DNA of 42,394 bases from Opitutia bacterium Tous-C1TDCM (GTDB taxonomy: Bacteria > Verrucomicrobiota > Verrucomicrobiia > Opitutales > Opitutaceae): the NCBI GenBank assembly GCA_002288455.1, contig NEUS01000021.1, positions 1-42,394 on the forward strand, read 5' to 3'. The position numbers and the translations under genes are program-made. Of this stretch, positions 1-42,394 are shown one piece after another; position 1 is the stretch's first letter; every line of letters starts with the position of its first letter. The notes beneath the pieces were generated by a model. That model was not told where the DNA came from. It saw only the letters and a list, made by a program, of their open reading frames with translations, and did not search any database.

Positions 1-2846
1 TGGTCGCCGTATTGCGCGGGATCGATGCCGTAGGGCTCGAGCACATCGGGCGTGGCCGGCACGAGCCTGGTGCCGAAGAAATCCTTGATGTCGCGCAGGT
101 AGGCGCGGGCCGAAAGGACGCCGCTGGACGGCTCGTTGAAATAGTACTCGAGCGCGACGCCGTAGCTGTCGGCGATCCACGGCTTCAATTCCGGATTCGT
201 GAGCGTGATCGTGCGGTTCGTGCTCTCCGGATCCGGCAGATTCATCGACGGCAGAATATTGCCGAAGTTCGGGCGGTTGATGGCGCGGCCGTAGGACACG
301 CGGGCGATGAGATTCTGCCGGATCAAGTACGACGCATTGAGGCTGGGGAAAAAGCCATCGTAGGACTTGTCGACGCTCGCGCCGCGCTCGACGTAGGCGA
401 GCTTGGTGCCGGCGAGCGAGGCGAGCGGCGCGATCACGACGGGGCGGTTCTGCGTGTCGCGCACGATGCGGCCTTGGGCGTCGCGCTGGTAGATGCGCGA
501 GGGATCGATGAGCGGGCCGTCGCCGACATCCTGGGTCTTCTCGTAGCGCACGCCGCCCGTCACCTGCAGCCGGCCGTCGAGGAACTTGGAATCGAGGCGC
601 AGGTACGGCGCGGTGATGGTCTCGGTGATGGCCTGCGAGGTCGTCACTTCGCTGCGGTAGGCGTTGACCTGATTGGCCTCGGTATTGGCGAAGTGGTCCG
701 GGTTGCTGCGGAAGAGGCCTCCGATCTGGTCGAGATCGAACCACTGCATGCGCGGGCCGAAGAGCAGGTCGCGCTGCGAGTAGCTCGGGTCGTACCATTG
801 GCCGGCGTTGTCGTCGGCGGAGCGGAACACCCCGTCGCGGCCGACAAAGTTGGTGGAGTACGTGGGACGGGTGATGTCGCGGTGCTCGACGCGGAGATCG
901 ACGCCGCCCTTGACCGTGACCGGCACGCGCAGATCGAGGTCGCGTTTCGCGTTCACAAAGGCGGAGCGCACGATGGCCCAGCTGTTGAAGTTGAGGCCGC
1001 CGACGTTCTCGAGGCGGTAGTTGTTCAGGTCATACACATTGACCGGCTGGCCCGCGGCATCGGTGGCGGTGATGCGGCCCGGATGGTCCTCGGTGAGCTG
1101 GTCGAAACGCAGCGTGAGATTCCGGTAGAAGGCGTTGTTCGACTGGAAATAGCCGTCGCTCGCGTAGTGGTTGGAGGCGCCGGAATAGGAACCGCCGAGA
1201 TTCCATTGCCAGATCCGGCCGTTGTGCCGCCAGCGCACGCTCGGCGCCCAGCTCGTGCCGTTCTTTTCGCGCGCGTCGGTCAGGATCTGCATGAAGCCGG
1301 TGCCGGCGGCGCCCTGCGTGAAATCGCGGCCGAAGGAGACGGCGCGACCGACGTCGAAGTTGAGCTGCCGCACCCAGAACTCGGAGGTGAAGTACGAATA
1401 CTGGAAGCCGACGGTGAGCACGTCGGCCGGGCTCACGCGCCAATCCGCCGACAGGCTGGCGGTGTTGCGCAGCGTGATTTTGGGGCGTTCCTGCAGGCGG
1501 AAGCGGACGAGGTACGGATTGTCCGGCGTGGTCGCGGGGAAATTCGCCGACTGCGCGGCGACGTGGGGCACCCAATCCTGCGTGATGCCGGGACCGTTGT
1601 TCTTCGTGCGGGCCATCAGGCCGTTGAAGGTGAAACCGAAATTCCGCGTCACGGGCACGACGGCCCCGATTTCAAGGTTCGGCTCGAAGGGGTACTCCTT
1701 GTGCTGGAACGGTCCGGGCGTCTTGCTCCAGCTGAAATCGCCGCCGCGCCACGAGTAGTAGGCCTTGAGCGTGTACTGCGGTTTCGAGCGCTCGAAGGCG
1801 CTGCGGCTGACGAGATTGACGGAGCCGCCGATGGCGTTGGCCGGGGAATCGGGCGTCGGGGACCGCGAGACCTCGACACGCGACATGCCGCCGACGGCGA
1901 TGTTTTCGAATTCGACGGTGCGGTCGGTATTGGAGGAGGCCGCGCTCGCGATGCCGTTGCCGTCGAGCAGAATGGGCGTGCCCGAAGGCGGCACACCGCC
2001 GAGCGACATATTGATGCCGTCGCTGCCGCTGCGGTTGAGCGTTACGCCCGGCAGGTACTTCGCGAACTCGCCCACGTTGCCGTCGGCGATGTCGGCGAAC
2101 GAATCGGTGGAGACGACGTTCTTGATCCCGGGGGCGAAGCGCTGCTCGTTCACCGCGATGTCGGAGGCGGCCATGTCGCGCGAAGTGGCGACCTTGAAGG
2201 CGTCGAGCATGATCGTTTTGTCGTCGCCCTTGCCGTCGGCCCCGAACGCAAAATCGGCCACGGCCCGCTGGCCGGATGTCACGGCCAAGGCGCGGGTCTG
2301 CGCCGGAAAGCCGGTGAAGAACACCCGCAGCGCCACCTCGCCCGCGGCGACGCGGGGCAACATGAAGTAACCGGCGGCGTCGGTGAAGACCTCGAGCCGC
2401 TGGCCTTCGACGACGACGCGCGCGTTGTTCACGTAGAGGCCGGTGTCGCGGTTGAGCACGCGGCCCTCGACGGAACCGAAGCCGCCGGGCCCGGCGGCGG
2501 CCAAGGCCGCGCGGTCGACGGTGAGGGCGCCGGTGCGTTCGTCCTGCACGGCGCGCAACGCGGTGCCGGCGAGGAGGCGTTGGAGCGCATCGCGGGCGGT
2601 GAAGTCGCCCTTGACGGCATTCGTGCGGACGCCGGCGACTTTCTCGGCGGAAAACAGGAATTGTCCTCCGGCCTGGTCGGAGAAGGTGCGCAGCGTCGCC
2701 TCGGCCGGGCCGGCTGCGATCTCGAAGGCGCGTTTGCCGGGTTCGCCGGCGGCGAGGGACAGGAGGCCGCCGCAGACGGCGAGCAGGAACAGGGCGCAGC
2801 GCCGCCAAGGCAGCGGCACCGGACTCGGGCAGGTGGGGACGTTCAT
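1..2846 (-). CDS. TonB-dependent receptor with STN domain, C-terminus cut by window edge
   Basis: Outer-membrane active transporter that also signals. The minus frame is open from ATG at 2846 to the window edge, giving about 948 residues. In order: a signal peptide with hydrophobic core LFLLAVCGGLLSL; an STN domain (about residues 40-105), the periplasmic domain that contacts FecR; a carboxypeptidase-regulatory-like beta-sandwich (about 120-195); a plug beginning near KTIMLDAFKV; and a long beta-barrel. The plug carries SRSPTPDSPANAIGGSVN, typical of the Xanthomonas/Caulobacter-type TonB receptors frequent in Opitutaceae. It lies 104 bp downstream of fecR on the same strand, so sigma, FecR and receptor form a complete cell-surface signalling set. 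The substrate is unknown; such receptors often import oligosaccharides or siderophores. The start has no Shine-Dalgarno sequence. Certain as a TonB receptor with STN; ligand not assignable. Confidence 0.93.
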   Translation of the reverse strand, partial: MNVPTCPSPVPLPWRRCALFLLAVCGGLLSLAAGEPGKRAFEIAAGPAEATLRTFSDQAGGQFLFSAEKVAGVRTNAVKGDFTARDALQRLLAGTALRAVQDERTGALTVDRAALAAAGPGGFGSVEGRVLNRDTGLYVNNARVVVEGQRLEVFTDAAGYFMLPRVAAGEVALRVFFTGFPAQTRALAVTSGQRAVADFAFGADGKGDDKTIMLDAFKVATSRDMAASDIAVNEQRFAPGIKNVVSTDSFADIADGNVGEFAKYLPGVTLNRSGSDGINMSLGGVPPSGTPILLDGNGIASAASSNTDRTVEFENIAVGGMSRVEVSRSPTPDSPANAIGGSVNLVSRSAFERSKPQYTLKAYYSWRGGDFSWSKTPGPFQHKEYPFEPNLEIGAVVPVTRNFGFTFNGLMARTKNNGPGITQDWVPHVAAQSANFPATTPDNPYLVRFRLQERPKITLRNTASLSADWRVSPADVLTVGFQYSYFTSEFWVRQLNFDVGRAVSFGRDFTQGAAGTGFMQILTDAREKNGTSWAPSVRWRHNGRIWQWNLGGSYSGASNHYASDGYFQSNNAFYRNLTLRFDQLTEDHPGRITATDAAGQPVNVYDLNNYRLENVGGLNFNSWAIVRSAFVNAKRDLDLRVPVTVKGGVDLRVEHRDITRPTYSTNFVGRDGVFRSADDNAGQWYDPSYSQRDLLFGPRMQWFDLDQIGGLFRSNPDHFANTEANQVNAYRSEVTTSQAITETITAPYLRLDSKFLDGRLQVTGGVRYEKTQDVGDGPLIDPSRIYQRDAQGRIVRDTQNRPVVIAPLASLAGTKLAYVERGASVDKSYDGFFPSLNASYLIRQNLIARVSYGRAINRPNFGNILPSMNLPDPESTNRTITLTNPELKPWIADSYGVALEYYFNEPSSGVLSARAYLRDIKDFFGTRLVPATPDVLEPYGIDPAQYGD

Positions 2847-2905
2847 TGGGGTTGGTGGACGCACGGTCGGACGCGTCTACTTCACCAAGACAGGACCGGG
2901 GACGA

Positions 2906-2920
2906 TTTCCGTTACGGAAA
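2906..2920. promoter_or_regulatory. Inverted repeat TTTCCGT-T-ACGGAAA between fecR and receptor
   Basis: Perfect 7-bp arms around a single central base, in the 104-bp gap between the fecR stop (2951) and the receptor start (2846). Further copies of CGGAAA follow on the plus side. Position suggests an operator or part of the receptor promoter. The arrangement is seen; the function is inferred. Confidence 0.35.
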
Positions 2921-2950
2921 CGGAAAAAATAAAGCCGGCGACCGCCGCGG

Positions 2951-4051
2951 TCAGCGCAGAGGAAACAACACGGTCTCGTCCGGACCCCGCGCCTCGGCGC
3001 GGACATCGACGGAGACGCGCAGCAGGCGGACAAAGCCGTCGAGGTTGTCGGCGCGGAAAACCCCGGTGAGCGTGCGGGCGCGCAGACGCGCGTCGCCAAG
3101 CACGAGGCGGTGTGGGTGGTAGCGGTTGAAACCGGCGATGACTTCGTCGAGCGGGGTGTTGTTGAACACGAGCCGCGTCGCCTGCCAGCCGAGTGCAGCC
3201 TCGATCTCGGCCTTGCCCACGTCGCCGATCTCGGCCGGGGCGGTGGTCGCGCCGGTGCGGGCGATGACCGCGCGCTGACCCTCGACGAGCGCGGGCGCTT
3301 CGGGCGGAGGCGCCGGGATCGGGGACGACGAGACCGCGGCGACGATCGTCGGCGGCGGCGTTTCCTGTTCCAGCCGGACTTTGCCCTCGGTCACCAGGAC
3401 CTCGATGCTCTCGGCCGCGAGGCGGACATTGAAGGCGGTGCCGACGGCACGGACCGTGACCGGGCCGGCGGTGACGTAAAACGGCCGGGCTGGGTTCTTC
3501 GCGACGACGAAGTGGACCTCGCCCTCGAGCAGAACGACGCGGCGCTCGGCGGCGGTGAAATGCACCTCGATGCGACTCGCGCCGTTGAGCTCGGCCACCG
3601 AACCGTCGGGCAACGTCTCGGTCCGCAAGGTGCTCGCCAGGACGGCGTAGTCGTTGCGCGGAAGGTTCGGCACGGAGGCGGGCCGGAACTGCGTCCACCC
3701 GATCCAGCCCAGGACGAGCGCCGCCGCCAGGCTGCTGCCGAATCCCGCAATCTGCCGCCAGCGCGCGCCCGCCCGCTGCGCCCGGGCACGGGCCAGAAAT
3801 TCGTCGGCCATCGCCGCGAGGCCGGCGTCGGCACCCGCGTGGTCGAGCCCGCGCCAAGTCCGCCGCTGCCGCTGCCATTCGGCGGCATGGCGCGGATCCG
3901 CCGCCTGCCACGCGGCCAGTTCGGCGCGTTCCGCAGCGGTGAGACCGCGGTCATGGCGGGCGACCCAGAGTGCCGCCGCCTGCGCGACGGGATCGGCGGC
4001 GGCGGGGACCGGGCCGGATTCGTCCCGGGAAAAATCGGAATCAGCCGCCAT
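2951..4051 (-). CDS. FecR family anti-sigma factor
   Basis: Inner-membrane regulator that holds the neighbouring ECF sigma factor and receives the signal from the STN domain of the receptor. It has 366 residues. The N-terminus (about 20-75, ALWVARHDRGLTAAERAELA) matches the cytoplasmic DUF4880 sigma-binding region. One membrane segment follows near 98-118 (SSLAAALVLGWIGW). The FecR domain covers about 125-225 (LPDGSVAELNGASRIEV, AVGTAFNVR). The C-terminus (LVFNNTPLDEVIAGFNRY) resembles the DUF4974 domain that docks to STN. ATG at 4051 lies 5 nt after the sigma stop, so translation is probably coupled. No Shine-Dalgarno sequence is visible. Domain order and context fit the family fully. Confidence 0.93.
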   Translation of the reverse strand: MAADSDFSRDESGPVPAAADPVAQAAALWVARHDRGLTAAERAELAAWQAADPRHAAEWQRQRRTWRGLDHAGADAGLAAMADEFLARARAQRAGARWRQIAGFGSSLAAALVLGWIGWTQFRPASVPNLPRNDYAVLASTLRTETLPDGSVAELNGASRIEVHFTAAERRVVLLEGEVHFVVAKNPARPFYVTAGPVTVRAVGTAFNVRLAAESIEVLVTEGKVRLEQETPPPTIVAAVSSSPIPAPPPEAPALVEGQRAVIARTGATTAPAEIGDVGKAEIEAALGWQATRLVFNNTPLDEVIAGFNRYHPHRLVLGDARLRARTLTGVFRADNLDGFVRLLRVSVDVRAEARGPDETVLFPLR

Positions 4052-4056
4052 GGGAT

Positions 4057-4611
4057 TCAGTCCGCGGGGCCGAGGCCCTTGGCGCGCAGATAATCGGCGC
4101 AGCGCCGCGTGCCCTTGGCCGCGAGCGATTCGACGGTGTGTTCGGCGATGCCGAGCAGCGCCGCGATCTCCTTTTGGGGCAGACCCTTGATTTTGCGGAG
4201 GAGAAGGACTTCACGGCAGCGTTCCGGCAGCGCGTAAATGGCCTCGGTCAGCAGCGCCAACTCCTGCCGCCGGCAAATCGACTCCACCACATCGCTCCCT
4301 TCCTCCAAGACGGCGAAAACCTCGTTTTCCGTGATCGGCACCAGTTCCGCGCGGCCTTTCCGGTGGATAAAATCCCGCACCGCATTGCGCGCGATCGCGA
4401 AAAGGAGCGGCTTCGGCGACCGGATCGTCCCGGCATGCCGGGCCCGCATCATCCGCGCGAAACAGTCCTGCACGAGGTCGTCCACGTCCGCCAGCGACGG
4501 CAGCGACTGCCGCAGGTACGACCGCAAAGGCTGCTCGTGCGGCAGCACCTCTTCCGCGAACCAGCGGGACTGGTCGCCAAAGGCCAACGGCTGTGGGGTC
4601 GGGGTACTCAC
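4057..4611 (-). CDS. ECF RNA polymerase sigma-70 factor (FecI-like)
   Basis: Directs RNA polymerase to the promoters of the adjacent signalling locus. Region 2 carries LADVDDLVQDCFARMMR and the following helix; region 4 carries LPERCREVLLLRKIKGLPQ and KEIAALLGIAEHTVESL, the helix-turn-helix that reads the -35 element. With GTG at 4611 it has 184 residues, the usual ECF size. The frame stays open upstream to an ATG at 4746, but that extension is not sigma-like and would run almost into the divergent gene at 4752, so GTG 4611 is preferred. The gene leads a sigma-fecR-receptor series. An inverted repeat about 20 bp upstream of the chosen start could be an operator. Activation presumably follows FecR release on ligand binding. 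Confidence 0.9.
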   Translation of the reverse strand: MSTPTPQPLAFGDQSRWFAEEVLPHEQPLRSYLRQSLPSLADVDDLVQDCFARMMRARHAGTIRSPKPLLFAIARNAVRDFIHRKGRAELVPITENEVFAVLEEGSDVVESICRRQELALLTEAIYALPERCREVLLLRKIKGLPQKEIAALLGIAEHTVESLAAKGTRRCADYLRAKGLGPAD

Positions 4612-4631
4612 GCGGAAAGCAACGCTCGTTC

Positions 4632-4645
4632 CGGCACAAGTGCCG
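4632..4645. promoter_or_regulatory. Inverted repeat CGGCAC-AA-GTGCCG upstream of sigma gene
   Basis: Perfect 6-bp arms with a 2-bp centre, 21 bp upstream of the preferred sigma start, in the divergent region shared with the small basic peptide gene. A second perfect palindrome, AACGGCCGTT, is at 4726-4735 nearer that gene. Either may be a regulator site; there is no direct evidence of binding. Confidence 0.3.
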
Positions 4646-4751
4646 CGCCCTTCCCCGTTGTCCACCCGAAATCCCGGACATCTCGTCCCATCGGGCGCCT
4701 TGACTCGTCTCCGGCCCTCTGAAACAACGGCCGTTCTCACTTCCAAACCAT

Positions 4752-4850
4752 ATGGGTCAACAACTCAACAAGTACATCAAACGCAAACGCCGGGCCGCCT
4801 ATCTGAAGCGCAAGAAGGAGAAGGCCAAGGCGACCGCGAAGAAGAAGTAA
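4752..4850 (+). CDS. 32-residue highly basic peptide
   Basis: A very small gene from ATG at 4752 to TAA at 4848-4850. It begins MGQQLNKYIKRKRR and ends in a Lys/Ala tail (KAKATAKKK); 15 of 32 residues are Lys or Arg. The composition is that of a nucleic-acid or ribosome-binding peptide. It has its own rho-independent terminator at 4881-4909 and is followed by rimO, which modifies ribosomal protein S12, so a ribosome link is plausible. I believe similar short MGQQ-type proteins occur in other Verrucomicrobiota, but cannot confirm this here. A weak promoter-like TTGACT lies at 4700-4705 with no good -10 element. The reading frame is clear, the terminator supports expression, and the function is unknown. 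Confidence 0.72.
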   Translation: MGQQLNKYIKRKRRAAYLKRKKEKAKATAKKK

Positions 4851-4880
4851 GCGTCCGCGCCCCGCTTCCCGTCGCCGCTG

Positions 4881-4909
4881 CGGCCCCGTCCATTCGGGGC
4901 CGTTTTCAT
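4881..4909 (+). terminator. Rho-independent terminator after the basic peptide
   Basis: Perfect 7-bp stem CGGCCCC/GGGGCCG with an 8-nt loop, followed by TTTT and a T-rich stretch. It lies 30 nt after the stop of the 32-residue peptide and before rimO, so the peptide mRNA can end before rimO. Confidence 0.85.
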
Positions 4910-4941
4910 TTGTCCGCCCCGCTCCCGCCGGCCTCTTCCGC

Positions 4942-6357
4942 ATGATCAAAGTCAGCCTCATCTCCCTCGGTTGCGCCAAGAACCTCGTCGACTCCGAAAT
5001 CATGGTCGGCCACCTGCACCAGGCCGGCATGGCCGTGATCCCGGAAGCGGAGAACGCCGACGTCGTCATCGTCAACACCTGCTCCTTCATCGATTCTTCC
5101 AAAGAGGAATCCATCGGCCACATCCTCGACGTCCACCGCGAGCGCGGGATGACCAAGCGCCGGAAGCACCAGAAGCTGATCGTCGCCGGTTGCATGTCGC
5201 AGCGGTTTTCCAAGGACCTGAAGTCGGAGCTGCACGACGAAGTCGACGCCTTCATCGGCCTCGACCAAGTCACGAAGGTGGCCCCGATCATCAACGAGAT
5301 CTTCGCCAAGGACCGCGGCAAGGACGAGGCGCCGCCCGTCTTCATCGAGGGCCGTTCGACCTACATCCCGGATTACAACACGCCCCGGTTCCGGCTCACG
5401 CCGAAGCATTTCGCCTACGTTAAGATCGCCGAAGGCTGCAACCACCCCTGCACCTTCTGCATCATCCCGCAGATCCGCGGCCGCCACCGCAGCCGCACCG
5501 TCGAGAGCGTCGTCGCCGAGGCCCGCCAGTTGGTCAAGGAAGGCGTCAAAGAGCTCAACCTGATCTCCCAGGACACGACCTTCTTCGGCATGGACACCTG
5601 GGACGAGCGCCCGAGTCCGCGCACGCCGGTCGATTCGTCCCGCGGCACCGCCCTCACCACCCTCCTCCGCGAGCTCAACGCCATCGAGGGCGATTTCTGG
5701 ATCCGCCTGCTCTACACGCATCCGGCCCACTGGAGCGACGAACTCATCCGCACGATCGCGGAATGCCCGAAGGTCGCCCGCTACATCGACATCCCGCTCC
5801 AGCACATCAGCGACCACATGCTCGGACTGATGCAGCGGGAAACCTCTTCCGCGTACATCCGCGATCTCATCCGCCGCATCCGCGCCGGCATCCCCGGCAT
5901 CACCGTGCGCACGACCTTCATCGTCGGGTTTCCCGGCGAAACCGAAGCCGATGTCGACGAGCTCTGCGCGTTCATCAAGGAAGCGAAATTCGAGCGCCTC
6001 GGCGTATTCCGCTATTCCCAGGAGGAAGGCACCCGCGCCGCCAAGATGGCGGAACAGCTGTCGCCCAAGCTCAAGGAAGCCCGCTGGCACCGCGTCATGA
6101 AACTCCAGCGCGAGATCGCCGCCGAGGTCAGCGGCCGCGCCGTCGGCAAAAAACTCCGCGTGCTCGTCGAGGAACCCGGCGTCGCCCGCGCCGAGGGCGA
6201 CGCGCCCGATATCGACGGCCGCGTCTACGTGCCCATCACGGTGCCCGTCGGCGCTTTCGCCGAAGTGAAAATCACCGGCTGCGAGGACTACGATCTGCTC
6301 GCCCTGCCCGTCGGCCAGGCTCCCGCGACCCGCAAGGTCGCGAAACAGGCGCAGTGA
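4942..6357 (+). CDS. rimO: Ribosomal protein S12 methylthiotransferase RimO
   Basis: Radical-SAM enzyme that adds a methylthio group to the conserved Asp of ribosomal protein S12. It has 471 residues. The N-terminal MTTase domain has Cys11 (ISLGCAKN), Cys47 (VNTCSF) and Cys84 (VAGCMSQ), ligands of the auxiliary cluster. The radical-SAM motif CxxxCxxC is at Cys166, Cys170 and Cys173 (EGCNHPCTFC). The C-terminal 65 or so residues form a TRAM domain. LVDSE after the first Cys and the overall length fit RimO rather than MiaB. ATG at 4942 is preceded by a C-rich leader without a Shine-Dalgarno sequence. The preceding gene ends in a terminator, so rimO probably has its own promoter or depends on readthrough. 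Confidence 0.95.
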   Translation: MIKVSLISLGCAKNLVDSEIMVGHLHQAGMAVIPEAENADVVIVNTCSFIDSSKEESIGHILDVHRERGMTKRRKHQKLIVAGCMSQRFSKDLKSELHDEVDAFIGLDQVTKVAPIINEIFAKDRGKDEAPPVFIEGRSTYIPDYNTPRFRLTPKHFAYVKIAEGCNHPCTFCIIPQIRGRHRSRTVESVVAEARQLVKEGVKELNLISQDTTFFGMDTWDERPSPRTPVDSSRGTALTTLLRELNAIEGDFWIRLLYTHPAHWSDELIRTIAECPKVARYIDIPLQHISDHMLGLMQRETSSAYIRDLIRRIRAGIPGITVRTTFIVGFPGETEADVDELCAFIKEAKFERLGVFRYSQEEGTRAAKMAEQLSPKLKEARWHRVMKLQREIAAEVSGRAVGKKLRVLVEEPGVARAEGDAPDIDGRVYVPITVPVGAFAEVKITGCEDYDLLALPVGQAPATRKVAKQAQ

Positions 6358-6372
6358 ACGCGGGCGCCGGCG

Positions 6373-6450
6373 TCCGCATTTTGCGGATACCGCGCTCCGT
6401 AGGATCACTTACCGCGGCCGCCGGCGGCCGTACGTAAGCGATAAGTAAAT
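6373..6450. repeat. Nested palindromes downstream of rimO
   Basis: Two inverted repeats follow rimO. One at 6373-6387 has arms TCCGCA/TGCGGA around TTT. The second at 6408-6438 has arms CTTAC...CGGCCGCC and GGCGGCCG...GTAAG, with two or three unpaired bases on each side. It runs into GCGATAAG, a word also found in the heptad array at 24588-24694, so this may be a decayed relative. It may end the rimO transcript, although no T-tract follows either hairpin. Confidence 0.5.
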
Positions 6451-6505
6451 CCGCAATTTGCCGCCGCGGATCGGGCGCGGCCAGCCTCGGTGGGTACCGC
6501 CGCCG

Positions 6506-8062
6506 ATGCCGCTCTCCTACCACCTGTTCACCCTGATTGCCCAGTGGCGCCTCGACGCCCTGGCCCTCGGCGTGGCGGCGGCCGGAGCCTGTATCGCCGG
6601 CCGGCGTTACCTGCGGCAAAACGGCGTCGATTCCTGCCCTTCGCGGGCCGCGTGCCTGACACTCCTCGCCGTCGTGCTCGCCGGCGCGCTGCTCGCGGAA
6701 TGGACCGCCGTCCCGCTCGGCTATCCGGCCGCGGCCGGCGCCGACCGGCTGCTGTTCGCCCGCGGGCTCGTGCTCGGCGCCTTCGCCTTGCTGGCCGGCG
6801 CGCTCCTCTACTCCGCGATCCGGCTCGCCCTGCTCCGCGCGGAAATCCGCTCGCACGCCGCCGCCGAGCGCACGCTCCAGCAGGCCAAGGCCGAGGCCGA
6901 CCGCGCCAGCCGCGCCAAGAGCGATTTTCTCGCCGTCGCGAGCCACGAAATCCGCACGCCCCTCAACGCCGTGATGGGTTTCGCCAATCTCCTCGCCGCC
7001 ACGCGCCTCGACGAGCACCAGCGCAGCTACGTCGGCACGATCGCCACCGAGGGCCGCCGGCTCACCTCGCTGATCAACGACCTGCTCGACCTCGGCAAGA
7101 TCGAGGAAGGCCGGCTCCAGCTCGAGAAACTGCCGTTCTCGCCCGTGGAGACCGCCGCCGAAGTGCTGCGCCTTTTCGGGGCCCGCGCCGGGGAACAGAA
7201 AATCGAGCTCCGCCTCTCCGCCGAGATCGCCGGTCCCCTCGTCGTCGCCGGCGATGCCCTCCGCTTCCGCCAGGTCCTCGTCAACCTCGTCGACAACGCG
7301 GTCAAATTTACGTCCGCCGGCGCCGTCACCGTCGGCCTCGGCTGGGAATTCGCCGACGGCGGCGCCGCCCACGGCCGGCTCGCCGTGTCGGTGCAGGACA
7401 CCGGCATCGGCATCGCGCCCGAGAACGTGCCGCACCTTTTCCAGATGTTCATGCAGGCCGATTCCTCGACCACACGCCGCTTCGGCGGCACCGGTCTCGG
7501 CCTCGCGATCTGCCAACGCCTCGTTCGACTTATGGGTGGAGAAATTACCGTCAACAGCACGCCGGGCCAGGGCTCGGACTTCGCTTTTTCCGTGCCGTTT
7601 CCGGCCGTGGCGCTGCCCGCCGAGACTCCGGCGGACCCGGCCGCCCCCCGCCGCCGGATCCTCATCGTCGACGACCAGGAAACCAACCGCTTCCTGCTCG
7701 ACGTGTTTCTCCGGCGCAACGGCTTCGAAACGGAACTCGCCGACAGCGGCGCCGCGGCCATCCATCTCGCCGGCTCCCGGACCTACGATGCGATTCTGAT
7801 GGATCTGCAGATGCCCGGAGTCGACGGCTTCACCGCCGCGACCCTGATCCGCCGCAGCGAAACCGGCCCGCGCCGCACGCCGATCATCGCCCTCACGGCC
7901 ATGGTGGCGCCCGGCACCCGCGAACGTTGCCTCGCCGCCGGCATGGACGACCACCTCGCGAAGCCGCTCGATCTCCGCCGCTTCAAAGCGATCCTCGAAA
8001 CCCAACTCGCCGCCGCGGACACGCCCGCCCTCCGGTCCGATCCCGCAGTTCAGCCGCGGTAA
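6506..8062 (+). CDS. Hybrid sensor histidine kinase with receiver domain
   Basis: Membrane kinase of 518 residues. Three hydrophobic segments (about 15-33, 50-68, 82-104) form a small N-terminal sensor with no large extracytoplasmic domain. A coiled linker leads to the HisKA domain with the phospho-accepting His147 (FLAVASHEIRTPLNAVMGF). The HATPase domain has the N box around Asn264 (LVNLVDNAVKF), the G1 box DTGIGI (298-303) and the G2 box GGTGLGLAI (327-335). A receiver domain follows with acidic residues VDD (388-390), phospho-acceptor Asp433 (LMDLQMPG) and Lys486 (LAKPLD). It has no DNA-binding output domain, so its signal must pass to another protein. An ATG at 6458 would add 16 residues rich in Pro and Arg; 6506 is preferred because the sequence after it starts the membrane region. 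The stop is followed by a heptad repeat element. Confidence 0.92.
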   Translation: MPLSYHLFTLIAQWRLDALALGVAAAGACIAGRRYLRQNGVDSCPSRAACLTLLAVVLAGALLAEWTAVPLGYPAAAGADRLLFARGLVLGAFALLAGALLYSAIRLALLRAEIRSHAAAERTLQQAKAEADRASRAKSDFLAVASHEIRTPLNAVMGFANLLAATRLDEHQRSYVGTIATEGRRLTSLINDLLDLGKIEEGRLQLEKLPFSPVETAAEVLRLFGARAGEQKIELRLSAEIAGPLVVAGDALRFRQVLVNLVDNAVKFTSAGAVTVGLGWEFADGGAAHGRLAVSVQDTGIGIAPENVPHLFQMFMQADSSTTRRFGGTGLGLAICQRLVRLMGGEITVNSTPGQGSDFAFSVPFPAVALPAETPADPAAPRRRILIVDDQETNRFLLDVFLRRNGFETELADSGAAAIHLAGSRTYDAILMDLQMPGVDGFTAATLIRRSETGPRRTPIIALTAMVAPGTRERCLAAGMDDHLAKPLDLRRFKAILETQLAAADTPALRSDPAVQPR

Positions 8063-8111
8063 ATCCGGTTCGCCTCGGCCGATCTCTTGCCGCTGCGCCA
8101 AACTCCCGCAG

Positions 8112-8231
8112 TTGAGAGAATTTGGCTGAGAGTTAAGAGCGACACCGTTCGGTTCCGCACGAGGTGTAATCCAGTACCATCGTTCGCGCCTCGGCGGCTC
8201 GATCTCTCAACCCTCAACTCGTTGCTCTCAA
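8112..8231. repeat. Paired heptad-repeat element between convergent genes (locus A)
   Basis: Two inverted arms flank a 64-bp centre (8140-8203). The left arm (8112-8139) is four 7-bp units read on plus: TTGAGAG, a degenerate unit, CTGAGAG, TTAAGAG. The right arm (8204-8231), read on minus, is TTGAGAG, a degenerate unit, TTGAGGG, TTGAGAG. In both arms the second unit is the degenerate one, so the arms share an internal order as well as a period. The element fills the gap between the kinase stop (8062, plus) and the protease-like stop (8243, minus); each gene runs into a purine-rich arm on its own sense strand. Confidence 0.85.
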
Positions 8232-8242
8232 CTCCCCGCTGA

Positions 8243-9052
8243 TCAGGGCTTCGCCGCGCCTTCGGCCAGCGCCGCGGCCTGGGCCGTCGCCGCCTGCTTT
8301 GCCATATCGGCAATGTCCGCCGCGGGCAGCACGACGAGGCCCGTCCGGCGGCCCGCCGCAAAATGCTGCAGCGTGATCCCGAGCACCTTCCCGGCCGGAC
8401 TGAAAATCGGCGTGCCCGGCGACTGGTCCGTCATCAGGTAGAATCGCCGCGGCTTCTCGACGACGCCGAGCACCTCGGTCCGGCGCACCAACGGCACGCG
8501 TTGCAAGGTCTTCGGCGCCCGGGCCACGTAGAACAACTCGTCGAGCACACCGGCCTCCGCGGCCTCGGCCAAATTGACGAACGCGTACGTCTTGCCCGGC
8601 TCGTCGGTCGCCGGCGCCATGAACGCCAGATCGAGATCCGCATCTTTCAGGACGAAGCGCGCCGGCACTTCCTTGCCGTCGGCCAGCCGCAGTTTCACTT
8701 CCTTGAAATCGGAACCGACGATCTCCGCGCCGCGGGCGCCGCCCGCTCCCGCCCGCATCGCGTCGAGCGTCGCCTGCGGATCGACATCCGCCAAGGTCGT
8801 CACCGTGAGCCCGCTCGCCGAAATCACCGTGCCGTTGACCTCGATCCGCTGCTCGCGCGGCGGCATCTCGCGGTCGCCCATCTTGATCTTGAGGGTGACG
8901 ACCAGCTCGATGCCGACGACGGCGTCGGCATAGCGTTTGACCAGCGCCCGGCCCGTCGCGGCGTCCGTCGGCGCCGCCGCCTGGGCGACGGCCGGAAGCC
9001 CGGCGGCAAAGCACGCGGCGGCAATAAGTGCGATCGGAGTTTTGTAGGTCAT
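8243..9052 (-). CDS. Secreted trypsin-fold protein without catalytic His and Ser
   Basis: A 269-residue protein with a signal peptide (LIAAACFAAGLPAVAQA, cut after about residue 25). The remainder resembles the trypsin-like domain of HtrA proteases: NGTVISASGLTVTTLADV matches the strand that normally carries the catalytic His, and DQSPGTPIFSPAGKVLGI matches the loop that normally reads GNSGGP. Here the His position is Ala and the Ser-containing loop is shortened to SPGTPIF, so it should not cleave peptides. An Asp-containing motif (DADLDLAFMAPA) remains. Its ATG overlaps the TGA of the upstream four-PDZ protease by 4 nt, implying coupled translation and joint function. Likely a periplasmic partner, regulator or substrate-binding subunit of that protease. 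Fold assigned by motif comparison; role inferred. Confidence 0.75.
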   Translation of the reverse strand: MTYKTPIALIAAACFAAGLPAVAQAAAPTDAATGRALVKRYADAVVGIELVVTLKIKMGDREMPPREQRIEVNGTVISASGLTVTTLADVDPQATLDAMRAGAGGARGAEIVGSDFKEVKLRLADGKEVPARFVLKDADLDLAFMAPATDEPGKTYAFVNLAEAAEAGVLDELFYVARAPKTLQRVPLVRRTEVLGVVEKPRRFYLMTDQSPGTPIFSPAGKVLGITLQHFAAGRRTGLVVLPAADIADMAKQAATAQAAALAEGAAKP

Positions 9053-11100
9053 GATTTGATACGGGTCGGCTTGAGATTGATTTCGACGAAGAGCGTCTGC
9101 CCGCGGCGGCGCACCAGCAGCACCCACCAGTCCTTGCCGGCGGCGACGGCCGCATCGCGCGAACCTTTGAGATCCGCCAACGCGAGCACCGGCGACCCGC
9201 CGGCCTGTTCGACGATATCGTCGGCCCGCAGCCCCGCGAGGGAGGCCCAGCCGGCCGGCGCGGAACTCTCGACGAGCACGCCCGCCGCGGCGACCGGCAG
9301 TTGCAGGCGCACCCGGTCGTCGAAGGCGATTTCGCGCACGGAAAACTCCAGCTGGTAGTCGTTGTGCCAGGGCAATTCGGCCGCCGGCACCGGCTGTTCC
9401 TCGAGGATCACGGGCAGCTCCACTTTCTTGCCGTCGCGCCACAGCGAAAACGCCACTGTCGCGCCGTTCTTGTATTGCCGGATCTGGCGCGCGAGCACAT
9501 CGGTGTCCTCCGCGCGGCGGGCGGCGACTTCCGTGCCGTCGAGGGCCAAAATCACATCGCCCACCTGCAAGCCGGCCGCCTCCGCCTTCGTGCCGGGATA
9601 GATGCGCGTCAGCCGCGCCCCGCCCTCGGCCTTGAGGCCGAGACGCGCCGCCAGCTTCGGCGTCAACGGCTGCGACGCAGCGCCGAGCCACGCCTTGCGC
9701 ACCTGCGGCGTCGTGTTGCGGCTGTCTACGGCGCGCAACTCCACCACGGAACTGATCACGGCACCGTCGCGCCGCACGCTCGCGAGCACCGGCCGCACGC
9801 CCTTCGGCGCATTCTTCAGCAGGCGTTCGGTGAGCGCGCGCAACTCCGCGACGTTCGCCACCTTCTGGCCGTCGACGGACAACAGCACGTCTTCGCGCCG
9901 CAGCACGGGCTCGGCCTGGCCGCTCGGGCCGGAGGGCCGGATATTCTCGATCCAGACACCTTGCAGATCGGGCAAACGCTCGTCGCGGGCCACGCGCGGC
10001 GTGAGGTTGCGCACCACCGCGCCCCAACCCGTGACTTCGACGTCGTCGGCCTGGGCCGGCTCGCGCGGCGTCAGTTTCACCTTCGCGGTCTGCTTCGTCC
10101 CGGCCCGGAGAAATTCCAGCGCCACCTCCGCCCCCGGGACCTGCGCGGCCTCGAGGCGGTTGAAATGCGCGACCGCCTTTTCCTCCGCGCTCTCGATCGC
10201 CGTGCCGCCCACCGCGAGAATCAAATCGCCCGGCCGCAGCCCCGCGGCTTCCGCCGGCGCCCCCTTGGCCACGTCGCCGACCACCACGCCGCCGCCACCG
10301 CCGTCGGCCTCGAGCCGCGGTTGCACCGTGAGCCCGGACCAACCGCGGATCACGCGCCCGTCGCGGATGATGCTCTCCGCCACGCTGCGCGCGAGATTGC
10401 CGGGGATGGCCCCGCCGAGATTGAAGACGCCGATTTCGTTGATGCCGATGATCTCGCCCTTCGTGTTCACCAGCGGGCCGCCGCTGTTGCCGCCGAAGAT
10501 CTGGGCGTCGTGCAAAATCCAGCGCACGAGGGCGCCCACATTTTCGCCGCGCAGCAAAAAGCGCCCGGCGCTCTGCTCCGGCAGCACCATCGACGGATTC
10601 GCCACGACGCCGCGCGTCACCGACTGCGCCACGAAGCCCGGACTGCCGAGGGCGAAAACCACATCGCCGGCCGCCAGTTTGTCGGAATCGCCAAACGCCG
10701 TCACCACAAGCGGCGCCGCGTCCTTGGGCCGTTGCGTCAAGTCGAGTTTCAGCACGGCCAAGTCGGTCAACGCATCCTCGCCGACGCGCTTCGCGTCCAG
10801 GTGCGAGCCGTCGAACAGGTAGCAGCGGAAATAGTCGCCGTCCTCCGTCACGTGGCAGTTCGTCAGCACATGGCCGGCGGCCGAAATGATCACGCCGCTG
10901 CCGGCCGTCCATTGCTTCGTCAGCCGGCCGTCGCTGGGGCGGAGCCGGATGACCTCGATGCGGACGATGGAGGGAAACAATCGCGCCAGCATCGGATCGG
11001 TGGCGGCCGGAGCGGGCGCGGGTGCGGCGACCAGGGCCGGCAGCCCGACCGAACCCAAAATGAAGACAACGGCCGCGAGGCGACGGAAGGAGACAGGCAT
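9049..11100 (-). CDS. HtrA/DegP-like serine protease with four PDZ-type domains
   Basis: Periplasmic or surface-associated quality-control protease of 683 residues. A signal peptide spans about 1-26. The trypsin domain has His83 (LTNCHVTEDGD), Asp113 (LTDLAVLKLD) and Ser206 (FGGNSGGPLVN), a full catalytic triad. PDZ-like repeats follow at about 243-340 (AGLRPGDLILAVGG), 350-455 (LRREDVLLSVDGQ), 465-565 (AAGLQVGDVILALDG) and 575-680 (LAGLRADDIVEQAGG). Classical DegP has two PDZ domains, so this is an extended form. The TGA overlaps the start of the inactive protease-like gene. The leader just upstream of the ATG has a pyrimidine-rich 8-bp repeat instead of a Shine-Dalgarno sequence. Catalytic assignment is firm; substrates are unknown. 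Confidence 0.92.
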   Translation of the reverse strand: MPVSFRRLAAVVFILGSVGLPALVAAPAPAPAATDPMLARLFPSIVRIEVIRLRPSDGRLTKQWTAGSGVIISAAGHVLTNCHVTEDGDYFRCYLFDGSHLDAKRVGEDALTDLAVLKLDLTQRPKDAAPLVVTAFGDSDKLAAGDVVFALGSPGFVAQSVTRGVVANPSMVLPEQSAGRFLLRGENVGALVRWILHDAQIFGGNSGGPLVNTKGEIIGINEIGVFNLGGAIPGNLARSVAESIIRDGRVIRGWSGLTVQPRLEADGGGGGVVVGDVAKGAPAEAAGLRPGDLILAVGGTAIESAEEKAVAHFNRLEAAQVPGAEVALEFLRAGTKQTAKVKLTPREPAQADDVEVTGWGAVVRNLTPRVARDERLPDLQGVWIENIRPSGPSGQAEPVLRREDVLLSVDGQKVANVAELRALTERLLKNAPKGVRPVLASVRRDGAVISSVVELRAVDSRNTTPQVRKAWLGAASQPLTPKLAARLGLKAEGGARLTRIYPGTKAEAAGLQVGDVILALDGTEVAARRAEDTDVLARQIRQYKNGATVAFSLWRDGKKVELPVILEEQPVPAAELPWHNDYQLEFSVREIAFDDRVRLQLPVAAAGVLVESSAPAGWASLAGLRADDIVEQAGGSPVLALADLKGSRDAAVAAGKDWWVLLVRRRGQTLFVEINLKPTRIKS

Positions 11101-11107
11101 GGCAAAG

Positions 11108-11139
11108 AAAACGGAGAAACGGAAAACGCGGGAAACGGA
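11108..11139 (-). repeat. Octamer repeat in the leader of the PDZ protease gene
   Basis: Four consecutive 8-bp units on plus, three ending in AAACGGA (11109-11115, 11117-11123, 11133-11139) and a divergent third unit. In the mRNA this is a run of UCCGUUUC-like octamers ending 7 nt before the start codon, where a Shine-Dalgarno sequence would normally be. Confidence 0.55.
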
Positions 11140-11215
11140 GCGGAGCAGCGGGGACCGGCCGATTCGGCCAAGCGGCCGGGCCGGCCCCGCGGGTGGGACA
11201 CCGAGGGGCGGCGCG

Positions 11216-12799
11216 TTACGGCGCCTTGGCTTTGGCTTTCGCCTTGCCGGGATTCTTGGCGTTGTCCGGTCCCTTGGCGTTGGGGTTGCGGCCGCCGAGC
11301 CAGTGCGGCGGGATCACGTCCGGCACCTTCAGTTCGCGCCGCAGCCGCGCGAGGTCCGCCTCGAGCTGGCGCGTGGCCTCGGCATAGGCGGGTTGGCCGT
11401 AGACGCTGCGCATTTCCAAGGTGTCCTGCTGGCGATCGTACAATTCCCAATAGTCCTCACCCGTGCCGTAATAGCGGACCAGTTTGTAGCGGTCGGTGAC
11501 GACCCCGTAGTGCGGCCGCACGCGGTGCGGCGCCGGGTACTCGAAGTACTGGTAATAGAAAGCGCTGCGCCAATCGGCCGGCCGTTGCCCGCGCAGGATC
11601 GGCACGAAGCTGCGGCCCTGCATATCGGCGGGCGCCCGGGCCCCGGCTGCGTCGAGCAAGGTCTGCGCGAAGTCGACGTTGGAAACGAGATCCGCGGTCG
11701 CCGAGCCGGGCTTCGTCACGCCGGGCCAGCGCACGAGCAAAGGCATGCGGAGCGATTCCTCGAAGATCCAGCGTTTGTCGAACCAGCCGTGCTCGCCGAG
11801 GAAGAAACCCTGGTCGCTGGAGTAGACCACGATCGTGTTGTCGGCGAGGCCCTCCTTTTCGAGGTAATCGAGCACGCGGCCGACGCTCTCGTCGACGGCG
11901 CGGACCGTCATCAGGTAGTCGTGCATGTAGCGCTGGTAGCGCCACCGGACGAGGTCCTTGCCCTGCGGGTTGGCGGCGCGGAACTTGGCGTTGCGCGGTT
12001 CGTAGTAGGCGTCCCAGACCTTGCGTTGCTCGGGATCGAGCTGCGGCGGCGCTTCGAACTTCACGTCTTTCGGCGTCATGGTTTTCTCGATCGACATGTC
12101 CTGGTCGCGCACGGCAATGCCGCGGTTGGCGTAATCGTCGAACAGCGTCGGCGGCTCGGCGTAGACGCGGTCGCCGTCGCTGCCGAGGTGCCGCAGGGCC
12201 GGCGCCCATTCGCGATGCGGCGCCTTGTGCTGGGACATCAGGAGAAACGGTTTCGATTTGTCGCGGTTCTTGAGCCAGTCGAGCGAGACGTCGGTGATGA
12301 TGTCCGTGACATAGCCCTTAACCTGGATCCGTTCGCCCTGCCGGATCATCGGCGGGTTGTAGTACACGCCCTGGCCCGGAAGAATCTGCCAGAAATCGAA
12401 GCCGGTCGGATCGGAACCGAGGTGCCATTTGCCGACGAGGGCGGTCTGGTAGCCGGACTGCCGCAGCACCTTCGGCAACGTCACCTGGGACCCGTCGAAC
12501 AACGAATTGGAGTTGTTCATGAAGCCGTTCAGGTGGCTGTACTTCCCGGTGAGGATCGTGGCGCGCGAAGGGCCGCAGATCGAATTGGTCACGAGGCAGC
12601 GGTCGAAGCGCATGCCGCCCTTGGCGATGCGGTCGATGTTCGGCGTGGCGAGCAAACGGCGTTCGTCGCCGTAGGCGCTGATCGCCTGGTAGGCGTGGTC
12701 GTCCGAAAAGATGAAGACGATGTTGGGCGGCCCTTTCGGGGCGGCGGCGGACGCGGCGGACACAACCGCCAGACCGAGGGACAGGAGGACTGATTTCAT
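11216..12799 (-). CDS. Secreted type I sulfatase (arylsulfatase family)
   Basis: Hydrolyses sulfate esters, probably on polysaccharides, outside the cytoplasm. It has 527 residues with a signal peptide ([16 protein letters not shown], cut near residue 20). Metal-binding Asp33 and Asp34 are in FSDDHAY. The key motif [12 protein letters not shown] begins at Cys75, which a formylglycine-generating enzyme must convert; this defines the Cys-type sulfatases. GKWHLG and [19 protein letters not shown] are further active-site motifs. The C-terminus is a Lys/Ala tail. The frame extends upstream, but ATG at 12799 precedes the signal peptide and lies after a terminator, so it is the start. No anSME or FGE gene is visible here. 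Substrate cannot be read from sequence. Confidence 0.93.
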
Positions 12800-12839
12800 A
12801 GGGGCGTTGAAAAACGGCGCCGCCAGGGCCGGCGGCAGG

Positions 12840-12870
12840 CAAGAAAACACCGGCGCTGCGGGCGCCGGTG
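12840..12870 (-). terminator. Rho-independent terminator after the isomerase-like gene
   Basis: On minus, a perfect 9-bp stem CACCGGCGC/GCGCCGGTG with a 5-nt loop followed by TTTTCTTG. It lies between the isomerase-like stop (12883) and the sulfatase start (12799), so the two genes probably have separate transcripts. Confidence 0.85.
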
Positions 12871-12882
12871 CGGGGGGAGAAA

Positions 12883-13722
12883 TTACTTCTTCGCCGTTTG
12901 CGCGGCGAAGAACGTCTTGGCTTCGGCGACGAGCCGGTTGGGGTCTTCGGCGAAGGCCTTGCTGTCGGTCTCGATCGCCAGCACGCCGGACCAGCCGGAC
13001 TTTTTGATCTCGGCGAAGAGGCCGGCGTAGTTGGCCTTGCCCTTGCCGATCTCGGTGTCGGTCGCGACGATTTTGCCGTCGGCCGCGGCGGCGGTGACCT
13101 TGTCCTTGAAGTGCATGTCGAAGATGCGGTTCGCGCCGTAGGCGCGGAACGTCTCGGCGGCGTCGAAGCCGGCGGCGGTGACCCAGCCGACATCCATGCA
13201 CACGCCGATGCGCGGATCGCGTTCGGCGAGGATCTTTTTCACGGTGGCGGGATCGCCGTAGACGGTGCCCTTGCCGTGGTTGTGGATCGCGAGGCGGATG
13301 TCGTATTCCTTCACCAGGGCCTCGAGGTTGTCCCACTCGGCCATGTTCTTCGGCTCGACGACGATGACCTTGGCGCCGATGAGTTTCGCGAACTCGAAGA
13401 GCTTCCGGTTCTTCTCCTTGTCGGTGCTCGTGCCGGCGACGCCGAAGGTATAGGCGACGAGCCCGTGCTGATCGAGAATGGCCTTCTTGCGCAGCGTTTC
13501 TTCCTTCGGCGCGTTCGGGTCGAAGTGTTTCGCGATAAACTGGAGGTACTTGATCTCGTGCTTGCGCGCGAAGGCGACGACTTGGTCGAAGTCCATGTTG
13601 CGGCAGGTCCAGGTCTGGAGCCCGAGCGAGGGGCCCGCGGCCGGCGCGGCGTGAACACCGGAAGCCGCCAGCGAAATGACAAAAGCCGCCGCAGCGGCGC
13701 GAAGAAACGACAGGTAACGCAT
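12883..13722 (-). CDS. Secreted sugar phosphate isomerase/epimerase-like TIM barrel
   Basis: A 279-residue member of the xylose-isomerase-like TIM-barrel family. ATG at 13722 starts a signal peptide ([17 protein letters not shown]), so the protein is exported, which is common for this subfamily in Planctomycetes and Verrucomicrobiota. Barrel motifs include [12 protein letters not shown] (first strand), [29 protein letters not shown] and FDMHFKD; the Glu/His/Asp residues in these would bind a divalent metal. It precedes the sulfatase on the same strand, but a strong terminator separates them. The true substrate is unknown; a free sugar or keto-sugar is more likely than a phosphate ester outside the cytoplasm. 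Confidence 0.85.
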
Positions 13723-13973
13723 AGGGGGATTCGGAAGCTGCGCCACGCCCGACGCGCAGGCAAGCCGGCGGTGACGGAATTGCGGCCGGACTGCAGCGGG
13801 CGCGGCGGCAGCTCGGGAGGGGCGGCACCCGACACGGAGCGGTGAGGCTGGAAACCGAAGAAGCTTCACCGGCAGTTCAGTGCGGGAGAGGTACCCGACC
13901 GTGGAGGAAGTCAAAAGACCGGCCTGCGCCCCGTCGCTCCGATTGCCTCCCGATCAGGGCGCCTCGGTCCGCC

Positions 13974-14729
13974 ATGCCCAAAGAAATGCAAGGCGGTGAT
14001 TTTTTCGCTTCAACTGCAAAAGCTGCCTTGGCGAACTCCCGCCCCCAAACGCTCCAACCTCCACCGAAAAAGACCCTTTCACGCTGCCTTTCTTTGCTCC
14101 TGGTTTCGACGGCGTTCACCTGCCCCGCCCGCGCCGCCATCATCCGCACCACTTCGAATTTCACGCCGCGCATAGGCCAATCAGCCATGATCGATTTCGA
14201 TCAAAATGGAATCGCGGACCTGTTGCTCGACGTGGACGGGGGCGGCAATGTTTCCTTCAACGCGCGGGGCGAACCGGGCCCGACGAACTATGCGTAAGCG
14301 GTCCAGTTTGTGCATTCGGGGATCTACAATCCGCCCGTGAACTAAGGGGCCGGCGTCTCCATCGGCGGCGCTCTGCCGAGTGCATCCACGGGGTTTTTCC
14401 GGGCCTTTCTCGGCGGTACGGAGTACGGCAAGTTTGCCGACCGGCGCGGTTACGCCGCCGCCGTGATCCAAACCGGAACGTTCAGCCTCGGGAGCGGATT
14501 CTCGCTCCAGAACACCTACTACGGGTGGCTCGATCTTGAAGTGGATACGTCGTCCACAACCGAAACGCTGAAACTTTACGGTTGGGCTTTTGAGTCGACC
14601 GCCGGCGCGAGCATTTTGACCGGCGCAGGCGCGACGTCCGTGCCTGACTCGGCGAGTACTGCGGCCCCGGCCGGTCTCATGATGGCGGGACTGGCGATCT
14701 GCGGCCGACGCCGCCGGGCCCACGCCTGA
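13974..14729 (+). pseudogene. PEP-CTERM (VPDSA-type) exported protein, broken by two in-frame stops
   Basis: One continuous reading frame encodes a signal peptide (LSLLLVSTAFTCPARA), a region with IDFDQNGIADLLLDVDGG, a body with YYGWLDLEVDTSS and YGWAFESTAGASILTGA, and a C-terminal sorting signal VPDSASTAAPAG followed by a hydrophobic stretch and GRRRR (about 14638-14726). TAA codons at 14295-14297 and 14343-14345 interrupt it without any frameshift. The parts before and after the stops belong together: the body and sorting signal fit the PEP-CTERM surface or exopolysaccharide-associated proteins. The start is uncertain (ATG 13974 or 13986). Most likely a recently inactivated gene. Downstream initiation at 14463 would lack the signal peptide. 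Confidence 0.75.
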
Positions 14730-15050
14730 GTCCAAACCATGCCGCGTACTTTTCGACGGCGGCAGACCGCTGGTGGTTGGCTCATGACCAAGCCTGCCTG
14801 ACGTTTACTCCGATGGCTCAGAGGGCCGGTCGACCACGGGTGGACGGCCCCTCCGAATCCGAGGTCATGCGGTGAAGAGCTGAAAGCTGGGTCGAAGATC
14901 AATCTGAGGCGCGGAAACGCAGCCGCAGACCTCAGCCAGGGGAACCGATCGGTGCTGCTCTCAACTGGCAGCCAAGCCTGTTCAACGGAATCAGCTCGGC
15001 TCGGCCCAACGGAGTTTCCTGGCCCCAACCACCCTGATTTCCGTGAGCGC
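14730..15050. other. Gene-free stretch between the pseudogene and ftsH
   Basis: About 320 bp with no convincing frame or RNA. It contains an imperfect hairpin at 14821-14852 (15-bp arms with three mismatches, no T-tract) and a single CTGAAAG word near 14883 that resembles one unit of the heptad repeats but is not part of an array. Probably decayed 3' sequence of the pseudogene. Confidence 0.5.
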
Positions 15051-15079
15051 AAAAAAGGCGGCCCGCAAAGGGCCGCCTT
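15051..15079 (-). terminator. Rho-independent terminator after ftsH
   Basis: On minus, a perfect 10-bp stem AAGGCGGCCC/GGGCCGCCTT with a 5-nt loop, continuing into a run of T (plus-strand A at 15051-15056). It lies 22 nt after the ftsH stop and closes the serS-tilS-ftsH series. Confidence 0.9.
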
Positions 15080-15100
15080 GGAAAAACGGGACTGCCGGAC

Positions 15101-17107
<2,007 letters not shown>

Positions 17108-17154
17108 TTACGTTTGGGACTGAGGGCCGAACGTGGATGTTCCCCGGCGATAAG

Positions 17155-18192
17155 TCAATTGGCGCGCCGAGGGAAAGCGCCGCGGGAATCGGCATTTTTC
17201 ACCGCCCGCAAAATCCCGCCGCGCAACTCCGCCAGCCGCGTCGCATCGAGACTGCGGCGCGTCGGTTTGCCCGCGACCACGCAGTCGAGCAGATCCTCGA
17301 AAGCCTGGCTGGACAACGCGGTCGCCGGCCGCAGCCCCGCCAGCCAGCGGTGCAGGGCGCGCCGCGCGAGCGCCCGCGGCAAGCCGGCCAAAGCCGCGAC
17401 CGACAGCGACGTTCCGCGCCGCGTATCCAACAAATCGAGCCATGCCTCCAGGGCGGCATCGTCTTCCTCCAACAGGCGCCGGCTTCTTGCGGCGCCGGCG
17501 ACGGCGTCGCGCCCCGCGGCCCGCTGCCAAACCGGCACGACGTCGCGGCGGATGCGGTTCCGGAAAAACCGGTCGCCGGCATTCGTGGCATCCTCGCGCC
17601 AGACCGCCCCGACGGCCTGCAGCGCGGCGACGATTTCGTTTTTCCCCAAACCGAGCAAGGGCCGCAGCGTCACCTTCCCGTCGGTCCATTGCTGCACCGG
17701 ACGCGGCGCCGCCAAACCCGCCGTGCCGCTGCCGCGGGCCAGCCGCATGAGCAGCGATTCCGCGACGTCGTCCTGCTGGTGCCCGAGCCACAGCACGCGG
17801 CCGTGGGCCGCAAAAAAAGCGAGCCGCGCCGCGCGCGCCTCGGCTTCGCTGGCGGCCGGATGCGCCGCGCTCCAGCGGCCGACCACCGTATCCAAACCGA
17901 GCGCCGCCCCCACCCGGCGGGCAAAAACGGCATCGGCCCGCGCCTCGCGCCCGCGCAAACGATGGTCGAAGTGCAACACGCGCAGCCCCGCCCGCCGCTC
18001 CGGCCAATGCGCCCAGAGCAACAGCAGCAGCGCGAGCGAATCGGCGCCGCCGGAAAACCCGACGGTCCAGGGCCGGTGCCCCGCCGCCCGGTCCGCCCAG
18101 GCAACGACGGCCGGTTCGAGCCGCGTCCGCGGAAAATGAGCCGCGAGCTCCGCGGCAACCGCGGACCACGACGGCGGACGGCGCGACGGCAT
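17155..18192 (-). CDS. tilS: tRNA(Ile)-lysidine synthase TilS
   Basis: Converts cytidine 34 of the CAU-anticodon tRNA-Ile to lysidine, changing its reading from AUG to AUA. It has 345 residues with an N-type ATP pyrophosphatase domain; the PP-loop SGGADS is at 47-52. Further motifs include LHFDHRLRG, LGHQQDDVAESLLMRLARGSG and the region around RPLLGLGKNEI, all typical of TilS. It ends without the C-terminal domain of E. coli TilS (about 430 residues), matching the short form seen in many bacteria. It lies 46 bp after the serS stop and 47 bp before ftsH, all on minus, so it is the middle gene of an operon. Essential in most bacteria. Confidence 0.93.
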   Translation of the reverse strand: MPSRRPPSWSAVAAELAAHFPRTRLEPAVVAWADRAAGHRPWTVGFSGGADSLALLLLLWAHWPERRAGLRVLHFDHRLRGREARADAVFARRVGAALGLDTVVGRWSAAHPAASEAEARAARLAFFAAHGRVLWLGHQQDDVAESLLMRLARGSGTAGLAAPRPVQQWTDGKVTLRPLLGLGKNEIVAALQAVGAVWREDATNAGDRFFRNRIRRDVVPVWQRAAGRDAVAGAARSRRLLEEDDAALEAWLDLLDTRRGTSLSVAALAGLPRALARRALHRWLAGLRPATALSSQAFEDLLDCVVAGKPTRRSLDATRLAELRGGILRAVKNADSRGAFPRRAN

Positions 18193-18238
18193 GGTCAGCG
18201 GAGCGGCGTCCGACCGCGGGGCGCGGATCCCTTCACGT

Positions 18239-19510
18239 TCAGGCGAACGTGAGGTATTCCTTGCCGAAGTACGGCACGAGCGGCGCGGGAATCTTCACGC
18301 GGCCGTCGGCCTGCAAATTGTTTTCGAGCAACGCGGCGAGCACGCGTGGCACCGCGAGACCGGAGCCGTTGAGCGTGTGCACGAGTTCGGGTTTGCCGGT
18401 TTCCTTGGCGCGGAAACGGATCTGCGCGCGCCGCGCCTGGAAGGCTTCGAAATTCGAGCAGCTCGAAACTTCGAGCCAGCGCTCTTGGCCGGCCGACCAC
18501 ACTTCGAGATCGTACTTCTTCGATTGCGAGAAACCCAGGTCGCCGCCGCACATCAGCAGCACGCGGTACGGCAAACCGAGTTTCTGCAGCAGCCGCTCGG
18601 CATCGAGGCGGAGCTTGTCGAGTTCGTCGTAGCTCGCGGACGGGTGCACCCATTTCAGCAACTCGACCTTGTCGAATTGATGCAGGCGATTCAGGCCGCG
18701 GACATCTTTGCCGTAGCTGCCCGCCTCGCGGCGGAAACACGGGGTGTAGGCGCAGCGGAAAATCGGCAGCGCGGCTTCGTCCACAATCTCGTCGCGGAAG
18801 AAATTGGTCAGCGGCACCTCCGCGGTCGGCACCGCGTAGAGGTGATCCGGCGTCGTCTCGTACATCTGGCCTTCCTTGTCGGGCAACTGGCCCGTCGCGG
18901 TGGCGCTGGCGGCGTTGACGAAGATCGGCGGGTTCACCTCGGTGTAGCCGGCCTTTACGTCCTCGTCCAAAAAGAACTGCAGCAGCGCGCGCACGATGCG
19001 GGCGCCGTCGCCGACATAGAACGGGAACCCCGCGCCGGTCACCTTGGAACCGCGGGCGAAGTCGAAGAGTTTCTCGAAGCCCGGGATTTCCCAATGCGGC
19101 TTGGCGTCGGGCCGCGGCGCGTCGACCTCGCCGTTGACCGAATACACCACGTTCTGCTCGGGCGTGCGGCCCTCGGGCACGCTGGCGTGCGGCAGATTCG
19201 GGATCGAAAGCATCGCCTGCCGGAACTTGTCCTCGGTCTCCTTGAGCTGCGCTTCGCGCTCTTTGACCTGCGCGGACACGGCCTTCATCTCGGCGACCTT
19301 GGCGATGAACTCGGGCGAGCCTTTCGGCAGCGCGGCCATCGCGGCGTTGGCGGCCTTCTGGGTCGCGCGGAGCCCTTCGGCTTCCTGCAACTGCGCCCGC
19401 CACGCGGTGTCGATCGCCAGCACGGCGTCGAGATCGACGTCGAGGTGCTTCTTGGCGATGGCGGCGCGGACAGCGTCGGGGTTCTCGCGGATGAGTTTCG
19501 GATCGAGCAT
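18239..19510 (-). CDS. serS: Seryl-tRNA synthetase
   Basis: Charges tRNA-Ser with serine. It has 423 residues, normal for the family. The N-terminal 110 residues form the long antiparallel coiled-coil arm that grips the tRNA (start MLDPKLIRENPDAVRAAI). The class II catalytic core has motif 2 in FRCAYTPCFRREAGSYGKD and motif 3 around GSGLAVPRVLAALLEN. TAEVPLTNFF and CSNFEAFQARR are diagnostic of SerRS. First gene of the serS-tilS-ftsH group, all concerned with translation or quality control. The start is preceded by a sequence without a Shine-Dalgarno motif. Confidence 0.97.
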   Translation of the reverse strand: MLDPKLIRENPDAVRAAIAKKHLDVDLDAVLAIDTAWRAQLQEAEGLRATQKAANAAMAALPKGSPEFIAKVAEMKAVSAQVKEREAQLKETEDKFRQAMLSIPNLPHASVPEGRTPEQNVVYSVNGEVDAPRPDAKPHWEIPGFEKLFDFARGSKVTGAGFPFYVGDGARIVRALLQFFLDEDVKAGYTEVNPPIFVNAASATATGQLPDKEGQMYETTPDHLYAVPTAEVPLTNFFRDEIVDEAALPIFRCAYTPCFRREAGSYGKDVRGLNRLHQFDKVELLKWVHPSASYDELDKLRLDAERLLQKLGLPYRVLLMCGGDLGFSQSKKYDLEVWSAGQERWLEVSSCSNFEAFQARRAQIRFRAKETGKPELVHTLNGSGLAVPRVLAALLENNLQADGRVKIPAPLVPYFGKEYLTFA

Positions 19511-19551
19511 AAACCGCGACCATGGCGGTCCGGCCCGGGGGAATAAACAGC

Positions 19552-19586
19552 AAAATTCGCCGGCCGGAAACGGCCGCGGCGCCCGC
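19552..19586 (-). terminator. Probable terminator between glycosyltransferase and serS
   Basis: On minus, just after the glycosyltransferase stop, a GC-rich hairpin with arms built from CGCCG/GGCCG and CGGCC/GGCG and a TTTC loop, followed by AATTTTG. The stem has a small bulge and the T-tract is short, so confidence is moderate. Confidence 0.5.
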
Positions 19587-19588
19587 GC

Positions 19589-20554
19589 TCAGCGGGCTTT
19601 TTCGAAGCGCGCGCGGGCGCGCTGGAACTTCGAATACACGTCCTTCGCCGAGAGCAGTTTCAGGTCGCCGACCGGCGCCTGGATCACGCAGTGCTCGGGG
19701 GCGTTCAGCGGGTACGGGCCGAAGAGCTGCGGGTCCGTGGGACCGAAGATGCCGACCACGCGCACGCCGAGGGCGGCGGCGAGATGCATGGGACCGCTAT
19801 CGTTGGCGATGACCCAATCGGCGCGTTTCACGAGCGCGGGCAGCGAGACGAGGCTCGTGTTGCCCGTCACGTTGAAGAATTGCTCCGGCGGATACATGCC
19901 GCGGTCGTGGACGTAGTTGCTGCCGGCCCACACGACCTTGCGCTGTTTGCCTTCGCGGAGAATGAGCTCGGTGAGCTGCTTGAAACCGCCCCAGGTCTTC
20001 TCGGCGCGGCGGCTGTCGACGAACATCACGATCGGCTTGCCGCCGCCGCGGGCGTCGGCGAAGCGCAGGTTGAGGCTGTCGGCTTCGCGGAAGCGCAAGG
20101 TCCCCTGCAGTTCCGGCTTCGCGCCGAGGACGCGGCAGAACTGGAGCAAAATCTCGAGCGCGTGGCTGTTTTTGCCGTTGGCCGGCAACTCGACGCGCTC
20201 GTGGTAGAACATGCCGGAGAACTCGCGCGCGTCGGCGCGGCCGACCTTTTTCGCCGCGATCACGCGCGAGGTCATCAGGCCCGTGCGCAACAGACCCTGC
20301 AGATCGAAGACGCAGTCGAAGGTCTTTTTGCGGAGTTCCTTCGTGAGCTTCAGAAAACCCTTCGCCCCGGCGTTGCGCTCGAACACGTACACCTGGTCGA
20401 CCGCCTCGCAGGCCCGCACGATGGGCGCGAAAATCTCCCGCACGACCCACGAGATGCGCAGGTGCCGGACCTGCGCCTTGAGCGAGGTCGCGACCTGCAG
20501 CGCGTGCACGATGTCGCCGAGCGACGAGGGTTTGATGATGAGCAGTTCGGTCAT
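19589..20554 (-). CDS. Family 9 glycosyltransferase (LPS heptosyltransferase type)
   Basis: Cytoplasmic-face transferase that probably adds heptose to the LPS inner core. It has 321 residues with a GT-B fold. The N-terminal LLIIKPSSLGDIVHALQVA is the acceptor-side motif of heptosyltransferases; Asp in SLGD is the proposed catalytic base. The donor-binding region has NDSGPMHLAAALG followed by VVGIFGPTDP. The sequence resembles WaaC (heptosyltransferase I) more than WaaF, by PSSLGDIVH and length. It faces a divergent gene at 20656 that also contains a family 9 domain, so the pair may transfer consecutive residues. The donor (ADP-heptose or another activated sugar) cannot be fixed from sequence. 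Confidence 0.88.
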   Translation of the reverse strand: MTELLIIKPSSLGDIVHALQVATSLKAQVRHLRISWVVREIFAPIVRACEAVDQVYVFERNAGAKGFLKLTKELRKKTFDCVFDLQGLLRTGLMTSRVIAAKKVGRADAREFSGMFYHERVELPANGKNSHALEILLQFCRVLGAKPELQGTLRFREADSLNLRFADARGGGKPIVMFVDSRRAEKTWGGFKQLTELILREGKQRKVVWAGSNYVHDRGMYPPEQFFNVTGNTSLVSLPALVKRADWVIANDSGPMHLAAALGVRVVGIFGPTDPQLFGPYPLNAPEHCVIQAPVGDLKLLSAKDVYSKFQRARARFEKAR

Positions 20555-20655
20555 GGCAACGGCGGGGCCAAGCGCTCCCGAGAATCTGCTTTCCCCCGCG
20601 GTCCGTTACGTTCCAAGGTCTTTCCCTCCGGAAATCAAAGCCAAATCCCGTCCGC

Positions 20656-22575
20656 GTGCTCACTTTCGTCCTCAGAACCATCGGCTGGATCGCCGCGCAC
20701 ACCCCGGAGATTTTCCTGCGCGCCCTCGCCGCCGGGCTCGGCGATTTCATCTTCTATGCCCTGCCCCGCCGCCGCCGGCTGGTGCTTTCGAACCTGCACC
20801 ACGCGTTTCCCGATCGCCCGGCCGCCTGGCATCGCGCGACCGGCCGCGAGAGTTGCCGCCGCCTGATCGAAACCGGTCTGCTCTCGCTCGCGACGCCCTA
20901 CCTCGACGCCGCCCGTTGGCGCACGATCATCGCGGCTTCGCCCGCCCTTGTCGCCGCGCACACGCGCCACCACCGCGACCCGGCCCCGACGCTGATCTGC
21001 TCGCCGCACCTCGCGTATTGGGAAGCGCAGACGGCCCAACCGCTCGTCGTGCCGGGACCGTTTCCCGAATTCGGCATCATCTTCCGGCCACTCGACAATC
21101 CCGCCGCCAACGCCTTCGTCACCCGCTCGCGCGAGCGCTTCGGCATGAAGTTGCTTTCGCGCAAAGAAGGTTTCGCCGAGGCCCTGAAAATCCTCCGCCG
21201 CCGCGGCTTCGTCGGCGTGCTCTTCGACCAGAACGCCGGCCTGCAGGGCGCGCTCACCACGCTCTTCGGCCGGGTCTGCGCCACCACGGAATTGCCCGGC
21301 CTCATGGCGGAAAAATTCTCGGCCCGCGTGTACGGCATTTTCCCGCGCCGCCGCGCGTTCTGGCGGGTCGAGGTCGATGTCGCGGAAATCGCGCACGACA
21401 ACACCAGCGTCGCCGTCACCCTCGGGCTCAACCGCTGGCTCGAAGCCCTGCTCGCCGGCGACGACAATCTCTGCGCCTCCTGGCTTTGGGCCCACGACCG
21501 CTGGCGCAACCAGGACATGCCGGCCAAGCGCTTCCGCCTCGAGGCGAAACGCGATTTGCTCGCGGCCGAACTCGCCGCGCGCGGCCTCGCCGCCCTGCCC
21601 CGCCGCACGCGGATCTGGGTCCGCCTGCCGAATTGGCTCGGCGATGTCGTCATCGCCCTCCCGCTGCTGCGCGCGCTGCGCGCCGGCCGGCCCGACGCCG
21701 AAATCATCCTCGTCGGCAAAGCCGCCTTTTTGCCGCTCCTTGAATCTTGGCAAATCGCCGACCGCTTCGTCGCGCTGCCGCGGCCAAGCGCCGGCTACTT
21801 CGCGTTTTTCCGGCAGCTGCGGTTCGAGTTTCCCGATGTCTGGCTGCTCTTCACGAATTCGTTCCGCGGCGACCTCGAGGCGCGGCTGACCGGCTGCCGC
21901 CAACGCTTCGGCCTCGTGCGCCCGGGCAAATCGCGCCCCCTGCTTTCCCATCGTTTCCAGGTCCCCGCCGACTTCGACGAGCGCACCCGCCACCAATTGG
22001 AACTGTGGGAAAACTTCCTGCGCCACTTCGGCCTCGCCGCACCGCTCGACCGCACGCCGCTCGCCTCCCCCGCGCCGGCCGCCGCCGCACCCGACGCCCC
22101 TGTCGGCCTGATTCCCGGCTCGGAAAACACGCCCGAGAAACGTTGGCCCGTCGCCCATTGGCGCACCTTGATCGAGTCGCATCCCGGCACCCGTTTCCAA
22201 ATCTTCGGCACCGCCAACGATGCGCCCATCGCCGCCGCCGTCGCCGCCGGTTTTGCCGCCGACCGCGTCGAAAATCTCGCCGGCAAAACCGACCTGCCGA
22301 CCTATTGCGCCCGCCTCCGCGCCTGCCGCGTGCTCGTGACCAACGACACCGGCGGCATGCACCTGGCCAACGCCCTCGGCGTGCCGCTCCTCGCACTCTT
22401 CGGCCCGACGAATCCGCTGCGCACCGGGCCGGTCTTCGCCGCCCCCTGCGCCATCCTCCAGGCCCCCGGTTCCGCGCCGACCGGCGGCGGCCGCCTCGCC
22501 GACCTCGCCCCCGCCGCAGTGGCAGCGAAATTGCTGCCGTACTTGCCAAGCGCCGGTACGTCCGCCACTTCCTAG
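20656..22575 (+). CDS. Fusion of LpxL-type acyltransferase and family 9 heptosyltransferase
   Basis: A 639-residue two-domain protein starting at GTG 20656. Residues 1 to about 300 are a lipid A biosynthesis acyltransferase (LpxL/HtrB family): an N-terminal hydrophobic anchor and the catalytic H-x4-E at His118/Glu123 (SPHLAYWEAQ), then RRRGFVGVLFDQNAG. From about residue 310 a family 9 glycosyltransferase follows: WVRLPNWLGDVVIALPLLRA, PGSENTPEKRWP and NDTGGMHLANALGVP, closest to WaaF-type heptosyltransferase II. There is no stop or frameshift between the domains. LpxL adds a secondary acyl chain to lipid A, and WaaF extends the core, so the fusion would join two successive steps of LPS assembly in one protein. 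Domain identities are clear; joint activity is inferred. Confidence 0.88.
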   Translation: MLTFVLRTIGWIAAHTPEIFLRALAAGLGDFIFYALPRRRRLVLSNLHHAFPDRPAAWHRATGRESCRRLIETGLLSLATPYLDAARWRTIIAASPALVAAHTRHHRDPAPTLICSPHLAYWEAQTAQPLVVPGPFPEFGIIFRPLDNPAANAFVTRSRERFGMKLLSRKEGFAEALKILRRRGFVGVLFDQNAGLQGALTTLFGRVCATTELPGLMAEKFSARVYGIFPRRRAFWRVEVDVAEIAHDNTSVAVTLGLNRWLEALLAGDDNLCASWLWAHDRWRNQDMPAKRFRLEAKRDLLAAELAARGLAALPRRTRIWVRLPNWLGDVVIALPLLRALRAGRPDAEIILVGKAAFLPLLESWQIADRFVALPRPSAGYFAFFRQLRFEFPDVWLLFTNSFRGDLEARLTGCRQRFGLVRPGKSRPLLSHRFQVPADFDERTRHQLELWENFLRHFGLAAPLDRTPLASPAPAAAAPDAPVGLIPGSENTPEKRWPVAHWRTLIESHPGTRFQIFGTANDAPIAAAVAAGFAADRVENLAGKTDLPTYCARLRACRVLVTNDTGGMHLANALGVPLLALFGPTNPLRTGPVFAAPCAILQAPGSAPTGGGRLADLAPAAVAAKLLPYLPSAGTSATS

Positions 22576-22607
22576 TCGCCGTCGCGTCCGCCACCCGCCA
22601 CCTCCAC

Positions 22608-23582
22608 GTGCCCCTTCTTTCCGTTTCCGACCTCCGCACTTATTTCTACACGCGCAACGGCGTCTACCGCGCGGTCGACGGAGTCAGCTTCGATCTCGAG
22701 CGCGGCGAGACGCTCGGCATCGTCGGCGAATCCGGCTCCGGCAAGTCGGTCACCTGCTACTCGATCATGGGCCTGATCCCCCAGCCCCCGGGCCGGATCG
22801 AGAGCGGCACGGCGGTGTTCGACGGCGTCGACCTCCTTCATTGCACGCCCGCCCAGGCGCGTTCGATCCGCGGCAAACGCGTGGCGATGATTTTCCAGGA
22901 TCCAATGACGTCGTTGAATCCGTACCTGCGGATTTCCGACCAGCTCATCGAGCCGCTGCTGATCCACGAAAACATCTCGAAGGCCGACGCCCTCCGCCGC
23001 GGCCTCGCGATGCTCGAGGCCGTCGGCATCAACGACGCCGCCCGCCGCATCAACCTTTACCCCCACGAATTCTCCGGCGGCATGCGCCAGCGCGTCATGA
23101 TCGCCATGGCGCTGATCACGAAACCCGAACTGCTCATCGCCGACGAACCGACCACGGCCCTCGATGTCACCGTCCAGGCCCAGATTCTCGAGCTGATCAA
23201 AAAGATGCAGCAGGAGATCGGCATGGCCGTGGTCTTCATCACCCACGACCTGGGCGTCGTCTCCGGCCTCTGCGATCGCGTGCAAGTGATGTACGCCGGC
23301 CGGATCGTCGAGTCGGCGGATACCCGCACGCTCTTCCACGGGCCGAAACACCCTTACACGCGCGCCCTCCAGCGTTCGATCCCGGCGCTCCAGGCCAAGG
23401 GCGCCGAGCTCTACACCATCCGCGGCCTGCCGCCCGATCTCTCGAAACCGCTACCCGGCTGCGCCTTCGCCGCCCGTTGCGAATTCGCCGTCGACCGTTG
23501 CCGGACCTCGGAAGTCGCCCTCGCCCCGGCCGGCCCCGGCCATGCCCATGCCTGTCTCCGCGTCCAAGCGGGCGAAATCTGA
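22608..23582 (+). CDS. oppD: Oligopeptide/dipeptide ABC transporter ATPase, OppD type
   Basis: ATP-binding subunit of a peptide or nickel-type ABC importer, acting at the inner face of the cytoplasmic membrane. With GTG at 22608 it has 324 residues and begins at [12 protein letters not shown], the usual OppD start; the frame is open far upstream but overlaps the preceding gene. Walker A GESGSGKS is at 40-47; the signature is FSGGMRQRV; Walker B is [12 protein letters not shown]; the H-loop is FITHDLGVV. The C-terminal oligo_HPY region (HPYTRAL) and the Cys residues near the end, which may bind an iron-sulfur cluster, are typical. It is followed 14 nt later by oppF. No permease or binding-protein genes lie in this window. 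Confidence 0.92.
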
Positions 23583-23596
23583 ACCGCGTCCCGTCC

Positions 23597-24580
<984 letters not shown>

Positions 24581-24587
24581 ATTCCCG

Positions 24588-24694
24588 GCGATAAGCCGGA
24601 AGCGATAAGCTGTAAGCTTTAAGCGGTCAGCATTCAGCCCAGCAGCTGAAGCCTTCAGCTTAAAGCTTTCCGCTTTCAGCTTACCGCTTACAGC
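24588..24694. repeat. Large heptad-repeat palindrome between convergent oppF and trmL (locus E)
   Basis: The longest example of the repeat. Seven 7-bp units on plus (24588-24636), each starting GC and mostly ending AA or CA (for example GCTGTAA at 24609-24615), lead to a central palindrome GCTGAAG-C-CTTCAGC (24645-24659). Six units in the opposite orientation follow without a break (24653-24694). The unit at 24688-24694 contains the TAA stop of trmL. Shifted by one base, the minus-strand units include CTGAAAG and CTGAAGG, which match the units at 31526-31553. The arms can form a long, imperfect, in-register hairpin and may end both transcripts. Confidence 0.9.
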
Positions 24695-25164
24695 CCCTGA
24701 TTTCTTCCGTGCGTCAACTGTCGCACCGCTTCATAGCATGCGATCCCGGCCGCCGTGCTGAGATTGAGGGAACGCAATCCGGGATTCGCATGCGGGATCA
24801 TCACGCGGCCCTCCGCCAATTCGTCGTGCAGCCACTCGGGCGCACCGGAGCCTTCGTTGCCAAAGACCAATCCGTCGCCATCCGCATAGCGCACGTCCCA
24901 AAAACTGCGTTCCGTCTTCGTCGTGAAGAGCCAGAGCCGGCCCGGCGGCGCCGCCGGACTTTGCCGGAAGGCGGTCCAATCCGCATGCTCGTGAACGTCC
25001 AGCGACTTCCAGTAATCCATGCCCGCGCGCCGCAGGTTCCGGTCGTTGATCACGAAGCCCAGCGGATGAATCAGGTGCAGCCGCGACCGGGTGAGCGCGC
25101 ACATGCGGCCGACATTCCCGGTGTTGGGCGCGATTTCCGGCTGGAAAAGGACAACGTGGACCAT
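24688..25164 (-). CDS. trmL: tRNA (cytidine/uridine-2'-O-)-methyltransferase TrmL
   Basis: SpoU-type (SPOUT) methyltransferase that 2'-O-methylates the wobble base 34 of certain tRNA-Leu. It has 158 residues, the normal size. The N-terminal VVLFQPEIAPNTGNVGRMC and the trefoil-knot SAM-binding motifs LVFGNEGSGAPEW and RSLNLSTAAGIACYEA are diagnostic. The TAA stop lies inside the first unit of the heptad array at 24688-24694, so the last codons GGG CTG are followed directly by the repeat. Divergent from the CheY-like gene at 25263. Confidence 0.94.
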   Translation of the reverse strand: MVHVVLFQPEIAPNTGNVGRMCALTRSRLHLIHPLGFVINDRNLRRAGMDYWKSLDVHEHADWTAFRQSPAAPPGRLWLFTTKTERSFWDVRYADGDGLVFGNEGSGAPEWLHDELAEGRVMIPHANPGLRSLNLSTAAGIACYEAVRQLTHGRNQGL

Positions 25165-25262
25165 CGCCGCAACCTTTTCGCGTCCCGTCCGTGAAGCAAG
25201 GCGGGCCTCGCGCGTTGCATATTCGCAAATCGTTGGCCAGCGTCCGCCATCCCTTCCCCACC

Positions 25263-25685
25263 GTGCCCGCCGCCGTGAAATCGATCGTCTTTGTCGACGA
25301 CGAAGCGCCCTACACCGAGCTCATGTCCATGATGCTCGCCCACCACCTCGGGTGCCCCGTCCACAGTTTCACCCACCCCACCCAAGCCCTCGCCCACCTC
25401 GCCGGCCTCGACGCTGCCGTGATCGTCACCGACTACCATATGCCGCAACTCGACGGCATCGCCTTCATCCGGGAAGCCGCGAAGCTCGCGCCGGCGGCGG
25501 TGTTCGTGATGATCACCGGCCACAACCTCGCCGCCGAAGAGGACAACCTTTGCCGGCTCGGGCGGCTGAAGGGCTTTCTCTCGAAACCGTTCGGTTGGCG
25601 GATTCTCGCCGAGGAAATCGTCCGGGTCTGGCCCGATCCCGCGACTCGGCCCAGCCTCAGTTCGGCTTCCCTGCCGGCGGGCTGA
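25263..25685 (+). CDS. Single-domain response regulator (CheY-like)
   Basis: A stand-alone receiver domain of 140 residues. The acidic pair is Asp12/Asp13 (FVDDE), the phospho-acceptor is Asp57 (VIVTDYHMP), the switch Thr is in MITGHN and Lys108 is in LSKPF, so it should accept phosphate. No output domain is present. The frame is open upstream to 25191, but homology starts at about 25275; GTG 25263 and GTG 25275 are both possible starts. No kinase lies next to it; the hybrid kinase at 6506 is 17 kb away. It probably works by protein-protein contact in a phosphorelay. Confidence 0.85.
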   Translation: MPAAVKSIVFVDDEAPYTELMSMMLAHHLGCPVHSFTHPTQALAHLAGLDAAVIVTDYHMPQLDGIAFIREAAKLAPAAVFVMITGHNLAAEEDNLCRLGRLKGFLSKPFGWRILAEEIVRVWPDPATRPSLSSASLPAG

Positions 25686-25710
25686 CCTAGTTAAGGCAGA
25701 TCGGCGCCGC

Positions 25711-26187
25711 TCAACGCCGCCGCAACTTCATCGCCTGGTCGACCTCGCGCTCGACGACCTTCGTTTTCAGGTCCTCGCGGCGGTCGTGCAGTTTCTTGCC
25801 CGTGCAGAGGGCAACTTCCACCTTCACGAGGGCTTCCTTGAAATACATGCGCAGCGGCACCAGCGCCCGGCTGCCGCCCGCGTCGAGCGCCGCCTTGATC
25901 TTGTCGATGTGGCGGCGGTGCAGGAGCAGTTTGCGGATGCGCTTCGCGTCGTGGTTGTGGATGTTGCCGAACGCGTACTGCTCGATGTGGGCGTTGTAGA
26001 GCCAGACCTCGCCTTTCTCGATCCGGCCGAACGCATCCGTGATCTGCGCCTTGCCGGCGCGGATCGACTTCACCTCGGTGCCGCGGAGCTGGATCCCGGC
26101 CTCGAACCGCTCGTCCACGAAGTAATCGCGCCCCGCCTTCGCGTTGCGGATCTCGGTGAAGCGTTTGGAATCTTTGGCGGCGGCCAT
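25711..26187 (-). CDS. smpB: SsrA-binding protein SmpB
   Basis: Binds tmRNA and brings it to stalled ribosomes for trans-translation. It has 158 residues, normal length. Diagnostic segments are GIQLRGTEVKSIRAGKAQI, WLYNAHIEQYAFGN, RKLLLHRRHIDKI and the basic C-terminal tail that inserts into the mRNA channel (EVDQAMKLRRR). GxGK-type KEALVKVEVALCTGKKLHD is also typical. It follows rpoZ on minus but is separated from it by a terminator. The start is preceded by pyrimidine-rich sequence without a Shine-Dalgarno motif. Confidence 0.96.
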   Translation of the reverse strand: MAAAKDSKRFTEIRNAKAGRDYFVDERFEAGIQLRGTEVKSIRAGKAQITDAFGRIEKGEVWLYNAHIEQYAFGNIHNHDAKRIRKLLLHRRHIDKIKAALDAGGSRALVPLRMYFKEALVKVEVALCTGKKLHDRREDLKTKVVEREVDQAMKLRRR

Positions 26188-26213
26188 GGACGGGAAGGGC
26201 GGAAACCGGAGGC

Positions 26214-26257
26214 AAAAAAAAGCGGCTCCGAAACTGCCTCAAGCAGAACGGGGCCGC
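26214..26257 (-). terminator. Rho-independent terminator after rpoZ
   Basis: On minus, an interrupted stem with outer GCGGC/GCCGC and an inner CTGC/GCAG pairing, followed by eight T (plus-strand A 26214-26221). It lies 31 nt after the rpoZ stop and upstream of smpB. Confidence 0.75.
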
Positions 26258-26288
26258 CGGAATTGGCAAACGTCGGTGCGCGCGCGAA

Positions 26289-26483
26289 TCAGGCCAGCTC
26301 GTGGCTGATCTTGCCTTCGATGACCTCGCGGAGCGCGGTATCCTCGGGCGAAAGCTTCTCCAGCGACTCGACGAGCGGGCGATTGCCCCGCTTGAGCTGT
26401 TTCACGCGGCGTGAAACCACGTTGATCAGGATGTTCGGATCGCTGATCGATTTGAGCGCTTCTTTGATGTAGTCGTCTCTCAT
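26289..26483 (-). CDS. rpoZ: RNA polymerase omega subunit
   Basis: Small subunit that assists assembly and stability of RNA polymerase and can mediate ppGpp sensing. It has 64 residues from ATG at 26483. The core motif NILINVVSRRVKQLKRGNRP is the conserved omega signature (NxxxLVxxxSRRxRQL), and the later ALREVIEGKISHEL matches the C-terminal helix. It is shorter than E. coli omega (91 residues) but within the range of Verrucomicrobiota and Chlamydiae-related forms. The gene diverges from cutA across a 117-bp gap that must hold both promoters. Confidence 0.88.
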   Translation of the reverse strand: MRDDYIKEALKSISDPNILINVVSRRVKQLKRGNRPLVESLEKLSPEDTALREVIEGKISHELA

Positions 26484-26600
26484 GGCGGGCAAACAGCTGG
26501 GTGAAAACCGTTGAAAGCAACGACGGCGTTCCTGAACGTCAAGGGCGAATTCCCGGCGCCGCTCCCGCCTGCTTCTCCCCCTTCCCCTTCCCATCTCGCC

Positions 26601-26921
26601 ATGTACCTTGCCTGGACCACTGTCGGCGACCGCGCCGATGCCGACCGCCTCGCCGGTGCCGCCGTCGCCGCCGGTCTTGCCGCCTGCGTGCAGATCGAGG
26701 GTCCGGTCACCTCGGTGTATCGCTGGGCCGGCCGGATTGAAACGGCGGCGGAGTACCGCCTCACCTTCAAGGTGATTCCCGCGCGCCTCGCCGCCCTCGA
26801 AGCCCAGGTCCTCGCGGCCCATCCCTACACAACTCCGGAATGGATCGTCGCCCGCGCCGAACTCGTTGCGGAAAAATACTTGTCATGGGCACAGGCGAAC
26901 TCTAGCCCTCTGCCCCTTTAG
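26601..26921 (+). CDS. cutA: Divalent-cation tolerance protein CutA
   Basis: Trimeric cytoplasmic protein of the CutA1 family, linked to copper tolerance though its biochemical role is unsettled. It has 106 residues with the family pattern: TTVGDRADADRLA, LAACVQIEGPVTSVYRW (Cys29), a Glu-containing strand EYRLTFKVIPARL and AAHPYTTPEWI. The frame extends upstream to 26511, but ATG at 26601 matches the usual CutA start. The following small-protein gene starts 28 nt after the stop, so the two may be co-transcribed. Confidence 0.92.
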   Translation: MYLAWTTVGDRADADRLAGAAVAAGLAACVQIEGPVTSVYRWAGRIETAAEYRLTFKVIPARLAALEAQVLAAHPYTTPEWIVARAELVAEKYLSWAQANSSPLPL

Positions 26922-26949
26922 CAAGTCGCAGCCCTCTCTTTATAAAACC

Positions 26950-27105
26950 ATGTCACAGCACAAAAGCCTCCAAGGTGCCAACGGTCTCGTCGTCAAACGC
27001 AACGTCCTGAAGCGCTTCGAGCGCGTCGACCTGCTCAAGAAGCGCGGCCAGTGGAAGGTCGGCGACCGCATCCAAGGTCTGCGCAAGACCAAGCCCGACG
27101 TCTGA
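26950..27105 (+). CDS. Small basic protein, Chlamydiae/Verrucomicrobia family (TIGR04137-like)
   Basis: A 51-residue protein from ATG at 26950: MSQHKSLQGANGLVVKRN, then VLKRFERVDLLKKRGQWK and a short tail with RKTKPDV. It matches my memory of the small basic protein family TIGR04137, restricted to Chlamydiae, Verrucomicrobiota and relatives and thought to contact the ribosome or rRNA. The basic composition and single-gene transcript with a very strong terminator suggest high expression. The leader contains TATAAA (26941-26946), which could be a -10 element, but no clear -35 is visible. It supports the phylum assignment. Its precise function is not established. Confidence 0.85.
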   Translation: MSQHKSLQGANGLVVKRNVLKRFERVDLLKKRGQWKVGDRIQGLRKTKPDV

Positions 27106-27122
27106 GTTTTTTCGCCCTTCCC

Positions 27123-27154
27123 GGCAGGCAGTCTCCGCTGCCTGCCTTTTTTTT
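27123..27154 (+). terminator. Strong rho-independent terminator after the small basic protein
   Basis: Perfect 9-bp stem GGCAGGCAG/CTGCCTGCC with a 6-nt loop, followed by eight T. It starts 17 nt after the stop. The best canonical terminator in the window. Confidence 0.95.
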
Positions 27155-27191
27155 GCCCGCTTCCCAACCTTCGTCTCCGCTTTCCCCGCCC

Positions 27192-27860
27192 ATGATCGAT
27201 CTGATCAAAAAGCTCATCGACTTCATCATCCACATCGACCGCCACCTGGCGGAGATCATCGCCGACTACGGCCTGTGGACCTATGCGGTGCTCTTTCTGA
27301 TCATCTTCGCGGAAACCGGTCTCGTCGTGACGCCGTTTTTGCCCGGTGACTCGCTGCTCTTCGCCGCCGGCGCCTTCTGCGCCAAGCCCGAGACCGGCCT
27401 CAACGTCCACCTCATGGCCGGCCTGCTCTTCGTCGCCGCGGTCATCGGCGACACCTTGAATTATTGGATCGGCGCCAAACTCGGACCCGCCGTCTTCAAG
27501 CGCGACGATTCGATTTTCCTGCGCAAAAAGCACCTCGAGCGCGCCCACGCCTTCTTCGAAAAATACGGCGGCCGCGCCATCATCCTCGCCCGCTTCGTGC
27601 CCATCGTGCGCACCTTCGTGCCCTTTGTCGCCGGCGTCGGCTCGATGACCTACTCGCGTTTCCTCGCCTACAATATCATCGGCGGCTTCATCTGGATCTA
27701 TTTCTTCATCTACGCCGGCTTCTGGTTCGGCAACCAGCCGTTCGTGCAGAAGAACTTCAAGCTCGTGATCCTCGCGATCATCATCCTCTCCGTCGTCCCG
27801 ATCGTCTGGGAAATGTGGCGCGCCTGGCGCGAAAACAAGGCCGAGAAAAAGTCCGCCTGA
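27192..27860 (+). CDS. DedA family membrane protein
   Basis: Integral membrane protein of the DedA/SNARE-associated (VTT-domain) family; members flip or transport undecaprenyl phosphate and other lipids and support envelope homeostasis. It has 222 residues from ATG at 27192. Motifs are FAETGLVVTPFLPGDSLLF (the conserved E and re-entrant loop with PGD), IGDTLNYWIGAKLG, GGRAIILARFVPIVRTFVP (family signature with R and the FxP pattern) and several hydrophobic helices, ending in a basic cytoplasmic tail. The full set of conserved charged residues is present. Single gene, flanked by terminators upstream and repeats downstream. Confidence 0.93.
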   Translation: MIDLIKKLIDFIIHIDRHLAEIIADYGLWTYAVLFLIIFAETGLVVTPFLPGDSLLFAAGAFCAKPETGLNVHLMAGLLFVAAVIGDTLNYWIGAKLGPAVFKRDDSIFLRKKHLERAHAFFEKYGGRAIILARFVPIVRTFVPFVAGVGSMTYSRFLAYNIIGGFIWIYFFIYAGFWFGNQPFVQKNFKLVILAIIILSVVPIVWEMWRAWRENKAEKKSA

Positions 27861-27896
27861 GCCACCCGCCGCGGTCGGACCGCCATCGAAACGCCG

Positions 27897-27925
27897 CGCC
27901 GGCCGCAAATCCGCCGGCCGAAATC
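27897..27925. repeat. Tandem 14-15 bp repeat downstream of the DedA gene
   Basis: CGCCGGCCG followed by CAAATC (27897-27911) and again CGCCGGCCG followed by AAATC (27912-27925). The GC cores are self-complementary, so the pair can fold into a hairpin that may end the DedA transcript. Short and possibly fortuitous in GC-rich DNA. Confidence 0.4.
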
Positions 27926-27951
27926 ACCTTCCGCCGGTTCACCGAGCCGAA

Positions 27952-27968
27952 GCCCCGCCAAGCGGGGC
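27952..27968. terminator. Hairpin just downstream of tRNA-Arg
   Basis: Perfect 7-bp stem GCCCCGC/GCGGGGC with a 3-nt loop, 6 nt beyond the 3' end of the tRNA on minus. No T-tract follows, so it may act as a processing or termination signal for the tRNA transcript or as the end of the DedA transcript. Confidence 0.4.
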
Positions 27969-27974
27969 GAAGGC

Positions 27975-28049
27975 TGGTGCGAGCGCCGGGAGTCGAACCC
28001 GGATCGACGGCTTCGGAGACCGCTACACTATCCATTGTGCTACGCCCGC
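27975..28049 (-). tRNA. tRNA-Arg (anticodon CCG)
   Basis: A 75-nt cloverleaf with encoded CCA. The acceptor stem GCGGGCG pairs with CGCTCGC (one G-T), D-arm stem GCAC/GTGT, anticodon stem GCGGT/GCCGT with loop CTCCGAA giving anticodon CCG (reads CGG), a 4-nt variable loop and T-arm CCGGG-TTCGACT-CCCGG. The discriminator base is A, as expected for tRNA-Arg in bacteria. CGG is a sensible codon for this GC-rich genome. Confidence 0.95.
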
Positions 28050-28160
28050 GTGATCCAGCTGAACGGGCATGAAGGGTGGCCCGGCCCGGGTCGTCAAGCC
28101 CGCGCACCGGCGAAGTGAATCGTTGCGTCGCGTCGCGCCGTTTTCCAACGTCCCCTCCCT

Positions 28161-29957
<1,797 letters not shown>

Positions 29958-30004
29958 ACGCGGCCCGCCGCGTTGCCTTCCGCCCCGTTGCTTCCGCCCG
30001 GCCC

Positions 30005-30691
30005 ATGGACGACCCGATCCCGCCGCTCGATCCCGTCGCCGTTCGCGTGCTCGGCGCCCTCGTCGAGAAACAGCTCACGACGCCGGACTACTATCCGCTC
30101 ACGCTCAACGCCCTCGTCAACGCCTGCAACCAGCTCTCCAACCGCGAGCCGGTCATGGACCTCGACGAAACCGCCGTCCTCCGCGCGATCGGCGTCCTGC
30201 GCGAGCACCGGCTCGCGACGCTGTTCACCGGGGCCGAAAGCCGCGTCGCAAAATACAAGCACACGTTGACCGACGCCCTGCTCCTCACGCCCGGCGAAGT
30301 CGCTTTGCTTTGCGTTCTCTTCCTCCGCGGCCCGCAGACCCTCGGCGAACTGCGCCCGCGCACCGAGCGTATCTTCCGTTTCGATACCTTGCCGGAAACC
30401 GAGGCCGCCCTCGCCGTCCTCGCGGAACGGCAACCGCAGCCCCTCGTCGCGAAACTGCCCCGCGCCCCCGGCACCAAGGAATCGCGCTACGCCCACCTCT
30501 TCGGCGGCCCCGTCGAGGTCGTGGACTCAAGATCGGCGCCCGCCCCGGCGGCTCTCATCGCGTCCCCTCTGGCTCCGGTCCCCGCCGCCGCCGACCGCCT
30601 CGCCCGCCTCGAAACCGAGGCCGTCGCCCTCCGCGCCGAATTGGCCGAACTCAAAGCCGAGTTCGCCCGCTTCCGCGCGCAGTGCGATTGA
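30005..30691 (+). CDS. YceH/DUF480 family winged-helix protein
   Basis: A 228-residue protein of the UPF0502 (DUF480) family. It starts at ATG 30005, 47 bp after glnS. The family pattern is clear: LDPVAVRVLGALVEKQLTTP, YYPLTLNALVNACNQLSNREP, then a second winged helix with LTPGEVALLCVLFLRGPQTLGEL. A coiled segment (RLARLETEAVALRAELAELK) ends the protein, as in E. coli YceH. The two winged helices suggest DNA binding, but the function of the family is not settled. Its nearness to glnS on the same strand suggests co-transcription. Confidence 0.9.
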   Translation: MDDPIPPLDPVAVRVLGALVEKQLTTPDYYPLTLNALVNACNQLSNREPVMDLDETAVLRAIGVLREHRLATLFTGAESRVAKYKHTLTDALLLTPGEVALLCVLFLRGPQTLGELRPRTERIFRFDTLPETEAALAVLAERQPQPLVAKLPRAPGTKESRYAHLFGGPVEVVDSRSAPAPAALIASPLAPVPAAADRLARLETEAVALRAELAELKAEFARFRAQCD

Positions 30692-30738
30692 ATCGAATCA
30701 CACCCCGGTGACCGCCGCCCCTGCGCGGCTCGCCGCCG

Positions 30739-31425
30739 TCAGGCCGCCGGTTCGCCGGCGGGGCCCGCCCCGCGGTTACCCGGACTGAGCACCCGGTACT
30801 TCAGGTGCGAAACTCCGGGGCCGGCCAGGGTCCGGACAAGTTCGAGGCTCACGTTTTCATCCGCGACGCGGTCGAGCAGGCGCTCGCCGCCCCCGAGCAA
30901 AATCGGCACGACGTGCAGTTCCAGTTCGTCCAGCAATCCCGCCGCCAGGAACTGCTGCACGGTCCGCGCCCCGCCGGCAAGATTCACGTCCCGGTCGCCC
31001 GCCGCCACCCGGGCCTGCTCGAGCGCGGAAGCGATACCGTCAGTCACAAAATGAAACGTCGTGCCGCCCGCCATGACGAGCGGCGCCCGCGCGTGATGCG
31101 TCAGCACGAACACCGGATGCCCGTACGGCGGCGTCTCGCCCCACCACCCGCGCCACGGATTTTCGCCCCAGGGCCCGCGGACCGGGCCGAACATATTCCG
31201 CCCCATCACGGTCGCGCCGACGTGCGCGAACATCTCGCGCATCACATCGTCGTTCACCCCGGTTTCGCCGCCGGCGCCGCCGAGCATCGCCCGGAACGTA
31301 CGGGTCGGAAACACCCATTCGTGCAGACGCCGCGCGCCTTCGCCGAGCGGGTTGGCCGCGCTTTGGTTCGGCCCGGCGGCATAGCCGTCGAGCGAGATCG
31401 TGATACTGCAACGGAGTTGTCCCAT
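30739..31425 (-). CDS. Dihydrofolate reductase/RibD C-terminal domain protein
   Basis: A 228-residue single-domain protein of the RibD_C/DHFR-like superfamily, probably an NADPH-dependent reductase. The N-terminus MGQLRCSITISLDGYAAGPNQS, the central GATVMGRNMFGPVRGPWG and PVFVLTHHARAPLVMAGGTTFHFV, and the late VNLAGGARTVQQFLAAGLLDELELHVVPILLGGGERL follow the family closely. Stand-alone members are often YyaP/YwjB-type enzymes of unknown substrate; it is not a true folate DHFR. ATG at 31425 has a pyrimidine-rich leader. A heptad array and the SRPBCC gene lie upstream on the same strand. Confidence 0.9.
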   Translation of the reverse strand: MGQLRCSITISLDGYAAGPNQSAANPLGEGARRLHEWVFPTRTFRAMLGGAGGETGVNDDVMREMFAHVGATVMGRNMFGPVRGPWGENPWRGWWGETPPYGHPVFVLTHHARAPLVMAGGTTFHFVTDGIASALEQARVAAGDRDVNLAGGARTVQQFLAAGLLDELELHVVPILLGGGERLLDRVADENVSLELVRTLAGPGVSHLKYRVLSPGNRGAGPAGEPAA

Positions 31426-31525
31426 GGGCGGAAGCGAGTCGGATGTTTGCGGCCCTGGCTAAGAAATCGCCCGGGATGCCGATGCGGCGGGCAGAGCCTT
31501 GTCCGCCCCATCTCGGCATTCCGGT

Positions 31526-31553
31526 CTTTCAGCTTTCAACCTTCACCTTTCAA
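31526..31553 (-). repeat. Heptad-repeat array downstream of the SRPBCC gene (locus C)
   Basis: Four contiguous 7-bp units; on minus they read TTGAAAG, GTGAAGG, TTGAAAG, CTGAAAG in transcription order. The array begins 14 nt after the SRPBCC stop (31568-31570). Between them is GGGGCTGA-type sequence that resembles the junction at the trmL stop, with the TGA stop lying inside a GCTGAAC word. Only one arm is present. Confidence 0.85.
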
Positions 31554-31567
31554 CCGCGTTCAGCCCC

Positions 31568-32014
31568 TCAGGCCGGGATCTCCGGCTCCACCAACCGCGC
31601 AAGTTGGACCAGCGAATCCTGCCAACCCAGATAGCACATTTCCGCCGGAATCACGGCCGGCACGCCCGCCTGCACGACGGTAAGTTCGGTGCCGCAACTT
31701 ACCTTGGTCAGCGTCACCGTCACTTCGATCACTCCCGGCAGATTCGGATCGTCGAACTTGTCCGTGTAGCGGAGCCGCTCGTTCGGCACCAATTCAAGAT
31801 AGGTCCCGCCGAAGGCATGGGAATTGCCGCTCGCGAAATGCGTGAACGACATGCGGAACGTGCCGTCGACCTTCGCTTCGAGATGCTCGATCGCCGCCGT
31901 GAAACCATAAGGCGGCAACCACCGGCACATCGCCGCCGGTTCAAGAAAGGCCCGGTAGATTTTTTCCGGCGGGGAACGCAACACACGGTGCAGGCGGATG
32001 GTATGGGTGGACAT
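31568..32014 (-). CDS. SRPBCC (AHSA1/START-like) domain protein
   Basis: A 148-residue protein of the activator-of-Hsp90-ATPase-like START superfamily with a helix-grip fold. Typical motifs are HRVLRSPPEKIYRAFLEPAA, CRWLPPYGFTAAIEHLEAKV, GGTYLELVPNERLRYTDKF and a C-terminal helix GWQDSLVQLARLVEPE. Such proteins bind hydrophobic ligands; most bacterial members have no known substrate. ATG at 32014 is followed by the usual short lead-in. It is transcribed toward the RibD/DHFR-like gene, with a heptad array directly after its stop. An inverted repeat (CGCG-AAAA-CGCG core, 32031-32054) lies about 17 bp upstream of the start and may be a regulator site. Confidence 0.9.
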   Translation of the reverse strand: MSTHTIRLHRVLRSPPEKIYRAFLEPAAMCRWLPPYGFTAAIEHLEAKVDGTFRMSFTHFASGNSHAFGGTYLELVPNERLRYTDKFDDPNLPGVIEVTVTLTKVSCGTELTVVQAGVPAVIPAEMCYLGWQDSLVQLARLVEPEIPA

Positions 32015-32128
32015 AGGAAAGGGTGCGATCGGACGCGCGAAAACGCGTTTGTCCCATCCCGACGAAACAACCGTCGGCCGCCGGACACCGCCACCGCATT
32101 TTTCGCCGCCACCCCGATCGGAGTTAAT

Positions 32129-32275
32129 TCATACGGCTTGCCGGGCACTCCCCGCCCACGGGCCGCTGCCCCTCGGCAACCGCACCGTAAACGTTGCGCC
32201 CCGGTCCACCGCGCTCGCCGCGGCGAGGGTTCCGCCGTGGGCCTCGACGATGGCCTGCGAAATCGACGGATCGAT
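32129..32275 (-). pseudogene. Histidine kinase C-terminal remnant
   Basis: On minus, a short frame ending at TGA (32129-32131) encodes SISQAIVEAHGGTLAAAS and ATFTVRLPRGSG, the end of an HATPase_c domain just after the G2 box. In an intact kinase this follows GTGLGL; here the preceding residues are IDP, encoded by sequence at the edge of a heptad-repeat element. Everything upstream (sensor, HisKA, N and G1 boxes) is gone. The breakpoint and the repeat coincide. It is not a copy of the kinase at 6506, whose tail reads differently. Non-functional. Confidence 0.8.
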
Positions 32276-32303
32276 CTCTCAACCCTCAACTTTCGGCTCT
32301 CAG
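32276..32303 (-). repeat. Single-arm heptad element at kinase breakpoint (locus D)
   Basis: Four 7-bp units; on minus CTGAGAG, a degenerate unit, TTGAGGG, TTGAGAG, the same order as the right arm of locus A (8204-8231). A 21-bp stretch (32271-32291) is identical to 8199-8219, including 5 bp beyond the array. It starts 15 nt after the stop of the gene at 32319 and ends at the truncated histidine kinase. Confidence 0.85.
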
Positions 32304-32318
32304 CTGCAAGATTCCGGC

Positions 32319-33974
32319 TCAGCGCTCTTCCGCCGCCGCCAATTCCGCCCGCAATTTCTCCACGCCCGCGCGCGTTTCTTCGTCCATCGGAAACGCCGCC
32401 CCGGCCGCCAACAGCGCCGCCGCCTCCGTCTTCCGCCCGTGCCGCGCCAGCGCCCTTGCGATCGGCAAACCCACCGCCGGCCGCCCCGCAAACAACCGCG
32501 CCCCGCGCTCCAATTCCGCCCACTCCTCCCGGTTCGGCGCCAACTCGCACGCCGTCCACGCGTCCGCCAGCAAAGCATAGATCTCCGGCAACGCCGGCGC
32601 CTGCGGCAAAGTCTGGCGCAATGGCGCGATCACCGGCGCCAGCTGCGCGAACGGCCACGTCGCCGTCCCGCCCGCCGCGCGCGGCAGCTCCGTCCACCGC
32701 AGCCACGCCAATTCGTAATACGCCCGCGGCCGCACCACCCCGCCCGCCGTCGCCGCTTCCAACCATGGCCGCGCCGCCGCGGCCGCCCCCGCGTCGATCT
32801 CGCACAGCCCCATCGTCGCCAACAGCCGCGGATCCCGGTCGCCCGCATCGTAGGCCCGGCGCAGCGTCCGGCGCGCCTGCGCGATGTACGGCTCCACCAC
32901 CTGCGGCAACCGCCGGCGCACATGGCCGATCGCCAACCGCTCCCACTCGCCGCGCACGCGCGCCACCTGGTTCGGCGTCGCTTTCTCCACCGTGAAGTCC
33001 GGCACCGCCGGCGTTTTCCCCGGACTGATCCACGCCGTTTCCCGCACCGCCTTCGGCAAATAGTCGCTCAACCGGTCGCGCAATTCCGCGTAATCGAAAC
33101 CGAAATTCGCCTCGAACTGTTCCTCCGTGATCGGCCCTTCCGCCGCCTGCGCCGCCAATTTCCAAAACGCGTCCCGCACCGGCCCGCCCGTCACCCACGC
33201 CCAACGCACCAGCAGCTCCTGCGTCGACGCCCGCGTCGCCACCCGCCGCGGATAACGCGTCTCCACCGCCCGCCGCGCCTCGTTCGCAAACAGCTCGCTC
33301 GCCGGCAGCACCGCGCGCGGCCGCAACGGATCCGCCGCGAGCGCGTCGCTCTCACCCTCATTTTCCCACACCAGCGGATTGAGCGTGATCGGATGCAGCA
33401 CGAAGTCCGTCCGCCGCCAGGCGCGCTCGACGCCGTCGACCAGCCACGCCGGCAGCGCCGGCACCCGGATCTGCACGAGAAACCGCACGTGGCTCGGCGC
33501 AATGCTGAGCCCCGCGGCATCGAATCTCCCTTCGTCGATGTAGGCGATCGAGCCGTGCAGATCGCGGTCCGCCAGCCGCATGCTCGGCGCGATATCCACT
33601 CCGCCGCTGCGCGCCCCCGCCGCCTGCAGTTCACGCTGGATCTCCGCACTCACGGTCTGCTGCAGATCCTGGGAATACAGCACGAAGATCGAAGGCGGAT
33701 CCATCCGGCCGAGAAACTCTTCCGGCACCAGCGCGCGCACCTGTTGCAGTTTGTCGAGCCAGCCTTCGACGAGGCTGCGCGTCGTGCCGGCCGAGCACCG
33801 CGACAGAAACTCCGTGCCCCCGGCATTGACGTAGAGCCAAGGCACACCGGAAACCGATTCCTCCACCATCATCGGCGGCAACTCCACCCGCGGACCGGCG
33901 TTGGCCGCCGCCAGCGTCCCCGCCCCCGCCAGCCAAACGGCCACCCCCCACGCGATCGCGCCGCGGGCGTTCAT
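32319..33974 (-). CDS. Exported protein resembling an inactive MA-type peptidase, with helical repeat tail
   Basis: A 551-residue exported protein (signal peptide GVAVWLAGAGTLAAANA). The N-terminal half resembles the peptidase-MA-like/DUF1570 group: a domain starting WLYVNAGGTEFLSRC, then APSHVRFLVQIRVPALPAWLVDGVE. In active members the segment before PAWL carries the zinc motif HExxH; here it reads HVRFL, so no zinc site is expected. The C-terminal half (about 370-550) is helical and repeat-like (LLATMGLCEIDAGAAAAARP, EIYALLADAWTACELAPN), like TPR. A strong Shine-Dalgarno AAGGAGG precedes the ATG, which overlaps the upstream stop by 4 nt. Function unknown; a scaffold role is a guess. Confidence 0.75.
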   Translation of the reverse strand: MNARGAIAWGVAVWLAGAGTLAAANAGPRVELPPMMVEESVSGVPWLYVNAGGTEFLSRCSAGTTRSLVEGWLDKLQQVRALVPEEFLGRMDPPSIFVLYSQDLQQTVSAEIQRELQAAGARSGGVDIAPSMRLADRDLHGSIAYIDEGRFDAAGLSIAPSHVRFLVQIRVPALPAWLVDGVERAWRRTDFVLHPITLNPLVWENEGESDALAADPLRPRAVLPASELFANEARRAVETRYPRRVATRASTQELLVRWAWVTGGPVRDAFWKLAAQAAEGPITEEQFEANFGFDYAELRDRLSDYLPKAVRETAWISPGKTPAVPDFTVEKATPNQVARVRGEWERLAIGHVRRRLPQVVEPYIAQARRTLRRAYDAGDRDPRLLATMGLCEIDAGAAAAARPWLEAATAGGVVRPRAYYELAWLRWTELPRAAGGTATWPFAQLAPVIAPLRQTLPQAPALPEIYALLADAWTACELAPNREEWAELERGARLFAGRPAVGLPIARALARHGRKTEAAALLAAGAAFPMDEETRAGVEKLRAELAAAEER

Positions 33975-35572
33975 TCGACCTCCTTTTTTATTCCCGCCGG
34001 CCCCGCGCCCCAAGCCAGCTGTTGCCGGAAAAACTCGTCGATCCGCCGGTACGTCGCCGCCCGCGCCCCCGGTTCCGCCGTCGCCAATCCCGGATCGCTC
34101 CGCAGCAACCGCGCCGAGCCTGCCTCCGCCCCGGACCCGCCCGCCCGCGCCGGCCCATCGAGCACGACCCCGCAGCGAAACCAGTCCGGCCGCCCCTGCA
34201 ACGCCCGCCACGCCGCCTCGCCGCCTTCCCCGTGTCCCAGCACCGCCACGCGGCTCCGGTCGAGCGCCCGCTCCGGGTGCCGCGCCGCCAACCACTCGAC
34301 GCCCGCCTGCACATCCTCGACCAGCCCCGGACCCATCGGCCCGGACCCGCGGCCCAGACTCAATACCGCGAAACCCTGATCCGCGAACACCTGCGCCTCC
34401 GCATCGAAGGCCCCGGCCGGCCGCCCTCCGTTCTCGCCGGGAAACACCACCACCAACGGCAGCAGCGGACCGCGCGGTTTCCGCGGCCACGTGATCCGGC
34501 CGTCGACCGGTCCGCCCCCGCCCGCGAACCGGAAGGGCCTCGTCTCGTTGAACTTCGCCGCCACGAACCACGGCGCGCGGCGAAACAGTTCCACCACGAG
34601 GTCGTCCGGCCTCTGCCACACAAACACCCGCCCCGGATCGCCACCCCCGGTCACCCGGAACACCACGCGTCCGCGGTTCTCGCTCCAGTCCGCCAGGTCC
34701 ACGCGCCGCCGCGGAAACTTTTCCTCCAGTGTCCGCTGCACCCGCGCCAAATCCTCGTCCTGCCACACCGCCGCCGGGCCCGGTCCCGTCTGGCGTTGGC
34801 CGACGACCTTGAGCCGGAACCAATCGTACACTTGCGGTTCCCCCGGCGGCGCCGGCCAATCGCCGCCGAATTCCGCCACCGACCCCGTCCGCACATCCAC
34901 GAGATACTGCATCGGCGGCCCGTAGCCGCCGCGCGTGCGCACGATCAGTTGCTCCGGATCGCGCGGATAAAATCCCAAAACATCAAGATGCGGCAACCGG
35001 GCCCGCAACGGTTCGTCCCCCGCCGTTTTCACCTGCGCCGCCGGCTTCAGCAAATCGGCCAGGGAGTTCCGCGCGTCCGTGGCCGTTTCGATGAACGTGC
35101 GGGAATCCGCCAGCACGCCCAACCGCTGCCCGTCCGCATCCAGCGCGAGAATCGGCGCGCGGATCGCCGGCCCGTCGAGCAACAGTCCGTCCCCGCCGGC
35201 CGCCGCCGGCCGCACCCACTCCGCCGGCGCAAACACCAGCCGCTCCGGCGTCGCCCAGCGCAAAAACCGCAGCTGCGTCGGCGCCGGCTCGTCCCCGTGT
35301 CTGCCTTCGGGATCGGCATCCACCGCGACCGTCCGCCGCGCCCCGCCCCGATCAAGATCGAGCATCGTGATCCCGAGCCGGTGCTCGAGCCGCGTCGTGT
35401 ACGCCACGCGCCGGCCGTCCGGGGAAATCGCCAGGTGCTCCCCTTGCAGCGGGCGAAACAACAGCTCCACCCGATCCTCGAACGCCGCCGCCGGCGACAG
35501 CACGGCCACGACGATGGACGCAGCGGAAATCCTAAGGCGGGGCAGCCTCACAACCCCACCACAGCTCGTCAC
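33971..35572 (-). CDS. Exported alpha/beta-hydrolase (S9-like) lacking the nucleophile Ser
   Basis: A 533-residue protein from GTG at 35572 with a signal peptide (SAASIVVAVLSPAAAF). The first 340 residues look like a beta-propeller (AISPDGRRVAYTTRLEHR), and the C-terminal part like an S9/dienelactone-type hydrolase: LLPLVVVFPGENGG, QVFADQGFAVLSLGRGSG and RVAVLGHGEGGEAAW. The nucleophile elbow, normally GxSxGG, reads GHGEGG (446-451) with Gly448 in the Ser position; the codon is GGG. It should be unable to act as a serine hydrolase. It is followed by the gene at 33974 with an ATGA overlap, so the two are made together. Alternative start GTG at 35551. Family assignment from motifs; role unknown. 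Confidence 0.78.
   Translation of the reverse strand: MTSCGGVVRLPRLRISAASIVVAVLSPAAAFEDRVELLFRPLQGEHLAISPDGRRVAYTTRLEHRLGITMLDLDRGGARRTVAVDADPEGRHGDEPAPTQLRFLRWATPERLVFAPAEWVRPAAAGGDGLLLDGPAIRAPILALDADGQRLGVLADSRTFIETATDARNSLADLLKPAAQVKTAGDEPLRARLPHLDVLGFYPRDPEQLIVRTRGGYGPPMQYLVDVRTGSVAEFGGDWPAPPGEPQVYDWFRLKVVGQRQTGPGPAAVWQDEDLARVQRTLEEKFPRRRVDLADWSENRGRVVFRVTGGGDPGRVFVWQRPDDLVVELFRRAPWFVAAKFNETRPFRFAGGGGPVDGRITWPRKPRGPLLPLVVVFPGENGGRPAGAFDAEAQVFADQGFAVLSLGRGSGPMGPGLVEDVQAGVEWLAARHPERALDRSRVAVLGHGEGGEAAWRALQGRPDWFRCGVVLDGPARAGGSGAEAGSARLLRSDPGLATAEPGARAATYRRIDEFFRQQLAWGAGPAGIKKEVE
33979..33985 (-). promoter_or_regulatory. Strong Shine-Dalgarno AAGGAGG
   Basis: The only textbook ribosome binding site I see in the window. 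It lies inside the last codons of the S9-like gene (IKKEVE), 4 nt before the ATG at 33974, and supports coupled translation of the two genes and the choice of that start. Confidence 0.85.
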
Positions 35573-35669
35573 ATGCCAGCGGCCAAGACGAATTGCGTAA
35601 CGTCGCGGTCACAAGCCTCACGCATCGGCCCCGCGCCGTCCGGCCGCCTTGGACTTCGGGAATCGGCCT

Positions 35670-36512
35670 TTAAGTTTCACCCAGCAACTCCGCGATCGCC
35701 TCGCTCCACCCGGCGGGCCCGGCCGCCGCGATTTTCCGCACCCCCGGCACCCCGATCTCCGCCCAGCCGCCGTCGCGGCCCGCCAACAGATATGGCCGGT
35801 CCACCGCCGCGAGCAGGCTCGCGTCGTTCGCCGCATCGCCCAATCCCGCCGTCACAACCGGTCCGGTCGCCGCGTACCGCTCGGCCAGCCATCGCACCGC
35901 GCGGCCCTTGTCGACGTTCACCGAGGTCACGGTCCGAAAACGACCGCCGTGCGCCGCCTGCAGGCCCTCCGCCGCCAAAGCGGCCGCCAACTTCGTCCAT
36001 TCCGCCTCGGGCCACGCATCGACCAGCGTCTCGCTGCAATCGCGTTGCCGCGCGCGCGCCGCCGCCGGCAAATCGAGTCCCGTCCGCGCCGCGATTTCCG
36101 CCACCGTCAATTCGGCATATCCCGTCGCCTTCACCCCGGCCGCCGCCGCCGCCCGGCGCAGGCCCGCCTTCACTTCGGCAAACGGTCGGCCCAGCGCCCA
36201 GACCCGCTCGCCCTCGTCCGCTCCCGCGATCCCGCCTTCGCCCAGCGCCAAGCCGGCGGCCGCCGGCACGATGATCGCCGCCCCGTTCTCCACGATATAG
36301 GGGACCTGCGTCAGGCCGTGTTCCTCCCGCAGCGGCCGTTGTTCCGCCGCCGTCTTCGAGGAGCAAAACACCACCGGCACCCCCGCTGCCGCGAGCCGCG
36401 CCAGCGCCCCCCGCGCCGGCGCCGCGGAATACGTCCGCGCGTCCAGCAGCGTCCCGTCCAGGTCCGTAAACACCACGAGACGCGGCGGCCGCGCGGCAGC
36501 TGGAGCGGTCAT
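35670..36512 (-). CDS. mpgP: Mannosyl-3-phosphoglycerate phosphatase
   Basis: HAD-family phosphatase that removes phosphate from mannosyl-3-phosphoglycerate to give the compatible solute mannosylglycerate. It has 280 residues from ATG at 36512. HAD motif I is FTDLDGTLLD with Asp17 and Asp19; motif II is FCSSKTAAEQ; the motif III Lys202 is in SVNVDKGRAV; motif IV is GLGDAANDASLL (Asp226 and Asp230). The Cof-type cap between them and SVNVDKG are typical of MPGP. The frame extends upstream into the synthase gene, but ATG 36512 lies 7 nt after its stop and matches the family start. Operon partner of the synthase, which strongly supports the assignment. Confidence 0.92.
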   Translation of the reverse strand: MTAPAAARPPRLVVFTDLDGTLLDARTYSAAPARGALARLAAAGVPVVFCSSKTAAEQRPLREEHGLTQVPYIVENGAAIIVPAAAGLALGEGGIAGADEGERVWALGRPFAEVKAGLRRAAAAAGVKATGYAELTVAEIAARTGLDLPAAARARQRDCSETLVDAWPEAEWTKLAAALAAEGLQAAHGGRFRTVTSVNVDKGRAVRWLAERYAATGPVVTAGLGDAANDASLLAAVDRPYLLAGRDGGWAEIGVPGVRKIAAAGPAGWSEAIAELLGET

Positions 36513-36519
36513 CGCCGGT

Positions 36520-37719
36520 TCACGCCGCCGAAGCCGGCGCGGCCACGCGGCGCTCCACCGCTTCGCGCGCCACCGCCGCAAATTGGCCGAGATCCAATTT
36601 GTCGAGGCTCGGATAAACGTGCACCGGCGCGAGCGAATCCCCTTCCTTCAGGTAGCCGCCTTGGCGCAGCTCCGCGTCGATTTCCTGCTGCAGCCCGGGC
36701 GGACAAAGCCGCGAGTGATACACCGTCGCCAGCGAGCCGCGGATCATGTCGGCGATGTGGTCCTCGCCTTTGTTCTCATGCAGATGCGGATTCCGCGATT
36801 CGATCTGGCAGATCCGGATCAGCCGCCGCATGTCGCCGTGCTCCGACGGGATCGCCCCGCCGTACTGCTCCAGCAAATCGATGAAGTGGAAGGGCTCCAC
36901 CGCGTAGCCGGTCGCGTAGCGGATCGACATCGCGAGCTCCAAGGTCAGCGCGTGTTCGCCCGCGTTGCCGGTCTTCACGATCTCGGTTTCGAAACCCGTG
37001 TGGTGGCTCAGCAGCCGGTTCAGCGCGTGGTTGCAGTGCCGCGAGCTGCGGCCCCATTTCGCAAAGTACAGCGCCTGCTCCACGATCTTGGGTTTCGAGT
37101 GCCAGGAAATCCGCACGAGCGTGTGGTCCCCGCCGTGCATCAGGAAACCGGCCGCGTACTCGCGGATGTACTCGTTCACCGCCCCGGGGAAATAGTTGTC
37201 GCTGTCGACGAAGCCGACGTACCTCCGCCCCAGCATCCGCGCCAGCACGGTGCCGATCATCATGCCCTCGGCCTTGCCGTTGCGCACGGTGCCGCGCTCG
37301 TCCAGCAACTCGGGGTAGCCGCCGGCCGCGAACGCCGCCCCGATCACCGGATCCTTCTGGTGCACGATCACCACCTGCTTGCGCGTGAAACGGCAGAAAT
37401 TCGCGATCGATTCCTGCTCGAGGAAGAAACGGTCGATCGGTTCGCGCGGGCTGTTCGAGACCACGATCACGAGGCAGGAATTCGGAATCCCCACCAGCAC
37501 GCCCTCGATCAGTTTCAGCCGCTCCCCTCTCACCGGCACCACGATCGCCATCTCGCGCTGCACGCCGTAGATCGCCTCCGCCGGCAGGCTGCGCACCACC
37601 GCGTCCTCCTGCCCCGGCAACTCCGCCTCCGGCCCGGCGTCGAGTTCGTAGATTTTCTGCAGGCCATAGATTCGGACCGCCCCGAGACGGTCAAACTCAC
37701 GTGGGATTTCGATACGCAT
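36520..37719 (-). CDS. mpgS: Mannosyl-3-phosphoglycerate synthase
   Basis: Transfers mannose from GDP-mannose to 3-phosphoglycerate with retention of configuration (GT55), the first step of mannosylglycerate synthesis. It has 399 residues, the family's size. MRIEIPREFDRLGAVRIYG is the typical start; GxxxMM in GKAEGMM (148-154) and the metal-binding DSDNYFPG (172-179) form the active site; HHTGFETEIVKTGNAGEHAL and HENKGEDHI match the GT55 core. ATG at 37719 is chosen over an open upstream frame because it begins the homology. The phosphatase follows in the same operon. The product protects against salt and heat and is best known from thermophiles and marine bacteria. Confidence 0.95.
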   Translation of the reverse strand: MRIEIPREFDRLGAVRIYGLQKIYELDAGPEAELPGQEDAVVRSLPAEAIYGVQREMAIVVPVRGERLKLIEGVLVGIPNSCLVIVVSNSPREPIDRFFLEQESIANFCRFTRKQVVIVHQKDPVIGAAFAAGGYPELLDERGTVRNGKAEGMMIGTVLARMLGRRYVGFVDSDNYFPGAVNEYIREYAAGFLMHGGDHTLVRISWHSKPKIVEQALYFAKWGRSSRHCNHALNRLLSHHTGFETEIVKTGNAGEHALTLELAMSIRYATGYAVEPFHFIDLLEQYGGAIPSEHGDMRRLIRICQIESRNPHLHENKGEDHIADMIRGSLATVYHSRLCPPGLQQEIDAELRQGGYLKEGDSLAPVHVYPSLDKLDLGQFAAVAREAVERRVAAPASAA

Positions 37720-37941
37720 AAATTCGGCGGGACCAAGAAGCATGGGCGCCGCCCGCCACGATGACGGCCGCATTTCCCCGACCCGGACGAGCGATCAAAG
37801 TTCGCGGCCGCGCCGTGGGGAAGCCCAATCGTCGCCGCCGCGGAAAATTTCCGCCAACTCCCGCGGCCCGACCTTGCCCGCACCCGCGTCGCACCGCCGC
37901 CGGCCTTGAGCTCCGCCCCGCAATCCGCTGCCGTGGCCGTC

Positions 37942-39123
37942 ATGCGGTCCGCGTTTCCTCTTTTCGTTTTCGTCCTCGCCGCCGCCGTTCCCGCCCCGCC
38001 CGCCCTCCGCGGCGCCAACGATCCCGCCGCCGCCGTCGGCCGCGTCACCCCCACCCGCGCCGTGTTTCCCCCGACCGTGGATCTGTCCGCCGACACCTCG
38101 CGCCAGGTTGTCGTCGCCGCCGGCACCGCCTCCGTCTACCAGGGCCATCCGACCACCGTGCTTTTGCCGGACGGTAAAACGATGTTCTGCGTCTGGACCG
38201 TCAACCACGGCGGTCCCTGCGGTCCGCTGAAACGCAGCGACGACGGCGGCCTCACCTGGAGCGACCTGCTCCCTGTGCCTGACAATTGGAAAACGGTGCG
38301 CAATTGCCCGACCCTCTTCCGACTCGCCGATCCCGCCGGCCGCGCCCGGCTCTTCGTCTTCGCCGGCCAGGGCCCCGACGGCAAAATGCACCGCGCCCAC
38401 TCCGACGACGACGGCCGCACCTGGTCGCCGATGACGAGCCTCGGCCTCGAAACCGTGATGCCGTTCTGCACCATCGAACCGATCGAGGGCGGGAAAAAAC
38501 TCCTCGGCCTCACCAATATCCGCCGCCCCGGCGAAACGCAGGAAGTCCGCTCCAACGTCATCGCCCAAAGCGTATCCGCGGATGGCGGACTCACTTGGAC
38601 GCCGTGGCGCGTCATCCTCGATCTGCCGGGCCTCAAACCCTGCGAACCGTGGCTCGTGCGCTCGCCCGACGGCCGCCAGTTGCTCGCCCTCATCCGCGAG
38701 AACCAGCGCCGCGCCGCCCTCTTCATCACGAGCGACGACGAAGGCCGCACCTGGTCCGCCGCCCGGCCGCTGCCGCCCGGCCTCTACGGCGACCGCCACA
38801 CCGCGCGCTACGCCGCCGACGGCCGCCTCGTCGTCGTCATGCGCGACACCGGCGGCGACTACGGCAGCCCCACCGCCCCGCACTTCGTCGCCTGGGTCGG
38901 ACGCTACGACGACATTCTCGCGGGCCGCGACGGCGCCTACCGCGTGAAACTGCTCCACAGCTTCAAGGCCGGCGACAACGGCTACCCCGGGCTCGAGCGT
39001 CTGCCCGACGGCACCTTCGTCGCGACCACGTACATCAAGTACCGCGAGGGACCGGAGAAAAACTCCGTCGTCGGGACGCGCTTCACGTTGGCCGAAACGG
39101 ATCGGCTCGCGGCGCCGCGCTAA
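37942..39123 (+). CDS. Exported BNR-repeat sialidase-like protein
   Basis: A 393-residue exported protein with a six-bladed-propeller sialidase pattern. ATG at 37942 starts a signal peptide (SAFPLFVFVLAAAVPA); an upstream TTG at 37906 is possible but less likely. Four Asp boxes (S-x-D-x-G-x-T-W) are visible: SDDGGLTW (99-106), SDDDGRTW (154-161), SADGGLTW and SDDEGRTW. PSWL-type neighbours include RSPDGRQLLALIRENQRR and YPGLERLPDGTFVATTYIKY, which could hold the Arg and Tyr of a GH33-type site. Verrucomicrobial proteins of this type act on varied glycans, not only sialic acid, so true sialidase activity is not assured. Divergent from the mannosylglycerate operon. Confidence 0.85.
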   Translation: MRSAFPLFVFVLAAAVPAPPALRGANDPAAAVGRVTPTRAVFPPTVDLSADTSRQVVVAAGTASVYQGHPTTVLLPDGKTMFCVWTVNHGGPCGPLKRSDDGGLTWSDLLPVPDNWKTVRNCPTLFRLADPAGRARLFVFAGQGPDGKMHRAHSDDDGRTWSPMTSLGLETVMPFCTIEPIEGGKKLLGLTNIRRPGETQEVRSNVIAQSVSADGGLTWTPWRVILDLPGLKPCEPWLVRSPDGRQLLALIRENQRRAALFITSDDEGRTWSAARPLPPGLYGDRHTARYAADGRLVVVMRDTGGDYGSPTAPHFVAWVGRYDDILAGRDGAYRVKLLHSFKAGDNGYPGLERLPDGTFVATTYIKYREGPEKNSVVGTRFTLAETDRLAAPR

Positions 39124-39166
39124 GGTTCGGCTGCTCCCGTCCGGCCGCGATCTTCGCCCGGTCCGC

Positions 39167-39188
39167 GCGACAGTTCCGCGACAGTTCC
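39167..39188. repeat. Tandem 11-bp direct repeat upstream of the second TonB receptor
   Basis: GCGACAGTTCC occurs twice in tandem, about 105 bp before the receptor start, and a related GTGACATTCC follows near 39208. Direct repeats with an 11-bp period place both copies on one face of the helix, as expected for a regulator site. Inference only. Confidence 0.4.
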
Positions 39189-39292
39189 GTGCCGCCGGGG
39201 TGACGGCGGTGACATTCCTGCGACGCCCCCGGAACGGCGTTGTGCCCCGTGCGGCACCGCGCGGAGCGTCGCGCTTCCACCCGCACCGAACT

Positions 39293-42200
39293 ATGAATCA
39301 CCCTCGCGTTCCCCGCCGCATCCCCGGCGGATCTTCCTTTCGCCGCTTCCTCCGCGGCGCCGTCGTCGCCCCCGCCGCGCTCGCCGCCGCCTTCGGCCAG
39401 ACCGCGCCCGCCCCGTCGTCGGCCGCGAAAGCCGCCAACGACACCGTCGCCGTCGAGCTCTCCCGCTTCGTCGTCACCGGCTCCAACATCCGCCGCCTTG
39501 ATCTCGAGAAAGTCGCGCCGATGACCGTCATCGACCAGACCGCCATGGAGGTCCGCAACGCCGTCCTCCCCGTCGACCTGCTCACCTCCCTGCCCTCCGT
39601 CGTCAATCTCCCGGAAAACGAAACCCGCCTCGGCTCCTCAGGCGCCCGCGGCGACAACGCCAATCTCAATCTCCGCAACATGGGCGCCACCGCGACGCTC
39701 ATTCTCGTCAACGGCCGCCGCATGGCCATCAACCCGATGACCGCCGGCCTCTCCCAGGCCGTGAACGTCAACCAGCTCCCCACCCGCGGCATCGAGCGCA
39801 TCGAGGTCCTGCGCGACGGCGCGTCTTCCATCTATGGCTCCGACGCCGTCGGCGGCGTCATCAACTACGTGCTCAAACGCGACCACGAGGGCTTCGAGAC
39901 TTCCCTCCGTTTCGGCGCCCCCGAAGCCGGCGGCGGCGAAAGCATCCAGGGCTCCGCGATGTTCGGCGGCAAACTGGCCGGCGGCCGCGGCCGCTTCTTC
40001 GGCGTCGTCGAGGCGCTCTACCGCGACGCGATCTTCCTCTCCGAACGCGACTTCACCCGCACCGCCAACCAGGCGAACCTCGTGCCCGCGCCCTTCAACA
40101 CGCTCGGCGGGCCCTTCGACGCGCGTTCCGCCCGCGGCTATTGGCCCACCTTCCGCGTCGGCACCGCCACCGCCAACAACTACTTCCGCCCCGTCAACGG
40201 CACGCCGGCCCTCACCACCGCCGCCCCCACCCGCGCGGCCAATCCCGAATTCTTCCTCGACCTGAACACCTTCGGCATGGCCGCCCCGCGCGTCCGCCGC
40301 GGCAATACGTTCCTCTCCGGCGAATTCGACCTCGCGCAACACCTCACCGCCTTCGCCGACTTCAGCTACTACAAGTCCGCCTCGACGATGCGCCGCCAGC
40401 CGCTCGCGCTCAACGCCCCGACCTCCGACCAACTCGCCGTCATGGCGATCGACAATCCCTACAATCCCTACGGCTCGCGTTTCTTCCACCCGACCGGCGC
40501 GCCCAATGCCGACGGCTCCGCCCGCCTCGCCGGCGCGCCCCGCACGGTCAGCTTCACCGCCATGACCCTCGCCGGCCTCGCCGCCGAGACGGTCGACACC
40601 ACCGCCGACGTCTACCGCCTCGCCGGCGGCGTCAAAGGCCGGCTCGGCGACTCCTGGACCTGGGAAACGTCCGCGTTCTTCAACCGCGTCTCCGGCCGCG
40701 ACGAAGCCTTCCCCGATGTGCGCGAAAGCAAACTTCGCGCCGCCCTCCAGCGCACCGACGCCGCCGCGTACAATCCTTTCGGGTACACGTTCCGCGTCGC
40801 CAACAACGCCGTCGTCGCCGACCGACCCTACATCAACCCGGCCGCCGTCGTGGACTCCTTCTCCGAGGTCTACATCCGCACCGCGCGCAGCTACATCGCC
40901 AGCGGCGACGTCCGCGCCTCCGGCCGCCTGCTCACGCTCTGGGGCCGCGACATCATGGCCGCCGCCGGCGCCGAATATCGCGTCGAAGATCTCGCCGACA
41001 AGCGCCCGCCGTTCAGCGGCGAGAATCCCGCCGACTCCGGCCTCGATCCGACCAACAACGATTTCCTCCTCCACCCGCCCCGCCCCGACGTGCTCGGCGA
41101 CCGGCAGATCACGAGCGTCTACACCGAATTCGTGGTCCCGCTCCTCACTCCGAAACAGCAGATTCCCCTCGCCCAAAGCCTCGAGCTCACCGCCTCGGCC
41201 CGCTACGAAGACTACAGCGATTTCGGCACCACCGTTAAACCCAAGTTCGGCCTGAACTGGCGCCCCGCCTCCGGCCTCATGCTCCGCGGTTCCTACAACG
41301 AAGGCTTCATGGCTCCCAGCCTCGCCGCTCTCTTCACCAGCCCGCGCTGGACGATCAGCGCCGGCGCCGGCGACATCGACACCTACCGCAATCCCCTCCT
41401 CAACGAGGGCCCGTATGTGCAACGCACCTACTTCGGCGGCAACCCGGACCTCAAGCCGCAGGAATCCGAAGGCCGCACCTGGGGCGCCGTCCTCGATGTT
41501 CCCGGCCTCAAGGGCCTGAGCATCTCCGCCGACTATTGGAGCATCAGCCGCACGGATCTCCTCGGCCAACGCAGTGTCGCCCAGATCCGCGCCAGCGACA
41601 CCGCCCTGCTCCAGGCCTACACCCAGGCCCAGCGCGCCGCCGGCGTCGCCGTCGGTTCGATCGATCTCGGCAGCGGCACCGCCGCCTACAAGGGCGACCC
41701 GGATGTCGTCCGCTTCGCTCTCACGCCCGAAGACCGCACCGCCTTCGCCAACTACAACGCCGCCAATCCCGGCAATCCCCGGGGCGCCGCCGGCCGGATC
41801 TTCTCCCTCAACCGTCCCTTCGTCAACATCTCCACCAGCGAGCACGCGGGTTGGGATTTCGGCGCCCGCTACGTTGTCCCGCGCCTGCCCTTCGGCAATG
41901 TCGTGATCTCATCGGAATGGTCCTACCTCAAGCGTTCGGAATCGACCCTGGCCCCCGCGAATTTGCCGCCGACGCTCAGCAACGGCCTCTACGCCGGCGG
42001 CGCCGCCCGCTGGCGCAGCACCACCAATGTCTCCTGGCGCCGCGGCGCCTGGTCCGCCGCCCTTGGCGCCTACCACGTCGGCAAAACCCACGACGCCGGC
42101 GCCACCACCACCGCCGCCGTTTACGAATCCCTCGGCCGCCCGGGCTACATCGAGCCGTTCTTCACCGCCGGCCAGACCGTCTATCGCCGCGTGATCGACC

Positions 42201-42394
42201 CGACGACGACGTACAACCTGTCCTTCGGCTACCGTTTCGGCGATGCCGCCGCCGCCCTCCTCCGCCGCACCCAGATCCGCGTGGGCATCGTGAATGTCGC
42301 CGACAAGGCCCCGCCGCTCGCCGCGTCCGGGGGGTTCGGATACGACGCCTCTGTCAGCCATAACCTCCTCCCGGGCCGCACCTGGACCCTCGAG
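39293..42394 (+). CDS. TonB-dependent receptor, cut by right edge
   Basis: Outer-membrane transporter with 1034 residues in the window, lacking probably only its last strand (the visible end GRTWTLE resembles the start of the C-terminal strand). ATG at 39293 begins a signal peptide (RRFLRGAVVAPAALAAAFGQ). There is no STN domain, unlike the receptor at 1-2846. A TonB-box-like segment SRFVVTGSNIRR precedes the plug (LDLLTSLPSVVNLPENE, NLNLRNMGATATLILVNGRRM, IERIEVLRDGASSIYGSDAVGGVIN), followed by a long barrel with LRGSYNEGFMAPSLAALF and NPDLKPQESEG. This matches the large receptors expanded in Opitutaceae and often linked to polysaccharide uptake. No SusD-like partner is visible. Substrate unknown. 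Confidence 0.94.
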   Translation, partial: MNHPRVPRRIPGGSSFRRFLRGAVVAPAALAAAFGQTAPAPSSAAKAANDTVAVELSRFVVTGSNIRRLDLEKVAPMTVIDQTAMEVRNAVLPVDLLTSLPSVVNLPENETRLGSSGARGDNANLNLRNMGATATLILVNGRRMAINPMTAGLSQAVNVNQLPTRGIERIEVLRDGASSIYGSDAVGGVINYVLKRDHEGFETSLRFGAPEAGGGESIQGSAMFGGKLAGGRGRFFGVVEALYRDAIFLSERDFTRTANQANLVPAPFNTLGGPFDARSARGYWPTFRVGTATANNYFRPVNGTPALTTAAPTRAANPEFFLDLNTFGMAAPRVRRGNTFLSGEFDLAQHLTAFADFSYYKSASTMRRQPLALNAPTSDQLAVMAIDNPYNPYGSRFFHPTGAPNADGSARLAGAPRTVSFTAMTLAGLAAETVDTTADVYRLAGGVKGRLGDSWTWETSAFFNRVSGRDEAFPDVRESKLRAALQRTDAAAYNPFGYTFRVANNAVVADRPYINPAAVVDSFSEVYIRTARSYIASGDVRASGRLLTLWGRDIMAAAGAEYRVEDLADKRPPFSGENPADSGLDPTNNDFLLHPPRPDVLGDRQITSVYTEFVVPLLTPKQQIPLAQSLELTASARYEDYSDFGTTVKPKFGLNWRPASGLMLRGSYNEGFMAPSLAALFTSPRWTISAGAGDIDTYRNPLLNEGPYVQRTYFGGNPDLKPQESEGRTWGAVLDVPGLKGLSISADYWSISRTDLLGQRSVAQIRASDTALLQAYTQAQRAAGVAVGSIDLGSGTAAYKGDPDVVRFALTPEDRTAFANYNAANPGNPRGAAGRIFSLNRPFVNISTSEHAGWDFGARYVVPRLPFGNVVISSEWSYLKRSESTLAPANLPPTLSNGLYAGGAARWRSTTNVSWRRGAWSAALGAYHVGKTHDAGATTTAAVYESLGRPGYIEPFFTAGQTVYRRVIDPTTTYNLSFGYRFGDAAAALLRRTQIRVGIVNVADKAPPLAASGGFGYDASVSHNLLPGRTWTLE

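What the first reader, a model, noticed from the sequence alone, without database searches (positions are those of the whole stretch)
8112..32303. A family of sense-oriented 7-bp repeats placed directly after stop codons
Four intergenic sites (8112-8231, 24588-24694, 31526-31553, 32276-32303) contain contiguous 7-bp units with rough consensus YTGARAG. There are six arms. In every one, the purine-rich strand is the sense strand of the gene that ends just before it, at distances from inside the stop codon to about 50 nt. Where genes converge, each has its own arm and the arms form an imperfect palindrome with 7-bp register. Fixed placement and orientation suggest action as 3' RNA: termination, RNA stability or a landing array for a modular RNA-binding protein. 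Heptamer STRR repeats are known in cyanobacteria; I know of no description in Verrucomicrobiota.
Basis: partly seen in the sequence, partly recalled or inferred. Interest (0 to 1): 0.75.

Follow-up and report, generated by a model that had tools for sequence, protein, structure and literature searches.

The report
Seven-base repeats flanking and inside genes
Short blocks of seven-base repeats in a family of environmental bacteria behave like tiny inserted DNA elements: one strand stops translation in every reading frame and so sits outside genes, the other can be read through inside genes, and this together with their mirror-image pairing can explain most of their striking placement beside genes without a special RNA role.

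Summary
The arrays are real and far beyond chance. The wider comparison changes its meaning. The unit is mostly a four-heptamer block, (CTCTCAA)x4-CT, usually preceded by CCG, alone or as an inverted pair; 27 of 57 genomes searched have matches. In other genera it lies inside genes (40 of 48 arrays sampled in G030, 26 of 92 in G029) or just before starts. All 72 intragenic arrays sampled in four genomes are antisense: the purine strand carries TGA in every frame, the other reads LSTLNSQ in every frame. Empty sites show insertion: a 157-bp gap in G000 against 25 bp in G007 between the same convergent genes, and an insertion in dnaE. A pair caught between genes puts purine arms after stops and pyrimidine arms before starts. 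RNA function is not excluded: pairs fold well, and convergent array ends have fewer intrinsic terminators (2 of 49 against 25 of 165, p 0.049, pooled). Verdict: a new REPIN-like family of very small dispersed repeats without REP tag or detected RAYT link; mobiliser unknown.

The parts
8076..8248 (-). Site 1: copy of the longer paired repeat E1 between convergent genes 6506-8062(+) and 8243-9052(-)
   Evidence: nhmmer match 8237-8080, E 3.9e-17; alignment of 15 copies; folds, z -3.0
8110..8139 (+). Site 1 left arm: purine strand sense to gene 6506-8062; second unit is AATTTGG
   Evidence: inverted repeat I1, 73% complementary
8204..8233 (-). Site 1 right arm: purine strand sense to gene 8243-9052
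   Evidence: the relative G007 has a differently flavoured array at the same place
14857..15017 (+).
   Evidence: nhmmer E 4.8e-13; alignment read by eye
24587..24624 (+). Site 2 left arm (TAAGC-type heptamers), sense to gene 23597-24580
   Evidence: inverted repeat I1, 76% complementary; pair folds with z -6.95
24652..24693 (-). Site 2 right arm, sense to gene 24688-25164; the stop TAA lies inside its first unit
   Evidence: array scan
31526..31553 (-). Site 3: single four-unit arm, 14 nt after the stop of gene 31568-32014(-)
32276..32303 (-). Site 4: single four-unit arm, 15 nt after the stop of gene 32319-33974(-)
32240..32327 (-). Half copy of E1 containing the site 4 arm
   Evidence: nhmmer E 1.1e-11 to the first 93 positions of the query

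Best explanation
The arrays are copies of a very small dispersed insertion element. The monomer is about 35 bp: CCGT or similar, four CTCTCAA-type heptamers, CT. Two monomers in inverted orientation (purine arm, loop, pyrimidine arm) make a paired element, and in the G000/G007 lineage one such pair, E1, has multiplied with its loop. Shown: copy number, shared block, empty sites, lineage-limited E1, antisense-only orientation inside genes. Inferred: how placement arises. (1) The purine strand of the array holds TGA in all three frames, so it is excluded from coding sense, while the pyrimidine strand is open in all frames and tolerated as an LSTLNSQ linker. (2) A pair caught in a short gap presents a purine arm to an upstream stop and a pyrimidine arm to a downstream start; decay of one arm leaves a single arm. 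(3) Divergent gaps are depleted because promoters lie there. The mobilising enzyme is unknown.
For: Shared block: flank profiles of G000, G029 and G030 arrays all end in CT and share CCG before the core (strong in G030, weaker in G000, weak in G029). Length: with three units allowed, 30 of 47 G000 arrays have exactly four (8 have three, 8 five, 1 eight). Empty sites: the gap at L042 11559-11717 is 157 bp in G000 and 25 bp in G007, with flanking genes about 90% identical; in dnaE 12 of 30 aligned family loci have no residues between FTPV and the next motif where G000 and G013 carry the array (polymerase III alpha by NCBIfam). E1: 37 matches in G000, 30 in G007, 0 in the 55 other genomes, 0 with the reversed pattern. 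Antisense inside genes: 1, 5, 26 and 40, together 72 of 72. In G013 dnaE a whole pair is present and the second purine unit reads TCA where TGA is usual; the frame is open. Outward rule: 37 of 41, 65 of 76, 6 of 8, 59 of 66. In gaps with one arm of each kind the order was always purine then pyrimidine (14 of 14 used for pairing; 15 RY signatures and no YR).
Against: G029 single arms in tandem gaps are nearly all pyrimidine-sense (32 against 3), not the even split that simple arm loss predicts; G000 (8 and 5) and G007 (11 and 7) fit better. In G029 only 16 of 20 arms within 30 nt of a stop are sense. Most intragenic arrays are single, so the pair is not the only form that moves. At MutS the array sits in place without length change in seven genomes, read by eye, and at RlmD in a linker of variable length, neither a clean insertion. 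No mobiliser was found; I looked for no target-site duplication. Arrays longer than four units exist (for example a contig-end run of 14 in G000). Purine arms close to stops are so regular in G000 and G007 that selection may add to it. The gene caller is home-made.
Confidence: 0.62

Rival explanations
1. A selected 3' RNA element: the purine arm, alone or paired with a downstream pyrimidine arm, ends transcription, protects the mRNA 3' end or slows the terminating ribosome, and the fixed spacing after stops is kept by selection.
For: 29 of 30 and 44 of 45 arms within 30 nt of a stop are sense in G000 and G007. Divergent gaps with arms: 1 of 47 and 0 of 50, convergent 19 of 44 and 26 of 50. Pairs fold well (z -6.95, -3.0, -2.4). 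Convergent array ends have fewer intrinsic terminators, pooled 2 of 49 against 25 of 165, p 0.049. Four of 42 orthologous ends keep an array in both species (plus site 1 by eye in 75).
Against: About half of the sense arms lack a partner; own partners match no better than foreign ones, 0.828 against 0.831; over all ends terminators are not rarer (8 of 81 against 66 of 464, p 0.38); in G029 the convergent preference is absent (7 of 46 against 5 of 50, p 0.54); arrays inside genes and before starts need another cause.
Confidence: 0.22
2. Heptamer microsatellites grown by slippage and kept where they do no harm, as proposed for other heptanucleotide repeats.
For: A seven-base period; some long runs; heptamers are the commonest class of such repeats in many genomes according to the passage on Mrazek's work in PMC4679880.
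Against: Mostly four units with shared flanking bases; whole paired blocks absent in relatives; in G000 units within an array share the A or G flavour (28 of 39 against 5.0 expected), though G029 shows no excess (82 against 82.4) because nearly all are G-type.
Confidence: 0.08
3. A polar DNA signal oriented along the replication arms (like KOPS or Chi), placed by selection.
For: The purine strand is on the locally G-rich strand in 48 of 48 G030 arrays and 68 of 81 in G029; in G030 all 45 listed matches run in long blocks of one strand with two exceptions.
Against: 24 of 32 in G000; pairs hold both orientations; G007 matches are mixed along a 1.8-Mb contig in the partial list; local skew is confounded by gene direction; strand-biased insertion would look the same.
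Confidence: 0.04

Closest known systems
REP elements and REPINs (REP doublets), GTAG and CGTC families; O. terrae is reported rich in GTAG REPs, also inside uvrA (PMC3733652: abstract, section 15 and passages seen; PMC3116915: abstract seen)
   Same: Short, high copy, single or inverted doublets, mostly after genes and between convergent genes, termini that can supply the stop codon, insertions in repair genes.
   Different: Arm is a heptamer array without self-pairing and without the GTAG or CGTC tag; no array in 30 Y1-transposase loci; GTAGGGCG words are a separate repeat in G029.
TAACTGA heptamer repeats of Beggiatoaceae and others (PMC4679880: abstract and passages seen)
   Same: Heptamer direct repeats, intergenic, one strand with stops in all frames and the other open.
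   Different: Other sequence; there mostly before start codons; no inverted pairs stressed, 'one indirect repeat' in the abstract; variable unit number.
Rickettsia palindromic elements, RPE (through PMC3733652; otherwise recalled)
   Same: Small repeats inserted in frame in protein genes.
   Different: Not heptamer-based; here a single strand is readable in all frames.
STRR heptanucleotide repeats and very small mobile repeats (SDR) of cyanobacteria (recalled, papers not held)
   Same: Degenerate heptamers (STRR); mobile-looking units of about 20-30 bp without a known transposase (SDR).
   Different: Combination of heptamers, fixed block, inverted pairs and stop-codon polarity in Opitutaceae.

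Membership tests
REP / REPIN | single unit folds as a short stem-loop | tested here: not met
   four single arms fold at 0 to -3 kcal/mol, no better than shuffles
REP / REPIN | GTAG or CGTC tag at one end | tested here: not met
   flank profile shows CCG(T) and CT in three genomes
REP / REPIN | inverted doublets as a unit | tested here: met
   purine-then-pyrimidine pairs, E1 multiplied as a pair, but many single arms
REP / REPIN | link to a RAYT (Y1 transposase) | tested here: inconclusive
   0 of 30 Y1 loci of about 3 kb hold an array; Spearman 0.19 (p 0.26) over the 37 family genomes, 0.47 (p 0.00025) over all 57; other Y1 matches not inspected
RPE-like intragenic element | in-frame insertion into conserved protein genes, empty site in relatives | tested here: met
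   dnaE; only three genes were aligned, MutS and RlmD were not clean insertions
STRR / microsatellite | unit number varies by slippage | tested here: inconclusive
   mostly four units, some longer; no strain-level data
MITE | terminal inverted repeats with target-site duplication and an autonomous partner | not tested
   E1 has inverted ends; duplication and partner not examined
intrinsic transcription terminator | hairpin followed by a T run | tested here: not met
   terminator-like sites at 4 of 27, 4 of 39 and 0 of 15 array ends

The most novel reading that the evidence does not exclude
A mobile repeat for which the period of seven is itself the adaptation. Because seven is not a multiple of three, one strand encodes the same heptapeptide (LSTLNSQ) in every frame and the other stops translation in every frame, so a single 28-bp block can enter genes in any frame on one strand and cap gene ends on the other. 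It spreads by a route other than the known RAYT system and has entered core genes (dnaE, uvrA, miaB, gluQRS) across the Opitutaceae.
Probability: 0.33. Interest if true: 0.72.

Novelty: new variant of a known kind. Interest (0 to 1): 0.55.

Why it matters
If true, it is among the smallest dispersed elements that add peptides to core replication and repair proteins, in a phylum where my searches found no account of these arrays. It gives a testable explanation, from reading frame and pairing alone, of a placement that looks like regulation, and it poses a clear question: what moves a block of about 35 bp.

Tried and rejected
Rfam, window plus five stretches: only a tRNA. RNAalifold on the mixed E1 alignment: 3 pairs only. 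Plasmids: no match. Single-class gene callers left G030 coding at 0.67 and called few genes on the G-rich strand; placement counts rest on the three-class caller. The reversed-pattern control (652 against 740) is no control, since a reversed heptamer array is nearly the same array. Considered and not tested: pyrimidine strand as a Rho loading site; fail-safe stop codons. GTAG words: separate repeat, 7 of 59 in G029 near arrays against 2.9 expected, 0 in G000, G007, G030.
Full report
Observation. The four sites and six arms exist as described. YTGARAG x3 with up to 3 mismatches matches the window 7 times against 0 in 100 shuffles; 382,758 bp of this genome (window plus 20 stretches chosen around matches) hold 47 arms against 0 or 1 in each of 20 shuffles.

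Host. G029 has 5,957,605 bp, which I recall as Opitutus terrae PB90-1.

Longer unit. Site 1 is a copy of a dispersed repeat, E1: an end with TGAGCCGGGATCATGCAG, four heptamers, ATCGATCC, a loop ending AACGGTTTTG, an inverted arm whose second unit is AGCTTGG, and an inverted end. A 30-base piece finds 37 copies in G000, 30 in G007, none in 55 other genomes, none with the reversed pattern.

Distribution. Four units with up to 2 mismatches: 27 of 57 genomes, own included, and 8 of 31 genera; counts are uneven (228 in G007, 201 in G013, 183 in G000, 123 in G029, 0 in 30; overlapping matches counted).

Placement in the window's genus. With a three-class codon gene caller, the G000 sample has 39 arms, 38 intergenic, 30 sense to the upstream gene; random intergenic placement gives 44% sense and 15% sense within 60 nt, observed 26 of 38 within -10 to 60. 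An independent sample of G007 (394,845 bp around matches) has 62 arms, 57 intergenic, 45 sense. Within 30 nt of a stop 29 of 30 and 44 of 45 are sense. Gaps with arms in G007: convergent 26 of 50, tandem 23 of 135, divergent 0 of 50; in G000 19 of 44, 15 of 130, 1 of 47; in G029 7 of 46, 48 of 236, 5 of 50, no convergent preference. In 8 of 45 G007 cases the distances (-4, -11, -18) are those of a stop supplied by the array's own TGA.

Placement elsewhere. In G030 40 of 48 and in G029 26 of 92 sampled arrays are inside genes, all antisense. In G029 many others lie 3-12 nt before a start with the pyrimidine strand sense, some with a purine arm just after the upstream stop. The general rule is that the purine strand points away from the gene it abuts: 37 of 41, 65 of 76, 6 of 8 and 59 of 66. 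Arms lie closer to gene ends than random placement in the same gaps in G000 and G029 (median 15 against 28 and 12 against 31), not in G030.

Why the strand rule. A TTGAGAG run has TGA in each frame and CTCTCAA reads LSTLNSQ in each frame. All 72 intragenic arrays in the four samples are antisense, in all three phases in G029 and G030. Host genes include DNA polymerase III alpha, UvrA, MutS, RlmD, MiaB and GluQRS by NCBIfam. In G013 dnaE a whole pair is present; its second purine unit reads TCA and the frame is open. MacGregor made the same stop-codon argument for TAACTGA (PMC4679880, abstract and passages).

Why the 3' placement. A purine-loop-pyrimidine pair reads the same on both strands, so in any gap it sets a purine arm after an upstream stop and a pyrimidine arm before a downstream start. 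The clean empty site is L042 11559-11717: 157 bp with a pair in G000, 25 bp in G007, flanks about 90% identical. Loss of one arm leaves singles: in tandem gaps 8 purine-sense and 5 pyrimidine-sense in G000, 11 and 7 in G007, but 3 and 32 in G029. Leaders before starts are pyrimidine-rich with hardly any Shine-Dalgarno-like words (3%, 8%, 8% against controls of 9%, 6%, 10%), which may favour that orientation.

Function tests. Pairs fold well, four single arms do not. 14 of 29, 22 of 43 and 9 of 17 sense arms pair downstream beyond the 5% control level. Own arms match no better than arms of other sites (0.828 and 0.831; 14 pairs, 102 mismatched). Terminator-like sites: 4 of 27 array ends against 23 of 122, 4 of 39 against 19 of 129, 0 of 15 against 24 of 213, none significant; pooled over convergent ends 2 of 49 against 25 of 165, p 0.049, and over all ends p 0.38. 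So RNA effects are possible but not shown to be the cause of placement.

Turnover. Of 42 orthologous 3' ends in hand for G000 and G007, the script scored arrays in both at 3, in one at 3, in neither at 36; one of the one-sided, site 1, has arrays of different flavour in both on inspection. At site 2 G007 has another flavour and five further relatives show no array, by eye. G000 arrays keep one flavour across units (28 of 39, 5.0 expected); G029 shows no excess.

Mobiliser. Y1 transposases (PF01797) occur in 42 of 57 genomes; within the family counts do not follow arrays (Spearman 0.19, p 0.26), over all 57 they do (0.47), and 0 of 30 inspected loci hold an array.

Known work. Di Nocera 2013 (PMC3733652: abstract, section 15, passages) reports GTAG REPs in O. 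terrae with similar placement, including uvrA; the present unit lacks tag and self-pairing. Passages of PMC12306157 cite work that REPs under 16 nt from a stop lower translation, a distance also common here. I found no account of these arrays in Verrucomicrobiota in searches (open-licence papers; figures and supplements not seen).

Verdict. Best reading: a new REPIN-like family of heptamer-built small dispersed repeats whose strand and position follow largely from stop codons and pairing.

Noticed in passing
window 27978-28049: tRNA gene on the minus strand (Rfam tRNA, 62.9 bits).
   Followed up: no
L236-L273 (G030): Very strong local GC skew, up to 0.38 in 12-15-kb stretches, with two codon-usage classes that defeat a single-class gene caller.
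   Followed up: partly
G000, G029, G030 gene starts: Shine-Dalgarno-like words are at or near background before start codons and leaders are pyrimidine-rich.
   Followed up: partly
window 15040-15100: Ordinary hairpin plus T-run terminator after gene 15101-17035(-), kept in G007, with similar ones in other relatives; the E1 copy lies beyond it.
   Followed up: no
L041 5000-9300 and L042 3011-3070: Other short repeats in gaps: GGGACGGAT-like nine-base runs and ATCGGGAAA-like runs next to heptamer arms.
   Followed up: no
G000:C31:135-232, G007:C1:535-618: Long exact CTGAGAG runs (14 and 12 units) close to contig ends.
   Followed up: no
L231 5167-7734, L276, L294 and others: In MutS the array occupies the same place in seven genomes without length change, as if shaped in place or very old.
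   Followed up: partly
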